Positions 1-64,000 of a stretch of 64,000 bases of DNA are shown one piece after another; position 1 is the stretch's first letter; each line of letters opens with the position of its first letter. The DNA lies in the NCBI RefSeq assembly GCF_900142845.1, contig NZ_FSRU01000002.1:682001-746000 (forward strand). The letters are read 5' to 3'. The position numbers and the translations under genes were made by a program. The stretch is from Paraburkholderia phenazinium. Lineage in GTDB: Bacteria > Pseudomonadota > Gammaproteobacteria > Burkholderiales > Burkholderiaceae. The notes beneath the pieces were generated by a model. The model was given only the letters and a program-made list of their open reading frames with translations, was not told where the DNA came from and did no database searches.

Positions 1-696
1 CGCGACGCCAGGCCGATTCGTGTCGCCATCTGCGTTCCGTCCGGCGACATGGTACACGCCGACTTTTCGATGGCGCTGGCCGCCATGGCGTACCAATGTG
101 GTCCGGTCACGATCCAGGGCAAGAAACACGAGCCGATCGAACTGGCGCTGATCAACGTCAAGGACAGCCTCGTCATGATGGCGCGCAACGCGCTGGTCGA
201 CGAAGCGCAAAAGCTCGGCGTTGATTACGTGCTCTTCCTCGACAGCGATATGGTCTTCCACCCGTGGACGATCCGGCAACTGATCGAGCGCGATGTCGAT
301 ATCGTCGGCGGCACGTACGTCAAGCGTCGACCGCCTCACACGCTGCTCGGCAAGGCGCTGGATGGCCGGATGCTCGAGGAGGCCATCGCGGGGCAGCAAG
401 TCGGCGGCGACCGCCTGTACGAAGCGTCGGGTATTCCCGGCGGCTGCATGCTGATCAAGATGGGTGTGTTCGAAAAGCTGCAGAAGCCTTACTTCCAGAC
501 GCCGGCGCAGATCACCGACGGTGTCGCGTGGGTAGAGGGCGAAGACTACTTCTTTTGCCGCACCGCGCGGGAGGCCGGGTTCAAGGTCTGGATCGACTGG
601 CCCGTCTCGTTCACGCTGTCGCACATTGGCCAGGAAGTCTTCAAGATCCCGTCAGTTGAAATCAAACCGGAGGCCGGCAATGCGATCGTCCACTGA
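1..696 (+). CDS. Phage-encoded glycosyltransferase-like protein, 5' end outside window
   Basis: The frame is open from base 1, so the gene starts left of the window; the ATG at 49 is internal, because the preceding codons read IRVAICVPSGD, a normal start of the fold. The visible protein has the GT-A pattern: a conserved RN pair (MMARNALVDEA) followed by a DSD metal/nucleotide-sugar motif (LFLDSDMVFHP), then GGTYVKR and a C-terminal EDYFFCRTAREAG segment. The family transfers sugars from nucleotide-sugar donors. Its place directly before head genes suggests it modifies a virion protein, DNA or host surface glycan, but the acceptor cannot be read from sequence. Confidence 0.8.
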   Translation, partial: RDARPIRVAICVPSGDMVHADFSMALAAMAYQCGPVTIQGKKHEPIELALINVKDSLVMMARNALVDEAQKLGVDYVLFLDSDMVFHPWTIRQLIERDVDIVGGTYVKRRPPHTLLGKALDGRMLEEAIAGQQVGGDRLYEASGIPGGCMLIKMGVFEKLQKPYFQTPAQITDGVAWVEGEDYFFCRTAREAGFKVWIDWPVSFTLSHIGQEVFKIPSVEIKPEAGNAIVH

Positions 697-997
697 TACC
701 GAAGAAACGCGCTACGACGCTGGCGATGCGACCTCCGTCAAGGAAAAGGCCAAGCAGGTAAAGATACGCGAAGAGCGCCGCTTGAACGGCTTGCGGCAGA
801 CCATGAGCACCGCCGACGGACGTCTGTGGATGTGGGAGCTTTTGTCGACCTGTCGTCCGTTTCATGTGCCGTTCTCGGGCAATGCGTCGAAAGACGCCTT
901 CGAAAACGGGATGCACAACATCGGCCTGATGCTGTTCGCGCAACTGCGGGCCTCGTGCAAAAAAGAATACGACTTGATGGAGCAGGAAAATGCATAA
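680..997 (+). CDS. Bbp19-family phage protein
   Basis: 105 residues. The ATG at 680 overlaps the stop of the glycosyltransferase gene and has GGAGG at 669-673, so it is preferred over the in-frame ATG at 626. A basic, charged helical N-terminal half (KEKAKQVKIREERR) is followed by the conserved block GRLWMWELLSTCRPF and GLMLFAQLRA, which is characteristic of the small Bbp19 family found beside the scaffold and capsid genes of BPP-1-like phages. The function is not established; position suggests a role in head assembly. The stop overlaps the next start by 8 bases. Confidence 0.7.
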   Translation: MRSSTDTEETRYDAGDATSVKEKAKQVKIREERRLNGLRQTMSTADGRLWMWELLSTCRPFHVPFSGNASKDAFENGMHNIGLMLFAQLRASCKKEYDLMEQENA

Positions 998-1712
998 CCT
1001 AATTCGTCGCTGGATTCTCCTCGAAGGCGAAGGCGCAACCGACGCTCCGGCTGGTAGCGCGACCGCTGCGCCGCCGTCCCCCACCGCGACGCCTGCGCCG
1101 TCACCCGCTCCTGATCCGGGGTTGACGCCTCCCGAGAGCCTGCTCAACGACAAGCCGGAAAGTACTGAGAAGCCGGAAGAGGGCAAGAAACCGGAGGAAC
1201 CGGCGAAGCCCGAAGAGCCGATCACCTACGAGGCATTCAAACTGCCAGACGGCGTGACGCTTGACGAGGCGAAGCTCGGTGATTTCACCAAGCTCGCTGC
1301 CGAGGCGCGTATACCACAAGACGTGGCGCAAAAGTTAGTAGACCTGTATAGTTCTGATCTCAAGGCAATCCAGGATGCGCCAATGCGCGCGTGGACTGAG
1401 ATGCAGAACAAGTGGCAGGAGCAGGTCCGGAATGACCCCGAGATCGGTGGAAAGAATCTGGACAAGAATCTTGCTGCGACGAAAACCGGGCTGAAGAATC
1501 TGCTCGGTGAAGGTGCAGACAAGTTTTTTGAGGCGCTCAACATAACGGGCGCCGGCAACAACCCCGAAATCATCCGTGGACTTTTTAAGGCGGCGTCAGC
1601 CCACGCACCCGCCAGTCCGGTAGCTGGTAGCCCTGCAGGCTTGAGTCAAAAGACTGCTGGTGCAACCCTCTATCCAGGCATGGCAGCACCGGGTAAAGGT
1701 AACGAAGGCTAA
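990..1712 (+). CDS. Probable capsid scaffolding protein
   Basis: 240 residues. The N-terminal third (about 10-75) is rich in Pro, Ala, Glu and Lys and looks disordered. The middle (about 80-185) is helical, with DEAKLGDFTKLAAEARIP, VAQKLVDLY and a conserved W-x-E-x-Q-x-x-W segment around the APMRAWTEMQNKW stretch. This architecture is typical of head scaffolds encoded immediately before the major capsid gene in BPP-1-like phages. No protease motif is visible, so it is called scaffold rather than scaffold-protease. The start overlaps the Bbp19-like gene. The assignment rests on composition, size and neighbours. Confidence 0.65.
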   Translation: MHNLIRRWILLEGEGATDAPAGSATAAPPSPTATPAPSPAPDPGLTPPESLLNDKPESTEKPEEGKKPEEPAKPEEPITYEAFKLPDGVTLDEAKLGDFTKLAAEARIPQDVAQKLVDLYSSDLKAIQDAPMRAWTEMQNKWQEQVRNDPEIGGKNLDKNLAATKTGLKNLLGEGADKFFEALNITGAGNNPEIIRGLFKAASAHAPASPVAGSPAGLSQKTAGATLYPGMAAPGKGNEG

Positions 1713-1718
1713 CCCCAC

Positions 1719-1767
1719 TTGCGCAGATCGGACACATCCCACGTGTCACCCGCGCTGAACAGCAAGG
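1719..1767 (+). promoter_or_regulatory. Repeated 50-bp element, copy A (before major capsid gene)
   Basis: Between the scaffold stop and the capsid start lie the blocks TTGCGC (1719), CGGACACA (1729), CCCACG (1738), TGTCA (1744), CCGCGC (1750) and GCAAGG (1762), in the same order and nearly the same spacing as at 17269-17319 before the tail spike. GACAC (1731-1735) can pair with GTGTC (1743-1747), giving a small hairpin. It may be a phage promoter/operator or an mRNA leader structure for strongly expressed structural genes. The match is direct observation; the function is inference. Confidence 0.6.
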
Positions 1768-1789
1768 AGATTCGACTATGACCACTTAA
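1764..1789 (+). promoter_or_regulatory. Three-codon ORF with strong ribosome binding site ahead of capsid gene
   Basis: AAGGAGA (1764-1770) sits 7 bases before an ATG at 1778 that is followed by ACC ACT TAA, i.e. a Met-Thr-Thr peptide. The stop at 1787-1789 runs straight into AAAGGA (1788-1793), the ribosome binding site of the major capsid gene starting at 1803. A ribosome terminating here would be released at the capsid start, so a coupling or standby role is possible. Loss of a former longer gene is the alternative. Confidence 0.45.
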
Positions 1790-1802
1790 AGGAAAGTCCA
1801 TC

Positions 1803-2849
1803 ATGGCACTTCTCGGCGGTACCGCGCTTACGTACGCGGACTGGGCGAAGCGGATCGATGACGATGGCAAGGTTGCCACGATCATCAACCTGCTGTCGCA
1901 GACCAACGAAATCCTCGACGACATGCTCGTCGTCGAAGGCAACCTCCCCACTGGCCACAAGACCACGGTTCGAACCGGTCTGCCATCGGCTACGTGGCGT
2001 CTGCTGAACTACGGCGTTGTCAAGACAAAGTCCACAACTGCACAGGTCACGGACAACTGCGGCATGCTGGAGTGCTTCAGCGAAATCGACAAGGCGCTGG
2101 CTGACCTGAACGGCAACACCGCTGAATTCCGCCTGTCGGAAGACATGGCCTTCCTCGAAGGCATGAATCAGCAGATGGCCGGCACGCTGTTCTACGGGAA
2201 CGTGCAGACGAACCCGGAGCGGTTCATGGGCCTCTCGCCGCGCTACAACACGTCGACCACGGCCAGTGCTCAAACCGCTGTGAACGTGATCAACGCTGGC
2301 GGCGTGGCTTCGACCAACACGTCGATCTGGATCGTGACCTGGGGTCCGAATACCTGTCATGGCATCTTCCCGAAGGGTCAGATTTCCGGTCTGCAGCATT
2401 ACGACCTCGGCGATCTCGTTCCGCTGACCGATGCCAACGGCAACCTCTACCGCGGCTACCGTACCCACTTCAAGTGGGATATGGGCCTCACGGTTCGTGA
2501 CTGGCGCTACATCGTCCGGATTGCCGACATCGATGTGACGCTGCTCTCCGGCGGTTCGGCGGCGAACCTGATCAACGCGCTGATCCGCGGCGTGCACCGT
2601 CTCCCGACGGCGCCGGTGCGTGTGTCGACCGAGCAGAAGTCGGACGCGCCGGACGGCGCAATGATGCAGATGGGTCGCCTCGCGATCTACTGCAACCGTA
2701 CGATCCGCACCTATCTGGACATCCAGGCGGTGAACAAGACGAACGTGCTGCTGCGCCTGGAAGAGTGGGAAGGCAAGGCAATCACGACCTTCCGTGGGAT
2801 CCCGGTTCGCACCTGCGACCAGATCCTGTCCACCGAATCGTCGATCTAA
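1803..2849 (+). CDS. Major capsid protein (BPP-1-like)
   Basis: 348 residues. The N-terminus (ALTYADWAKRIDDDGK, then INLLSQTNEILDDM and the GNLPTGHKTTVRTGLP segment) and the middle GTLFYGNVQTNPERFMGLSPRY are the typical signature of the major capsid family of BPP-1-like podoviruses, which takes the HK97 fold. It forms the icosahedral shell. The gene has its own intergenic leader of 90 bases with a repeated element and a strong AAAGGA site, and is followed by the cement protein 9 bases later, so the two are likely made in similar amounts. A stem-loop terminator lies downstream at 3372-3398. Confidence 0.85.
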   Translation: MALLGGTALTYADWAKRIDDDGKVATIINLLSQTNEILDDMLVVEGNLPTGHKTTVRTGLPSATWRLLNYGVVKTKSTTAQVTDNCGMLECFSEIDKALADLNGNTAEFRLSEDMAFLEGMNQQMAGTLFYGNVQTNPERFMGLSPRYNTSTTASAQTAVNVINAGGVASTNTSIWIVTWGPNTCHGIFPKGQISGLQHYDLGDLVPLTDANGNLYRGYRTHFKWDMGLTVRDWRYIVRIADIDVTLLSGGSAANLINALIRGVHRLPTAPVRVSTEQKSDAPDGAMMQMGRLAIYCNRTIRTYLDIQAVNKTNVLLRLEEWEGKAITTFRGIPVRTCDQILSTESSI

Positions 2850-2858
2850 GGAGCGGCC

Positions 2859-3341
2859 ATGATCATCGATCAAATGCTGGTGTTCGACCAGGGCACCTAC
2901 AGCACGACCACTGGCATGTCGGGGGCGAACCAGTTCGCCTCCGGTGCGACGACGACGAGCACGAACACGATCAACCTCGTGAACGCGCGCGACATCGGGG
3001 CGGGCTCCGTGAACGACAGCGCCGACCTGACGGTTGAGTGGCTGATCACGACCGCCTATACCGGCGGCACGTCGGTCAACTTCCAGATCCTCGGTTCGAC
3101 CAACAACGCAGCGTGGACGGTATATGCCGAGACCGGTGCGATTCCGATCGCGAACCTGACAGTCGGCGCGCGCCTCAAGCTGAAAATGCCGATCGTCAAC
3201 CCGGACGGTGGCCCGGCTCCGCAGTATCTGCAGTTGAACTACGTGAACGGCGGCGCGAATACCGCCGGCGCGGTGATCGCGTGGCTCGGCTCCGTCGACA
3301 ACGCCCGTTACTACCCGCCGGGCATCGTCGTCAACAACTGA
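2859..3341 (+). CDS. Bbp16-family capsid cement protein
   Basis: 160 residues, beta-rich, starting MIIDQMLVFDQG, with conserved NLVNARDIG, TVEWLITTAY, NFQILGSTNNAAW and a C-terminal DNARYYPPGIVV stretch. This matches the Bbp16 capsid cement family, which in BPP-1 clamps onto the outside of the capsid and stabilises it. GGAGCGGCC precedes the ATG. It lies 9 bases after the capsid gene, the normal order, and is the last gene before an intrinsic terminator, so capsid and cement form the natural high-output pair of this operon. Confidence 0.82.
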   Translation: MIIDQMLVFDQGTYSTTTGMSGANQFASGATTTSTNTINLVNARDIGAGSVNDSADLTVEWLITTAYTGGTSVNFQILGSTNNAAWTVYAETGAIPIANLTVGARLKLKMPIVNPDGGPAPQYLQLNYVNGGANTAGAVIAWLGSVDNARYYPPGIVVNN

Positions 3342-3371
3342 GTCTCCTCGGGGTCTTCGGCGGCCCCGTTT

Positions 3372-3398
3372 GCGGCGGGCTTCGGCCCGTCGCTTTTT
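3372..3398 (+). terminator. Intrinsic terminator after capsid/cement genes
   Basis: GCGGCGGGC (3372-3380), TTCG tetraloop, GCCCGTCGC (3385-3393) form a 9-bp stem with one G-U pair, followed by five T residues. A second, smaller GGGG...CCCC hairpin (about 3350-3366) precedes it. It probably attenuates transcription into the tail genes. Confidence 0.75.
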
Positions 3399-3418
3399 AA
3401 CCGGTTGAGGAAATCGCA

Positions 3419-3754
3419 ATGGCATCCCAGGAAAAGAGCAAGGGTGAAGCTCCCGTTCAAATTCCCCGATATCGCCTGACCGAGAAGGCGTACATCAACG
3501 ACATCCTGTATGACCCGGAGGCGCAGAACCCCAACCTCCACGAGGTCGACTACGAAGGCATTCCGGGCCACCACATGGAGCCCGTGAACGAGGCCGCTCG
3601 CGTCATGAAGGAAAAGCATCCCGGCGATTATGTCGACCCGATCGAGGCCATGACAAACATCCGCACTGGGACGGAGAACAGCGCGCTGGTGGATTTCGCC
3701 ACCGTTCTCGCGAATGCCATGTCGCAGGCGAACACCGCCCGGGCGCACTCCTAA
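3419..3754 (+). CDS. Phage structural-region protein of unknown function
   Basis: 111 residues, acidic and soluble, with no membrane segment. Visible stretches are RYRLTEKAYINDILYDP near residues 20-36 and PVNEAARVMKEKHPGDYVDP near the middle. The TTGAGGAAAT sequence ahead of the ATG provides a ribosome binding site. It sits between the cement gene and a small beta-rich protein. Proteins of this size at this point in BPP-1-like phages are usually minor head or head-completion factors, but I do not recognise a family and assign no function. Confidence 0.6.
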   Translation: MASQEKSKGEAPVQIPRYRLTEKAYINDILYDPEAQNPNLHEVDYEGIPGHHMEPVNEAARVMKEKHPGDYVDPIEAMTNIRTGTENSALVDFATVLANAMSQANTARAHS

Positions 3755-3763
3755 GGAGCTGTC

Positions 3764-4120
3764 ATGGGCAAGTTTGGCACTTCCGGGCCAGAGCAGGCCC
3801 AGACCGTCGTGTCGGGTACCTTCGTGGCGACCGGCACGAGCGCGAGTGCTCCGTTCCTCGGCAAGTTCAACTTCGCCCTGTGGGGCACTTTCGCCGGCAC
3901 GGTCAGCCTGCAAAAGTCATACGACGGTGGCTCGACGTGGATCATTGCGCGCGACATGAACGGCAATGCCATGACGCTGACGGCGCCCGACACCCACGTG
4001 GTCGAAGAGGATGAGCCGGGCGTGCTGTATGACGTCACGTGTTCGGCCTATACCAGCGGAACGGTCAGTTACCGAATATCTGCTGGCGCATCGCGCAGCA
4101 ACGACGCGAGGTTCACATGA
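3764..4120 (+). CDS. Small beta-rich phage protein, possible head decoration
   Basis: 118 residues. It is rich in Gly, Thr and Ser with an immunoglobulin-like pattern: FNFALWGTFAGTVSLQKSYDGGSTW followed by EEDEPGVLYDVTCSAYTSGTVSYRIS. This fold type occurs in phage decoration and tail proteins that present repeats of W/Y-anchored strands. AAGGAGCTGTC precedes the ATG. Its stop (4118-4120) overlaps the next ATG (4117-4119), so the two are translationally coupled. The role is inferred from composition and place. Confidence 0.6.
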   Translation: MGKFGTSGPEQAQTVVSGTFVATGTSASAPFLGKFNFALWGTFAGTVSLQKSYDGGSTWIIARDMNGNAMTLTAPDTHVVEEDEPGVLYDVTCSAYTSGTVSYRISAGASRSNDARFT

Positions 4121-4467
4121 GCGACAACATCGTCGACATGGCGCGCAGCAAGGACTTCGACTACGTCGACTGCCCTCCCAATCCCTACCCCTACGGCCTG
4201 CGCATCCAGTTGTGCAAGGAAGATCTCGAAAAGCTCGGGATCGACACGATGCCCGATCTGGGCGACACGGTGGCGTTCTACGTCTGCGGGTGCGTCTGCA
4301 GCACGGCCGAATCGAAGGATGAGTATGGCGAGACGCGCTGCGTCGGCGTCCAGATCGAAAAAATGTCCATCGAAGAGCCGCCCGGCGAGGAAGAGGAAGA
4401 GCGTGCCGACGCAGTGAAGGGCGGCTTCAAGGAAGCTGCCAAGAAAATCTACAAGAAGCAGGGGTAA
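4117..4467 (+). CDS. Capsid-staple-like small phage protein
   Basis: 116 residues. Translation from 4117 (ATGA overlap with the upstream stop) gives MSDNIVDMARSK; the in-frame ATG at 4039 would lie deep in the previous gene and is rejected. The conserved core PYGLRIQLCKEDLEKLGID, then DTVAFYVCGCV and VGVQIEKMSIE resembles the small capsid staple family of podoviruses, whose members link capsomers. The C-terminus is a charged EEEEE and KK-rich tail. Three Cys residues lie in the central part (residues 33, 56 and 58 approximately). Family assignment is from memory of the core motif. Confidence 0.6.
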   Translation: MSDNIVDMARSKDFDYVDCPPNPYPYGLRIQLCKEDLEKLGIDTMPDLGDTVAFYVCGCVCSTAESKDEYGETRCVGVQIEKMSIEEPPGEEEEERADAVKGGFKEAAKKIYKKQG

Positions 4468-4470
4468 TAC

Positions 4471-5235
4471 ATGGCCAGCAGCCAGGTCCAGATCGCGAAC
4501 ATGGCGCTCGACGTGATCGGCACGCGGTCGACCATTGCTAGCCTGACCGAAGGCAGCACCGAGGCCAACGCTATCGCGCGGCATTGGGACAACGCCGTCG
4601 ATGCAATGCTTCGTGCCGCCCACTGGAATTTCGCGCGCAAGCAGATCCCACTTACGCTGTTGCAGGCTACATTCCTTGGTGGAACGGTCCCCACGCCGTG
4701 GACGCATGAGTACGCATACCCGAGCGACTGTGTCCTGCTGCGTCAGCTCGTGCCGCTAATCCAGCCGACCGACGGCGCAACCGCGACTGCGGATTTTGCG
4801 GCCACCAGTGGATCTCCTCTGTCACAAGCCGCCTTTATGGGGCCGCCGGTGCGATTCATCCTTGCGACCGATCTCGACATCAACGGCAACCCGATCGAGG
4901 TGCTGCTGACCAATCAGCCGCAGGCGATCGGCATCTACACCTTCCGCAACACGAACACGTCGATGTGGGACGCGCTCTTCGTGCAAGGCTTCGCCGCTTA
5001 CCTTGGCGCGCGTATCTGCATGGCCTTGACGGGTGACAAGAACACGCAGCGCATGGCGCTGTCCGAAGCGCAGCAGTACGCCAATGATGCGCAACGCATG
5101 AACGGCAACGAGGGTCTGACGGTCATCAATCAGACACCGGACTGGATGCGCGTGCGTGGGTATGAGATGGACTGGGCGTGGCCAGATGGCGGCATGTTCG
5201 GGTTTGGTCCTCAAGCTCTATCGTTGATCGGCTGA
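4471..5235 (+). CDS. Tail tubular protein A-like (head-tail adaptor)
   Basis: 254 residues. The opening SQVQIANMALDVIGTRSTIASL, followed by ANAIARHWDNAVDAMLRAAHWNFARKQ, is the hallmark of the T7 gp11-like tubular protein A family, which forms the ring between portal and tail nozzle. Conserved tail blocks are WDALFVQGFAAYLGARIC and the C-terminal EAQQYANDAQRMNG. It starts 3 bases after the preceding stop and its own TGA overlaps the next ATG (5233-5237), so adaptor and nozzle are coupled as in related podoviruses. Confidence 0.78.
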   Translation: MASSQVQIANMALDVIGTRSTIASLTEGSTEANAIARHWDNAVDAMLRAAHWNFARKQIPLTLLQATFLGGTVPTPWTHEYAYPSDCVLLRQLVPLIQPTDGATATADFAATSGSPLSQAAFMGPPVRFILATDLDINGNPIEVLLTNQPQAIGIYTFRNTNTSMWDALFVQGFAAYLGARICMALTGDKNTQRMALSEAQQYANDAQRMNGNEGLTVINQTPDWMRVRGYEMDWAWPDGGMFGFGPQALSLIG

Positions 5236-8200
5236 TGGGCAACCCGATCATACTTCCGAGTTTCGCCGCCGGCGAGCTGGCGCCGTCGATGTACGGCCGC
5301 GTCGATCTGGCCAAGTATCACGTCGGCGCGGCGTTGCTGCGCAACTACTTCGTGGACTACCGCGGCGGCGCGTCCTCGCGCACCGGAACGTCGTTCGTCG
5401 GCCAGTGCAAGGACAGCACGCAACCCAACCGTCTCATTCCATTCCAGTTCAACACGCAGCAGACCTATGCGCTAGTTTTCGGCGCTGGCTCGCAGTACTA
5501 CTCCGCAACCGTCACCGGAAATTCTTACGACTCTCCGAGTGGACAGATTATCGTCGAGGTGACCTCGACCTCTGGCCTGACCAGTGGCGAGCGGGTTGTG
5601 ATCGCCGGTACGCTCACGGCCGGCACTGGCGGTGGCGCGCGTCCCACGTTCGACGGTACTTACAGCGTCACTGTGATAGACAGCACGCACCTTTTGCTGC
5701 AGGGGAGCACTTATGTAAAGCCGTGGGTTTCCGGCGGTACCGCGACCGCGTCCGGGGGAAGCCTTCGCTTTGTCACAAACGGTGGCTATGTACTGGAGAT
5801 AGGTACGGCGATAACGGGTATATCCCAGGCTAATCCGGGCGTTGTGTCCGATCCGGGCCATGGATACAGCAATGGCGACCTGGTGCTTCTTCAAGGTATC
5901 GTCGGCATGACGCAAATGAATCAGCGGTTCGGCGTCGTGGCGAATGTGACGACGAACACGTATACGCTAACGGACATGTATGGCAACCCAATAAACACGG
6001 TTGCTTACAGTGCGTATGTGTCCGGTGGCACAGCCGCGCGAGTCTACACGCTCACGACGCCGTACGACGCATCCGACCTGGCGCTGCTGAAATACACGCA
6101 GTCGGCTGACGTCATGACGCTGGTGCACCCCAGCTATACACCGCAGACGCTGACGCGATCGGGAAACGCCGACTGGGCGCTGGCTGCAATAACTTTCCAG
6201 CCGGCCAGCGCTCCTCCGGCCAGTTCGACCGTGAACGAAACGGAGACCGGGACGCAATACCCGAACACCGTCTACAGCTACCAGGTTACCGCAGTGGTGA
6301 ACGGTGTGGAGAGTCTCCCGACGCCGCCGTGCACGACGGCCGGCATTCCTGCCCTGAGCCAGAACGTGGGCGCATTCAATGTCGTTTCATGGTCGTCTGT
6401 CACGGACGCGACTGTGTACAACATTTACCGGACGCAGGAAAACTTGGGCACGAATCCGCCGGCGGGCGCCCTTTTCGGTTATATCGGCTCCGCCAATCCG
6501 GCGACCACAAATACGTTCAACGACGACAATATCCTGCCGGATTTTACAAATTGCCCACCGCAGGCATATGACCCATTCACCGTTGCCGGGAACCCGGGCT
6601 GTGTGTGCTATTACCAGCAACGTCAGGTTTTCGCTGGCATGTCGAACGCTCCGGAGCAGATGGACTTTTCGAAGTCGGGCGACTTCTTCAACATGGACTT
6701 CTCGATTCCGTCGAAGGATGACGACAACATTGAGATCACGATCGCGAGCCAGCAGGTCAATGCGATCGAATTCATGATCCCGATGCAGAGCCTGCTGGTG
6801 CTGACGTCGAGCGGCGCATGGGCTGTCAGCGGCGGAACATCTGGCGCGGCCCTGACGCCATCCCAGGTTCAGGCGTTGCCACAAGCCTATAACGGCTGCA
6901 GCAGCTACTGTCCCCCGATCGCAATCAACTACGACATCCTGTATGTGCAGGCCCGCGGGTCGATCGTTCGTGACCTCGCGTACAACTTCTATGTGAACCT
7001 GTACACCGGCACCGACATCACCATGATGTCGAATCACCTGTTCTTCGGGCACCAGATACTGGAGTGGGCTTACGCCGAGGAGCCATTCAAGCTGATCTGG
7101 TGTGTGAGAGAGGATGGCATCCTGCTTTCCCTCACCTATCTGAAAGAACAGGACGTCATGGCATGGGCACACCATGACACGGAGGGGCTGTTCAAGAGCG
7201 TCTGTTCGGTGATCGAGGGCGAGGAGAACGTCGTTTATGTGATTGTGGAGCGCTTCATTCAGGGGCAGTACCTTCAATATATCGAGCGCTTTGCGAGCCG
7301 TCAGCTTGGCGGGGATCCGACGATTGGTCTGGCGGCGAATCCATCTCTGGCGTGGTGCGTAGACGCCGGGCTTCAGTATCCACTGAACGCGCCCGCCGCG
7401 ACTCTAACGCCCGTAGAAACGGATGCTATCCCCATTATCAGTGCCGTTAATCTTATTGCCGGCGGCCAGAACTACAGCACGCAGACGGTGATCAACATCA
7501 CGGATAGCACGGGGACTGGTGGCATCATTTCGCCGGTCATCGTGGGCGGCGTCATCACGGGCGCCGATATCCTTGAGGAAGGCATTGGTTGGACTAACCC
7601 GACATTGACGGTTTTCGATCCCACGGGGGCTGGATCGGGCGCTGCACTGCAAACCATCCTGGCTAGTCCGGTAACGATGAATGCCAGCGCTGCAGTATTC
7701 GGCTCGACGCAGGTGGGTGATGTGGTTCGCATCAACAACGGAATGGGCTATGTAATGTCTATTCCGAACCCCAGCCAGATCGTCGTTAATGTCGTCAATG
7801 CGCTGACCGGAACATGGCCGGCCAGCGCAGGAACGTGGTCGGTAACGACCCCGGCGCAGACGATTAGCGGACTAGACCATCTCGACGGGCAAACCGTGTC
7901 GGTACTCGCCGATGGAAGCGTCGCACCGGCTCAGGTAGTGGTCAATGGTGCCATCACGCTGGACCGCGCCTACAGCTCGATTACGGTGGGCCTGCCGTTC
8001 ACTTGCCAGTTGCAAAGCCTGTACATCGACGTACAGGAACAGGGCGGCACGATCCAGAGCAAGCGAAAGACCATCCCGGCCGTCACCGTTCGGGTGCAGG
8101 ACTCGCGCGGCGTCTTCGCTGGACCCACTTTCAACACCCTGATCCCGATCAAGGAGCGGACGACCGAAGCCATGGGGCAGCCGATCCAACTCTTCACGGG

Positions 8201-8324
8201 GGACCAGCGCGTCGTACTACCGGCGAATTACAACGTGCCAGGCCAGATTTGCGTGCAGGTCACGGACCCCTTGCCGTCGACGATTCTGGCGCTCATTCCC
8301 GAAATCGTGGTGGGCGACAACTGA
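5235..8324 (+). CDS. Tail nozzle / tubular protein B-like, enlarged
   Basis: 1029 residues from the ATG at 5235, which overlaps the upstream TGA; an in-frame ATG at 5178 lies inside the upstream gene and is rejected. The N-terminus (PSFAAGELAPSMYGRVDLAKY, then LRNYFVDYRGGASSRTG) is the standard start of the podoviral nozzle family. A beta-rich insert with FDGTYSVTVIDSTHLLL and a fibronectin-like TVYSYQVTAVVNGVESLP unit follows, then the conserved QRQVFAGMSNAPEQMDFS block near 480-500. Two Gly-rich loops (around 750-800) look like added surface modules. T7 gp12 has 794 residues, so this is longer. Confidence 0.75.
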   Translation: MGNPIILPSFAAGELAPSMYGRVDLAKYHVGAALLRNYFVDYRGGASSRTGTSFVGQCKDSTQPNRLIPFQFNTQQTYALVFGAGSQYYSATVTGNSYDSPSGQIIVEVTSTSGLTSGERVVIAGTLTAGTGGGARPTFDGTYSVTVIDSTHLLLQGSTYVKPWVSGGTATASGGSLRFVTNGGYVLEIGTAITGISQANPGVVSDPGHGYSNGDLVLLQGIVGMTQMNQRFGVVANVTTNTYTLTDMYGNPINTVAYSAYVSGGTAARVYTLTTPYDASDLALLKYTQSADVMTLVHPSYTPQTLTRSGNADWALAAITFQPASAPPASSTVNETETGTQYPNTVYSYQVTAVVNGVESLPTPPCTTAGIPALSQNVGAFNVVSWSSVTDATVYNIYRTQENLGTNPPAGALFGYIGSANPATTNTFNDDNILPDFTNCPPQAYDPFTVAGNPGCVCYYQQRQVFAGMSNAPEQMDFSKSGDFFNMDFSIPSKDDDNIEITIASQQVNAIEFMIPMQSLLVLTSSGAWAVSGGTSGAALTPSQVQALPQAYNGCSSYCPPIAINYDILYVQARGSIVRDLAYNFYVNLYTGTDITMMSNHLFFGHQILEWAYAEEPFKLIWCVREDGILLSLTYLKEQDVMAWAHHDTEGLFKSVCSVIEGEENVVYVIVERFIQGQYLQYIERFASRQLGGDPTIGLAANPSLAWCVDAGLQYPLNAPAATLTPVETDAIPIISAVNLIAGGQNYSTQTVINITDSTGTGGIISPVIVGGVITGADILEEGIGWTNPTLTVFDPTGAGSGAALQTILASPVTMNASAAVFGSTQVGDVVRINNGMGYVMSIPNPSQIVVNVVNALTGTWPASAGTWSVTTPAQTISGLDHLDGQTVSVLADGSVAPAQVVVNGAITLDRAYSSITVGLPFTCQLQSLYIDVQEQGGTIQSKRKTIPAVTVRVQDSRGVFAGPTFNTLIPIKERTTEAMGQPIQLFTGDQRVVLPANYNVPGQICVQVTDPLPSTILALIPEIVVGDN

Positions 8325-8782
8325 TGCTCGGCGAACTTGTCACCGCAACGCGAACGCACGCACTCATGATGGCGCCGCATATGCGCGCCGCCGAGGTGCG
8401 CGAGATCATGGCGTCTGACGGGCTGACCCCGATCAGGGGCCTGCTGCGCGAACTCGATCGATCGTCGTCCGCGTGGTCGTGGATCATCGACGGCGAGGTG
8501 GCGTGCATGTTCGGCATCATCACGCCGTACCTGCTCGATCAGGAAAGTTACCCGTGGATGCTCACCACTCCTCTTGTGGAGAGTAACTCGAGGCAGTTCG
8601 CGCGTGCATGCCGGGCGCTTTTGCCTGAATTGCTGGCAGTCCACCCGAAACTTTCCGGTATGGTCGACGCAAGATATGAGTTGTCGGTGCGCTGGTTGGG
8701 CTGGCTTGGCGCTAAAATTAGTAGTCCTGAGCCATGGGGCGCCGAGGGTGTCCCGTTCTGCAGATTCGAAATAGGAGCCTGA
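8324..8782 (+). CDS. T7 gp13-like internal virion protein
   Basis: 152 residues from the ATG at 8324 that overlaps the nozzle stop. It starts MLGELVTATRTHALMMAPHMRAAEVREI and contains SWIIDGEVACMFGI, PWMLTTPLVESN and a C-terminal WLGWLG...PEPWG...FCRFEI, the pattern of the gp13 (DUF2833) family with an acetyltransferase-like fold. In T7-type phages it is needed for assembly of the internal core/ejection proteins. The next gene begins 1 base after its stop, and the order gp13-14-15-16 is preserved here. Confidence 0.75.
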   Translation: MLGELVTATRTHALMMAPHMRAAEVREIMASDGLTPIRGLLRELDRSSSAWSWIIDGEVACMFGIITPYLLDQESYPWMLTTPLVESNSRQFARACRALLPELLAVHPKLSGMVDARYELSVRWLGWLGAKISSPEPWGAEGVPFCRFEIGA

Positions 8783-8783
8783 T

Positions 8784-9317
8784 ATGGGATTGGCCGTTCT
8801 TCCCGCCGTAGCGTTGGCGGCGACCGCAGTGGGCGCCGGAGTGAGTGCGTACGGCGCGATCGAGAATGGCGAAGCGCAAAAGTCGGCAGCGAACTACCAG
8901 GCTCAGGTCGCGAGCAATAACGCGCAGATCGCAAACCTGAACGCGAATGCCGCAATCCAGACCGGAAACACGCAACTGCAAGCGGCGCAGGAGCAGGCAT
9001 CACAGCATCAGGGCATGATCCGGGCGGTGATGGGTGCTGGCGGAATCGATCTGAATTCCGGGAGCGCGCTGCGCAATCAGGAAGGTGAAGCCGAAGTTGA
9101 TCAGCTCAACGAGGCGACGATCACGAGCAATGCCGCCAGATCGGCGTGGAACTATCGCAACGAAGGCGCAGACTATACCGCTCAGTCGGGTCTGGAGACG
9201 ATGCAGGGAGAGCAGGCCCAGTCTGCCGGGTTCATGAGCGGCTTCTCGTCGATGCTGTCTGGAGCGGGGCAATTTGCCAATACGTGGAACAAGTTCTACC
9301 CGTCGCCCACTTCGTAA
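8784..9317 (+). CDS. T7 gp14-like internal virion protein B
   Basis: 177 residues. A hydrophobic Ala/Gly/Val-rich N-terminus (about 2-26) is followed by a long Gln/Asn/Ala-rich helix with a strong coiled-coil look, then EGEAEVDQLNEATITSNAARSAWNYRNE. This is the gp14-type core protein, which is ejected first and forms the outer-membrane pore in T7. ATAGGAGCC precedes the ATG. The order between gp13-like and gp15-like genes supports the call. No enzymatic motif is seen. Confidence 0.72.
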   Translation: MGLAVLPAVALAATAVGAGVSAYGAIENGEAQKSAANYQAQVASNNAQIANLNANAAIQTGNTQLQAAQEQASQHQGMIRAVMGAGGIDLNSGSALRNQEGEAEVDQLNEATITSNAARSAWNYRNEGADYTAQSGLETMQGEQAQSAGFMSGFSSMLSGAGQFANTWNKFYPSPTS

Positions 9318-9325
9318 GGTAAGCC

Positions 9326-11605
9326 ATGCCAGTTCTGCCAACCCTTGAATCCTCGCAGAGCGTTTTTAATAACGTCGCCCTTCGGCCGCAAGAAATCCAG
9401 TCGAGCCCGGCTGATTTCGGCGCGCTGGCGGGTGAGGCTGCGAAGGGCATCGGTCAGGCTGCTGAAGGCGCGGGCGCACAGGTTGCCGACGCCGGGCTGC
9501 GACAGCTTGACCTGCAGAGGGAGGCGAACGCGAATCAGTCATATACTGGATTCGCAAGTGACTCGCGCGCCCTGACGGACAAACTCTTCGCCTTGCAGGG
9601 CCAGGATGCGATCACTCAGGCTCCCCAGATCTCCGGGCAGTTGAATACCCTTCGTGAGCAGTATCGCGATCAGCTGAACGATCCTGTTGCGCAGCAGATG
9701 TTCGATCAGGTATCGATGCGTCACACAGAAATGACGCTCGACGAGGTTTCACGCTTTGCCGACGTGCAGACCAAGACCTATCAGCATCAGGTCTCGGATG
9801 GCATGGTGAACACCTTCCAGCAGAGCGCAGCGCGGCACTGGAATGACCCGAACGCGTTTAACGGTGACCTGGCCAATATAGTTTCGGAGCGTACCGCGCA
9901 GGGGCAGTCGGAAGGTCAACCGGTTGAATACACTAACGCGCTGATTCAGCGCGATACCAGTTCCACATGGATCGATCGCCTTAAGGGAATGGCAGCGGCC
10001 GGCACCGCTCAGACCGCTCTTACGCTTTTGAATAACGGCGAGGACTGGACAGACTCGACTGGGCGCACTCGACATACGGACATCCGCTCGCAGATCCTGC
10101 CTCAGGACCTACCTGCTATCCAGTCTGAGCTTTCCTCGCACGCCGCCGACCAGATTGGCGTGAGCTACGGCAACACCGCGACGGCCCCGGCGGCGGCATC
10201 CGGCGCGATTCCCGGTATCCGGAACAACAACCCGGGCAATCTGAAAGACCCGGCGACGGGCCAATTCCAGACCTTTGCCAGCCAGCAGCAAGGCATCCAG
10301 GCGGCAGACGCCAATCTGCTGGCCTACCAGACGAAGCACGGCATCAATACGATCGACGGCATTGTGAACCGGTGGGCGCCTCAGGGCGACGGCAACAACA
10401 ATCCGGCGGCGTATGGTGCAGCGGTGGCGAAAGCCACCGGCATAGGTGCCGACCAGAAAATCGACCTGACCGACCCGGCGGTTCGCACGAAGGTGCTGAA
10501 CGCGATGCTCGACGTCGAGACGCCGGGATGGCGCAGTGCGGCTAACCAAACCCCTGCTGGCGCAGCGCCAGGTGCAGTAAGTGGAACACTTCCTGTAGGC
10601 AATGCCGCGGGCGTGCCGAATGCCGCGCAGATCGCGCCGCCTCCTGTCGGGCTGGCGCAGGACCCGGCGCAGATGAGGGAAAATCAGGATGCCGCTGCCG
10701 AACAGGCGAGGCAGGCCGCGCAAGCGCACGTGCTCCAGTTGACCGGCGATCCCATCGCGGCGAAGCGCGCGGGCGACGTAGCCGCCTCGACGGTGGTGGG
10801 CAATACGAATGCTGCGATCGCCGCCCAACAGTCCCGTCAGCAGGTTGCGTCTGGCACGCTGGCCAAGATGATCGCGGGCGATCCTACGAACGGCACTCAG
10901 CCCATCACGTCGATGGCGCAGCTCGTAGCTGACCCGGTCGCCTACGCGAATTTTCGGCAGCTCTCGCAGGAGGGTCAGGCGGCCGTGACAGAGCGGCTGT
11001 CGAACCCGGCCAAGGTGCAGATGACGCCTCAAGGGTTCAACACCTACTACCAGCTCCGCGGACAGGCCATCAACGACCCCGGCAGTTTTTCGAAGCAGGA
11101 CCTGTCGAAACTGTACGGCACTCTTCCGGAGGCGCAACTCGGCGAGCTCGTCAATCTGCAGATGACCATTGGCAAGGGTGATGCTGCGCAAGCGCAGAAG
11201 TCACTCGATTGGTCGCGTACGAAGGGCGATGTCGACGACATGCTCAAGCCGCTCGGGCTGGGCGCTACCGCAAAGTCGGGGAGCGACGAGGCAAAGACCA
11301 CCGAGCAGTTCTACGGGAAGCTGCAGGCGTCGCTCGAGCAGTATCACGACCAGAACCAGAAATACCCTGACACGGCCACTACCCGCAAGCTCGCTGGCGC
11401 TTTGCTGGTGCAGGGCACGCAGGGAGACTCAAGCATCCTGCCTTCATGGCTCGGCGGCGCGCAGACCATGCCCGCGTTCCAGTCACCCGACATGTCGAAG
11501 TTCCACGCTCCGCAGAACGACAAAGGCTGGTCGCTCCACATCGACAAGAACGGCAATCAGGCCTACGTGAGCCCTGACGGCAAACAATTCCAGGCGGTCC
11601 AGTAA
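9326..11605 (+). CDS. gp15-like internal virion protein with murein-hydrolase-like domain
   Basis: 759 residues. The first 280 residues are helical and Gln/Ala-rich, as in ejection proteins. Residues about 290-395 form a compact domain beginning IRNNNPGNLKDPATGQFQTF and containing GINTIDGIVNRWAP and NNPAAYGAAVAKATG; this NNNPGN...RWAP pattern is typical of virion-associated peptidoglycan hydrolase domains that open the murein layer during DNA entry. The remainder is helical and similar in style to gp15. TAAGGTAAGCC precedes the start. The TAA stop overlaps the ATG of the next gene by one base. Confidence 0.7.
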   Translation: MPVLPTLESSQSVFNNVALRPQEIQSSPADFGALAGEAAKGIGQAAEGAGAQVADAGLRQLDLQREANANQSYTGFASDSRALTDKLFALQGQDAITQAPQISGQLNTLREQYRDQLNDPVAQQMFDQVSMRHTEMTLDEVSRFADVQTKTYQHQVSDGMVNTFQQSAARHWNDPNAFNGDLANIVSERTAQGQSEGQPVEYTNALIQRDTSSTWIDRLKGMAAAGTAQTALTLLNNGEDWTDSTGRTRHTDIRSQILPQDLPAIQSELSSHAADQIGVSYGNTATAPAAASGAIPGIRNNNPGNLKDPATGQFQTFASQQQGIQAADANLLAYQTKHGINTIDGIVNRWAPQGDGNNNPAAYGAAVAKATGIGADQKIDLTDPAVRTKVLNAMLDVETPGWRSAANQTPAGAAPGAVSGTLPVGNAAGVPNAAQIAPPPVGLAQDPAQMRENQDAAAEQARQAAQAHVLQLTGDPIAAKRAGDVAASTVVGNTNAAIAAQQSRQQVASGTLAKMIAGDPTNGTQPITSMAQLVADPVAYANFRQLSQEGQAAVTERLSNPAKVQMTPQGFNTYYQLRGQAINDPGSFSKQDLSKLYGTLPEAQLGELVNLQMTIGKGDAAQAQKSLDWSRTKGDVDDMLKPLGLGATAKSGSDEAKTTEQFYGKLQASLEQYHDQNQKYPDTATTRKLAGALLVQGTQGDSSILPSWLGGAQTMPAFQSPDMSKFHAPQNDKGWSLHIDKNGNQAYVSPDGKQFQAVQ

Positions 11606-14600
11606 TGGCTGGCTTCGATCTCGATTCCGCGCAACCGATCGGCGGCGCGCCGACGGCCGCACCGGCGCCTTCGGATAACGTGTTCGATCTGGCCACGGCC
11701 AAGCCGATCGGTCAGGCTCAAACGCTGCAAGCCGCGCAGGGCGTCGCGGTGGCAAACAGCGAACAGAGCGCGGATGCTGCCGGCCGTGCGGCAGGTATCG
11801 CGAAACAGATTGGCGCGCCGCAGGCTGCTGTCGAGACAGACCTCCCGCGCTACGAAGCTCAGGCCAAGGCGCAGAACAACGCACAGATCCTGTCGCAAAG
11901 CCCGAGGCTGGCGGACTGGGTGGCGAACAATCCGGACAGCGCGCGCGTCGCACAGGATGACTTCGACGGCATGTCCCAACTCGAGGGGTTGACGTCGGCG
12001 CAATCTGCGCAGGCGCTGACCGCGACCAAGGACATGCTGACGGGCTTGGCGAAAGGCGTCGGCTCGTCGTTCACAAGCTCAGCGCTAGCGCTTAACCGGG
12101 CCGTCGGCGGTGGCTTGAGTCTCCTTGACAAGGCCACCGGCACGGACGCTGGCGACTGGTGGTATCAGCGCATGATTGAGCCGGCGCTTGCGAACCGCCA
12201 GGCTCTCGCCGAACCCGCGACTGCGCCGTTTGGCGTGAAGGCCGCGGACACCGTCGGCAATATGCTAGGCCTGCTGGCGCAGGTTGCGTTGACAGGCCCT
12301 GCTGGCGCCGAGGCCCAGACCGCAGAAGCAGCTCCCGGCGTTGCGCAAGCCGTTGGGCAGACAGTGGCGCACGGCGCGCGCGCAATGGCGTTCCCTGCAC
12401 TGACGTCGGCGGTCAACACCGGAAAGGATGTTTATGATCAGACGGGTGACATGGCGCAGGCCATCAAGGCCGCGCAGATGTCGTACGCCACAACGACACT
12501 CGGCGGTATCGTACCGCTCGGCGCGGAGGGGTCGCTTGCTTACCGTCTTGCGACGGGAGCGGCATCGGGAGTCGCAACGGGCGAAGTAAGCCGGCAAGCG
12601 ATGAATCTCGTCATGCCGCAACAGGAAGGATTCGACCCAGAGCAAACCATCCTGTCGGGTCTGTCAGGCGCGATGCTTTCCGGCGTGATGGGCCGCAGTC
12701 CTCTGCACGACGCTGTGCAGCAGGCTTATCAGGTCGGGCTCGATGCCGAGACGGCCGAGCGCGGCGGCGCGACCGTGCAGCAGATCAGCCAGATTGCCCA
12801 GGCGTCGAAGCTTCGAACGCATGATCCTGAAGCCTTCCGCAACTATGTCCAGCAGGTCAGCGAAGACGGCCCAGTGTCGAACGTGTATGTGGACGGCAAG
12901 ATGCTGGCGGATGCGCTGCATCAGTCTGCTGTCGACCCGAGCCAGATTCCCGGCTTGCCCGATCGACTCAACGAGGCCGTGGCCACCGGCGGTGACGTCC
13001 AGATCCCGATCGCGGACTATGCAACGCACATCGCTGGCACGGACCTCGACAAGGTCATCCTGCCTGAGCTGAAAACGGAAGAGGGCGGTATGACCTATTC
13101 CGAGGGACAGGCGTTTTACCAGAATGCCCGCGACGAGATGCAGGAGCGTGCCAACGGCGTAGTCGATGAGACGACGAACGCCGGCACGACCCAGAAGGAA
13201 TTGGGCGATATCAGCGACAGCCTGACGAGTCAGATCGCAGCGACGGGCCGCTATCCGGCCAATGTCGGCCGCGCGAGCATTGAGCCTGCAGTTCAGTTCT
13301 ACCGGACAATGTCCGAACGCATGGGAATCTCGCCGGCCGAGTTATTCGACCGCTACCCGCTGCGCATTGTTGGCGAGGATATGGGGGTCGGCCTGCAGCA
13401 GTCGGAGCGCGGTGCGTTCAATCCCGACACCAATACTATAGCGCTGCTGAAGGATGCCGATTTGTCGACCGCGCTGCACGAGTCGGGGCATTTCTTCCTG
13501 TCGACGTTGGGCGATCTGGCTGGTCGCGAAGATGCGCCGCAGCAGATCAAGGACGACATGCAGTCGTTCCTGACGTGGGCCGGTGGCAAGGATCTGGCCG
13601 ACTGGCAGGGGCGCACACTCGAGCAGCAGCGCACCATGCACGAGAAGTTCGCCCGCGGCTTCGAGTCGTATCTGATGGAAGGGAAGGCGCCGACGATCGA
13701 GATGCAGTCGCTGTTCTCGCGCTTCCGTTCATGGTTGATGAACGTGTATCGCAACATGACGGCGTTCCATGGCGCCGAGCCAAACGACGAAATGCGGGGC
13801 GTTTTCGACCGCATGCTGGCGAGTGATGAGGCTATCCAGCGCGCCGAGCAGGTACGCGGGTATCTGCCGCTCGACGTGAAAGCCGCTGGCGCCTCGGATG
13901 CGCAGCAGGCAGCTTACGCGCGTCAGGGTGAGCAGGCCACCCAGGACGCAATCCGGGACATGCAGGCGAAGTCGATCAAGGACATGCAGTGGATGTCGAA
14001 AGCGCGCGGCAAGATCATCCGCGAGATGCAGCGACAACACGATGTGCTGCGCGACGAGGTCCGCGAGAAGGTTGCACTCGAGGTGATGGACCAACCCGTC
14101 AACCTTGCCCGCACATTCCTCGAAACCGGCGAAAGCACGGACCCGCGCACGGGCGACCGCGTCAGCGCAGAAGAGGGCTACAAGCTTAACAGCGATGCGC
14201 TCAAGCGCATGTACGCCGAAGACACCTACCCGCCAGACCTCACGAAGCTGCGCGGCCTGACGGCGAAGGGCGGCATGCATCCGGATGACGTCGCCGACCT
14301 GTTCGGCTATCGCAGCGGCGACGACCTGGTGCGCGATCTGATCAATGCCGAGAAGCCGAAGGCGGCTACCGAGCGCCTGACCGATGAGCGCATGCTGCAG
14401 GAGCACGGCGAGTTGACCGACCCGCAGGCGATCGAAGACGCGGCCAATCTTGCAGTTGCGAACCATGCTCGCGCACGCTTCATGGCCACCGGCCTGAAGA
14501 TCCTGAGCAATTCCGATATCCCGGCCACCGAACTGGCTAAGGCCGCACAGGCGACTGCCGAGCGGATGATCGCCGGCAAACGCGTGCTCGAGCTCAACCC

Positions 14601-17250
14601 GCGACAGTACGAGGTCGCAGAGGCCAAGGCGAACCGCGAAGCGATCACAAAGGCGCCGAAAGACCCGAAGGGCGCCGTCGAATCCCAGCGACAGGCGTTG
14701 CTCAGTAACCGGCTGGCCCGCGCCGCTCGCGAGGCGCAGGCCGAGGTCGACAAGATCGTTGCGGAGCAGAAGCAGTACGACAAAGCGAGCATCCGCAAAA
14801 AAATGGATCTGGACGTGCTCGAGCAGATCGATGCGCTGCGCGAGCGCTTCGACTTCCGCCGCAACCCGCCTGACGAAAACCAGAAGACCGCCGGCCAGAA
14901 GAGCCTGAGCATGTGGATTCGCTCGCAGCAGGACCTCGGTTATTCGCCACTCGTCAACCCGGACATGACGAACCCCGCCGTGCGTATGCCGTATCGTGAA
15001 ATGACGGTCGAGCAGATCCGCGGCTTCCGCGACACGATCCACTCACTGGAGACGATTGCCCGCGCGCGCAAGAGCGTCACGGTGGAGGGCCAGCAGCGCG
15101 ACCTGGCGTCGGTAGTCGATGAGCTGGTGGCGAAGATGAAGGAAAAGCCGGACCAGTTCCAGATCGAGGATCTGGTCGAGAAGCCGCGCTCCGGCGTCGA
15201 CAATCCGATGAAGGTCGCGCTCGACCGCGTATCCAGCTTCCTGCGCGCGACGGCGGCCGAGCTCAAACCGCAGCAGTTCAAGGCGAACCAGTTCGACGCG
15301 CAGGAAATCCTCGGCCCCTTTACGCGTACGATGTTCGACCGGGTATTCAGCGCGAACTATCAGAAGGTGGACATGCTCAAGAGCCTGTCCGATTACTTCG
15401 GCAATGCCGTCAAGGAAAAGCTCGGCCAGGAGTGGCAGGATCGGCTCACCGAAGAGGTGCCGAATAACCGCCTGCTCGACGCTGATTTGAGCAAAGAATT
15501 CGGCCCGAAGGTCTACCGGCGCCTGACGCGAGGCGACATGTTGGGCATCGCGCGCAACGTCGGCAACGAGTCAAACTTCGAAAAGCTGACGAAGGGTATG
15601 GACTGGGATCCTCGCGACGTCTGGCTGTTCCTGCATGACAACATGACCGAAAAGGACTGGCAGGCCACCCAGATCACGTGGGACGCCTTCGAGCAGCACT
15701 GGCCGGAAATGGTCGAGATGAACAAGCGCCTCGGCAACACGTCGCCAGACCGCGTCGAGCCCCGGCCGTTCCAGACCAAGTTTGGCGAGATGAAGGGCGG
15801 CTACGCGCCGATCGATTACGATCCGATCCGCTCACGCCTCGGCGCGCGCAAGCAGGACTCGGCTGCGATCGACCCGAGCGAGGGCCTGTTCGGCAAGGGC
15901 TACTATCGCGCCGACACCACGACGAACGGCTCGCTGAACGGCCGGATTGAAGGCTACTTCGACCGCGTCAACCTCGATTACCACTCCCTCGAAAAGCGCC
16001 TGCACGACACCGTGCACGACCTGGCGTACCGCGAAGCGCTGATTGACGTCCACAAGATCCTGATGAACCGGGACTTCGCGAAGCAGTTCAAGCTGTCGAA
16101 TGGCCCGGAGCAGTACAAGTCCATGCAGCGGTGGCTGGGCAATCTGGCGAACTCCCAGAACATGGAGGACAAGAGCAGCCGGCTCGTGGCCATCATGTCG
16201 TCTGCTCGACGGGCGATCGTCGCGAACGGCATCGCGCTACGCATCTCTACGGTGCTCAAGCACGGCGGCAGCGCGGCGCTCAAGTCCACCGGCTATTTCA
16301 GTGGCGGCGGCCAGAAGTACTTCGCCGCGCGCATGGCGGCGATCGGGTTAAACCACAGCGCAGAGGTCGAGGGAGCGATCGAGAAATTTCCAGAGATCCG
16401 CGCACGGCTGATGCAGCAGGACCGCGACTACCGACAGACGTCGGCCAGCCTGTTCCAGCCAGAAAGCCTGCATGCCAAGGCAGAGCGCTTTGGCCACTCG
16501 ATGGTGGCGTGGTCGGACATGATGACGGCCGTGCCGACCGCTTGGGCTGCGTACGACCGCGCGATCACGGAAGGTATCCCGAAGAACCGCGGCGGCACTG
16601 GCCAGCCCATGAGTGAAGCCGATGCCATCTCCTACGCAAACCAGATCGTGCGGGAGGCGCACGGCAGCAATATTGAGGCCAGCCGCTCGATGATTCTCGC
16701 CGAACGCAACGAAGCGATCAAGATGTTCACGACGCTCTACGGCTTCATGAACAACACACTCGGCCAGAACATGGACATAGTCGACAAGCTGCGCACGAAT
16801 GGCTTCAGCAAGCCGGAGGTCCTGTCGCGCTATCTGATGGCGATGATCGTGCCGGCGCTGTGGGCGGGCGTGCTGGCGAAACCCGACAAGAAGGAAGGCG
16901 TTGCGAAATGGGCTATGGGGGCAATCGGCGGCGAATACGCTTCCATGGTGCCCATGATGCGAGACGCGTGGTCAGCGATCCAGGGCTACAGCTCGGCCGG
17001 CATGCCGGCGTACATGTCGGCGCTCGGCGCGATTGCCAAACCGGTCGAGGACATCGTTAAGAGCGTCGAAGGTAAACCCGTCAAGGCGCCGATCAAGGAT
17101 TTTGGCAATGCGATCGGCCTCGCTATACCAGGTGCCGGACAGGTCGGGACTACTATACAATATGCGGCAGACGTGAAAAGCGGTAAGCAACAGCCTAAAA
17201 ACGTTGTCGATGTCGCGCGCGGACTCGCGCTTGGGCAAGGCAATCAGTAA
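11605..17250 (+). CDS. Giant gp16-like ejection protein with HEXXH metallopeptidase motif
   Basis: 1881 residues, starting in a TAATG overlap. Position, size and helical composition make it the counterpart of T7 gp16, ejected into the cell with the DNA. Two copies of FDLxxAxPIG occur at about residues 4-13 and 27-36. Residues 625-629 read HESGH within TALHESGHFFLSTLGDLAG, followed about 65 residues later by EKFARGFESYL, whose Glu could be the third zinc ligand of a gluzincin-like site. C-terminal hydrophobic stretches (SRYLMAMIVPALWAGVL near 1750) fit membrane contact. T7 gp16 has a transglycosylase domain instead, so the enzymatic module differs. Confidence 0.75.
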   Translation: MAGFDLDSAQPIGGAPTAAPAPSDNVFDLATAKPIGQAQTLQAAQGVAVANSEQSADAAGRAAGIAKQIGAPQAAVETDLPRYEAQAKAQNNAQILSQSPRLADWVANNPDSARVAQDDFDGMSQLEGLTSAQSAQALTATKDMLTGLAKGVGSSFTSSALALNRAVGGGLSLLDKATGTDAGDWWYQRMIEPALANRQALAEPATAPFGVKAADTVGNMLGLLAQVALTGPAGAEAQTAEAAPGVAQAVGQTVAHGARAMAFPALTSAVNTGKDVYDQTGDMAQAIKAAQMSYATTTLGGIVPLGAEGSLAYRLATGAASGVATGEVSRQAMNLVMPQQEGFDPEQTILSGLSGAMLSGVMGRSPLHDAVQQAYQVGLDAETAERGGATVQQISQIAQASKLRTHDPEAFRNYVQQVSEDGPVSNVYVDGKMLADALHQSAVDPSQIPGLPDRLNEAVATGGDVQIPIADYATHIAGTDLDKVILPELKTEEGGMTYSEGQAFYQNARDEMQERANGVVDETTNAGTTQKELGDISDSLTSQIAATGRYPANVGRASIEPAVQFYRTMSERMGISPAELFDRYPLRIVGEDMGVGLQQSERGAFNPDTNTIALLKDADLSTALHESGHFFLSTLGDLAGREDAPQQIKDDMQSFLTWAGGKDLADWQGRTLEQQRTMHEKFARGFESYLMEGKAPTIEMQSLFSRFRSWLMNVYRNMTAFHGAEPNDEMRGVFDRMLASDEAIQRAEQVRGYLPLDVKAAGASDAQQAAYARQGEQATQDAIRDMQAKSIKDMQWMSKARGKIIREMQRQHDVLRDEVREKVALEVMDQPVNLARTFLETGESTDPRTGDRVSAEEGYKLNSDALKRMYAEDTYPPDLTKLRGLTAKGGMHPDDVADLFGYRSGDDLVRDLINAEKPKAATERLTDERMLQEHGELTDPQAIEDAANLAVANHARARFMATGLKILSNSDIPATELAKAAQATAERMIAGKRVLELNPRQYEVAEAKANREAITKAPKDPKGAVESQRQALLSNRLARAAREAQAEVDKIVAEQKQYDKASIRKKMDLDVLEQIDALRERFDFRRNPPDENQKTAGQKSLSMWIRSQQDLGYSPLVNPDMTNPAVRMPYREMTVEQIRGFRDTIHSLETIARARKSVTVEGQQRDLASVVDELVAKMKEKPDQFQIEDLVEKPRSGVDNPMKVALDRVSSFLRATAAELKPQQFKANQFDAQEILGPFTRTMFDRVFSANYQKVDMLKSLSDYFGNAVKEKLGQEWQDRLTEEVPNNRLLDADLSKEFGPKVYRRLTRGDMLGIARNVGNESNFEKLTKGMDWDPRDVWLFLHDNMTEKDWQATQITWDAFEQHWPEMVEMNKRLGNTSPDRVEPRPFQTKFGEMKGGYAPIDYDPIRSRLGARKQDSAAIDPSEGLFGKGYYRADTTTNGSLNGRIEGYFDRVNLDYHSLEKRLHDTVHDLAYREALIDVHKILMNRDFAKQFKLSNGPEQYKSMQRWLGNLANSQNMEDKSSRLVAIMSSARRAIVANGIALRISTVLKHGGSAALKSTGYFSGGGQKYFAARMAAIGLNHSAEVEGAIEKFPEIRARLMQQDRDYRQTSASLFQPESLHAKAERFGHSMVAWSDMMTAVPTAWAAYDRAITEGIPKNRGGTGQPMSEADAISYANQIVREAHGSNIEASRSMILAERNEAIKMFTTLYGFMNNTLGQNMDIVDKLRTNGFSKPEVLSRYLMAMIVPALWAGVLAKPDKKEGVAKWAMGAIGGEYASMVPMMRDAWSAIQGYSSAGMPAYMSALGAIAKPVEDIVKSVEGKPVKAPIKDFGNAIGLAIPGAGQVGTTIQYAADVKSGKQQPKNVVDVARGLALGQGNQ

Positions 17251-17268
17251 GTAATGCTAATGTAATTC

Positions 17269-17319
17269 TTGCGCTAGCCGGACACACATACCCACGCTGT
17301 CAGCCGCGCAACCGCAAGG
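17269..17319 (+). promoter_or_regulatory. Repeated 50-bp element, copy B (before tail spike gene)
   Basis: TTGCGC (17269), CGGACACA (17279), CCCACG (17291), TGTCA (17298), CCGCGC (17304) and GCAAGG (17314) repeat the order seen at 1719-1767. GACA (17281-17284) can pair with TGTC (17298-17301), as in copy A. Both copies begin shortly after the stop codon of the previous gene and precede a structural gene needed in many copies. Unlike copy A, the GCAAGG here is 20 bases from the start codon and cannot serve as the ribosome binding site. Confidence 0.6.
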
Positions 17320-17339
17320 CAACCCTTCCAGGTGCTGCC

Positions 17340-19688
17340 TTGACGATCTCGACCACGTCGAACACGACGGTTGCCCAAGGCAACGGCCTGACGACGAGCT
17401 TCAATTATTCGTTTCCCGTACCGGCGGCGTCTGAGTTGAACGTCTCCTACACGGACATCAACGGAAACGTCACCGAGCTTTCCCCATCGACCTATTCGGT
17501 TACCGGCATTGGCACGTCGAATGGGGGCGCCGTTACATATCCCCTCACGGGTAGTCCGATCGCATCCGGCACAAGCCTGACAATCCAGCGCGAGGTGCCT
17601 TACGTGCAGTTGACCGATCTCGTCAATCAGAGCGGCTATTATCCGAGCGTTGTGGAAGCCGCGCTTGACTATCTGACGATGCAAACGCAGCAACTGGCCG
17701 AGCAGACCCAGTTGTCGCTTCAGGTCCCTCTGGCATCCACGCCAGCGAACCTGGTGTACCCGCCCGCTGCCGCTCGTGCGAATATGCTGGCCGGTTTCGA
17801 TTCCAACGGCAACGCCGCGGCCTATCCGGTTACTGCGTCCGTTGGCGCGGGAAATCTGACGATCGAAGGACCGTTCATCGCTGGCGTGAATTTCACCGCC
17901 GGCGTATCGAACAGCGTCACGCTGAGCCAGTCGTACGGCAGCAAGGCAAATCTCGGCACCGTGGTCATGGCTGGCATCGCGCAGTCGCCCGACACGTACA
18001 GCCTCGCTGGTAATGTCTTGGCGTTCAACGCGGTCATTCCGGTGGGCGTCGACAAGATCTGGTGCATTGGCGGAACGACTCTTTCGCTGGATGTGCCGCC
18101 CAATGGCACTGTTGGCGATGCCCAACTGGCCTGGGGCAATATCCTCGCCCGGGTTTGCGATTCGGTGTCGGCATTGGCTGCGCTCAATCCGACCACCTAC
18201 ACCCGCGCTTTCGCGACCGGTTACTATGCGGCCGGCGACGGTGGTGGTGGCCCGTACTACTACAGTTCAACGACATCTCAGGCACTGGCGAACGGCGGCA
18301 CGATCATTGCGTCTGGCGTCGGCAGTGGCTGCTGGTTGATGGAGGTTGGTGCTGGCGGCGTGAGCGTTCGACAGTTTGGTGCGAAAGGTGATGGCGCAAC
18401 CGATGACACGGCTGCAATCCAGGCCGCCGAGAACTCTGGAATTAGTCCCCTCCATTTTGACTTTGGGACATTCATCGTCAACACCACGGGCGTCACGAAG
18501 AAATCCAATGTTGATTGGATCGGCTCACAAAATGGTCTGTCGAGCATAAAGGCGATTTCCGGCGCATTCGGAAGTTCGAGTGGCATTGTCAACGGGACGT
18601 CGATTTCAGGTTTCAAGATATCTAACATTACATTCGATTTTACGGCCGCCACCGGAAACCTCGGACTGCTTAATTTCAGCCTGGTGAACAACTATGCGGT
18701 GGAGGGTTGCGTATTCCTTGGGAACTTCAAATTCGCCATCTCGCACAACGGCGGCAACCGCTTCACCTTCCGAACTAACCAGTTCCTGCGCACCACGGCG
18801 TCAAGTAGCCAGAACCAGGGCCTGTTGGTTTCCACGTCAGCCGGCCCTTGCCTTAATGGCTTGATCGAGGCGAATTATCACAACAACACGGGCATGGACA
18901 TTAGCGCCCAGTACACGACGATCGCTTATAACCAAACTTACAACTGGCAGTTTGGTGCGGGTATCACGATCGAGCAGAACAACAACTGTTCTGATCTTAA
19001 GATCATCGGGAATATATCTTCCGGAGGATCCGGGACCGACGTCAACAACACTGTGTGCCTTGGCATCGAAAACTGGGCTCCACGTACTGCGATCGCATTT
19101 AACACATGCGCTGGCAATGCTGGCGACGGCATCGCGAATGGTGGTCAGAATTGCGTGATCTCGGCCAACACTTGCCTGAACAACGGCCAGGTGTCTGGCA
19201 ATGGCATCACGACTCGATACACGAGTTCGTCAATTAACGGAAATTACAGCACGGTATTCGGCAACAACTGCATCGACACGCAAGGTACGCCGACGCAGAA
19301 CTATGGCTATGCCGATTACAACTCCAGCGTGTACGGAGTGAACGTAGGTATCAACACGTTCTCAGGGAACAAGATTGGTCCGCAGAACATCCTTGGAACG
19401 ACTGCGGTGCTCACGCCATCGTTCCAGGCTTACACGACGTTCAACCCCAGTTCTATCTCAAACGGAGCATCAGCCGGCGGCACCCTCACATGCAATGGTG
19501 CAGAGCCGAACGATTTTGCGCAGGCCAGTTTTCAGCAAAGCTTGCAGGGCGTGAAATTGTTTGCATGGGTATCCGCTGCGAACTCAGTGTCATTCCGGTT
19601 CGAAAATAATACCGGCGGAACTGTCATCTTCAGCACCGCGCAAATCAGCGTATCTGTCACGAAAGCAATAAATTACCCAAATTACTGA
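17340..19688 (+). CDS. Tail spike with beta-helix (pectate-lyase-like) domain, TTG start
   Basis: 782 residues. The protein begins MTISTTSNTTVAQGNGLTTS, the normal start of podoviral spike/fibre anchors, which requires the TTG at 17340; an AGG at 17330-17332 serves it. Residues 1-130 are the virion-binding region. Around residue 342 SVRQFGAKGDGATDDTAAIQ opens a right-handed beta-helix of the pectate-lyase-3 type, rich in Asn and Gly with repeated short strands (SANTCLNNGQ, FNTCAGNAGDG). Such spikes bind and often cleave host capsule or O-antigen. The C-terminal 100 residues form a separate beta-rich cap. Base composition is visibly lower in GC than in the flanking genes. Confidence 0.82.
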   Translation: MTISTTSNTTVAQGNGLTTSFNYSFPVPAASELNVSYTDINGNVTELSPSTYSVTGIGTSNGGAVTYPLTGSPIASGTSLTIQREVPYVQLTDLVNQSGYYPSVVEAALDYLTMQTQQLAEQTQLSLQVPLASTPANLVYPPAAARANMLAGFDSNGNAAAYPVTASVGAGNLTIEGPFIAGVNFTAGVSNSVTLSQSYGSKANLGTVVMAGIAQSPDTYSLAGNVLAFNAVIPVGVDKIWCIGGTTLSLDVPPNGTVGDAQLAWGNILARVCDSVSALAALNPTTYTRAFATGYYAAGDGGGGPYYYSSTTSQALANGGTIIASGVGSGCWLMEVGAGGVSVRQFGAKGDGATDDTAAIQAAENSGISPLHFDFGTFIVNTTGVTKKSNVDWIGSQNGLSSIKAISGAFGSSSGIVNGTSISGFKISNITFDFTAATGNLGLLNFSLVNNYAVEGCVFLGNFKFAISHNGGNRFTFRTNQFLRTTASSSQNQGLLVSTSAGPCLNGLIEANYHNNTGMDISAQYTTIAYNQTYNWQFGAGITIEQNNNCSDLKIIGNISSGGSGTDVNNTVCLGIENWAPRTAIAFNTCAGNAGDGIANGGQNCVISANTCLNNGQVSGNGITTRYTSSSINGNYSTVFGNNCIDTQGTPTQNYGYADYNSSVYGVNVGINTFSGNKIGPQNILGTTAVLTPSFQAYTTFNPSSISNGASAGGTLTCNGAEPNDFAQASFQQSLQGVKLFAWVSAANSVSFRFENNTGGTVIFSTAQISVSVTKAINYPNY

Positions 19689-19700
19689 TTGAGGCGACCG

Positions 19701-20786
19701 ATGAAAAGGATTCTCTCCGCGCTTCTCCTGCTGTTTGCTTCGACTACGTTCGGCGCGTCGCTGTATCCGGTTCAGTTGCTAAATCCGGCTGGATCGACAG
19801 CCGGCCAGGTGGTGCTATCGGCTGGCGCGTCGAGCGCGCCCGGATGGGGAAGCGTGTCAGCTTCCGCGCTCGCGGCTCAGGCCGCAAATACGGTGCTGGC
19901 GAATGTCACAGGCGCGGCGGCGAGCCCAACGGCTTTTGTCATGCCGACCTGCAGCACGTCCAGTAGCGCGCTTCAGTGGACATCAGGAACCGGCTTCACG
20001 TGCTATGCGAGCTCGGCGACGACGGCGGGCACGCTAGCGCAGTTCGCTGCGACCACATCGGCGCAACTGGCGACGGTCCTGTCGGATGAAACGGGCACCG
20101 GCTTTGTGGTGTACAACACCAGCCCGGCGATCAGTTCACCAACGATTACGGGAGGCACAGTCAATAACGCTTCGGTCGGCGCGACGACTGCATCGACGGG
20201 TGCCTTTACGACGCTGTCTGCGAGCAGCACCATTAGTGGCTCGGGATTCTCAAGCTACCTCGCGGCGCCTCCGGCGATCGGCGGGACAACGCCGGCGCCT
20301 GGGTCGTTCACGACTATTGCTGCTTCTGGCGCTATTACTCCTTCGCAGACGGCCGGCATTGTCGGGACGACTACTAACAACGCGCCGAACGCGGGGAGCG
20401 TTGGCGAGATACTATCAAGTAGCGCCCTGACCACATCGGCCACCAACGGGACGCCGCTGAATGGCGCAAGTGTCAGCCTCACCGCCGGCCAGTGGGATGT
20501 TGCTGGCTTGTGCCAGGCCAACCCGGCGAGCGGTACTACTGTCAGCTATGTTATTGCGGGTATAAGCAGCGCATCGGCGACTTACCAGACGGTCGTTACC
20601 GGAATCACCAATGCAGCGCAGACGGTCGGTCTGTCAAGCACGGGAACTTCGAATCAGATAATTGCGGCACCAATTACGCCCGTAAGAATAGCGTCGACCA
20701 CCACGATATATCTCGTGTGCCAGGCGGGCTTTACCAGCAGCACCTTGACATTTAGCGGCTTTATAAGCGCGGAAAGGCGACGGTAG
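19701..20786 (+). CDS. Tail-fibre-like Ser/Thr/Ala-rich protein with N-terminal signal peptide
   Basis: 361 residues from the ATG at 19701, which has GAGG six bases ahead; the TTG at 19689 would add four residues. The N-terminus MKRILSALLLLFASTTFGA is a clear Sec-type signal sequence with cleavage after TFGA. The rest is low-complexity Ala/Ser/Thr/Gly with repeated fibre-style units such as TGAFTTLSASS and PGSFTTIAASG, and a beta-rich C-terminal domain. Repeats of this type occur in phage tail fibres. Export of a fibre-like protein is unusual for virion assembly in the cytoplasm, so a secreted or surface role in the lysogen is possible. Confidence 0.65.
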   Translation: MKRILSALLLLFASTTFGASLYPVQLLNPAGSTAGQVVLSAGASSAPGWGSVSASALAAQAANTVLANVTGAAASPTAFVMPTCSTSSSALQWTSGTGFTCYASSATTAGTLAQFAATTSAQLATVLSDETGTGFVVYNTSPAISSPTITGGTVNNASVGATTASTGAFTTLSASSTISGSGFSSYLAAPPAIGGTTPAPGSFTTIAASGAITPSQTAGIVGTTTNNAPNAGSVGEILSSSALTTSATNGTPLNGASVSLTAGQWDVAGLCQANPASGTTVSYVIAGISSASATYQTVVTGITNAAQTVGLSSTGTSNQIIAAPITPVRIASTTTIYLVCQAGFTSSTLTFSGFISAERRR

Positions 20787-20808
20787 GTCAACTATTCGGG
20801 GGGGTAAG

Positions 20809-20997
20809 ATGTCGATAGACAGACTAATCAGTTGTCCTTATTGTGGACACGTCCACGGCGACCTTTGCCCACAGGTGAAGTCGTACACCTATGGCGAGGA
20901 CGGCCGGATCATCAAGGTCGAGTTTTTCTCGCCAGTCGACCGCGTGCACCCGGAGTTGCTTGAGGCAGCTCGTCGCATTGTGGAGAACCAGAAATGA
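20809..20997 (+). CDS. Small CxxC zinc-knuckle-like phage protein
   Basis: 62 residues, preceded by GGGGGG about 7 bases before the ATG. It contains CPYCGHVHGDLC at residues 9-20, giving Cys-x2-Cys-x7-Cys with a His in the loop, compatible with a single metal site. The rest is a short beta hairpin and a helix (HPELLEAARRIVENQ). The stop overlaps the start of the next gene. It opens the lysis cassette. No family is recognised; it could bind nucleic acid or a partner protein. Confidence 0.6.
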   Translation: MSIDRLISCPYCGHVHGDLCPQVKSYTYGEDGRIIKVEFFSPVDRVHPELLEAARRIVENQK

Positions 20998-21311
20998 CGC
21001 TCGACGGCGGCTGGGGGTTGATCATCGCAGGGATGCTGGTCCTGATCGTCGGCGCCGTGGGCACGCTGATCTGGCGACACGTCGACAACGCCCAGAAGTC
21101 GGCGAGCGAAGCGCACGAAGCGCTCGCCAGACTCGCCGAGAAGGTCCATGCGCAAAAGGAGGATTCCCTGCGATTCGAAACCCACGTGGCCAACACATAC
21201 GCGCGCTTGCTGGGCGTCGAGCGCATGGAGACGAACATCTTCGCTGTGATGGCGCGGTTTGAAACCAAGCTGGACACGCTTCTTGAATACAGGAGCAACA
21301 ACCATGGATAG
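20994..21311 (+). CDS. Single-span membrane protein of lysis cassette, holin- or antiholin-like
   Basis: 105 residues. Residues 7-27 (WGLIIAGMLVLIVGAVGTLIW) form one membrane helix with an acidic N-terminus and a basic residue following, suggesting N-out, C-in. The remaining 75 residues are a charged helical region with heptad-like spacing (ALARLAEKVHAQKEDSLRF), so it may be a coiled coil. It overlaps both neighbours and directly precedes the endolysin. Candidate roles are holin, antiholin or inner-membrane spanin; the topology argues against a classical Rz. Confidence 0.55.
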   Translation: MTLDGGWGLIIAGMLVLIVGAVGTLIWRHVDNAQKSASEAHEALARLAEKVHAQKEDSLRFETHVANTYARLLGVERMETNIFAVMARFETKLDTLLEYRSNNHG

Positions 21312-21807
21312 CTACCCCGACGCTTTTGCCGTGCTCATGAACGTCGAGCGCGGTTTCCAGAACAACCCTCTCGATCCGGGCAACTGGACAGGCGGCCGGG
21401 TTGGTGTGGGCTCATGCCGTGGCACGAAGTACGGCATCAGCGCGGCCAGCTACCCCGACCTCGATATCGCGAAGCTGACGCTCGAGCAGGCTCAGTCGCT
21501 GGCGAAGGCGAAGTACTGGGACAAATATCACTGCGACGAGTACGACATCCGCGTGGCATTCCAGGTGTTCGACGCCGCGTACAACGGCGGCCATCCAGCT
21601 CAATGGCTGCAGCAGGCCGTCGGCGTGCGTCCGGATGGTGACATTGGGCCGGCCACGATCGCGGCGGTGAAGGCGGCGGATCCGCGGCGTGTCGTGCTGT
21701 TGTTCGACGCCGCCCGCCTCGACTATCTGGCTGACATCAATAACCCAACGTTTGCGGATGGCTGGATGCGCCGCATCGCGTCGAACCTTCGCGCGGGGGC
21801 GGCATGA
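21304..21807 (+). CDS. Endolysin, glycoside hydrolase family 108 (N-acetylmuramidase)
   Basis: 167 residues from the ATG at 21304, which overlaps the previous stop; the in-frame upstream ATG at 21259 is rejected. The catalytic block VERGFQNNPLDPGNWTGG carries the family's conserved Glu (residue 15) and DPGN(W)TGG. A YWDKYHCDEYDIRVAFQVFDAAYNGG stretch follows, then a C-terminal peptidoglycan-binding module with VRPDGDIGPATIAAV. These enzymes cleave the MurNAc-GlcNAc bond of the cell wall. There is no signal peptide, so release depends on a holin. The stop overlaps the next start (ATGA). Confidence 0.88.
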   Translation: MDSYPDAFAVLMNVERGFQNNPLDPGNWTGGRVGVGSCRGTKYGISAASYPDLDIAKLTLEQAQSLAKAKYWDKYHCDEYDIRVAFQVFDAAYNGGHPAQWLQQAVGVRPDGDIGPATIAAVKAADPRRVVLLFDAARLDYLADINNPTFADGWMRRIASNLRAGAA

Positions 21808-22076
21808 ACCAGACCTATCTCAAATACGCCGCTGCAGCGGCGCTGTTCGTCCTTTGGGCGCTCCTCGACTACCTGTTCAAGCAGGATCCAGCAGATCTGA
21901 TTTCGTCGATCAAGTGGGCGCTTGGCGCGCTCGGCGCATATCACACGATTACGAATCTGCAGGGACCCCAGCAGCAGGTGCCCCTGGCCGTACTGATGCA
22001 GATGCTGCAGCAGTTTGCTCCACAGCAACCGGCCAAGCCTGGCCTCCCGACCGTTCCCTTGAAGGAAGCACCATGA
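21804..22076 (+). CDS. Putative holin (small membrane protein)
   Basis: 90 residues, coupled by ATGA overlaps on both sides. Residues 6-25 (LKYAAAAALFVLWALLDYLF) form a membrane helix; residues 33-50 (LISSIKWALGALGAYHTI) could form a second, weaker one. The C-terminal 35 residues are Pro/Gln-rich and polar. Size, hydrophobicity and position immediately after the endolysin fit a holin. Which of the two membrane proteins flanking the endolysin is the actual holin cannot be decided from sequence. Confidence 0.58.
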   Translation: MNQTYLKYAAAAALFVLWALLDYLFKQDPADLISSIKWALGALGAYHTITNLQGPQQQVPLAVLMQMLQQFAPQQPAKPGLPTVPLKEAP

Positions 22077-22360
22077 AAACGCTCATCATGATTTCTGTCG
22101 CTGCTGCTGCACTTACCGCCTGCGGCGGTTTGACGCAACAGCAGCTTGATACCGATCTCGCCCAGACGGCGACGCTCATCAACGCCGGATGCGATGTCGT
22201 GCAGCCGACGCTTGGCGCTGCTGCCGTGGCCACAGCCAACCCCATCGCAGGCGTTGCAACCGGCGTGAATGGCGTATTCTGCGCCTCGCAGCCCGGCATC
22301 GCCGCGTCGGCATCTGCTGCCGCAGCCACCGCTGCATCATCGCCGACCGCTTCGAAATGA
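22073..22360 (+). CDS. Small phage lipoprotein
   Basis: 95 residues. MKTLIMISVAAAALTACGG has a lipoprotein signal peptide with lipobox LTAC, so Cys17 would be acylated. The mature part is Ala/Thr-rich, with two further Cys residues that could pair, and ends in a low-complexity Ala/Ser tail. Its place behind the lysis membrane proteins suggests an outer-membrane spanin-like or superinfection-exclusion role, but it lacks the Pro-rich character of Rz1. ATGA overlaps link it to the holin-like gene upstream and to the patatin gene downstream. Confidence 0.6.
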   Translation: MKTLIMISVAAAALTACGGLTQQQLDTDLAQTATLINAGCDVVQPTLGAAAVATANPIAGVATGVNGVFCASQPGIAASASAAAATAASSPTASK

Positions 22361-23160
22361 AGCCAATCCGCGTCGCGCTGTCTGGTTCCGGCTTCCTTCT
22401 GCCTGCGCATGTTGGTGCACTTCACGCTGTGGCTGATGCCGGGTATGAGCCGGTCGAGTACGCCGGTACGTCCGGCGGCTCAATCGTGGCGATTCTGGCC
22501 GCGACGCATATGCCGCTCGACGTCATGAAGAGCATCGCGCTGACGCTCGACTGGGCGCCGCTGATGTCGTTCTCGCTGCTCAACTTCGTGCGCGCCAAGT
22601 CGTTGTCGTCCGGCGCCGCGCTCCTGGATTTCCTCACCCAGAAGACGCACGGGATCGAGTTCAAGCAACTCGACGTGAGCCTGAAGGTGATGGCGTCTAA
22701 CATCGGCACGAAAGAGCCGTTCATTTTCAGCAACTCGCTGACCCCGGATACCCCGATCGCGCTGGCGGCACGTGCGTCCGCATGCATCCCCGGCATCTAC
22801 GATCCGGTGATATTCGACCAGGCGATTCTGTTCGACGGCGGCATGGTCAACAACATGCCGAGCGACATCCTGACGAACGGCGATGGCGTGCTGCGCATTG
22901 GCGTGGATCTGTCGTCGGACGAGTCGATTCTGCTGCCAGAGGATTACTCGCTGGTGAAAGCGTTGCCGCGGTTCATCGACATGTTGCTCTCCTCAAGCGA
23001 GGATGCGCACATCTCGGACGGCGAGGCGAGCGGGGTGAAAATCATCCGGGTAAACACTGGTACGGCGGAGAGCCTCGACAAGACGATGCCCTACGCCGAG
23101 AGGAAACAGCTATTTGACGTTGGGTACAGATCGACGGCCGCCGCTCTTGAGGCGCTCTGA
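22357..23160 (+). CDS. Patatin-like phospholipase
   Basis: 267 residues from an ATG that overlaps the lipoprotein stop. All patatin elements are visible: the Gly-rich oxyanion loop LSGSGFLLPAHVG (residues 8-20), the nucleophile elbow GTSGG (Ser at about residue 41), and the catalytic Asp in FDGGMVNN (about residue 157). No signal peptide or membrane segment is present. Patatin enzymes hydrolyse acyl chains from phospholipids. As the last gene of the lysis cassette it could attack membrane lipids at lysis or act as a toxin-like moron in the lysogen. Its last 51 bases overlap the convergent acyltransferase gene. Confidence 0.85.
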   Translation: MKPIRVALSGSGFLLPAHVGALHAVADAGYEPVEYAGTSGGSIVAILAATHMPLDVMKSIALTLDWAPLMSFSLLNFVRAKSLSSGAALLDFLTQKTHGIEFKQLDVSLKVMASNIGTKEPFIFSNSLTPDTPIALAARASACIPGIYDPVIFDQAILFDGGMVNNMPSDILTNGDGVLRIGVDLSSDESILLPEDYSLVKALPRFIDMLLSSSEDAHISDGEASGVKIIRVNTGTAESLDKTMPYAERKQLFDVGYRSTAAALEAL

Positions 23161-24222
23161 TGATCTGGCGCCTGATTTCGCCTTGGCGCCGGCGAGCAGG
23201 CGATTGGAAACGTGGTGGATCGCAGCGCCCATGAGCGCGACCGTTACCATATAAAAAATGTAGATCGCCCACTTCGGATCCTCGACAAATCCAAAGAAGT
23301 GCCGGTACCACCCCAGGAACGGCGCGTGTACCAGATAGGTCTCGAAGCTGATCTCGGTCAGCTTAGGCAGATGCCACGGTAGCGAGCAGATCGCGTAGGC
23401 GATGAGAAGTCCGCCAGCGCCGATCAGCGGGTGCACAAACGGGTCCAGAGGCTTCCTGAACGTCATCACTGTGCCGGCGGCGAACATCACTACGCCGAGC
23501 GGAAGCAGACGCCGCAACCACATCTCGGTGCGCGCCCGGTTCTCCCCCAAGTTGATCCCCACATAGACGCCGATGCAGAACGAGGCCATCCAGAAGATGA
23601 CTGTCGACGCACCGGAGAACGGCCCTGTGCTGATCGGGTGGTGTACCCACAACGAATGGAAAATCAGCAGGCCAGCCAGCCCGAGCGCCCGGAAGCGGTT
23701 GATCAGCCAGTACAAGGCCGGGAAAATGACATAGAGCTCGACGAGGTTGTACAGGAACCAGAAGTGCGATGAAAACGGATTGAAATCATTTTGGCGCAGC
23801 AACAGGAAATTGCAGACCCAATCTAGCTGCGTGAAGGGTCCGCCGAATGGCCGGTCCCATGTGCCGCCCGCCACTGCGGCGCCCTGGTAGGCGAAGATCG
23901 CCACGACTGCCACCCAGTAGGGCACATAGATCCGTTTGAACCGCTTCAGCGAGAAGGAGAGCCAGTCCGGTTTCTTTCCAGCGAGCGACAGGGCCAGTCC
24001 TAGCCCGCTGACCAGAAAGAACAGGTCGTCGGCTTCCCAGCCGAGTTGCAGCGGCAGGGCGAGCGTCTGCGTGGTCGTCGCGAACATCTCGCGCAGACTG
24101 TGCACCTGTGGATGGAAATTGGTCCAGAAGTGGAACGACAGCACGCCGATCATCGCGACGAGCCGCATATTGTCGAGCCATGGAATAACGTTGCGGCTCT
24201 GCGGTGCATTGGCCCCCAACAT
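23110..24222 (-). CDS. Acyltransferase family 3 membrane protein (O-antigen acetylase-like)
   Basis: 370 residues with about ten membrane helices. The first reads NMRLVAMIGVLSFHFW, with the His of the family's active site; LFFLVSGLGLALSL and FKRIYVPYW follow, as in OafA-type enzymes. The C-terminal SFETYLVHAPFLGW segment is also typical. The family transfers acetyl or other acyl groups to exported glycans. As the outermost gene before attR, on the strand opposite to the lytic genes, it is probably expressed from the prophage and alters host O-antigen (lysogenic conversion), which may block re-infection. Confidence 0.82.
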   Translation of the reverse strand: MLGANAPQSRNVIPWLDNMRLVAMIGVLSFHFWTNFHPQVHSLREMFATTTQTLALPLQLGWEADDLFFLVSGLGLALSLAGKKPDWLSFSLKRFKRIYVPYWVAVVAIFAYQGAAVAGGTWDRPFGGPFTQLDWVCNFLLLRQNDFNPFSSHFWFLYNLVELYVIFPALYWLINRFRALGLAGLLIFHSLWVHHPISTGPFSGASTVIFWMASFCIGVYVGINLGENRARTEMWLRRLLPLGVVMFAAGTVMTFRKPLDPFVHPLIGAGGLLIAYAICSLPWHLPKLTEISFETYLVHAPFLGWYRHFFGFVEDPKWAIYIFYMVTVALMGAAIHHVSNRLLAGAKAKSGARSSERLKSGGRRSVPNVK

Positions 24223-24330
24223 TGTCTCTCCGATATTTTTGGTAAGGAGCGCAGTTTAGCGCGTCGCCCGAAATCTTTGTTTGACAGCTTTTTGCCAGCA
24301 TTGCATATGCTAAGTACTATCTACAATGAA

Positions 24331-24362
24331 TTGTAGGGGTTCGAGTCCCCTTCCTCGCACCA
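24331..24362 (+). other. Prophage attachment site attR: truncated tRNA 3' end
   Basis: AGGGG (24335-24339), TTCGAGT, CCCCT (24347-24351) make a perfect T arm, followed by TCCTCGC and ACCA (24359-24362). The matching acceptor 5' strand GCGAGGA is not found upstream, so this is only the 3' part of a tRNA gene. CTACAA-TGAA-TTGTAG just before could be a long variable arm as in tRNA-Leu or tRNA-Ser. Integration into a tRNA 3' end with the intact copy at the far left end of the prophage is the natural reading. Confidence 0.75.
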
Positions 24363-24376
24363 TGTATTTGTGAGAA

Positions 24377-24407
24377 CCCCGCCAGTCGATGACTGGCGGG
24401 GTTTTTT
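24377..24407 (+). terminator. Intrinsic terminator behind the tRNA fragment
   Basis: CCCCGCCAGTC (24377-24387), GAT loop, GACTGGCGGGG (24391-24401): an 11-bp perfect stem followed by six T residues. It is the original terminator of the disrupted tRNA gene and now also shields the chromosome from prophage transcription. Confidence 0.9.
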
Positions 24408-24469
24408 GCTTGATGGGACTGGCTCGCGGGGTTGGTCTTCCGGGGTCCGCCTTCCGGGGTTGGCCCTCG

Positions 24470-24922
24470 TTACTCGCTGCGGGTCTGCACGCTCTCGATG
24501 ATCTTGTCGAGCGCCGCGCCGAACGCCGCTTTCTCGTCATCATCAAGGCAATCGAACAGATCGGCGTTCCACTTGCGGGCGACGGGCATGACCTTGCGAT
24601 ACAACTCGCGTCCTGCGGGCGTCAGGGAAATCAGCACGACGCGCCCGTCTTCTTCGCTGGCCTCGCGCTGCACGAGCCCCTGCTTGATGAGCGCCTCGGC
24701 TGCGCGGCTGGCCTGGCTTTTGTCGAGGTTGGCGTGCCGCGCCAGATCCATGATCGAAAAAGGCCCGAACGATCCCACCGACGCAATCACGCGCGCCTCC
24801 GGCACGGTCACGCCGAGCTTTTCCTGGTAGCGCTCGCCGATGCCGCGCTCGGCAAGCTTGTTCAGGACGTGCAGGCGATACGTCAGAAACTGTTCGAGCC
24901 CGGCTTTGGCGGAGGCCTTCAT
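24470..24922 (-). CDS. MarR-family transcriptional regulator
   Basis: 150 residues from the ATG at 24922, the usual MarR length; a start at 24991 would add a 23-residue Ala/Pro-rich lead and overlap the glycerate kinase stop. The winged helix is clear: TVPEARVIASVGSFGPFSIMDLARHANLDKSQASRAAEALIKQGLV, then the wing EEDGRVVLISLTPAGREL. MarR dimers repress nearby genes and respond to small aromatic ligands. It lies 65 bases downstream of glycerate kinase on the same strand and may be cotranscribed with it. Confidence 0.85.
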   Translation of the reverse strand: MKASAKAGLEQFLTYRLHVLNKLAERGIGERYQEKLGVTVPEARVIASVGSFGPFSIMDLARHANLDKSQASRAAEALIKQGLVQREASEEDGRVVLISLTPAGRELYRKVMPVARKWNADLFDCLDDDEKAAFGAALDKIIESVQTRSE

Positions 24923-24987
24923 GGTCGTCCCGAATTTGAGTGGAGGCGGAAGTGGCGCTGTGATTGTTGCCGCAACCGCCGCACGGG

Positions 24988-26133
24988 TCAACGCGTGCCG
25001 TACTTCAGGCGCGTCAGTTGCTCGGCTTCGTTAGTGAGCAGCCGCGCCGCGTCACGGATCGCGACTTCGAGCGTGATCGGGCCGGGCGCCGGCGAGAAGC
25101 AGCCGCTGAAGTGCTCGGACAGGCGCGGCAGCGCGGCGGCGTCGACGCCGCCGGACAATAGCGTGGCCGGCACGCCCGCGGCGCGCGCGTGGCTGCAGGC
25201 GATGAACGGCGCCTTGCCGTGCAGCGTCTGCACGTCGGAGCGGCCTTCGCCCGTGATCAGCCAGTCTGCTCCGGCGAGCGCGGCGTCGAGACCGATCAGC
25301 CGTGCGACCGTCTCCGCGCCCGGTTCGAACTGCGCGCCGAGCATATGCAGCGCGAAACCGAGGCCGCCGGCCGCGCCGGCGCCGGGCAGGTTGCGCGCCG
25401 TGCGCTGCAGCGCCGGTTCGATCAGGTCGGCGAAGCGGCCGAGGGCAGCGTCGACGCTTGCAATCTGCTCGGGCTGCACGCCTTTTTGCGGCCCGAAGAC
25501 CGCGGTGGCGCCGTGTTCGCCGGTGAGCGGATTGTCCACGTCGGACATGCCGACGAACGATGCATCGGCAAGCCGCGCGTCGAGTTGCGATACGTCCACG
25601 CGAGCGAGGCGGGCCAGTTGTTCCGGCGTCGGCTCGAGTTCCCGGTCTTCGGCATCGAACAGCTTCACGCCGAGACCGGCCAGCAGGCCCGCGCCGCCGT
25701 CATTGGTGCTGCTGCCGCCGAGCGCGACGAAAAAGCGCCGCACGCCGGCGTCGAGCAGGGCGCGAATCGCCTCGCCCATGCCACGCGAGCTGCGGGCTTC
25801 AACCGGGACGCCCATGCCGACCGGGTCGGTAATGCCCACAATCTCGGCCGTCTCGACAATCGCGCTGCCGTCGGCGAGCAGGCCTGTGGCCGCTTCGCGC
25901 ACCGGCCCCGCGGCGCCGCGCACGGTCAGCACGCGGCGCTCGCCGCCGCCGGTGAGCATGGCGTCGAGCGTGCCTTCGCCGCCGTCGGCCATCGGGCAGA
26001 TGCGTACCGTGGCATCCGGCCGCGCGCGCGTCACGCCGGTTGCAATGGCAAGCGCCACCTGTTCGGCGCTAAGCGAGCCTTTAAAAGAGTCGGGAGCAAT
26101 GACGACGATGGGCGCGGACGACGGGTTCGGCAT
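24988..26133 (-). CDS. Glycerate kinase (GlxK/GarK type)
   Basis: 381 residues, the normal size of the family. Diagnostic stretches are APDSFKGSLSAEQVA at the N-terminus, PMADGGEGTLDAM, and ALGGSSTNDGGAGLLAGLGV in the middle, which form the nucleotide and glycerate site. The enzyme phosphorylates D-glycerate to 2-phosphoglycerate, feeding glyoxylate, tartrate or glucarate degradation into glycolysis. Followed by the marR-like gene. The substrate pathway is not indicated by other neighbours. Confidence 0.9.
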   Translation of the reverse strand: MPNPSSAPIVVIAPDSFKGSLSAEQVALAIATGVTRARPDATVRICPMADGGEGTLDAMLTGGGERRVLTVRGAAGPVREAATGLLADGSAIVETAEIVGITDPVGMGVPVEARSSRGMGEAIRALLDAGVRRFFVALGGSSTNDGGAGLLAGLGVKLFDAEDRELEPTPEQLARLARVDVSQLDARLADASFVGMSDVDNPLTGEHGATAVFGPQKGVQPEQIASVDAALGRFADLIEPALQRTARNLPGAGAAGGLGFALHMLGAQFEPGAETVARLIGLDAALAGADWLITGEGRSDVQTLHGKAPFIACSHARAAGVPATLLSGGVDAAALPRLSEHFSGCFSPAPGPITLEVAIRDAARLLTNEAEQLTRLKYGTR

Positions 26134-26575
26134 GGTGTCTCTGGATGGTTGGAATCGAGGCGATGGCGGTGCAGGCGGGCATGGGCCCGAACGCGTTCGC
26201 TAGCTTATCAGCATGCCGCGCGCGGCTGAATATGTCGAACGGCATAGCCGGCATCGAACGCGGCGACCCGGGCAAACCTCGGCGGCGATGGCGGCAGGCC
26301 GCCCAAACGATCCCAGGAGGGCCGCAAAGTTGACTCAAAGCACCCCCAAAACGACCCGAAAGCGGACAAAAACGGTCGCGAACCATCGAATCCCGGCTAA
26401 GCGCGCGAATAGTTTGCTAAAATATTCGGCTCTTTAGACCCAAACCGTGCTGCCGGTGGCCTGCAAGCCCGCGGCGCAGGCGCTGAATGGATGTGACGCT
26501 CGAAGCGAAGCGACATCGAAAAGCAGCACGAGAAGATAACTGATTCGCTCGAATAATTTTAGGACGATTGAAGCC
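26134..26575 (+). promoter_or_regulatory. 442-base intergenic region with tig promoter
   Basis: No convincing gene is present. TGCTAAAAT (26413-26421) is an extended -10 sequence (TG-n-TAAAAT) and the AT-rich context around it stands out from the GC-rich surroundings; no good -35 is seen, as expected for extended -10 promoters. It would give a leader of about 150 bases for tig. TAGGACGATTGAAGCC just before 26576 contains the ribosome binding site. Confidence 0.5.
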
Positions 26576-27922
26576 ATGGCTAACGTTGTTGAAAACCTCG
26601 GCAAGCTCGAACGCCGCGTAACGATTTCCCTGCCGAAGGACGCCGTGCAGAAGGAAGTGGACTCGCGTATCCGCCAACTCGCGAAGAACGTGCGCATGCC
26701 GGGTTTCCGCCCGGGCAAGGTGCCGCTCAAGATGGTCACGCAACAGTATTCGGGCCAGGTGGAAGCCGAAGTGCTGAGCGACAAGGTCGGCAAGGAATTC
26801 TTCGACATCAGCCGCGCTGAAAACCTGCGCGTAGCCGGCCAGCCGAGCTTCGCACCGAAGTCCGACGCGGCAGAAAACGACTACGCTTTCGACGCGACCT
26901 TCGAGGTTTACCCGGAAGTCAAGCTGGGCGACGTCGCCACGGCTGAGATCGAGCGCACCACGACCACCATCAGCGAAGCGGAAATCGACCGTACGCTGGA
27001 CATCCTGCGCAAGCAGCGCGTGCATTTCCACGCACGTGGCGAAACGGGCGAGCACGGCGACGGCGGTGCGGACACCGCAGCGAAAGACGGCGACCGCGTC
27101 ACGGTCGACTTCGTCGGCAAGATTGACGGTGAAGTGTTCCAGGGCGGCAGCGCCGACGATTTCGCGTTCGTGCTCGGCGAAGGCCGCATGCTGCCGGAAT
27201 TCGAAAAAGCAGCGCTCGGCCTGAAGGTCGGCGAAGCGAAGGAATTCGATCTGGCATTCCCGGCTGACTATCACGGCAAGGACGTGGCCGGCAAGACGGC
27301 TCAGTTCACGATCACGATGAAGAAGATCGAATGGCCGCACCAGCCGGAAATCGACGCTGAGTTCGCCAAGTCGCTCGGTATCGAAGACGGCGATCTGGTC
27401 AAGATGCGCGCGGAGATCAAGGACAACCTCGAACGCGAAGCGAAGCGCCGCACGCAATCCATCGTCAAGAACCAGGTGATGGACGCGCTGCTGAAGATTT
27501 CCGAACTGGACGTGCCGAACGCCCTGGTCGAACAGGACCAGCAGCGCCTCGTCGAAATGGCGCGTCAGGACCTGACGCAACGTGGCGTGCCGAACGCCGC
27601 CGACGCGCCGATCCCGGTAGAAATGTTCAAGGAACAGGCTGAGCGTCGCGTCAAGCTGGGCCTCGTGCTGGCCGAGCTGGTCAAGGCCAACAACCTGCAG
27701 GCGAAGCCGGAGCAGATTCGTGCCGAAGTCGACGAATTCGCGAAAAGCTACGAAGACCCGAAGGAGGTCGTCCGCTGGTATTATTCCAACCAGCAGCGCC
27801 TTGCAGAAATGGAAGCGTACGTCGTGGAAGCCAACGTCGTCGATTTCGTCCTCGGCAAGGCCAAGGTGACGGACAAGGAAGTGAGCTTCGAAGAACTGGC
27901 AAGCGCAACGGCGCAAGCGTAA
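26576..27922 (+). CDS. tig: Trigger factor, ribosome-bound chaperone
   Basis: 448 residues (432 in E. coli). The N-terminal ribosome-binding domain has the signature [10 protein letters not shown] at residues 41-50. The central FKBP-type peptidyl-prolyl isomerase domain (about 165-255) contains [20 protein letters not shown] and [15 protein letters not shown], and the helical C-terminal domain completes the chaperone cradle. It meets nascent chains at the ribosome exit. Located before clpP-clpX-lon, the conserved proteobacterial order, and followed by its own terminator at 27934-27978. Confidence 0.97.
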
Positions 27923-27933
27923 GCGTCGCTGCA

Positions 27934-27978
27934 ACGGCGTGCCGGCTGTCGGAGCGACGGCCCGCACGCCGTTTTTTT
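27934..27978 (+). terminator. Intrinsic terminator after tig
   Basis: ACGGCGTGC (27934-27942) pairs with GCACGCCGT (27964-27972), with an inner CGGC...GCCG helix, followed by seven T residues. It separates tig from clpP. Confidence 0.75.
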
Positions 27979-28088
27979 CTGGAACGCCGTGTTGATCGCG
28001 TTGCGCTGGGTTTTGCGCACTTGAATACGGCGCTGTCGTACTCACCTGTCCGGCATCGAATAACTATTCCCAGACAAGGATCCATTGC

Positions 28089-28742
28089 ATGACTTTTCGC
28101 GCCCAAATGCTGGACACGTTGACCTCCCAGTCGTCGCGGGATCTCGAAGCGCAGGCGCTCGGACTCGTGCCGATCGTCGTGGAAACGAGCGGCCGTGGCG
28201 AGCGCTCGTATGACATCTACTCGCGTCTGCTGAAGGAGCGTGTGGTGTTTCTGGTTGGTGAAGTGAACGACCAGACGGCCAACCTCGTCGTGGCGCAGTT
28301 GTTGTTCCTGGAAAGCGAAAATCCGGACAAGGACATCAGCTTCTACATCAACAGCCCGGGCGGTTCGGTTTCGGCCGGGATGGCGATCTACGATACGATG
28401 CAGTTCATCAAGCCGGACGTGTCGACACTGTGCATGGGCCTCGCGGCCAGCATGGGTGCGTTCCTGCTGGCGGCCGGTGCGAAAGGCAAGCGTTTCACGC
28501 TGCCGAATGCACGCGTGATGATTCACCAGCCGCTGGGTGGCGCACGCGGTCAGGCGTCGGACATTGAGATCCAGGCACGTGAAATCCTGTACTTGAAGGA
28601 GCGGCTGAACCAACTGCTCTCCCATCACACGGGCCAGCCGGTCGAACGCATTGCGCGCGACACCGACCGCGACAATTTCATGTCCGGCGATGACGCTCAG
28701 GCGTACGGTCTGGTCGACCAGGTGCTGCACAAGCGTCCATGA
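28089..28742 (+). CDS. clpP: ATP-dependent Clp protease proteolytic subunit
   Basis: 217 residues. The catalytic triad is readable: Ser121 in [11 protein letters not shown], His146 in MIHQPLGG, and Asp195 by the constant spacing to the E. coli enzyme. [20 protein letters not shown] is the handle region and oxyanion site. The first about 14 residues should be cleaved off as a propeptide. ClpP forms the double heptamer that degrades substrates fed by ClpX. Upstream lies the tig terminator; clpX follows after 177 bases. Confidence 0.98.
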
Positions 28743-28919
28743 TCCGGCGCGTTTTCGCCCTTTTTGAGGGCGAGAACGACCGCGTTTTTGGTGTGAAATA
28801 ATTAGATTCGTCCAAACGCCTGCGGCAAGCGCCGTCACTGCTTTTGCTCATTCGCCCCAACTGCGAGGCAGGGGCAAACGGCGTATCATGTAATCGAGTG
28901 TCCGGAGGCTCACACATCT

Positions 28920-30191
28920 ATGGCGGACAAAAAAGGTTCTAACAGCGAAAAGCTGTTGTATTGCTCGTTCTGCGGCAAGAGCCAGCATGAAGTCAAAAAG
29001 CTGATTGCAGGCCCGTCGGTCTTCATCTGCGATGAATGTATCGACCTGTGCAACGAAATCATTCGCGATGAGGCTGCAGGTGCGGGCATTGAAGCGGGCT
29101 TGTCCAAGTCCGATCTGCCGAGTCCGCAGGAAATCCGCGAAATTCTCGACCAGTACGTCATCGGGCAGGAACGCGCGAAGAAGATTCTTGCAGTGGCTGT
29201 TTACAACCACTACAAGCGTCTCAAGCACCTCGACAAGAAGGATGAAATCGAACTGTCGAAGAGCAACATCCTGCTGATCGGCCCGACCGGTTCCGGCAAG
29301 ACCTTGCTCGCACAGACGCTCGCCCGCCTGCTGAACGTCCCGTTCGTCATTGCCGATGCAACGACGCTGACGGAAGCCGGCTATGTCGGCGAAGACGTCG
29401 AGAACATCATTCAGAAGCTCCTGCAGAACTGCAACTACGAAGTCGACAAGGCCCAGCGCGGCATTGTCTACATCGACGAAATCGACAAGATCAGCCGCAA
29501 GTCGGATAACCCGTCCATCACGCGCGACGTGTCGGGCGAGGGTGTTCAGCAGGCCTTGCTGAAGCTGGTTGAAGGCACGATGGCGTCGGTGCCGCCGCAA
29601 GGTGGCCGTAAGCATCCGAACCAGGACTTCATCCAGGTCGACACCACCAATATTCTGTTCATTTGCGGTGGCGCGTTCGACGGCCTCGAAAAGGTCATCG
29701 TCGACCGTACGGAAAAGACCGGCATTGGCTTTGGCGCCAGCGTCAAGAGCAAGCAGGACCGCGATGCGGGCGAAGTGCTGCGCGAAGTGGAGCCGGAAGA
29801 TCTGATCAAGTTCGGTTTGATCCCTGAACTGATCGGCCGTCTGCCGGTGGTCGCCACGCTCGGCAAGCTCGACGAAGCCGCACTGATGAAGATTCTCGTC
29901 GAACCCAAGAACGCGCTCGTGAAGCAGTATCACAAGCTGTTCAATATGGAACGCGTCGAGCTCGAGATTCGTCCGGGTGCGTTGCAGGCGGTGGCCCGTA
30001 AGGCGATTCGTCGCAAGACGGGCGCGCGCGGTCTGCGTTCGATCCTGGAACAGGCATTGCTGGACGTGATGTACGAATTGCCGGCCATGAAAGGCGTTAG
30101 CAAGGTCATCATTGACGACAACGTCATTGATGGCGACGGCAAACCGCTGCTGATCTACGAAGACGCGCCGAAGGTCGCGGGTTCGAATTGA
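28920..30191 (+). CDS. clpX: ClpX ATPase, specificity subunit of ClpXP
   Basis: 423 residues. The N-terminal zinc-binding domain has four Cys residues in CSFCGKSQ and CDECIDLC (residues 15-42). The AAA+ module has Walker A GPTGSGKT, Walker [11 protein letters not shown] and an arginine-rich C-terminal part. The ClpP-docking loop GIGFGAS contains the IGF tripeptide. ClpX unfolds tagged substrates such as ssrA-tagged proteins. Its stop is followed by an intrinsic terminator at 30216-30247. Confidence 0.98.
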
Positions 30192-30215
30192 TCGGCTTGA
30201 CGAGTTCTGCAAAAA

Positions 30216-30247
30216 AAGCCGTTCATGGCAACGTGAACGGCTTTTTT
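30216..30247 (+). terminator. Intrinsic terminator after clpX
   Basis: AAGCCGTTCA (30216-30225), 8-base loop, TGAACGGCTT (30234-30243), then a T run to 30247: a 10-bp perfect stem. Confidence 0.9.
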
Positions 30248-30375
30248 GTTTATCTTGGGTTAGGATGGTTGTGTTTCCTTTGGAGTCACTGAACTTTTCC
30301 CACACGCGGAGGCTTGTAATCGTTTTTGCAGGCCTCACCTATCGAACGAACTGATACCACTCATGGGGAAATGAA

Positions 30376-32796
30376 ATGTCAGGAACCCAACTCCTTCCGC
30401 CGGAACGCACTACGCTCCCGCTGCTCCCGCTGCGTGATGTAGTCGTTTTCCCGCACATGGTGATTCCGCTCTTCGTAGGCCGCCCGAAGTCGATCAAGGC
30501 TCTCGAAGCAGCGATGGAAGGCGGCAAGCACATCATGCTCGTCGCCCAGAAGACGGCTGCGAAAGATGAGCCGACCGAAAAGGACATGTACGAAGTAGGA
30601 TGTATTGCCAACATCCTGCAAATGCTGAAGCTGCCGGATGGCACCGTGAAGGTGCTCGTCGAAGGCTTGCAGCGCGCGAAGACGCTCTCGATCGAAGAGC
30701 AGGAAACGCAGTTTTCGTGCGAAGTCATGCCGCTCGAACCCGACCACGCCGACAGCGCTGAAACTGAAGCGCTGCGCCGCGCGATCGTGTCGCAGTTCGA
30801 CCAGTACGTGAAGCTGAACAAGAAGATCCCGCCGGAGATTCTGACCTCGCTTTCGGGCATCGACGAAGCCGGCCGTCTGGCCGACACAATCGCCGCGCAT
30901 CTGCCGCTCAAGCTCGATCAGAAGCAACACATCCTCGAGATGTTCCCGGTCATCGAGCGCCTCGAGCATCTGCTCGCGCAACTCGAAGCCGAGATCGACA
31001 TCCTGCAGGTGGAAAAGCGCATCCGCGGGCGCGTGAAGCGCCAGATGGAGAAGAGCCAGCGCGAGTACTACCTGAACGAACAGGTCAAGGCCATCCAGAA
31101 GGAATTGGGCGAAGGCGAAGAGGGTGCGGATCTCGAAGAACTCGAGAAGCGCATCACCGCCGCGCGTATGCCGAAGGAAGCCAAGAAAAAGGCGGACGCC
31201 GAGCTGAAGAAGCTCAAGCTAATGTCGCCGATGTCGGCGGAAGCCACCGTCGTGCGCAACTACATCGACACGCTGATCGGCTTGCCGTGGCGCAAGAAGA
31301 GCAAGGTCAACAACGACCTCTCGAATGCGGAACGCGTGCTCGACGAAGACCACTTCGGTCTCGAGAAAGTCAAAGAACGCATTCTCGAATATCTTGCTGT
31401 CCAACAACGCGTGGATAAGGTGAAAGCGCCGATCCTCTGCCTCGTTGGGCCTCCGGGTGTCGGCAAGACGTCGCTGGGTCAATCGATTGCACGCGCAACG
31501 AATCGCAAGTTCGTGCGTATGGCGCTCGGTGGCGTGCGCGACGAGGCCGAGATTCGCGGCCACCGCCGGACCTACATCGGTTCGATGCCCGGCAAGATCC
31601 TGCAAAGCCTGACCAAGGTCGGCGTGCGCAATCCGCTCTTCCTGCTCGACGAAGTCGACAAGATGGGCCAGGATTTCCGCGGCGACCCGTCGTCGGCATT
31701 GCTGGAAGTGCTTGATCCGGAGCAGAACCATACGTTCGCCGACCACTACGTCGAAGTCGACTTCGATCTGTCGGACGTGATGTTTGTGGCGACGTCGAAC
31801 TCGCTGAACATTCCGCCGCCGCTGCTCGACCGGATGGAAGTGATCCGTCTGTCGGGTTATACGGAAGACGAGAAGGTCAGCATCGCGCAACGCTATCTGT
31901 TGCCGAAGCAGAAGAAGAACAACGGCCTGAAGGAAGGCGAGGTCGACGTCACGGAAACTGCGATCCGCGACATCATTCGTTACTACACGCGTGAAGCGGG
32001 CGTGCGTTCGCTCGAGCGTGAAATCTCGAAGATCTGCCGCAAGGTCGTGAAGATGCTTCTGCTGAAGAAGGCAGAAGGCGCGGTGAAGGTCGACGGTACC
32101 AATCTCGACACCTTCCTCGGCGTGCGCAAGTACGACTTCGGTCTGGCAGCGAAGGAAAACCAGGTCGGCCAGGTCACGGGTCTCGCGTGGACGGAAGTGG
32201 GCGGCGATCTGCTGACCATCGAAGCCGCGGTGATGCCGGGTAAGGGCAATGTGACTCGCACGGGTTCGCTTGGCGACGTGATGAAGGAATCCGTCGAAGC
32301 GGCACGTACGGTGGTCCGTTCGCGCTCGCGCCGCCTGGGTGTCAAGGACGAAGCGTTCGAGAAGCAGGACATTCACATTCACGTGCCGGAAGGCGCGACG
32401 CCGAAGGACGGTCCGTCCGCCGGTATCGCGATGACGACCGCGCTGGTGTCGGTGCTGACCGGTATTCCGGTGCGCGCCAATGTCGCGATGACGGGCGAAA
32501 TCACGCTGCGTGGTGAAGTGTTGCCGATCGGCGGCCTGAAGGAAAAGCTGCTCGCAGCGCATCGCGGCGGCATCAAGCTGGTGCTGATTCCGGAAGAAAA
32601 CACCAAGGATCTGACGGAGATTCCGGACAACGTGAAGAATGCAATCGAGATCGTGCCGGTCCGTTGGATCGACAAGGTGCTCGAACTTGCACTCGAACGT
32701 GTGCCGCAACCGTTGCCGGACGAAGAGCCGAAGCCTGCTGCGCCGGTCGCGGCGGAGGCCGGCAAAGACGCCGCAACGGAAGTGGTGAAGCATTAA
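30376..32796 (+). CDS. lon: ATP-dependent protease Lon
   Basis: 806 residues. N-terminal LON substrate domain ([23 protein letters not shown]), a coiled-coil ([21 protein letters not shown]), AAA+ ATPase with Walker [10 protein letters not shown] and Walker [11 protein letters not shown], and a C-terminal protease with the Ser-Lys dyad: Ser681 in [10 protein letters not shown] and Lys724 in GGLKEK, the same 43-residue spacing as in E. coli. It degrades misfolded and regulatory proteins. A GGGGAAATG context precedes the start; an alternative ATG lies 5 bases earlier out of frame. A strong terminator follows. Confidence 0.98.
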
Positions 32797-32834
32797 GCGA
32801 GTCCCTGCCGTACGCAGTCTTCGCATCAACAAAA

Positions 32835-32862
32835 AACCCGCGGCATAGCCCGCGGGTTTTTT
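32835..32862 (+). terminator. Intrinsic terminator after lon
   Basis: AACCCGCGG (32835-32843), loop CATAGC, CCGCGGGTT (32850-32858), then T residues to 32862, with an A run on the left making it potentially bidirectional. Confidence 0.9.
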
Positions 32863-33035
32863 GTTATCCGGGCTGAATGCGCCATATGCGGCGCCTCGCG
32901 TTTTGCCTTTGGTTTCCCATTCTCTGGGCCAAAAATCGCTGGACTCGATCGATGAGTTACCCCCGTATTCAGCGACTGCAAGATTTGGTGATCAAATGGT
33001 GCGCCGAAGTGCCTGCTAATCCGGCGCAACCCCGC

Positions 33036-33068
33036 TTGACACAAGGGTTTCGGCCAATTCTAATTGGC
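33036..33068 (+). promoter_or_regulatory. hupB promoter with palindrome across the -10
   Basis: In the 358-base gap between lon and hupB, TTGACA (33036-33041) is followed after 17 bases by TCTAAT (33059-33064), a near-consensus sigma-70 promoter. The -10 lies inside GCCAATT-CT-AATTGGC (33053-33068), a palindrome with 7-bp arms that could be an operator. The remaining gap has only a weak hairpin near 32880 and an AATAAT at 33133 as a possible second -10; no gene is seen. Confidence 0.7.
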
Positions 33069-33154
33069 TGGCTCGGCGTCCTTGCCGTGCCGCGTTGGTA
33101 CCTGGCGCTACGAAGCGCCATTACGATTGCCCAATAATATTCTCGGGGGTTGGA

Positions 33155-33427
33155 ATGAATAAAACGGAATTGATCGATCACATCGCACAGCAAGCCGACA
33201 TTTCGAAAGCGGCGGCAGGGCGTGCGCTTGATGCCGTGATCGGTGGCGTCAAAGGGACCTTGAAGAAGGGCGGTTCGGTGACGCTGGTCGGCTTCGGTAC
33301 GTTCGCGGTCGGCAAGCGTACGGCGCGCACCGGTCGCAATCCGCGCACGGGTGCCGCGATCAAGATCAAGGCGGCCAAGGTGCCGAAATTTAGGCCTGGC
33401 AAAGCGCTAAAAGATGCGCTAAACTAA
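33155..33427 (+). CDS. hupB: DNA-binding protein HU-beta
   Basis: 90 residues from the ATG at 33155, preceded by GGGGGTTGGA. It begins [21 protein letters not shown] and has the DNA-binding arm [28 protein letters not shown], with the intercalating Pro in RNPRTG. HU is the abundant nucleoid protein that bends DNA. The position after lon is the conserved order in proteobacteria and supports HU-beta rather than IHF. Confidence 0.96.
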
Positions 33428-33546
33428 TCGACTTGCTGCTTCAGGGTGGCGCGGTTTAAAGGCTGGAAAGCTTGGGGTTGAGAAACCCGAAGTTGAAAGG
33501 CCAGAAGGCGCGACACCACATCAAGCAGCGGGCAGAATCGCGGAGC

Positions 33547-33622
33547 GGGTGCTTAGCTCAGTTGGTAGAGCGGCGCCCTTACAAGGCGTAGGTCGGGAGT
33601 TCGAGCCTCTCAGCACCCACCA
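33547..33622 (+). tRNA. tRNA-Val (anticodon TAC)
   Basis: 76 bases with CCA encoded. Acceptor GGGTGCT pairs with AGCACCC; D arm GCTCAGTTGGTAGAGC; anticodon stem-loop CGCCC-TTACAA-GGCG with TAC at the anticodon; T arm around GTTCGAGCC. A complete cloverleaf. Confidence 0.95.
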
Positions 33623-33657
33623 GTTCCCGGTTCGGCAAGCAGCACACAGTTGTATAA

Positions 33658-33734
33658 GGAGTGGTAGTTCAGTCGGTTAGAATACCGGCCTGTCACGCCG
33701 GGGGTCGCGGGTTCGAGTCCCGTCCACTCCGCCA
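33658..33734 (+). tRNA. tRNA-Asp (anticodon GTC)
   Basis: 77 bases with CCA. Acceptor GGAGTGG pairs with CCACTCC; anticodon stem CCGGC-CTGTCAC-GCCGG with GTC; T arm GCGGG-TTCGAGT-CCCGT. It lies 35 bases after tRNA-Val and is probably cotranscribed with it. Confidence 0.96.
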
Positions 33735-33743
33735 GTATCCTTG

Positions 33744-33770
33744 AAAGGCGAACTCCGGTTCGCCTTTTTT
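33744..33770 (+). terminator. Intrinsic terminator after the tRNA pair
   Basis: AAAGGCGAA (33744-33752), loop CTCCGG, TTCGCCTTT (33759-33767) and further T residues to 33770. It ends the tRNA-Val/tRNA-Asp transcript before ppiD. Confidence 0.88.
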
Positions 33771-33820
33771 ATTGCCCGCTGTTGTAAGATCGGGCGTTCC
33801 GTTTTTGGCATCCTTAACGC

Positions 33821-35752
33821 ATGCTCGATTTCTTCCGCAATCACAAACGCCTGATGATGTTCATGCTCATCCTGGTCATCGTACCGGGGTTGGGTTTTGT
33901 GGGTATTCAAGGCTTCCGTGGCTTCTTTGACGAAAGTGCAAACGTCGCCAGCGTCAACGGTCACAAGATCACCCGGGCCGAGTACGACGACGCGATGCGT
34001 CAGCAGTTGGATCGAGCGCGCCAGATGCTCGGTGGACAGTTCGACGCGAAGATGTTCGATACGCCCGAGCGCCGCAAGGAAATGCTCGACAGCCTGATCG
34101 AGCAGCGCGTGCTGGCCGATGAAACGCAGCGTTTGCATCTGACCGCCTCGGACGACGCGGTGCGCCGCACGTTGCTGAGCGATCCGGTCATCTCGTCGCT
34201 CAAGAATCCTGACGGTTCCATCGATGTGAACCGCTACAAGGAACTGCTCGCCATGCAGGGCATGACGCCCGATCAATATGACGAGCGCGTGCGCTACACG
34301 CTGGCCACGCAGCAGTTGCCGGGCAGCATCGAGGGCAGCGCCTTTACGTCGAAGACGCTCGCACAGAATCTGACCGCGCTTGCCGAGCAGCAGCGCGAAG
34401 TGCAGGGGCTGGCATTCAATCCTCACGACTACGTGGCAAAGGTGCAGCCGACTGACGCGCAATTGCAGGCCTACTACGACGCGCATCGCAACGATTTCGC
34501 TACGCCCGCTACGGCCACCATTCAGTATCTGGTGATGTCGCCGGCGGCGCTGGCCGCAGGTCTGCAACCCACGGATGCCGATCTGAAGAAGTTCTACGAC
34601 GACAACATCGCCCACTATCAGACCGCTGCGCAAATGCGTGCGAGCCTGATCCTGGTCGCGGTTGCGCCGAACGCAAGCGCGGACGACAAGACCAAGGCGA
34701 AGCAGAGGGCGGACGCGCTGCTGGCGCAAGTCAAGGCGCACCCGGACGACTTCGCGAAGGTCGCTGAGCAGAGCTCGCAAGACCCGGCTTCGGCCTCGAA
34801 GGGCGGCGACCTCGGCTACTTCGGCCGCGGCATGATGGCCGGCGGCCAGGCGTTCGACGACGCCGCGTTCAAGCTGAAGAAGGACGAGATCAGCGACGTC
34901 GTGCCGACAGACGTGGGCTATCTGATCCTGAAGGCGACGGACGTGAAGCCGTCGGTCACGCAGCCGTTCGACACGGTGAAGGACGCCATCGCGAAGGATC
35001 TGAAGACGCAACTGGCGGGCAAGGCATTCAGCGACGATTCGGATGGCTTTACGTCGGTGGTGTATGAGCAGGCCAAGAGCCTGCAACCGGCAGCCGACAA
35101 ATACAAGCTGCAGATCCAGACCGCCACGGTGACGCCGCAACCGAACGCAGCGTTGCCGCCGGGCAGCCCGCTGAACAACGCCAAGTTCCTGAGCGCCGTG
35201 TTTGCGAATGACTCGGTTCAGGCGCATAACAACACGCAAGCTATCGATGTCGGCAACAACACGTTGATCGCAGCTCACGTCACCGACTACAAGCCGGCTG
35301 CCGTGCCTCCGCTCGACACGGTCAAGGACGCGGTGCGCCAGAAGGTTATCGCCGTTCAGGCGGACGAGTCGGCGCATAAGGACGGCATCGCGAAACTCGC
35401 CGAGTTGCAGAAGTCGAATGCAAGCACCGGCTTCTCGGCGCCGCTGAAGGTCTCGCGCAACGACGCACAAGGCTTGCCGCCTGCGGCACTGAGCGCAATC
35501 TACAAGGCCGATGCGCAAAAATTGCCGGCTTACGTGGGTGTGGATCTGGGCGATGCGGGCTATGCGGTATATCGCGTGAATGCCGTGGTGCCGGGTGCAC
35601 CGATCGACCCGCAGCGTCTGGTCGCCGCGCAACAGCAGATTGCTCAGGCCGAGGCGCAGTCCGAGGTTGAAGCCTATGTCCAGGCGTTGCGCGCCCGCTC
35701 GAAGGTCAAGTTCTATGGCTCGCTGGATAGCGCGCAAGCGGGCGGCGACTAA
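33821..35752 (+). CDS. ppiD: PpiD, inner-membrane-anchored periplasmic chaperone with parvulin domain
   Basis: 643 residues. One N-terminal membrane helix (about 12-33, MMFMLILVIVPGLGFVGI) after a basic start gives an N-in anchor. A SurA-like chaperone region follows (VNGHKITRAEYDDAMRQQ). A parvulin domain at about 265-370 contains ASLILVAVAPNA, DFAKVAEQSSQDPASASKGGDLGYFGRG and AFKLKKDEISDVV. The protein attends to newly exported proteins at the Sec translocon. The position downstream of hupB is the same as in E. coli, here with two tRNAs in between. Confidence 0.92.
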   Translation: MLDFFRNHKRLMMFMLILVIVPGLGFVGIQGFRGFFDESANVASVNGHKITRAEYDDAMRQQLDRARQMLGGQFDAKMFDTPERRKEMLDSLIEQRVLADETQRLHLTASDDAVRRTLLSDPVISSLKNPDGSIDVNRYKELLAMQGMTPDQYDERVRYTLATQQLPGSIEGSAFTSKTLAQNLTALAEQQREVQGLAFNPHDYVAKVQPTDAQLQAYYDAHRNDFATPATATIQYLVMSPAALAAGLQPTDADLKKFYDDNIAHYQTAAQMRASLILVAVAPNASADDKTKAKQRADALLAQVKAHPDDFAKVAEQSSQDPASASKGGDLGYFGRGMMAGGQAFDDAAFKLKKDEISDVVPTDVGYLILKATDVKPSVTQPFDTVKDAIAKDLKTQLAGKAFSDDSDGFTSVVYEQAKSLQPAADKYKLQIQTATVTPQPNAALPPGSPLNNAKFLSAVFANDSVQAHNNTQAIDVGNNTLIAAHVTDYKPAAVPPLDTVKDAVRQKVIAVQADESAHKDGIAKLAELQKSNASTGFSAPLKVSRNDAQGLPPAALSAIYKADAQKLPAYVGVDLGDAGYAVYRVNAVVPGAPIDPQRLVAAQQQIAQAEAQSEVEAYVQALRARSKVKFYGSLDSAQAGGD

Positions 35753-35803
35753 GCGAAGCTGCGCCGTCGCATGAGCGGCGTGCGCCGCGAGCGAGTACAA
35801 AAA

Positions 35804-35829
35804 AACCCCGCAAATTTGCGGGGTTTTTT
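35804..35829 (+). terminator. Intrinsic terminator after ppiD
   Basis: AACCCCGCAAA directly joined to TTTGCGGGGTT (35804-35825), then T residues to 35829 and an A run on the left. It can serve both ppiD and the convergent lipoprotein gene. Confidence 0.88.
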
Positions 35830-35881
35830 CTTATCCGGCGCACGCAGCGCCAGAGGGATTGATGGGGGCGTTAAGGCAGCC

Positions 35882-36223
35882 TTATAGGCAGCCGGTGATC
35901 GCGCCGGTTGCGTCGCTTCCGGCAGCGCCGCCGGAACGGAAACCGACCCATGAGCCCGTGCCGGTGTAGGCCGGGCGTACGACAGCCGCTGCGCCGTTAG
36001 GTGGTTGCTGGCCCGGCACATAAACGTCGAGTGCCTGATCGTTTGCCAGGGTGTCCTGCGAGACGACCTGTTGTTGCGAGCCGTCAGCCCACTTCTGGGC
36101 AATACATTGCGCGACGACTTTAGGCGGTTGCTGGCTTTGTCCAACGGATTGCACGCCAGCCGGCGGTTGGGCGGCGCAGGCAGAAATGGCCACGGTCAAA
36201 GCGATAAGCGGTAGGTATTTCAC
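35882..36223 (-). CDS. Small conserved lipoprotein
   Basis: 113 residues. MKYLPLIALTVAISACAA is a lipoprotein signal with lipobox ISAC, so Cys16 becomes acylated. The mature part has an AQCIAQKWADGSQQQVV block and a C-terminal Gly/Ala-rich region ending CL; two Cys residues could form a disulfide. I do not recognise a functional family. AGGAG-like GAGGAGATAAC lies before the start on the minus strand. It follows the esterase gene on the same strand after 116 bases. Confidence 0.72.
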   Translation of the reverse strand: MKYLPLIALTVAISACAAQPPAGVQSVGQSQQPPKVVAQCIAQKWADGSQQQVVSQDTLANDQALDVYVPGQQPPNGAAAVVRPAYTGTGSWVGFRSGGAAGSDATGAITGCL

Positions 36224-36339
36224 GTTATCTCCTCACAAAAGCGCTCGAGACGAGCCGGATTTCGCGGTTAGCGAAAGTGTCTGATCGACCTTCCCCGGCC
36301 ACGTTCCTCGTTCGTTCGCAACAAGATGTAAGAGCCTTG

Positions 36340-37035
36340 TCAGTGTGAGGAGCTGCTGTGCAGCAGGGGTTTGAGTGTCGTCCACACGTTATCGAGTAGC
36401 ACGGGCTGTGCCTGCTGGGTGGGATGCATCTGATCGGACTGGAACATTTCCGGTTTGTCCGCGATGCCTGCGAGGAGGAACGGCACGAGCGACGTGTGGA
36501 GTTCCTTCGACAACTGTTCATACAGGCCGTGGAACTTTTGCGTGTAGTCCGGGCCGTAATTGGGTGGCACGTACATGCCGACCAGCACGACCTTCGCATG
36601 ACCTTGTTGTGCTTCTTCGACGATCGTGCGCAAGTTGTCTTCGGTGGTCGAAAGCGGGACGCCGCGCAGCGCGTCGTTGGCGCCCAGCTCGACAATCACG
36701 ATGCTGGGCTTGAGCCGCAGCATCAGCTCGGGCATGCGGGCGCGTCCGCCGCTGGTGGTGTCGCCGCTGATGCTTGCGTTCGCAACGCTATAATCGATGC
36801 GCTCACTCGCCAGACGCTCGCGCATGAGCGCGACCCAACCCGTGTCGTGCGGCAGGCCGTACTCGGCGGAGATGCTGTCGCCGAGCACCATGATGACGGG
36901 TTTGGCCGTCTCCGGTGGCGTGGCGGCATGAGCCGCGAGCGGCAGCGTCGCGGCCAGCATGACCATGCCGAAGGCTGTGTTCAACGCGGCGGCGCGCGGC
37001 GCCGTCAGGCGCACTTTCAACCTACGCCTCACCAT
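36340..37035 (-). CDS. tesA: TesA-like SGNH esterase / lysophospholipase
   Basis: 231 residues from the ATG at 37035. The basic MVRRRLKVRL lead and following hydrophobic stretch ending AAHA make a plausible signal peptide; the later ATG at 36966 would lack positive charges. SGNH blocks are clear: GDSIS (block I Ser), the Gly of block II, GAND (block III), and DQMHP near the C-terminus with Asp and His. The family acts as periplasmic thioesterase, arylesterase and lysophospholipase. As in E. coli tesA-ybbA, it is divergent from an ABC ATPase gene, with the two start codons overlapping. Confidence 0.85.
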   Translation of the reverse strand: MVRRRLKVRLTAPRAAALNTAFGMVMLAATLPLAAHAATPPETAKPVIMVLGDSISAEYGLPHDTGWVALMRERLASERIDYSVANASISGDTTSGGRARMPELMLRLKPSIVIVELGANDALRGVPLSTTEDNLRTIVEEAQQGHAKVVLVGMYVPPNYGPDYTQKFHGLYEQLSKELHTSLVPFLLAGIADKPEMFQSDQMHPTQQAQPVLLDNVWTTLKPLLHSSSSH

Positions 37036-37720
37036 GCAAAAGAAAACTGATCCAGTCATCGAAGTGCGGGGGTTGTGCAAGAGGGTTAAGGATGCAACGG
37101 GCGAGCTAACGATTCTTGATCATATCGATCTTTCAATCGAAGGCGGCAGCAGCGTGGCCATTGTCGGCGCATCCGGGTCCGGCAAGTCTACGCTGCTAGG
37201 TTTGCTCGCAGGATTGGACAGCGCGACCTCAGGGTCGGTTCGGCTGCTGGGCCAGGAACTCACCGAGTTGAGCGAGGACGAGCGCGCGGCGTTGCGCAAC
37301 GGCTCGGTCGGCTTCGTGTTCCAGTCGTTTCAGTTGATGCCGCATTTGACGGCGCTCGAGAACGTGACCTTGCCGCTGGAGTTGCAAGGCGGCATCACGA
37401 CGCGCGATGCCGCCGCGCGTGCGCGTGGCCTGCTCGAACAGGTGGGACTGGGACAGCGCACCCGTCACTATCCCAAGCTGTTGTCGGGGGGCGAGCAGCA
37501 ACGTGTCGCACTTGCACGCGCCTTTGTCACCCATCCGGCTATTCTGTTTGCCGATGAACCCACCGGCAGTCTCGACGCCGCAACCGGACACGCGGTCATC
37601 GATCTGATGTTCGAGATGAACCGGGCCAACGGCGCAACCTTGATTCTGGTCACGCACGACATCGAACTCGCGCGTCGTTGCGATACCACGGTGACGATCG
37701 AGGCGGGGCGGCTCGCCTGA
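37034..37720 (+). CDS. ybbA: YbbA-like ABC transporter ATP-binding protein
   Basis: 228 residues from the ATG at 37034. Walker A GASGSGKST, Q-loop FVFQSFQLMP, signature LSGGEQQRVALARA, Walker B ILFADEPTGSLD and the H-loop VTHD are intact. The LolD/MacB-type arrangement matches YbbA. The E. coli partner permease ybbP is not next to it; pgi follows on the opposite strand, so the permease must be elsewhere or absent. No Shine-Dalgarno sequence is evident because the upstream bases are inside the divergent tesA gene. Confidence 0.85.
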   Translation: MQKKTDPVIEVRGLCKRVKDATGELTILDHIDLSIEGGSSVAIVGASGSGKSTLLGLLAGLDSATSGSVRLLGQELTELSEDERAALRNGSVGFVFQSFQLMPHLTALENVTLPLELQGGITTRDAAARARGLLEQVGLGQRTRHYPKLLSGGEQQRVALARAFVTHPAILFADEPTGSLDAATGHAVIDLMFEMNRANGATLILVTHDIELARRCDTTVTIEAGRLA

Positions 37721-37746
37721 GAGCTTAATGAAGCCGCGCAAAAGAA

Positions 37747-37772
37747 AAGCGGGCCGTCGACGGCCCGCTTTG
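37747..37772. terminator. Bidirectional palindromic terminator between ybbA and pgi
   Basis: A perfect 26-bp palindrome with arms AAAGCGGGCCGT and its complement lies between convergent genes. T tracts are only three long, so efficiency is uncertain. Confidence 0.65.
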
Positions 37773-37830
37773 CAATGGCAAAAAATCAGCGGGCGACGCT
37801 CAGGAAGCCGTCGCCGCGCATCTCACAGAC

Positions 37831-39453
<1,623 letters not shown>

Positions 39454-39695
39454 GGGATCGTCCGTCTAACGAAGGGGCACGAATGAAAGGCAGTGCGCAA
39501 AGCGCGGCCGCGGGGATGCTCTGGCGCGCTGTCGGGCTTCGGGTTCGCAACGGTTCCCGGCCGGTCAGCGCAGTCATTCAGTATAGCGGCCTTGGCGCGA
39601 AGCGGGCAGGGAGTTGGGCGGCGCGTCCAGATAGCGGGATGGCGGCGGGGTTTAAGGTGGCGGAGGAGTTCCCGGGAGGCGCCACCGCACGCGGC

Positions 39696-41303
39696 TCAAC
39701 CCGAATAGAACATCCGGTTTAGCAACTTGCGCACCATCGGCGCCAGCTCGCCCGCTGTCAGGCCGGCCGGACCGTCGCCCTGCGCCGTCAGCGTGTCGGC
39801 GGCGAGGCCGTGCAGATAGACGCCCGCCAACGCCGCCTCGTATGGCGGCAAGCGCTGCGCCAGCAAGGCGCCAATGATGCCGCCAAGCACGTCACCCGTG
39901 CCGCCTGTCGCGAGCGCGGCGTTGCCGGTCGGATTGACGGCAAACCGGCCATCCGGCGCGGCGATGACCGTGCCGGTTCCCTTCAGCACGATCACGCTGG
40001 CAAAGCGCGCCGTCAGGGCGCGCGCCGCGGCCAACCGGTCGCGCTGCACGGCGGGCGCGTCGCAGCCGAGCAGGCGCGCCGCTTCGAGCGGATGCGGCGT
40101 GAGCACGCACGGGTCGCCCTGCGCGCCGCGCGCCGCGACCCTGGCCGCCAGTGAGGCATCCACGGCCAGCAGGTTCAAGGCGTCGGCATCGAGCAGTTTG
40201 GGGACATCGAGCGCCAGCACGTCGTTGAGCACCTGGCTGGCGCGCTCGCGGTTGCCCATGCCGCAGCCGATCGCCAGCGCGTCCATCTTGTCGAGCGGCA
40301 GATCGTCGACGGGATGCAGCATCAGTTCCGGATGCGGCGGATCGTAGGGCGGGGCGCCCGCGCCGAGCAGCGCGACGTGGATTTTTCCCGCGCCGGTGTG
40401 CAGCGCGGCGCGCGCCGCAAGGATCGGCGCGCCGCACATGCCGGTGTCGCCGCCGACCACCGCGAGGCTGCCGAAGGAACCCTTGTTGGTCGAGAAATCG
40501 CGCGCCGGCAGGAAGCGGGCGAAGAGCGCCGGGGCGTTCAGTTGCACCGCCGTGCGGGCGGCGCTGGTCACGTGTTCCACGTCGATTGGCGCGAGCGTCA
40601 CGATGCCCGCCAGGTCGCGCCCCGAGGCCATGAAGAGACCCGGCTTCGCGCCGATGAAGGTGACGGTATGCGTGGCGCGCACTGCGGCGCCTGCGCCGAC
40701 TGCGTTGCCGGTGTCGCTGTCGAGCCCGCTCGGGACATCGAGCGCCAGCACCCGGCCTTGCCTCGCGCGTTGCGACAGGCTGTGCGCGAGGCTCGCGAAG
40801 ATGCCTTCGAGCGGCCGGGCGAGGCCGATGCCGAACATGCCGTCGACCAGCCAGCCATAGCGTTCGAACGATGCGGGTGGGGCAGCCGTGATCGCTACGC
40901 CGGCGGCACGCGCCTCGGCGAGTGCCCAGCGGGCGTCGTCCGGTTTGACCTCGACCGGCATGCAGACTTCTACCGCGATGCCCGCGCGCTGCAATTCGGC
41001 GGCAAGCACCAGCGCGTCGCCGCCGTTATTGCCGTGGCCTGCTGCGACCCAGACCGTGGCCGTGGCTGCGGCTGCGTTGTCGTGCGCGATCTGCTCGCGC
41101 AGAAAGCGGGCGGCGGCGTGGCCGGCACGCGCCATCAGTGTATGCGGCGGCAAGCCGGCCATGGCATCGGCCTCGATCGCGCGCAACTCGGCGACGCTAT
41201 AAAGCGCGAGCGGGAGATCGTGCGGGTTCAGCAGTTCGGAGGCAAGGGAGCGTGCAGCGGGCGCGGCGGGTGCGGCATGCGCGGCAGGGGTGGCTTCAGT
41301 CAT
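39696..41303 (-). CDS. nnr: Bifunctional NAD(P)HX epimerase/dehydratase
   Basis: 535 residues from the ATG at 41303 (MTEATPAAHAAP); an in-frame ATG 66 bases earlier only adds a low-complexity lead. The N-terminal YjeF_N epimerase half has AGHGNNGGDALVLAAEL, and the C-terminal ADP-dependent dehydratase half has NPTGNAALATGGTGDVLGG, with the GTGD nucleotide loop. Together they repair hydrated NADH and NADPH, formed spontaneously or by heat. Fusion of both activities is normal in bacteria. Confidence 0.92.
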   Translation of the reverse strand: MTEATPAAHAAPAAPAARSLASELLNPHDLPLALYSVAELRAIEADAMAGLPPHTLMARAGHAAARFLREQIAHDNAAAATATVWVAAGHGNNGGDALVLAAELQRAGIAVEVCMPVEVKPDDARWALAEARAAGVAITAAPPASFERYGWLVDGMFGIGLARPLEGIFASLAHSLSQRARQGRVLALDVPSGLDSDTGNAVGAGAAVRATHTVTFIGAKPGLFMASGRDLAGIVTLAPIDVEHVTSAARTAVQLNAPALFARFLPARDFSTNKGSFGSLAVVGGDTGMCGAPILAARAALHTGAGKIHVALLGAGAPPYDPPHPELMLHPVDDLPLDKMDALAIGCGMGNRERASQVLNDVLALDVPKLLDADALNLLAVDASLAARVAARGAQGDPCVLTPHPLEAARLLGCDAPAVQRDRLAAARALTARFASVIVLKGTGTVIAAPDGRFAVNPTGNAALATGGTGDVLGGIIGALLAQRLPPYEAALAGVYLHGLAADTLTAQGDGPAGLTAGELAPMVRKLLNRMFYSG

Positions 41304-41575
41304 GGCAGTCTCGAGCGTTGCCCGGGGCGTCGACTCCGAGCGTGGAGCCCGGGCGTTGCCGCGAGGCATTGACCCAGGCCTTCACCCAGGGCGTGTCCCC
41401 GGACGGTATGGAACTGCCATGGTAGATGAATGCGTGCGCAGTGGTGGGGCGGTTCGGCAAGCGTTCAACTCAGTCGGAGTCTCCACAAGCCTCGGTGAGT
41501 CCAGGCGGGCCGAGCCAAACCCGCCTCAGCCCGAGCTTCCTTCAGCCAGGCCACCCTGAACCCGCCAGGCTCGCT

Positions 41576-42877
41576 TCAGCGCCCGAAGCGCTCCGGCCGC
41601 AACGCGGCGAGCGTGTCCGCCGGCAGTTCCGGCGTGACGCCGCCGATCAGATCCGCCACCAGCCTGGCGGCCCCGCAAGCGAGTCCCCAGCCGGCCGGTC
41701 CATGCCCGGCGTTGACGAACAGGCGCGGATGCAACGCATTGCCGACCAGCGGCAAGCCATCCGGGGACAGCAGCTTGAGTCCATCCCACGACAGCGCCGC
41801 CGAAATTTTGGCCGCGCCTGGAATCCAGTCGTGCGTGGCCTGGCCGAGCAGCGCCAGAGCATCCTTGGTGACCGCCTCGGAGAGCGGCTTGTCGGCCTGG
41901 CCTGCGCCTTGCAGCACCGCGCCGCCGGCGATGCGCAGCCGGTGGTTCATGCGGGTGATGGTGATGCGCTTCACGGCATCGACGATCGCCACATGCGGCG
42001 CGCATTCCTCATGGGCAATCGGCGCGGACAGCGTATGCAGGCGCAACGGATGCAACGGCACGCGCAAGCCGAGCCGCTCGAGCAGCGGCAGCGTGCCGGT
42101 ACCGGCCGCGACCACGATGGCATCGGCGTTGATCACGTCGACTTCGCGGCTCGAGGTGAGTTCGCCCAGCCGCGGCGCCAGTTCGACGGCCGCGCGTTGC
42201 CCGTCGAGCCGGATGGCCTCGACTTCGCGGTTCAGCATGAACTGGACGCCGCCCTGGGTGTCGAGCGTCTGCTTGATGAGCTTGGTGAAGAGCGGGCAGT
42301 TCGCGGTGCGTTCCTGATCGAACAGGACGCCGCCGGCGAACTCCGGGTCGGTCGGCACCGAATGTTCGAACGCGGCGCACTCGGCGGGCGTCAGCACGTG
42401 GTGCGGGACTTCGTATTGGCGCAGCAACTCGAGCGCCGGCTGGGTCTGCTGCCATTCCTGCGCCGAGCGCGTGAGGTACAGCACGCCGTTCGACTGTTCG
42501 AATTCGAGTCCGAACCGGGCTTCCACGTCAGCCATCGCGTCGCGCGAGGCCTCGATCAGCGGCCGCAGCAGCCCATATTGCCGGCTGAAGGCCTGCGGTT
42601 CCTGCCAGCTGGACAACTGTTTTTCGAACAGGCGCGCGGCGCCGTTAAACCCCGTTTTGCGGATCACGCCGCTTTTGGCGCCCTGGCGGCTGTGCATGAA
42701 GGTCGGGCCAAACCAGACGTCGAGCGGCGTGGGCAGCACGGTGCCGCCGTGGCCGTAGGTCGCGCCTTGCGCGACCGTCGCAAAGCGTTCGACTACGCAT
42801 ACGCGGTGGCCGGCAGCACGCAACTGATAAGCGGTGGCGACGCCCGCAATTCCGCCGCCAATGACGATGACATCCAT
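41576..42877 (-). CDS. dadA: D-amino-acid dehydrogenase-type FAD oxidoreductase
   Basis: 433 residues from the ATG at 42877; a start at 42904 would put residues ahead of the FAD fold. MDVIVIGGGIAGVATAYQLRAAGHRV is the dinucleotide fold at the extreme N-terminus, followed by GATYGHGG. The C-terminal part GLKLLSPDGLPLVGNA and VNAGHGPAGWGLACG are DadA/DAO-family signatures. DadA oxidises D-amino acids, feeding electrons to the respiratory chain. No alanine racemase gene is adjacent, so the exact substrate is uncertain; hence the symbol is tentative. Confidence 0.8.
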   Translation of the reverse strand: MDVIVIGGGIAGVATAYQLRAAGHRVCVVERFATVAQGATYGHGGTVLPTPLDVWFGPTFMHSRQGAKSGVIRKTGFNGAARLFEKQLSSWQEPQAFSRQYGLLRPLIEASRDAMADVEARFGLEFEQSNGVLYLTRSAQEWQQTQPALELLRQYEVPHHVLTPAECAAFEHSVPTDPEFAGGVLFDQERTANCPLFTKLIKQTLDTQGGVQFMLNREVEAIRLDGQRAAVELAPRLGELTSSREVDVINADAIVVAAGTGTLPLLERLGLRVPLHPLRLHTLSAPIAHEECAPHVAIVDAVKRITITRMNHRLRIAGGAVLQGAGQADKPLSEAVTKDALALLGQATHDWIPGAAKISAALSWDGLKLLSPDGLPLVGNALHPRLFVNAGHGPAGWGLACGAARLVADLIGGVTPELPADTLAALRPERFGR

Positions 42878-43189
42878 GTTTGATTCGATTTGCCGGCGGA
42901 ACACGAGTGGCAGGCGTTCCCCGTAGGCGTGGCATGCGGCGCAGACGAAGGCTTCTGCGCCGATCTGATGAAAGGCCGAATGATATCAGTCAAACAGGTC
43001 AGGCGCGCAGGCGCGGGAGTATCCCGAAAACGGCCGGCCGTGCGTCCCGACGCTCGCCAAAACGCCACGGACACGCCACCCGGACGCTTCTGGCAGGGGC
43101 GCTGGAGGGTCTTCCCGGGGTATAATCTCGGACTTCCCTTTCGCCTCACGTCGCCTGCACGCGCGACTCATAGACGCAACGTCAAGTCC
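42878..43189. promoter_or_regulatory. Divergent dadA-purL intergenic region with purL -10
   Basis: 312 bases separate the two divergent starts. TATAAT at 43121-43126, about 65 bases before the purL ATG, is a consensus -10; the -35 zone (43098-43103) is poor. The frame upstream of purL is open but has no family similarity and is not regarded as coding. No purine-repressor palindrome or riboswitch was recognised. Confidence 0.55.
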
Positions 43190-46100
43190 ATGGCCCACTT
43201 CTCGTGTTTCCCCGGCGCTTCGGCCCTCTCCGATTTCCGTCAAACCCGCCTGCTCGAGACGCTTACGCGCATCGATCCCAACATCACCGGTGTGCGCGGA
43301 CAGTATCTGCACTTCGTCAATTCGCAAACGCCGCTTGCGGCTGAAGACAGCGCGAAGATCGAGGCGCTGATGCACTACGGCGATCCGTTCGCCGACGCGA
43401 AGGAGCGCGGCGCCGCCGAGACGTTCCTCGTGGTGCCCCGGTTCGGCACGGTGTCGCCGTGGGCCAGCAAGGCGACGGATATCGCGCACCACTGCGGTCT
43501 CACGCAGGTGCGGCGCATCGAGCGCGGCGTCGAATATACGGTCACGCTCAAGAGCGGCCTGCTGGGCGGCAAGAAAACCCTTTCCGACGAAGCACGCGAG
43601 GCCGTGGTGGCCGCGCTGCACGACCGCATGACCGAGAGCGTGGCGCCGTCGCGCGAGCACGCCATGCATCTGTTCGACGAACTGCCGGCCAAGCCGCTGC
43701 AAACCGTCGACGTGCTGGGCCACGGGCGCGGCGCGCTGGAAACGGCCAACGCGGAACTGGGCCTCGCGCTCGCGGACGACGAGATCGACTATCTGGTCGA
43801 CGCCTTCACGAAGCTCGGCCGCAATCCGACCGACGTCGAACTGATGATGTTCGCGCAGGCCAACAGCGAGCACTGCCGCCACAAGATTTTCAACGCGGAT
43901 TGGACCATCGACGGCGAGAAGCAGGACATCTCCCTGTTCAACATGATCCGCAACACCGAGAAGCTCAATCCGCAAGGCACGATCGTCGCGTATTCGGATA
44001 ACTCGGCGATCATGGCGGGCGGCGTGGCCGAACGCTGGTTCCCGCGCAAGCCGGGGCAGACTGATAGCGCAGGCGAACTGGCCGAGCACTACGGCCGCCA
44101 CACCGAGCTGACGCACACGCTCATGAAGGTGGAGACGCACAACCACCCGACCGCGATCTCGCCGTTCCCGGGTGCAGCGACCGGCGCGGGCGGCGAAATC
44201 CGCGACGAAGGCGCGACCGGCCGCGGCGCGCGTCCGAAGGCCGGTCTGGCGGGCTTCACCGTGTCGAACCTCGATTTGCCGGATGCGCGCGAAGCATGGG
44301 AAAACGCCCGTGACGCCGTGCAGCCGGTCGGCCACCGCAACCCGGCCGACGCGCAGGGCGTGTATGGCCGCCCGGATCGCATCGCCTCGCCGCTGCAGAT
44401 CATGATCGACGGGCCGCTCGGCGGCGCGGCGTTCAACAACGAATTTGGCCGGCCGAACCTGGGCGGGTACTTCCGGGCCTACGAGCAGAACGTGGCGGGC
44501 GTCGTGCGCGGCTACCACAAACCGATCATGATCGCCGGTGGTATCGGCAACATCTCGGATCAGCACACCCACAAGCACGATCTGCCGGAAGGCTCGCTGC
44601 TGATCCAGATCGGCGGCCCGGGCATGCGCATCGGCATGGGCGGCGGCGCGGCCAGCTCGATGGCGACCGGCACGAACACCGCCGAGCTCGACTTCGACTC
44701 GGTGCAGCGTGGCAACCCGGAAATCGAACGGCGCGCGCAGGAAGTCATCAACGCCTGCTGGCAGTTGGGCGAGAAAAACCCGATCCTCAGCATTCACGAC
44801 GTGGGCGCGGGCGGTCTGTCGAACGCGTTCCCTGAAGTGGTGGACGGCGCAAGCAAAGGCGCGATTTTCGAACTGCGCAAGATCCAGCTCGAAGAAAGCG
44901 GTCTGTCGCCGCGCGAGATCTGGTCGAACGAAGCGCAAGAGCGCTATGTACTGGCGATTGCGCCGGCCGATCTGGCCGAATTCCAGGCCATCTGCGAACG
45001 CGAGCGCTGCCCGTTCGCGGTGATCGGCACGGCGACCAACGAACGTCAGTTGAAGCTGATCGACACCGAACAGAAAGACGACAACGCGCACCAGCCGGTC
45101 GACATGCCGATGGAAGTGCTGCTCGGCAAAGCGCCGCGCATGCATCGCGATGTGAAGCACGTCGAGAAGACGCTGCTGCCGGTCGACGTCACGGGCGTCA
45201 CGTTGTCGGAAGTCGCGGTGAGCGTGCTGCGCCATCCCACGGTGGCCAGCAAGTCGTTCCTGATTACCATTGGCGACCGCTCGGTGGGCGGCACGACCGC
45301 GCGTGACCAGATGGTCGGCCCGTGGCAGGTGCCCGTTGCCGACGTGGCGATCACCACAATGGACTACGCCGGTTTCCGCGGCGAAGCCATGACCATGGCC
45401 GAGCGCACGCCGCTCGCCGTGATCGACGCGCCGGCCTCGGGCCGGATGGCGGTCGGCGAGGCGGTCACGAACATCGCCGCAGCGCCGATCGCGTCGCTCG
45501 ACAAGCTGAAGCTGTCGGCGAACTGGATGGCTGCTTGCGGCGCGCCGGGCGAAGACGCGGCGCTGTACGACACCGTCAAGGCGATCGGTATGGAACTGTG
45601 CCCCGCGCTCGGCATTAGCATTCCGGTGGGCAAAGATTCGCTGTCGATGCGCACCAAGTGGCAAGACCAGGGCGTGGCGAAGGAAGTGGTCGCGCCGGTC
45701 TCGCTGATCATCTCGGCGTTCGCACCGGTCGAAGACGTGCGCGGCCATCTGACGCCGCAACTGCGCCGTGCCGACGAAGCGGGCGACAGCGTGCTGATCG
45801 CCATCGACCTGGGCCGCGGCAAGCATCGCCTCGGCGGCAGTATCCTCGCGCAGGTCACGCAGCAGGTGGGCGATACCACGCCGGACGTCGACGATCCGGA
45901 AGATCTGAAGCGCTTCTTCGCCGCCATCCAGGCGCTGAACGGCGACGGCAAGCTGCTTGCTTACCACGACCGCTCGGACGGCGGCCTGTGGGCGACGGTG
46001 TGCGAAATGGCGTTTGCGGGTCACGTGGGCGTGTCGCTGAACGTCGACATGCTGACGCTCGATCCGAACCACGAATTCGACTATGGCGACGCCAAAGATT

Positions 46101-47272
46101 GGGCCAAGCAGACCAGCGGCCGCCGCGAAGACCGCACGATCCGCGCGCTCTTCAACGAGGAACTGGGTGCGGTGATCCAGGTGCGGGCGCAGGATCGCGA
46201 TGCCGTGCTGGCGGCGCTGCGTGAACATGGCCTGTCGGCGTGCTCGCACGTGGTCGGCAAGATCAACGAACGCGATACGATCGAAATCTACCGCGACGCC
46301 AAGAAGATCTACGAAGCGCCGCGTACCGAACTGCATCGTGCGTGGAGCGAAGTGAGCTGGCGCATCTCGCGTCTGCGCGACAACCCGGCTTGCGCGGATG
46401 CCGAATACGACACGCTGCTCGACGCCGCCGATCCGGGCATCACGCCGCAACTGAGCTTCAATCCGGCTGAAGACGTGGCTGCGCCGTTCATCGGCAAGGG
46501 CGCGCGTCCGCGTGTGGCGATCCTGCGTGAGCAGGGCGTCAACTCGCACCTCGAAACCGCGTACGCGTTCGATCGCGCCGGTTTCGACGCGTACGACGTG
46601 CATATGAGCGACCTGCTGGCCGGTCGCGCCACGCTCGCGGACTTCGCCGGTGCGGTGGCGTGCGGCGGCTTCTCGTACGGCGACGTGCTGGGGGCAGGCG
46701 AGGGCTGGGCGAAAACGATCCGCTTCAACGCGCAACTGGCGGATATGTTCGCTGCGTTCTTCGGTCGTAGCGATACGTTCGCGCTGGGCATCTGCAACGG
46801 CTGCCAGATGATGAGCAGCCTCGCGTCGATGATCCCGGGCGCAGAGGCCTGGCCGAAGTTCACGCGCAACAAGTCGGAGAAATTCGAAGCGCGCTTCTCG
46901 CTCGTCGAAGTGCAGCAGTCGCCGTCGCTGTTCTTTACGGGTATGGAAGGCTCGCGGATTCCGGTGGCCGTTGCTCACGGCGAAGGTTTCGCCGACTTTT
47001 CGCAGCAAGGCGACGCCTCGAAGGTGGCGGTCGCGATGCGCTTCGTCGATCACCGCGGCCAGGCTACCGAGCACTATCCGTTCAATCCGAACGGCTCGCC
47101 GGACGGCATTACCTCGGTGACGACGCCCGATGGCCGCTTCACCGTTCTGATGCCGCACACGGAGCGCGTCCATCGCACAGTGCAGATGAGCTGGCATCCG
47201 GAAGGCTGGAGCGCCAACGACGGTAGCCCGTGGCTGCGCGTGTTCCAGAACGCGCGACGCTGGTTGGGTTGA
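43190..47272 (+). CDS. purL: Phosphoribosylformylglycinamidine synthase
   Basis: 1360 residues from the ATG at 43190 ([16 protein letters not shown]), the large single-chain form of beta- and gammaproteobacteria (1295 in E. coli). The FGAM synthase domains carry [32 protein letters not shown] and GGGAASSM. The C-terminal glutamine amidotransferase domain has the nucleophile Cys in GICNGCQMM and a CGGFSYGD loop. It converts FGAR to FGAM with glutamine in purine synthesis. A long plus-strand extension upstream to 42890 is spurious. A 17-bp stem terminator follows. Confidence 0.98.
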
Positions 47273-47293
47273 TGCGTTAAGCCAAGCCGTTAG

Positions 47294-47329
47294 AAACGAC
47301 AAAGCCGCCCGAGGGCGGCTTTGTCGTTT
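47294..47329. terminator. Strong intrinsic terminator after purL
   Basis: AAACGACAAAGCCGCCC, loop GA, and its exact complement (47313-47329) give a 17-bp perfect stem. It sits between convergent purL and the parvulin gene and may serve both. Confidence 0.8.
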
Positions 47330-47420
47330 GCGGGCGAGGCGAAAGTGAAGTCACCCGGCCCGTCAGTCAACAGCAACGCCAGAGCGAACCCCAGCGTCTA
47401 ACTGTCCTTACTGAAGGTGC

Positions 47421-48200
47421 TTACTGAACCTTCGCGTTCTTCCGCAGGTTTTCTTCAAACGCCTGCAGCTTTTCCTGCTGGATCTGCTGGACGATCTGCG
47501 CACGCACCTGCTCGAGCGGCGGCGGCGTGATGTCGCGCGTGTCGTCGAGACGGATGATGTGCCAGCCGAATTGCGTGTGCACCGGCGTGTCGGTCATCTG
47601 GCCTTTCTGCAGCTTCTCGGCCGCAGCGGCGAACTCAGGCACATACGCCTTCGGATCCGACCAGTCCAGGTCGCCACCGTTCTTGCCCGATCCCGGGTCC
47701 TTCGAGTATTGCTTGGCAAGGTCTTCGAACGAAGCGCCGGCCTTGATCTTGGCGATCAGGTCCTGAGCCTGCTGCTCGTTGTCGACGAGGATGTGGTGCA
47801 GGTGATATTCCTTGCCGCCCGCGTCCTTCACAAGCGTGTCATAGCGTGCTTTGACTTCCGCGTCGGTCGGCTGGTTGTTCTTTACGAAGTCTTCGATCAG
47901 CGCGCGCAGCACGACGGTCTGCTGAGCCACGGCGACTTGCGCCTTGACGTCCGGACGGTTCGGGATGCCGCGGCGAGCCGCTTCCTGCATCAGGATTTCG
48001 CGGTTGATCAGCTCTTCGCGTACGGCCGCCTGCAACTGCGGCGAGTCCTGCTGGCCCTGATGGACGAGTTGCTCGACGAGCGCGTCGACGCGTGCCTTCG
48101 GGATCGGCGTGCCGTTGACGACGGCGATGTTCTGTGCAAACGCAGGCGCAGCCGCAAAAGCGGCCAGCAATACCCAGAGGCGGGTTTTCTTCAAGGTCAT
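47421..48200 (-). CDS. Periplasmic parvulin-type peptidyl-prolyl isomerase
   Basis: 259 residues from the ATG at 48200, which has AGGAAA seven bases upstream; longer in-frame starts overlap bolA. MTLKKTRLWVLLAAFAAAPAFAQ is a signal peptide with cleavage after AFA. A SurA/PrsA-like helical part (AAVREELINREILMQEAARRG) is followed by the parvulin domain (HLHHILVDNEQQAQDLI, DLAKQYSKDPGSGKNGGDLDW, VHTQFGWHIIRLDD). It assists folding of exported proteins. It is last in the run msrB-yciB-bolA-parvulin. Confidence 0.9.
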   Translation of the reverse strand: MTLKKTRLWVLLAAFAAAPAFAQNIAVVNGTPIPKARVDALVEQLVHQGQQDSPQLQAAVREELINREILMQEAARRGIPNRPDVKAQVAVAQQTVVLRALIEDFVKNNQPTDAEVKARYDTLVKDAGGKEYHLHHILVDNEQQAQDLIAKIKAGASFEDLAKQYSKDPGSGKNGGDLDWSDPKAYVPEFAAAAEKLQKGQMTDTPVHTQFGWHIIRLDDTRDITPPPLEQVRAQIVQQIQQEKLQAFEENLRKNAKVQ

Positions 48201-48210
48201 CGGAAGTTTC

Positions 48211-48525
48211 CTAACGGGACAGCAAATCGAATTCTTCGGGCGTGTACGCCGTGATGGCAAGGGCGTGAATGCCGCGCTGCATGGCATCGGCCAGCGCATC
48301 ATACACCAAGCGGTGCCTTGCTACGCGTGCCTTTCCGGCGAATGCAACCGCAACAATCGTGACGCTGAAATGACCGCCTGCGGAGGCGCCCGCGTGCCCC
48401 GCATGTTGCGCGCTGTCATCGCGCACGCTGATCGACGCAATCGGCGCGAGCGCCGCGGCGAGACGCGCTTCGATCAGCGCGAGGCGCTCGGCGGGGGTGG
48501 CGTGCAGGAAGGTGTCGTCGCTCAT
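48211..48525 (-). CDS. bolA: BolA-family protein
   Basis: 104 residues. The BolA fold is visible as LIEARLAAALAPIASISVRDDS, GGHFSVTIVAVAFAGKARVARHRLVYDAL and HALAITAYTPEEF. The conserved His in the GGHFSV region and the RHRLVY helix fit a metal/Fe-S partner of monothiol glutaredoxins. BolA proteins influence cell shape and iron-sulfur trafficking. Only one base separates it from yciB and ten from the parvulin gene, so it is part of one operon. Confidence 0.88.
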   Translation of the reverse strand: MSDDTFLHATPAERLALIEARLAAALAPIASISVRDDSAQHAGHAGASAGGHFSVTIVAVAFAGKARVARHRLVYDALADAMQRGIHALAITAYTPEEFDLLSR

Positions 48526-48526
48526 G

Positions 48527-49060
48527 TCACTCTTCTTCCTTCATGTACTTCGACAGCCACAGGCTCTGGCCGACAATGAACACCACGAGGCAGCCGGTCG
48601 CGCCGAACAGCTTGAAGTTCACCCAGGCGTCCGTCGAGAAGTGGTAGGCCACGAACAGGTTGAGAATGCCCAGCAGCACGAAGAACACCGCCCAGATGAT
48701 GCTGAGCTGGCTCCAGATGCGATGCGGCAGCGTGATCTGCTTGCCCATCATCGCCTCGATCAGGTTCTTGTTGAACGCCAGTTGCGAAACGATCAGCGCG
48801 ACCGAAAACGCCCAGTACAGCACGGTCGGCTTCCATTTGATGAAGGTGTCGTTGTGCAGCACCAGCGTGGCGCCGCCGAACACCGTGACGACCCCGAGGC
48901 TCACCCACAGCATCGGGTCCACTTTGCGGTGCCGGAACGCCACCCAGGCGATCTGCACCAGCGTGGCGACGATCGCCACCGCCGTGGCCGTGAAAATGCC
49001 CCACAGCTTGAACGCGACGAAAAACAGGATGATCGGGAACAGATCGAACAGGAATTTCAT
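48527..49060 (-). CDS. yciB: YciB-type inner-membrane septation protein A
   Basis: 177 residues, the normal size. It starts [27 protein letters not shown] and has about five membrane helices, with conserved KPTVLYWAF and [19 protein letters not shown]. The family is linked to cell envelope integrity and septation, interacting with divisome proteins in E. coli. It is cotranscribed with bolA; msrB lies 225 bases upstream. Confidence 0.93.
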
Positions 49061-49285
49061 TATCTGGGCGGGGATCTGGAGAAATGAGCGAAAGTTGAGC
49101 GCAAAGTGAAGGGCGCTTCGCGCCCATGCTACGCGTGCTGTGTGTAACCGTCGCGGCGGCCGGCTGGCGGCCGGCGCCGGGTGGCCGGTTCGCAGGCGGG
49201 CTGAAGGGTTCGGATTGGCGTGTGCATCGCCGGACGGCCACGCGCCGCCCAGCCACGCCGCCGGACCCGCGCTGCCCGCGTTGCG

Positions 49286-49705
49286 TTACTTGGGCTCGAA
49301 TTGTAGCGCAGCCGAATTGATGCAGTAGCGCAGTCCGGTCGGCGCCGGACCGTCTTCGAAGACGTGGCCGAGATGCGCGCCGCAATGCTTGCATTGCACC
49401 TCGATGCGCAGCATGCCGTGCGAGCGGTCGGTTTTCTCGGCGATCACTTCGCCGTTGATCGGCTTGAAGTAGCTCGGCCAGCCGCAGCCCGCGTCGAACT
49501 TGGTGTCCGATTCGAACAGCGGCGTGCCGCAGCAGACGCAGTCATAGATGCCGCGGTCCCAGTGGTCGTGATAACGGCCGGTGAACGGGCGCTCGGTGGC
49601 GGCGTGGCGGGTCACCTGGTACTCGACATCGGACAACTGCTGGCGCCATTCGGCATCGTCTTTCTGCACGGCGGGCGCGGGGGTTTGGGTGTCGTCTGGG
49701 TTCAT
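49286..49705 (-). CDS. msrB: Peptide-methionine (R)-S-oxide reductase
   Basis: 139 residues from the ATG at 49705, with AGGA upstream; the frame stays open far upstream but that part is antisense to selO. Zinc is held by CVCC and CKHC pairs; the catalytic Cys is in [11 protein letters not shown] near the C-terminus; [13 protein letters not shown] and GHVFEDGP are the substrate-site motifs. It reduces methionine-R-sulfoxide. The 62-base gap to selO on the same strand suggests an operon of two redox-linked genes. Confidence 0.95.
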
Positions 49706-49767
49706 GGTCGGTTCCTGTCTCGGGGTTCTGTCTTTAACCAGCTTTGTTAGAGGCGCGGCCGCATGCC

Positions 49768-51324
<1,557 letters not shown>

Positions 51325-51467
51325 GTTGAGCGCCTCTGGATTAACCGATATTGTAAGTCGGCGCCCGCGGCGCTGCTGGCTGGCCGGTTGCTTGCGCCGC
51401 CGGCCCGGCGCCGCGCGGCATCGAACCTGAGAGAGATGGCGGAAATACCGCCAGGAGACTGCTGCTT

Positions 51468-53114
51468 ATGACGACGCCGTTGCTGGGCCAGATGATGGAC
51501 ATGCCGCTCACCGTGTCTTCGCTGCTCGCGCATGCCGCGCGGCATTTCGGCGACACGGAAATCGTCTCGCGGCGCATCGAAGGCGACGTGCATCGCTACA
51601 CCTACCGCGACTGCGAAAAACGCGCGAAGCAACTGGCGCAGGCCCTGATTGCGCTCGGCGTGCAGCCGGGCGAGCGGGTCGCGACGCTCGCGTGGTGCGG
51701 CTACCGCCATCTGGAGGCGTACTACGGCACGACCGGCTTCGGTTCCGTGTGCCATACGATCAATCCGCGGCTCTTTCCCGAGCAGATCGCTTACATCGTC
51801 AATCACGCCGACGACAGCTACGTGCTGTTCGACATCACGTTCGCCGCGCTGGTCGATGCGCTCGCGCCGCAGTGTCCGAAGGTACGCGGCTGGATCGCGC
51901 TGACCGACGACGCCCACCTGCCGCCGATGCAGACGCCGGTGCTCAGCTACGAGACGCTGCTGGCGGCGCAGGACGGCGCGTACGAATGGCCGCCGGTCGA
52001 CGAACGCGCGGCCTCTTACCTTTGCTATACGTCCGGAACCACGGGCAATCCGAAGGGCGCGCTGTACTCGCATCGCTCGACGGTGTTGCATGCCTACGGC
52101 GCGTCGTTGCCGGACGCGATGAGCCTGTCGGCGCGCGACTCCGTGCTGCCGGTGGTGCCGATGTTCCATGTGAACGCCTGGGGCATTCCGCACGCGGCGC
52201 CGTTGACGGGCGCCAAGCTGGTCTTCCCCGGCAAGGACCTCGACGGCAAGTCGCTCTACGAATTGATGGAGGCCGAACGCGTCACCTATTCGGCCGGCGT
52301 GCCGACCGTCTGGCTCGGCCTGCTCACCTACATGAAGCAGGCCGGTGTGCGCTTTTCTTCGCTCAATCGCACGGTGATCGGCGGCTCGGCGTGCCCGCCG
52401 GCCATGCTGCGCGCTTTCCAGGACGACTACGGCGTCGAAGTGATCCATGCATGGGGGATGACGGAGATGTCGCCGCTCGGCACGCTGTCGAAACTCACAT
52501 GGGAGCAGTCGCAGCGCTCGCCTGACGAGCAGCGCAAGCTGCGCGAGAAGCAGGGCCACGTGATCTACGGTGTCGATATGAAGATCGTCGGTGCGGACGG
52601 CGGCGAACTGCCGTGGGACGGCGTCGCGTTCGGCGATCTGCATGTACGCGGCCCGTGGGTGATCGACCGGTATTTCCGCAAGGACGCCTCGCCGCTCGTC
52701 GACGGCTGGTTTCCGACCGGCGACGTCGCGACCATCGACCCGGACAGCTTCCTGCACATCACCGACCGCAGCAAGGACGTGATCAAGTCCGGCGGCGAAT
52801 GGATCAGCTCGATCGACATCGAGAACGTCGCGATCGCGCATCCGGCGGTGGCCGAGGCGGCGTGCATTGCGTGTTCGCATCCCAAGTGGACCGAGCGGCC
52901 CTTGCTGGTGGTGGTCAAGCGCAAGGGCGCCGAGGTGACGCGCGACGAGCTGATTGCCTTCTACGACGGCAAGGTGGCGAAATGGTGGATACCCGACGAC
53001 GTGGTGTTCGTCGACGAGTTGCCGCACACGGCCACCGGCAAGCTGCAGAAACTCAGGCTGCGCGAGATCTATCGCGATCACGTGTTGCCCTCGGCGCTGC
53101 AGGGCGCGGTCTGA
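51468..53114 (+). CDS. Medium/long-chain fatty acid-CoA ligase (AMP-binding family)
   Basis: 548 residues. The phosphate-binding loop [16 protein letters not shown], the GGSACPP and [12 protein letters not shown] motifs, [12 protein letters not shown] and the C-terminal Lys in [13 protein letters not shown] mark an acyl-adenylate-forming ligase. The closest style is the FadD/methylmercaptopropionate-CoA ligase group. It activates fatty acids to acyl-CoA for the downstream beta-oxidation enzymes. It is divergent from selO. Hairpins without T tract lie after the stop at 53123-53160. Confidence 0.88.
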
Positions 53115-53198
53115 GTCAAGCATCCGACCCAAAGGTCGGACCCGGAGATCGAACCGGGGCCCGTCATCACACCAGGGCAAACCCGCTCCCCCAATAAA

Positions 53199-53227
53199 TT
53201 GAACGAGCGTGCTTTTTTGTGTATTCT
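53199..53227 (+). promoter_or_regulatory. Probable promoter of the FadB-type gene
   Basis: TTGAAC (53199-53204), 17-base spacer, TATTCT (53222-53227) in an AT-rich patch, four of six matches in each box, about 80 bases before the start at 53308. It suggests that the beta-oxidation genes are transcribed separately from the acyl-CoA ligase. Confidence 0.5.
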
Positions 53228-53307
53228 GCTTGCTGACCCGGAATGTCGGACAATGAACCGGCACAGGCAGCGCGCGATGCGCTGCCTTACCGCATGGAGG
53301 CAGGCAG

Positions 53308-55392
53308 ATGGCAGTGGACTACACGACTCATGACGGCGTCGCCGTCATTACGCTAAACAATCCCCCGGTCAATGGGCTCGGTCTGTCGACGCGAGCCGGC
53401 ATCGTCGAAGGGCTCGAGCGCGCGCAGAACGATCCAGCCATCAAGGCCATCGTGCTGACGGGCGCCGGCAAGGCCTTCTCGGGCGGCGCGGACATCACCG
53501 AATTCAATACTCCCAAAGCGACGCAGGAACCGACACTGCATACGGTCATCAAGGCCGTCGAAGGCAGCGCGAAGCCGGTCGTCGCGGCGATCCATAGCGT
53601 CGCCATGGGCGGTGGCCTGGAACTCGCGCTCGGCGCGCATTACCGGATCGCCTCGCCCGGTGCGCAGATCGCGCTGCCGGAAGTGAAGCTCGGCATCCTG
53701 CCGGGCGCGGGCGGCACGCAGCGTCTGCCGCGCGCCATTGGCCTCGAAGCGTCGCTCAATATGATCGTGTCCGGTGCGCCGGTGATGTCGGAGAAACTGG
53801 CCGGCTCGGGCCTGTTCGACGAAGTGGTGGACGGCAGTCTGGCGGAAGCCGCGCTCGCCTTTGCACGCAAGGTCGGTGCGCAGGCCGGTCCGCATCCGAA
53901 GGTGCGCGATCGCAAGATCGAGCATGCGAATGCCGAAGGCTTCATCCAGTTCGCGCGCAATAGCGTCGCGGGCATGGCGAAGAATTTCCCGGCGCCGCAC
54001 AAGTGCATCGACGCGGTCGAAGCGGGTGTCAAGAACGGTTTCGACAAAGGCCTCGCGTTCGAACGCGAATGCTTTATGGCACTGGTGCAGACGCCGGAGA
54101 GCCGCGCGCTGCGTCATGCGTTCTTCGGCGAGCGTGCGGCCAGCAAGATTCCCGATGTGCCCTCGGACACCGCTACACGCGAGATCAGACAGGTTGCCGT
54201 GATCGGCGCCGGCACGATGGGCGGCGGCATCGCGATGAACTTCATCAACGCGGGCCTGCCGGTCACGCTGCTCGAAACGAAGCAGGAAGCGCTCGACCGC
54301 GGCATCGCGACGATTCGCAAGAACTACGAAGCCACCGTCAAGAAGGGCAAGCTGAAGCCCGAGGCGCTCGAACAGCGCATGGCGCTGATCACCCCCACGT
54401 TGTCCTACGACGACCTGAAAAACGCCGACCTGATCGTCGAAGCCGTGTTCGAAGAACTCGGTGTGAAGGAGCAGGTGTTCAAGCGTCTGGATGAAGTCGC
54501 GAAGGCCGGCGCGATCCTCGCATCGAACACCTCCACGCTCGACGTGGACAAGATCGCCGCCTTCACGAAGCGTCCGCAGGACGTGGTCGGCATGCACTTC
54601 TTCAGCCCGGCCAACGTGATGAAGCTGCTCGAAGTGGTGCGCGGCAAGGAAACGGCGAAGGACGTGCTCGCCACCGTCATGCAACTGGCGAAGAAGATCA
54701 AGAAGACCGCGGTGGTGTCGGGCGTGTGCGACGGCTTCATCGGCAACCGGATGATCGAGCAATACATCCGCCAGGCGCTCTTCATGCTCGAAGAAGGCGC
54801 GTTGCCGGCGCAGGTCGACAAGGCCATCGAGAAATTCGGCTTCGCCATGGGCCCGTTCCGCATGAGCGATCTCGCGGGCAACGATATTGGCTGGGCTATC
54901 CGCAAGCGCCGCTATCTGGAACATCCGGACATGCACTACTCGAAGATCGCCGACCGTCTGTGCGAGACGGGGCGCTTCGGGCAGAAGACCGGCGGCGGCT
55001 GGTACGACTACAAGGCAGGCGACCGCACGGCGTACCCGTCGAAGCTGGTCGACGAGATGATCGTTTCCTTCTCGAAGGAGACGGGTGCCGAGCGCCGCAA
55101 GATCGGCGACGCGGAAATCGTCGAACGCCTGGTGTTCGCGCTCGCCAACGAAGGCGCGAAGATTCTCGAAGAGGGGATCGCGTCGAAGGCGTCGGATATC
55201 GACATGGTCTATCTCACCGGCTACGGCTTCCCGCTGTGGCGCGGTGGCCCGATGCTGTACGCGGACACGGTGGGCCTCTACAACGTCGAACGGGCGATTC
55301 GCGGTTATGCCGCGCGTCCGAACGGCGATGCGTGGCAACTCGCGCCGAGTATTGCCGAGCTTGCCGGCAAAGGCCGCGGGTTCAACGGCTGA
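53308..55392 (+). CDS. Bifunctional enoyl-CoA hydratase / 3-hydroxyacyl-CoA dehydrogenase
   Basis: 694 residues. Residues 1-190 are a crotonase domain with [13 protein letters not shown] and [15 protein letters not shown], including the Glu of [15 protein letters not shown]. The dehydrogenase half starts near residue 296 with [15 protein letters not shown] (NAD-binding), followed by [29 protein letters not shown] and the C-terminal helical domain. It carries out two steps of beta-oxidation. Shorter than E. coli FadB/FadJ by a few tens of residues. GGAGGCAG precedes the ATG. Confidence 0.93.
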
Positions 55393-55474
55393 GTGCTGGA
55401 TTCAGATGAGGCGGGCTGCGCGCGAGCGACAGCCCGCTGACGGCAAAGTGAACGAGGTAACGCGAGGTGCCGCG

Positions 55475-56128
55475 ATGAAAGATGCCGACGACGTCCTGCT
55501 CGTCATCGACGTGCAGAACGATTTCATGCCTGGCGGCGCATTAGCGGTCGCGCACGGCGATGAAGTGGTACCGGTCATCAACCGGCTGGCGCGCGGGTTC
55601 AGTCACGTCGTGCTGACGCAGGACTGGCATCCGGCTGCGCACATCTCGTTTGCGGCCAATCATGCGGGCCGCTCGCCGTTCGACATGCTCACGCTGCCGT
55701 ATGGCGAGCAGGTGTTGTGGCCCACCCATTGCGTGCAGGACACGCCGGGCGCGGCCTTGCATCGGGATCTCGACATTGCTCATGCACGTGCGGTGATTCG
55801 CAAGGGGCACCACGCCGGCGTCGATAGCTACTCGGCTTTTCTCGAAGCCGATCGCAAGACGCCGACGGGCCTCGGGGGCTATCTGCGCGAAGTGGGCGTG
55901 AAGCGCGTCTGGTGCTGTGGCCTTGCGACGGACTATTGCGTCGCCTGGTCCGCGCTCGATGCACGGGCAGCAGGATTTGAGGTTGCGCTGATCGAAGACG
56001 CGTCGCGCGCCATCGATCTCAACGGTTCGCTCGAGGCCGCATGGCGCCATCTGCACGCAGCGGGTGTCAAGCGCGTGCAGGCCGCGGACCTACATTCAAC
56101 ATTGGAAGCAGGAGACATGCATGACTGA
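55475..56128 (+). CDS. pncA: Nicotinamidase / pyrazinamidase
   Basis: 217 residues from the ATG at 55475, with GAGG upstream. The isochorismatase-fold catalytic residues are visible: Asp in [14 protein letters not shown], the metal ligands in [12 protein letters not shown], Lys in VIRKGHH and the nucleophile Cys in [15 protein letters not shown]. It hydrolyses nicotinamide to nicotinate for NAD salvage. It sits between the FadB-type gene and thiolase and overlaps the thiolase start by 8 bases, so translation of the two is coupled. Confidence 0.93.
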
Positions 56129-57299
56129 CGCCGTAATCGTATCGACCGCCCGCACGGGTCTTGCCAAATCGTGGCGCGGCGCTTTCAACATGACGCACGG
56201 CGCGACGCTCGGCGGCCATGTGACGCAAGCCGCGGTCGAGCGGGCCAAACTCGATCCGGCTCGCGTCGAAGACGTGATCATGGGTTGCGCGAATCCGGAA
56301 GGCGCGACGGGCGGCAACATCGCCCGGCAAATCGCTTTGCGCGGCGGCTTGCCCGTCAGCGTGCCGGGCATGACGGTCAACCGTTTCTGCTCATCGGGCC
56401 TGCAGACGATCGCCTTGGCCGCGCAGCGGGTGATTGCCGGTGAGGGCGAGGTGTTCGTCGCGGGCGGGGTGGAGTCGATCTCGTGCGTGCAGAACGAGAT
56501 GAACCGCCACATGATGACCGAAGGCTGGCTGAACCAGAACAAGCCCGAAATCTACTGGTCGATGTTGCAGACCGCCGAGACCGTGGCCAAGCGCTACTCG
56601 ATTTCGAAGGAGCGCCAGGACGAATACGGCGTGCGTTCGCAGCAGCGTGCGGCGGCCGCCCAGGAAGCCGGCCGGTTCAACGACGAGATCGTCCCGATGA
56701 CGGTGCTCGCGGGCGTCGCCGACAAGGCCAGCGGCCGGCTCTTTACGAAGGAAGTGACGATTGCCGCCGACGAAGGCATCCGCGCCGACACGACGCTCGA
56801 AGGCGTGTCGAAGATTCGCACGGCGCTGCCGGGCGGCGTGATCACGGCCGGCAACGCGAGCCAGTTTTCGGACGGCGCGTCGGCCTGTGTGGTGATGAAC
56901 GCCAAGGTGGCCGAACGCGAAGGGCTGCAACCGCTGGGGATTTTCCGCGGCTTCGCCGTGGCGGGGTGCGAGCCTGACGAGATGGGCATTGGGCCGGTGT
57001 TCGCGGTGCCGAAGCTGCTCAAGCAGGCCGGCCTGAAAGTGGGCGATATCGACCTGTGGGAACTGAACGAAGCGTTTGCCGTGCAGGTGCTGTACTGCGC
57101 CGACAAGCTGGGCATCCCGCACGACAGGCTCAACGTGAACGGCGGCGCGATTGCGGTGGGCCATCCGTACGGCGTGTCGGGTGCGCGTCTGACCGGACAT
57201 GCGCTGATTGAAGGCAAGCGACGCGGCGCGAAGCTGGTGGTCGTGACGATGTGTATCGGCGGCGGCCAGGGCGCGGCGGGCTTGTTCGAAGTGGTCTGA
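56121..57299 (+). CDS. Acetyl-CoA acyltransferase (thiolase)
   Basis: 392 residues from the ATG at 56121, behind GGAGACATGC. The acyl-binding Cys is in [16 protein letters not shown], the second active-site block [11 protein letters not shown], the His in [19 protein letters not shown] and the base Cys in [14 protein letters not shown]. It performs the final cleavage of beta-oxidation (or acetoacetyl-CoA formation). With the bifunctional enzyme two genes upstream it completes a fatty-acid oxidation set. Confidence 0.93.
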
Positions 57300-57306
57300 G
57301 CGCCGC

Positions 57307-58026
57307 TCAGTCCGGCCGCGCGCAGCTACCGTCGGCGCAGTCGGCTGCGGGATTCGCTTGCTGCGTCACGCTGCGCGCGGCGTCTGCTTCGTCCTGAAGC
57401 AGGCGCTGCAACATCGCGGTCCATTGATCCGGGTGGCCGATAAACTGGCCGGCATCGATAACCGCGAGCGTCCCATTGGCGGGCTCCACCGCAAACGTCG
57501 GAAAACCACGCGCACCGGTACGCGCCAACAAGGCGCGGCTCGCTGCGATATGGCCATGCGTCGCCTTGCCGGCGACCCGCTCGAATTCAGCGGCGAACGC
57601 CACAGGATCGACGCCGAGTTGGGCCGCCTGCCCGGTCAGCACATCACGGTCGGCAATGCGCCGGCCTTCCTCATAATGCGCCCGCTGCAGGCGATGAATC
57701 ATGTCGAGGCCGCGCGTGTCGAGCGCCTCGGCGGCGAGGATCGCTGTGATCGGCGGTTCGGAATCCATTATCGCGGTGGTATCGCGCAGCAGGCCTTCGA
57801 AATACGCTTCGCCGAACGGCTGACCGGAGAGCGCCGCGATGCGCGCGTCGTGCGGCATCACATAGTCGCGCCATTGCGGCGTGATGGGACGCCGGTTGCT
57901 GCCCGCGAGCATGCCGCCGGCGTGGAACGCGACGGCGAGCCCGGACAGTGCGCGGGCCGCTTCGACCAGCGGCGCGACCGCATAGCACCAGCCGCATAGC
58001 GGATCGAAAATGTAATGCAGTTTCAT
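57307..58026 (-). CDS. DsbA-family (FrnE-like) oxidoreductase
   Basis: 239 residues from the ATG at 58026 (MKLHYIFDPLCGWCYAVAP); an upstream in-frame ATG is less likely. The thioredoxin-fold CGWC motif lies near residue 11-14. There is no signal peptide, so it is cytoplasmic, like FrnE-type proteins. The C-terminal domain has GARGFPTFAVEP with the cis-Pro. A role in thiol redox or glutathione-linked isomerisation is plausible; no substrate can be named. It is convergent with the thiolase gene. Confidence 0.82.
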   Translation of the reverse strand: MKLHYIFDPLCGWCYAVAPLVEAARALSGLAVAFHAGGMLAGSNRRPITPQWRDYVMPHDARIAALSGQPFGEAYFEGLLRDTTAIMDSEPPITAILAAEALDTRGLDMIHRLQRAHYEEGRRIADRDVLTGQAAQLGVDPVAFAAEFERVAGKATHGHIAASRALLARTGARGFPTFAVEPANGTLAVIDAGQFIGHPDQWTAMLQRLLQDEADAARSVTQQANPAADCADGSCARPD

Positions 58027-58069
58027 CGTGGACGTTCGGTTGATTGGCAAATACGGGTCTCGCGAGGCA

Positions 58070-58576
58070 TCACTGCCCGGCTATCCCGAGTGACGGCAGC
58101 GACAGCACACCTTGATCGAGAAAGCGCGTGCCCCCCGTCAGGCCGCCGGCCAGCCGTCCATGCAAGATGTAGGGATACTGGCCGGGCAGCGTGTCGCTGC
58201 CGGCGACCGAGTAGGCCTGATGCAGGACCGCAAACGCGGGCACCGTCAACGGTACGTTCACGACGGTCTCGCCGTAGCGCGGCACCGTGCCGTGCTGATC
58301 GCTGACGCCGCTGGCGAACGCGTTGCCGTTCAACTGCAGATCCACCGAGACGCCGTCGAAGTTCAGCGCGTCTTCGTTGGGATTCTGGACTCGCAGCTTC
58401 AGGTTGAAGCGCATCTCCATCCCCTGGTTGTCGAGCGGTTCGATGCCGGCCACGCTCACCCGCAGCGGGTCGTGGCCGAACCACCCGGCACAGCCACCGA
58501 GCGTGAGCGCCGCGAGCAAGCCCGCCGCGAGGAGACGGGCAGAGCGGCCGGACCACAACAGACGAAGGAAGGGCAT
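58070..58576 (-). CDS. LEA type 2 / WHy-domain lipoprotein
   Basis: 168 residues from the ATG at 58576, with GAGG eight bases upstream; a GTG three codons earlier is possible. A lipoprotein signal ends in the lipobox LGGC. The mature part is a beta sandwich with LKLRVQNPNEDALNFDGVSVDLQLNGNAFASGVS, the LEA14/WHy pattern. Family members are stress-related envelope proteins without known catalysis. It has the same orientation as the FrnE-like gene 43 bases downstream. Confidence 0.8.
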   Translation of the reverse strand: MPFLRLLWSGRSARLLAAGLLAALTLGGCAGWFGHDPLRVSVAGIEPLDNQGMEMRFNLKLRVQNPNEDALNFDGVSVDLQLNGNAFASGVSDQHGTVPRYGETVVNVPLTVPAFAVLHQAYSVAGSDTLPGQYPYILHGRLAGGLTGGTRFLDQGVLSLPSLGIAGQ

Positions 58577-58777
58577 AGCGGGCACCTCGAGACGGACTGG
58601 GTTGGGTTGGGGTTGGGCGGTATTCTACCGGCAAGCTCTGTTTGCTGGTGTGACCACCTATTGACGGAACACGCGTGCAATGAAACGGTTGCAGAGGGAT
58701 CGAAAACCGACTTCAATGCCGTACTAACGCGATTCGTGCCCGTTATCGCGCAACCCTCTCTTCATAGGAACGCAACA

Positions 58778-59368
58778 ATGCACCGACGTCAATTCATTAC
58801 CGGTACCAGTGTGCTTCTCGCGTCGAGCGGCCTGACGCTGGCAGGCTGCACCACCACGCCGCTCGGCTCGGGTGAGACCGCCGAGGACTACACGCAACAG
58901 CGCAACACGATCAACGCCGGTATCGATTCGACGCTCGCCCGCCTGCAGAGCTCGGTGCATGGTTCGCAGGAGATCCTTGGCAAAGCCCGCGGCGTGCTGG
59001 TGTTTCCTTCGGTGTTTGCGGCCGGTTTCTGGTTCGGCGGGCAGTACGGGCAGGGCGGCCTGCGCGTCGACGGGCAGACGACCGGTTACTACAGCACCGT
59101 CGCCGGCTCGTTCGGCCTGCAGATTGGCGCGCAATCCAAGGCCATCATCTTTGCCTTCCTGACGCAGCAGGCGCTCGACCGCTTCATGCAAAGCCAGGGC
59201 TGGGCGGCCGGGGCGGACGCCACCGTCGCACTGGCGAAGATCGGCGCGAACGGCAATCTCGATACCTCCACGGCGATGAGCCCGGTGGTCGCGTTCGTGC
59301 TGACCAACGCTGGACTGATGGCGGGCATCTCGCTCGAAGGGACCAAGGTTTCGCGGCTGGTTATCTGA
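58778..59368 (+). CDS. YSC84/SYLF-domain lipoprotein
   Basis: 196 residues from the ATG at 58778; ATAGGAACG precedes it. MHRRQFITGTSVLLASSGLTLAGC is an export signal with lipobox LAGC and a twin-Arg-like start. The SYLF domain follows: AKGVLVFP-like ARGVLVFPSVFAAGFWFGG, GYYSTVAGSFGLQIGAQSKAIIFAFLT, and C-terminal VVAFVLTNAGLMAGISLEGTKVSRL. SYLF proteins bind lipids; the bacterial role is not defined. It is divergent from the LEA-type gene. Confidence 0.82.
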   Translation: MHRRQFITGTSVLLASSGLTLAGCTTTPLGSGETAEDYTQQRNTINAGIDSTLARLQSSVHGSQEILGKARGVLVFPSVFAAGFWFGGQYGQGGLRVDGQTTGYYSTVAGSFGLQIGAQSKAIIFAFLTQQALDRFMQSQGWAAGADATVALAKIGANGNLDTSTAMSPVVAFVLTNAGLMAGISLEGTKVSRLVI

Positions 59369-59446
59369 TCCGGGTGGCGCCGGGATAGTACGGCTGACGC
59401 CCTTGGGATCCAGTCCACCACTCGCCGTGCGTTCTCCAAGCCCCGC

Positions 59447-60433
59447 TCAGGCTATCTCCACCACCACTTTGCCGCGGGCGGTGCCGCTCGTGATGGCATC
59501 GTAGGCGAGTTCGGCCGAGCCCAGATCGAAGCGGCGCGGATCGAGGCGCGGCACGAGCTTGCCCGCTTCCGCGAGCCGCGTGGCCTCGCGCAGCATGGCG
59601 CCGTGATGGGCGCGATGCTCGCCGGTGAGCAGCGGATACAGGGTGAACACGCCCGAGTAGCTCGCTTCTCGAAACGACAGCGGCGCGAGGGCATGGGTGC
59701 CCCAGCCCAGCGCGCTCACCACATGGCCGAAGTGCCGGACCGCTGCGAACGATGCATCGAGGGTCGCGCCGCCGACCGTATCCACCACCAGTTCGAAGCC
59801 TTTGCCGTCTGTCGACGTCGCCACATACTGCTCGACGGTGTGCGCCCGATGGTCGATCGGCGTGGCGCCCAGGTTCGCCACGAAATCCAGATCGCGCGTG
59901 CTCGCCGTGGCGAACACCTGCGCGCCGATCGCACGCGCCAGTTGCACGGCGACATGTCCGACACCGCCGGCACCCCCCTGGACCAGCACGGTTTGCCCGG
60001 CCTGCAGCCGCGCCCGGTCCACGATGCCCGCGTAGGCGGTGATGAAGGCGAGCGGCAAGGCGGCGGCTTCGCGCATCGACAGGTTCGCCGGTTTGAGGGC
60101 GAGCAGGTCGGCGTCGACGGCTGCGTACTGGGCGAGCGAGCCCTGGATGCCGCCCACGCCGCCGGTCATGCCGTACACCTCGTCACCGACCTTGAACGTG
60201 CTAACGCCAGGCCCGACTGCTTCGACTACGCCCGCCGTGTCGATACCTAACACCAGCGGCAACGGATGCTTCGCGTGCTCGGCAGTGCCGGCGCGGATCT
60301 TGGTATCGAGCGGATTCAGCCCGCTCGCCGCAATCCGCACGAGCACCTGACCCTGCGACGGGCGCGGCCGGGAGAGTTCGGTCAGTTCGAGGGGACCTTG
60401 GTAACGGTTGAGTACGAGGGCGTGCATGGACAT
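59447..60433 (-). CDS. NADPH-dependent quinone oxidoreductase-like MDR protein
   Basis: 328 residues. Zinc-free MDR pattern: ASGLNPLDTKIRAG and LGIDTAGVVEAVGPGV in the catalytic domain, VLVQGGAGGVGHVAVQLARAIGAQV as the NADPH-binding fold near 140-165, and a C-terminal HHGAMLREATRLAEAGKLVPRLD. It probably reduces quinones or alkenals. It is divergent from a LysR gene with 100-115 bases between the starts, the typical arrangement for regulation by that LysR. Confidence 0.87.
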   Translation of the reverse strand: MSMHALVLNRYQGPLELTELSRPRPSQGQVLVRIAASGLNPLDTKIRAGTAEHAKHPLPLVLGIDTAGVVEAVGPGVSTFKVGDEVYGMTGGVGGIQGSLAQYAAVDADLLALKPANLSMREAAALPLAFITAYAGIVDRARLQAGQTVLVQGGAGGVGHVAVQLARAIGAQVFATASTRDLDFVANLGATPIDHRAHTVEQYVATSTDGKGFELVVDTVGGATLDASFAAVRHFGHVVSALGWGTHALAPLSFREASYSGVFTLYPLLTGEHRAHHGAMLREATRLAEAGKLVPRLDPRRFDLGSAELAYDAITSGTARGKVVVEIA

Positions 60434-60482
60434 GGCGATCTCCGTTGCGGTTGAGTCGGCGCTGCGAAAAGTCCATACTCGT

Positions 60483-60520
60483 CCATGCGAAACAGCATGT
60501 AAATCAACATCGATGCATGG
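60483..60520. promoter_or_regulatory. Inverted repeat in the oxidoreductase-lysR divergent region
   Basis: CCATGC (60483-60488) and GCATGG (60515-60520) are exact inverted copies 26 bases apart, with GCATGT in between. It is a candidate LysR binding region; the arms are short and this may be chance. Confidence 0.35.
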
Positions 60521-60533
60521 GAATCAAACGAAA

Positions 60534-61403
60534 ATGATTGGGCGCGAGATGGACTGGAGCGACGTGCGCATCTTCCTGGCCATTGCCCGGGCTGGCACGT
60601 TGGGCGCGGCGGCGCGGCAAGCCGGCCAGACCCAGCCGACGATGGGCCGGCGTCTGCGCGCGCTCGAGGAGGCGACGGGGCAAGCGCTGTTCCAGCGCAC
60701 CCGCGACGGCTTCGTCCTGACCGACGAGGGCGCGGCGGTACTAGCCTATGCCGAGCGAATGGAAGAGGAGGCGCTTGGCTTCACCCGCGCGCTGGCCGGC
60801 AAGGACGCCCAGTTGACGGGCTTGCTGCGCGTGTCGTCGTCGGACTGGTTTGGGATCCACGTGTTGACGCCGGTGTTCGCGCGTTTTTTGGCCGGGCAGC
60901 GGGGCGTGTCGATCGAACTGGTGACGGATTCGCACCGCTACAACCTGGCGCGCCGCGAGGCGGATCTGGTGTTCCGCATCACACCGTTCGACGAGGCCGG
61001 CGTCATCCAGCGCAAGCTGATGCATATGGAGTACGCGTTGTACGGACGTCAGGATCTCGTCGCCCCGCAAGCAGGCGACGGCGAGGGCCACACGCTCGTC
61101 ACGATGGACAGCGCGTTCGGGACGCTGCCCGACGTGGCGTGGGCCAAACGCATGCTGCCGAACGCGCGGATCGCGTTCGGCAGCAACAACCGTGGCGCGC
61201 AGGCGCGGATGTGTGCCGAGGGCGGCGGTTTTGCTGTGCTGCCGTGCCTGCTCGGCGACGCGACCGCCGGACTGCGGCGTATCGATCTGGGCGAAGCGCC
61301 GCCGGGCCGGGACGTCTGGTTCGGCTACCACCGCGACCTGCGCCGGGTGGCGCGCCTGCGGGCCTTGCTGGACGCGACGATCGAGGCGCTGGGCGAGAGT
61401 TGA
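60534..61403 (+). CDS. LysR-family transcriptional regulator
   Basis: 289 residues from the ATG at 60534; the ATG at 60549 (MDWSDVRIFLAIARAG) is an equally good start. The N-terminal winged helix has FLAIARAGTLGAAARQAGQTQPTMGRRLRALEEATGQALFQR, and a LysR substrate domain follows (SSSDWFGIHVLTPVFARFL, SIELVTDSHRYNLARREADLVFRI). It likely controls the divergent quinone oxidoreductase. The inducer is unknown. Confidence 0.88.
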   Translation: MIGREMDWSDVRIFLAIARAGTLGAAARQAGQTQPTMGRRLRALEEATGQALFQRTRDGFVLTDEGAAVLAYAERMEEEALGFTRALAGKDAQLTGLLRVSSSDWFGIHVLTPVFARFLAGQRGVSIELVTDSHRYNLARREADLVFRITPFDEAGVIQRKLMHMEYALYGRQDLVAPQAGDGEGHTLVTMDSAFGTLPDVAWAKRMLPNARIAFGSNNRGAQARMCAEGGGFAVLPCLLGDATAGLRRIDLGEAPPGRDVWFGYHRDLRRVARLRALLDATIEALGES

Positions 61404-61459
61404 TGGGGCATGATCGCGTTGTGTCGGGGTTAAAACCACGATCCGGAGATATGTATAAA

Positions 61460-61558
61460 ACGGTACCTTGCATAAAACAGTAGACCCTGCTACATTTCAG
61501 CCATGGTCACCGAGGCCATCAGTCCGCCCGGTGACAGTGCATAGCACGGTACCTTGCA
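61460..61558 (+). promoter_or_regulatory. Two 13-bp direct repeats ahead of padR
   Basis: ACGGTACCTTGCA occurs at 61460-61472 and again at 61546-61558, 86 bases apart, i.e. eight helical turns. Each copy is followed after four bases by a similar ACA(G/C)TA(G/C)A. Both lie in the 180 bases before the padR start, the second ending 27 bases from it. They are likely operator sites for PadR autoregulation. Confidence 0.6.
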
Positions 61559-61584
61559 ACGCACACTACAATCCGTGGAATGTG

Positions 61585-61923
61585 ATGAAAACGCAGTTAA
61601 AAAAAGGAACGCTCGATATGTGCGTACTGGCTGTCCTGGCCCGAGGGGATAGCTACGCGTACGAGCTGGTGTCGACGCTCGCTGAAACCATGGAAATCAG
61701 CGAAGGCACGATCTACCCTTTGATGCGCCGGCTGCAGGCCGAGGCATGGGTGTCGACCTACCTCGTCGAATCGAGCTCCGGGCCGCCGCGCAAATACTAC
61801 TCGCTGACCGGAACCGGTCGCCGCAGTCTGCTGGAGATGGAAGACGAATGGCGCAGTTTCGTGGATGAGGTCAACGGCGTGCTTGGACAATCCGGCATAA
61901 AAATGAACCCAGGGGAAAACCCA
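61585..61923 (+). CDS. PadR-family transcriptional regulator
   Basis: The PadR reading frame starts at the ATG at 61585, gives about 113 residues (MKTQLKKGTLDMCVLAVLARGD...), and ends with the stop overlapping the next ATG (61923-61926). The winged helix is clear: YAYELVSTLAETMEISEGTIYPLMRRLQAEAWV, then the wing SSSGPPRKYYSLTGTGRRSL. The short form without a long C-terminal domain is the type that pairs with DUF1700 membrane proteins. The in-frame upstream ATG at 61468 has no PadR similarity. It probably represses its own operon. Confidence 0.9.
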
Positions 61924-63053
61924 TGAAGCAGGAAGTATTCATTGAAGCGCTACGGCAGGAATTGAGCAGTCTGCCGAAGCATGCGGTCGATGAAATCATT
62001 GCGGACTATCGCGAGTACATCGGCGACGCGCTTGCCGCCGGGCGGCGCGAAGAAGAGGTGGTCGCGGCCCTCGGCGACCCGGTCAAGCTCGCTCGCGAAC
62101 TGAAGGCGCAGGCGAATTACCGTCAGTGGCAAGACCGCCGGTCGTTCAGCAACCTGGTTCGCGTGATCATGTCGATTTCCGCGCTGGGCCTGCTGAACGT
62201 TCTGCTGCTGGTGCCGTTCATGGTGTACCTGGTCATTCTCACCGTCGGCTACGTTGTGTCCACGGGGTTGACCATCGCCGGGCTGGTTGGGGTGCTCGCC
62301 TTGAGCGGTCATCACTTCTTCGGCAAGCCCGGACATGGCACGGTGTCGTTCAACATCGACACCAACGCCAGCGCACCCGCCAATGCTGCCGCGGCCGGCG
62401 CGTCGGAGACGAAGGATGCGGACGACGATGGCGACGACGACACGCCGGGCAATCTGAAGAGCCTGAAGATCGTGGGCGACCGTTTCGTCTTCAATCTGCA
62501 GGACGACAGCAAGCTGGAGCTGGTGACGCGCTCCGGCTCGATCGAGATTCATAACGATGGCGACAACTTCCGCTTCGAGAGTTCGTCCGACGCTGCCCGG
62601 CATCTGCTGAAGAGGGGCGACGACGGTACGTGGAGCATCGCTCGCGACGAAGTGGTGACGCTAGAGTTGAAAGACGACGACGAGAAAGTATCGTTCGTGC
62701 GTTCCAGCACCGATCCCAAGTCGGGCGTCTGGGACATTTCGAGCGACGACGGCGACAACGTCAAGCTCGAGCAGGACGAGCAGGGCAAGACCCATCACCT
62801 GACGGCGCATAGCGGCCAGGACACGGTGGACATCGCCGACGGCAAGGTTGCCATCAACGACGGTCACAACGTGATCCGGGTGGCGGGATCGGACGGCAAG
62901 TACACCTACGCGATCGTGATGCTGCCCATCGGTCTGCTCGGTCTTGCGCTCTGCATCTGGCTGACGCGGATTACCTGGCGCGGCATGGCGCGCTACGTGA
63001 AGCGGCAAATCGACGTCGTCTCGGCGAGTCTCGACCGCCAGCAGACGTCCTGA
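61923..63053 (+). CDS. DUF1700 (HAAS) membrane protein with putative adhesin-like C-terminal domain
   Basis: 376 residues. The first 65 residues are the HAAS/DUF1700 helical domain (FIEALRQELSSLPKHAVDEIIADYREYIGDALAAGR, LGDPVKLARELK). Two membrane helices lie at about 80-130, then an Asp-rich linker (DADDDGDDD) and a beta-repeat region (KIVGDRFVFNLQDDSKLELV, SIEIHNDGDNFRFESS) like DUF4097 proteins, and a last membrane helix near 335-355. The ATG overlaps the padR stop. PadR-DUF1700 pairs are widespread and thought to respond to envelope conditions; the ligand is unknown. Confidence 0.85.
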   Translation: MKQEVFIEALRQELSSLPKHAVDEIIADYREYIGDALAAGRREEEVVAALGDPVKLARELKAQANYRQWQDRRSFSNLVRVIMSISALGLLNVLLLVPFMVYLVILTVGYVVSTGLTIAGLVGVLALSGHHFFGKPGHGTVSFNIDTNASAPANAAAAGASETKDADDDGDDDTPGNLKSLKIVGDRFVFNLQDDSKLELVTRSGSIEIHNDGDNFRFESSSDAARHLLKRGDDGTWSIARDEVVTLELKDDDEKVSFVRSSTDPKSGVWDISSDDGDNVKLEQDEQGKTHHLTAHSGQDTVDIADGKVAINDGHNVIRVAGSDGKYTYAIVMLPIGLLGLALCIWLTRITWRGMARYVKRQIDVVSASLDRQQTS

Positions 63054-63147
63054 AGAAGCACGGGAAGTACCCGAATACCGAAGTACCGGATATCTGAACC
63101 CTTAGTAGTCCGTATAACCACTTTTCGCTTTAAAAGAGGAAATCGTC

Positions 63148-63945
63148 ATGAACATCGATTATCCGAGCGACGTTTCTAAGGAAACCCGTCTCCATCGTGT
63201 CCCGGCACTGCCTTTTTCCGGTGGAAGAGAAGTCAATCCCCTGCGGATTGCCGACTGGTTGATGAGCGGCTTGCGTGCCGCCGGCGTGCAGCCGGTGCTG
63301 TGGCTCAGCGTGTTGCTGATCTGCGCCGATTTCGCGACCGCGCTGGTGTTCCTGCCGCTGTTGCGTCCGCTGGCGGTGCTGCTGGCGCCGCTCGTCGTGG
63401 GTGGGTTGATGGTGATTCAGGACGGCGCCACGAAGGACCAGCCGGTGTCGCTGCGCGAAGCGTTCGCGGCGCTGGCGCGGCGCAGCAACGCGCTGTGCGT
63501 GATCGGGTTGTACGGCGCGGCGATCGTTGCCGTCGGTTACGTGATCCTGCTGGCGACGTTCCATGTTTCGTTGAACGCCTCGGTCACATCTAGCGGCGTG
63601 CATAACCTGTCGATCAGCTACGGTGGCGACCACGGCGTGCGCGGCGCGCTTGAATCGCTGCTCGGCGCGTCGATCTTTGCGGTCGCGATTGCTTCGGCCT
63701 GCTTTGCGCCGGCACTGGTGATGCTGCACGACATGACCCCGCATGACGCGATGATCGCAAGCCTGAGCGGTGCCGCACGCAACTGGCCTGTGACGCTGAT
63801 GTACTTCGCCGCGATGACGGTGGCCGTGCTGTTCGCACCGATGGTGCCGCTGGCGCTGCGCGCCCTGGTGCTGACGCCGCTTCTGACCGCTGTGCCGATG
63901 CTGTCGATCTACGGCGCCTACCGGGATGTTTTCCTCGGACGCTGA
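63148..63945 (+). CDS. BPSS1780-like multi-span membrane protein
   Basis: 265 residues preceded by AGAGGAAATCGTC. A cytoplasmic lead (about 40 residues, VPALPFSGGREVNPLRIADWL) is followed by about five to six membrane helices, with conserved PLLRPLAVLLAPLVVGGLMVIQDGA, and AFAALARRSNALCVIGLYGAAI. This matches the BPSS1780 family common in Burkholderia. Function unknown. It is 94 bases after the DUF1700 gene in the same direction and may belong to the same transcription unit. Confidence 0.78.
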   Translation: MNIDYPSDVSKETRLHRVPALPFSGGREVNPLRIADWLMSGLRAAGVQPVLWLSVLLICADFATALVFLPLLRPLAVLLAPLVVGGLMVIQDGATKDQPVSLREAFAALARRSNALCVIGLYGAAIVAVGYVILLATFHVSLNASVTSSGVHNLSISYGGDHGVRGALESLLGASIFAVAIASACFAPALVMLHDMTPHDAMIASLSGAARNWPVTLMYFAAMTVAVLFAPMVPLALRALVLTPLLTAVPMLSIYGAYRDVFLGR

Positions 63946-64000
63946 GCGGGGACCTTGGTGGGTACGCGGACGGGCTGGAAGCGGTCTGCGTTAGCGTTGC

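Follow-up and report, generated by a model that had tools for sequence, protein, structure and literature searches.

A probable folded RNA before the capsid and tail spike genes of a Paraburkholderia phage, with a likely role in the timing or level of both proteins

Late genes of phages are usually transcribed into long common mRNAs, although the amounts required differ widely between capsid, spike and minor proteins. In a phage of Paraburkholderia phenazinium, an element of roughly 50 nt precedes both the major capsid gene and the tail spike gene, which raises the question of what such a repeat does at these two places. The window, that is, the whole stretch of DNA analysed here, comprises 64,000 nt (contig NZ_FSRU01000002.1, positions 682,001 to 746,000). 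Our analysis suggests that a folded RNA before the two genes probably sets the timing or level of both proteins. If true, a conserved RNA module before just capsid and spike would provide a handle on post-transcriptional stoichiometry or timing.

The repeat and its position in the operon

The repeat described in the initial annotation is real: six short blocks occur in the same order at 1719-1767 and 17269-17319, and the six-block pattern matches only these two places on both strands of the whole window. Aligned locally, the two gaps reach a best score of 56, far above the maximum of 37 among 5000 shuffles; elsewhere in the window, copy 1 scores at best 38 and copy 2 at best 40. Across the whole 8.5-Mb genome, model R2 (E up to 1) returns the two copies and nothing else (E 8e-14 and 1e-11), matches that are not independent, as both copies formed part of its training set; model R1 misses these GACA-type copies. 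The similarity is slightly longer than the six blocks, with R2 spanning 1716-1769 and 17266-17321. Copy 1 lies in a gap of 90 nt and copy 2 in one of 89 nt and, as had been claimed, the only further internal gap above 10 nt is one of 77 nt behind the gene in the cement position; a 207-nt gap follows after 20786 (gene list partly hand-set). Both copies can also form the GACA...TGTC hairpin previously proposed. Taken alone, the window elements fold without significance (z -1.1 and -0.6); significance is reached only by copy 2 together with the start hairpin described below (z -2.4). The features are as follows.

1716..1769, +, element copy 1, leader of the major capsid gene (R2 E 8.8e-13, copy in training set; six blocks)
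1719..1724, +, copy 1 strand 1 and P2 5' arm, TTGCGC, of which GCGC pairs (sequence; flank-swap test, 24 leaders, p 0.0002)
1731..1734, +, copy 1 P3 5' arm, GACA (P3 arms pair 4/4 in 20/24 leaders)
1744..1747, +, copy 1 P3 3' arm, TGTC (P3 arm pairing across leaders)
1752..1755, +, copy 1 P2 3' arm, GCGC (flank-swap test)
1764..1769, +, mini-ORF Shine-Dalgarno AAGGAG, overlapping the strand able to pair with strand 1 (sequence; mini-ORF count; folding)
1778..1789, +, mini-ORF ATG ACC ACT TAA, its stop adjoining the capsid Shine-Dalgarno (comparable mini-ORF in 12/16 distinct capsid leaders, 0/33 controls)
1803..2849, +, major capsid protein gene (PHROG 212 major head protein, E 1e-90; tblastn matches to epsilon15/BPP-1/BcepC6B)
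17266..17321, +, element copy 2, leader of the tail spike gene (R2 E 6e-15, copy in training set; six blocks)
17268..17273, +, copy 2 strand 1, CTTGCG, pairing as TTGCGC:GCGCAA (P2) or CTTGCG:CGCAAG (sequence; folding)
17281..17284, +, copy 2 P3 5' arm, GACA (P3 arm pairing across leaders)
17298..17301, +, copy 2 P3 3' arm, TGTC (P3 arm pairing across leaders)
17306..17311, +, copy 2 P2 3' arm, GCGCAA (RNAalifold consensus, 8 spike leaders)
17315..17321, +, start hairpin 5' arm, CAAGGCA, overlapping strand 2 at 17313-17318 (hairpin folding; RNAalifold)
17336..17342, +, start hairpin 3' arm, TGCCTTG, containing the TTG start (hairpin folding; TTG pairing probability; RNAalifold)
17340..19688, +, tail spike gene with TTG start (PHROG tail families from residue 1; epsilon15-type tailspikes align from query residue 1)

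A core hairpin common to capsid and spike leaders

The comparison, which includes the window's own leaders, covered 16 distinct leaders of capsid genes and 9 of spike genes. Identical or near-identical leaders were removed before counting (L026, L035, L039, L043, L044, L114, L115, L118, L130, L131, L132, L138, L140, L142 and L144-L149), as was L120, which is cut off by a contig end. L003, whose core is degenerate, was left out of the flank-swap test and kept for P3 pairing, the mini-ORF count and capsid-leader folding; L185 entered the flank-swap test only, not P3 pairing, spike-start folding or RNAalifold. The P3 arms and the anchors for capsid-leader folding were set by hand, and the capsid start of L046 was placed one codon late in the mini-ORF count, which is unaffected, and in capsid folding.

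Capsid and spike leaders have a core hairpin in common. Its outer helix, P2, is separated from the inner helix, P3, by an internal loop that carries ACC(C) or a comparable AC-rich sequence on the 3' side, and P3 ends in an AC-rich loop of mostly 10-13 nt. The hand-placed P3 arms are fully paired in 20 of 24 leaders, the pairs being GGCU:AGCC, GGCC:GGCC, GGCU:GGCC, GACA:UGUC, GGCA:UGCC and GGGA:UCUC; P3 is short or broken in L113, L033, L045 and L003. The arms covary (permutation p 0.014, 10 distinct arm combinations), and the 12-nt flanks on the outer side of P3 pair better in their native combination than when swapped between leaders (p 0.0002 for 24 leaders, p 0.0008 for capsid leaders alone, n=15, and p 0.11 for spike leaders alone), all p-values being optimistic because the leaders are kin. 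Little covariation can be seen in spike P2 and the outer start hairpin because both are nearly invariant. RNAalifold on eight spike leaders recovers both hairpins, and for 5 of 21 pairs one or more leaders carry a change at both positions. Some pairs take the form G-U on the + strand, as in L036 and L116. With nine capsid leaders aligned by MAFFT, the signal is moderate: 82.8% are paired vs 78.3% after shuffling, the former value being reached by 3 of 500 shuffles, and changes at both positions of a pair do not exceed the shuffled level (4 vs 3.2). Overall, the leaders appear to possess a conserved secondary structure supported by covariation, as is required of a riboswitch, at modest depth, among kin sequences and more weakly on the MAFFT alignment.

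Start-proximal parts of the spike and capsid leaders

In all nine distinct spike leaders, the rare start codon TTG forms the end of a CAAGGCA...TGCCTTG hairpin. The element-free spike homologues seen all start with ATG (8/8, seven of them distinct, as L124 and L125 are identical in sequence), the ATG of L124-L126 being extrapolated from a match that begins at residue 13 or 14. The start hairpin folds below shuffles in each of seven tested leaders (z -2.2 to -4.8), and predicted folding gives an unpaired probability of the TTG of at most 0.01 in eight of eight. The alternative, open state is predicted to cost 3.6-8.5 kcal/mol, and even there the GG of the Shine-Dalgarno would be mostly paired (unpaired at most 0.21). 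Folding predicts a buried spike start at rest, which would suit repression or conditional expression no less than the boosting that had been proposed initially. The stretch from GCAAGG to TTG measures 29, 31 or 32 nt in seven spike leaders; therefore, the leader frame is not conserved, ruling out the element as coding sequence. A pairing of the loop CACCUU with the spike Shine-Dalgarno AAGGUG, visible by eye in GGCU-type leaders (e.g. L112), was discarded as it is absent in L111, L113 and L116.

Most capsid leaders are built differently. After the core hairpin, 12 of the 16 carry a Shine-Dalgarno and a mini-ORF of three codons (four in L055), the stop of which touches the capsid Shine-Dalgarno; base shuffles yield an expectation of 0.17, and none of 33 element-free controls has such a mini-ORF. 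By sequence, these 12 leaders have the layout of a minigene, i.e. Shine-Dalgarno, ATG, very few codons and a stop directly ahead of the main Shine-Dalgarno. A pairing probability of at least 0.9 between strand 1 and the Shine-Dalgarno of the mini-ORF is found in only 3 of 11 leaders, including that of the window (0.92), and the switch is therefore weak for this type; sequestration by strand 1 was abandoned as a general rule and retained as possible. In L143 and L045, and weakly in L034, the capsid Shine-Dalgarno itself is buried within a hairpin, and L143 displays the three-strand layout with different letters (hairpin z -6.6, 0/500 shuffles). Whole capsid leaders fold no better than shuffles (z < -2 in 1 of 16). 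Strand 1 is, moreover, the complement of the burying hairpin's 5' arm in the spike leaders; inspection by eye shows the same for L143 and L045.

Hairpins located soon after the preceding stop and before two structural genes might instead serve mRNA processing or stability, a 5' stem-loop left by endonuclease cleavage protecting the capsid and spike parts of the late mRNA and rendering these cistrons longer-lived. Along this line, a two-codon minigene of the axe-txe toxin-antitoxin operon was reported to raise expression in cis, possibly through mRNA protection (PMC8708949). However, protection needs no conserved loop sequence and would leave both the mini-ORF and the TTG within a conserved hairpin in 9/9 spike leaders unexplained, and we regard this explanation as unlikely.

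Distribution, putative mechanism and relation to known systems

The element occurs before both genes in the record of the phage itself (G395) and in G396 and G397, with two clear model matches each and a best E of 0.29 in the remainder of these records. In Herbaspirillum sp. ASV7 (5.8 Mb), R1 returns a capsid copy used for training and one further clear match, C216:5639 (E 3e-9; next E 0.07). The latter is a spike leader that shares the TTG hairpin and was absent from the training set, which did, however, contain similar spike leaders. Seven of the 24 relatives whose capsid is at least 80% identical lack the element, L040, L041 and L051 (87-89%) being among these seven. Conservation in related phages, the check proposed in the initial annotation, holds before both genes in these relatives. 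For the Bcep22/BPP-1-like phages that had been named, blastn with the window capsid leader or the L117 spike leader gave no match in 50,697 phage records, where diverged copies could escape. The capsid and spike N-terminal proteins are related to those of BPP-1/epsilon15/BcepC6B-type podoviruses; in BcepC6B, the gap before the capsid gene is 9 nt. Searches with R1 and R2 over hundreds of genomes used stricter filters and E up to 1e-4, so that weak copies could be missed. R1 matches L181, L182 and L183 are apparent chance matches within coding sequence, the pattern matches L128, L129, L133, L136 and L141 looked unrelated on inspection, and the weak matches L163 and L164-L167 contain no element-like sequence. 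No Rfam family matched the element in either copy (4227 families, E up to 5) or, at the loci of six relatives, any of the leaders (E up to 1), and no description was found in the literature covered (titles, abstract starts and passages, with most subscription journals outside coverage).

The initial annotation had proposed a phage-specific promoter, an operator or an mRNA leader. The mRNA leader is favoured, because the arms covary and some pairs are G-U on the + strand only, and because the element adjoins translation starts and is conserved before both genes in relatives. A promoter or operator for a late regulator would be in line with a motif repeated in two of the larger gaps, and extra transcripts for abundant proteins would fit. 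Yet a scan for sites of the sigma-70 type revealed none in 1500-1850 and, in 17100-17400, none on the + strand and one on the - strand, upstream of the element; moreover, arms that change while pairing is kept, in part as G-U, are unusual for a double-stranded site, making this reading highly improbable. Intrinsic terminators (GC stem and T run) were likewise not found in either interval, and the promoter and terminator readings were both dropped. We assign just as small a chance to a linker for swapping capsid or spike blocks by homologous recombination without regulatory role, which would agree with the presence or absence of the element among near relatives and with a prophage remnant in G184, where spike and leader directly follow a different, scaffold-like gene, but not with the differences outside the core between the capsid and spike copies of G396 and G397, nor with conservation of pairing instead of sequence.

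We therefore consider it fairly likely that the element is a new phage-borne, cis-acting structured RNA that controls translation initiation of the capsid and spike cistrons. Both copies would act as leader RNA of these cistrons in one late mRNA, and the common P2/P3 hairpin might be the recognition module for a putative trans-acting factor, joined to differing output parts. In the spike leaders, the second hairpin would bury the TTG start and the Shine-Dalgarno; in L143, L045 and weakly L034, the output would be the hairpin over the capsid Shine-Dalgarno, and in most capsid leaders, that of the window included, the Shine-Dalgarno and mini-ORF abutting the capsid Shine-Dalgarno. As strand 1 complements the 5' arm of the burying hairpin, factor binding could favour pairing of strands 1 and 2 and thereby open the start. 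It might be speculated, with considerable doubt, that the leaders form a new RNA switch family in which one small sensor hairpin with three exchangeable outputs (buried start codon, buried Shine-Dalgarno, mini-ORF of 3-4 codons) senses a virion component and keeps capsid and spike synthesis in step, an assembly feedback in a tailed phage.

Translational riboswitches combine a conserved aptamer with a variable expression platform. Similarly, the conserved hairpin module of the element is joined to different start-burying outputs, and three-strand complementarity is seen in spike leaders and, on inspection by eye, also in L143 and L045. Unlike riboswitches, the module is very small and present in two copies in one operon before virion genes, any ligand is hypothetical, and most capsid copies carry the mini-ORF rather than a burying hairpin. 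Phage proteins bind translational operators in the MS2/R17 coat operator and in T4 gene 32 autoregulation; the element shares with these a hairpin at the start of a phage cistron, but differs in sequence and layout, and its binding protein is putative. The minigenes of lambda bar are mini-ORFs acting in cis. As in these and in axe-txe, a tiny ORF with its own Shine-Dalgarno is placed just upstream of the main gene, whereas here it has three codons (four in L055), recurs in 12/16 capsid leaders and adjoins structured RNA. If the reading is true, a conserved mini-ORF would here serve naturally as an output, and a phage genome would be employing a single RNA module at two places.

A packaging or virion protein would fit as the factor, because the phage and G397 have no common protein left of the terminase block (tblastn). 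A search for a phage-encoded regulator by gene content left the small terminase as sole candidate, a mere lead since the records are few and confounded by kinship. With shadow frames omitted, it is the only protein of the phage that is common to G396 and G397 and has no match in G401 (all pieces) or in the fetched pieces of G399 and G400.

Two leader copies and their genes

A conserved, covarying hairpin lies directly upstream of two virion genes and is linked to features of their translation starts. The initial annotation had described six ordered sequence blocks at 1719-1767 and 17269-17319, and these were indeed found at both coordinates.

1716..1769 (+), element copy 1, capsid leader, core CGGACACAUCCCACGUGUCACCCG
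1778-1789, mini-ORF ATG ACC ACT TAA in the capsid leader
1803-2849, major head protein gene (PHROG 212; relatives in epsilon15/BPP-1/BcepC6B)
17266..17321 (+), element copy 2, tail spike leader
17340-19688, tail spike gene

Translation of the spike gene probably begins at the TTG at 17340, since residue 1 of the resulting protein is where the matches to PHROG tail profiles and to epsilon15-type tailspikes begin. The two copies lie in gaps of 90 nt and 89 nt, and the genes of this operon otherwise mostly overlap or touch. Aligned locally, these gaps scored 56 (maximum of 5000 shuffles, 37); the best other site within the window scored 38 with copy 1 and 40 with copy 2. Covariance model R2, whose training set partly consisted of these two copies, matched only copies 1 and 2 in the whole 8.5-Mb genome at E up to 1. 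The larger gap behind the cement gene, which had been named as an exception, measures 77 nt (3342-3418, behind the cement-position gene); in it a GGGC-TTCG-GCCC hairpin with TTTTT behind it can be seen by eye, resembling an intrinsic terminator within the late operon.

The right part of the prophage occupies 1-23160 of the window, and the phage record (G395, 42,454 nt) extends 19,294 bases to the left of it. At the right end, the ORF at 22189-23160 carries what we take to be a patatin-like GTSGG motif, and 23110-24222 on the opposite strand presumably encodes an acyltransferase-like membrane protein (both by eye); these are possible cargo genes.

Pairing within the core hairpin

The core hairpin comprises an outer helix, P2, and an inner helix, P3 (core sequence CGGCUACACCUUCACACAGCCACCCG in leaders L042, L117 and L121). 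Further spike leaders were gathered by spike N-terminus and pattern searches, and after removal of near-identical copies the distinct set held 16 capsid and nine spike leaders, the window's own included. The P3 arms vary as GGCU:AGCC, GGCC:GGCC, GGCU:GGCC, GACA:UGUC, GGCA:UGCC and GGGA:UCUC; placed by hand, they pair at all four positions in 20 of 24 leaders (not in L045, L113, L033 and L003), and a permutation test on the 10 distinct combinations, ignoring kinship, gave p 0.014. Swapping the 12-nt P3 flanks between leaders lowered the mean helix score from 12.6 to 9.7 (p 0.0002, n=24); by class, again ignoring kinship, p was 0.0008 for capsid (n=15) and 0.11 for spike leaders (n=9). In an alignment of nine capsid leaders (A2), the paired share was 82.8% vs 78.3% in shuffles, with 3 of 500 shuffles as high, but pairs changed on both sides (4 vs 3.2) were not above shuffles; kinship was again ignored. 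For eight spike leaders, RNAalifold recovered P2, P3 and the start hairpin described below, and at 5 of the 21 consensus pairs one or more leaders had both bases altered, kinship being ignored. Some leaders have G-U among the core pairs on the + strand, as expected if the mRNA is the folded molecule.

Translation starts and a possible mode of action

TTG is the start codon of all nine distinct element-bearing spike genes; the element-free spike homologues seen start with ATG (8/8: L119, L122-L127 and L168, with L124 and L125 identical in sequence). This TTG forms the 3' end of TGCCTTG, the partner of which, CAAGGCA, lies within the element. The apex of the resulting start hairpin varies, yet pairing around the Shine-Dalgarno is usually kept; z-scores against shuffles were -2.2 to -4.8 in all seven tested, and in the free ensemble the TTG had an unpaired probability of at most 0.01 in 8/8 spike leaders. 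The CTTGCG strand has two potential partners, GCGCAA via TTGCGC (P2), or CGCAAG, a stretch that shares bases with the start hairpin's 5' arm. CTTGCG begins with a C that P2 does not include but that is invariant across eight aligned spike leaders, and leader L113 has a changed P2 partner with CTTGCG and CGCAAG both unchanged; these features favour, without proving, the alternative CTTGCG:CGCAAG pairing. Forcing this pairing costs 3.6-8.5 kcal/mol and gives the TTG letters an unpaired probability of 0.02 to 1.0; the Shine-Dalgarno GG mostly remains paired.

At the capsid gene, the element's end is a Shine-Dalgarno site and mini-ORF in 12 of the 16 leaders. The mini-ORF consists of ATG, two codons (three in L055) and a stop, often TAGGAG, within or adjoining the capsid Shine-Dalgarno. 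Base shuffles predict 0.17 such mini-ORFs per 16 leaders, and none occurred in 33 element-free capsid leaders. In 3 of 11 leaders, the window's copy included, the pairing probability between the element's first strand (strand 1) and the mini-ORF Shine-Dalgarno reaches at least 0.9. Leaders L143 and L045 lack the mini-ORF, and there the capsid Shine-Dalgarno is buried in a hairpin (z -6.6 and -2.5) whose 5' arm is, by eye, also complementary to strand 1 (the three strands of L143 being GCUUCACG, CGUGAAGCUCC and GGAGCUUCAC). In L034 the capsid Shine-Dalgarno is predicted to be paired too, in a weak hairpin (z -1.2), and the capsid leader of L003 is likewise without a mini-ORF. Entire capsid leaders folded no better than shuffles (z below -2 in 1/16).

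We infer that a trans-acting factor binds the core hairpin and alters access to the start, which it may repress or release. Left of the terminase block, the window's own phage and its relative G397 have no common protein (frames of at least 45 codons, tblastn E up to 1e-3), so that a phage-encoded factor would likely be one of the packaging or virion proteins, the alternative being a host factor or ligand. Alternatively, the element may serve simple processing or stability. It would work in the manner of a leader-based translational switch or of the translational operators of phages, and is a candidate for either class. We found no description of the element in the literature searched and no matching family in Rfam.

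Occurrence among relatives

The capsid-gene search yielded 29 loci from genome contigs and the best 80 of 196 from IMG/VR, and the upstream sequence was read for 57 of these 109. Capsid identity was at least 80% in 24 of the 57; the element was present in 17 of these, one of the 17 (L003) having it in degenerate form, and absent upstream of the capsid gene in seven (L040, L041 and L047-L051). Three phages, the own one, G396 and G397, each carry a copy in front of the capsid gene and another in front of the spike gene, with no further clear match. The initial annotation had proposed a search for the motif in related phages. By blastn, the window capsid leader and the L117 spike leader matched nothing in 50,697 phage records. 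A search with the window spike leader returned only five short, apparently unrelated plasmid matches. The L040 phage (G401) has no copy. In phages G399 and G400 the element stands before the capsid gene only, as judged by reading the sequence, because the capsid model match was weak in G399 (E 0.03) and absent in G400. In the G399 spike gap (L122, just before the start at 5001), the place of the element is taken by what looks by eye like a terminator, a GC-rich hairpin and a run of T.

A 118-aa protein (window 3764-4120) has tblastn matches in G396, G397 and G399, none in G401 or the fetched G400 pieces, and no PHROG match.

In Herbaspirillum sp. ASV7, covariance model R1 found its training capsid copy and one further strong site, a spike leader whose TTG sits in the same kind of hairpin. 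Three sites came up when R1 was run on 399 genomes from the order; they lie in coding sequence and are apparently due to chance. Across 398 host-family genomes, R2 had one match beyond the own genome, a spike leader in genome G184; it sits close to the end of a prophage remnant, behind a different gene that by eye is scaffold-like. By eye, contig 9 of this genome (L185, L188, L189) carries the remnant with integrase-like and replication genes, and the scaffold-like gene is followed directly by the spike gene with its leader and then by bacterial genes; the block from capsid to injection proteins was possibly lost by deletion.
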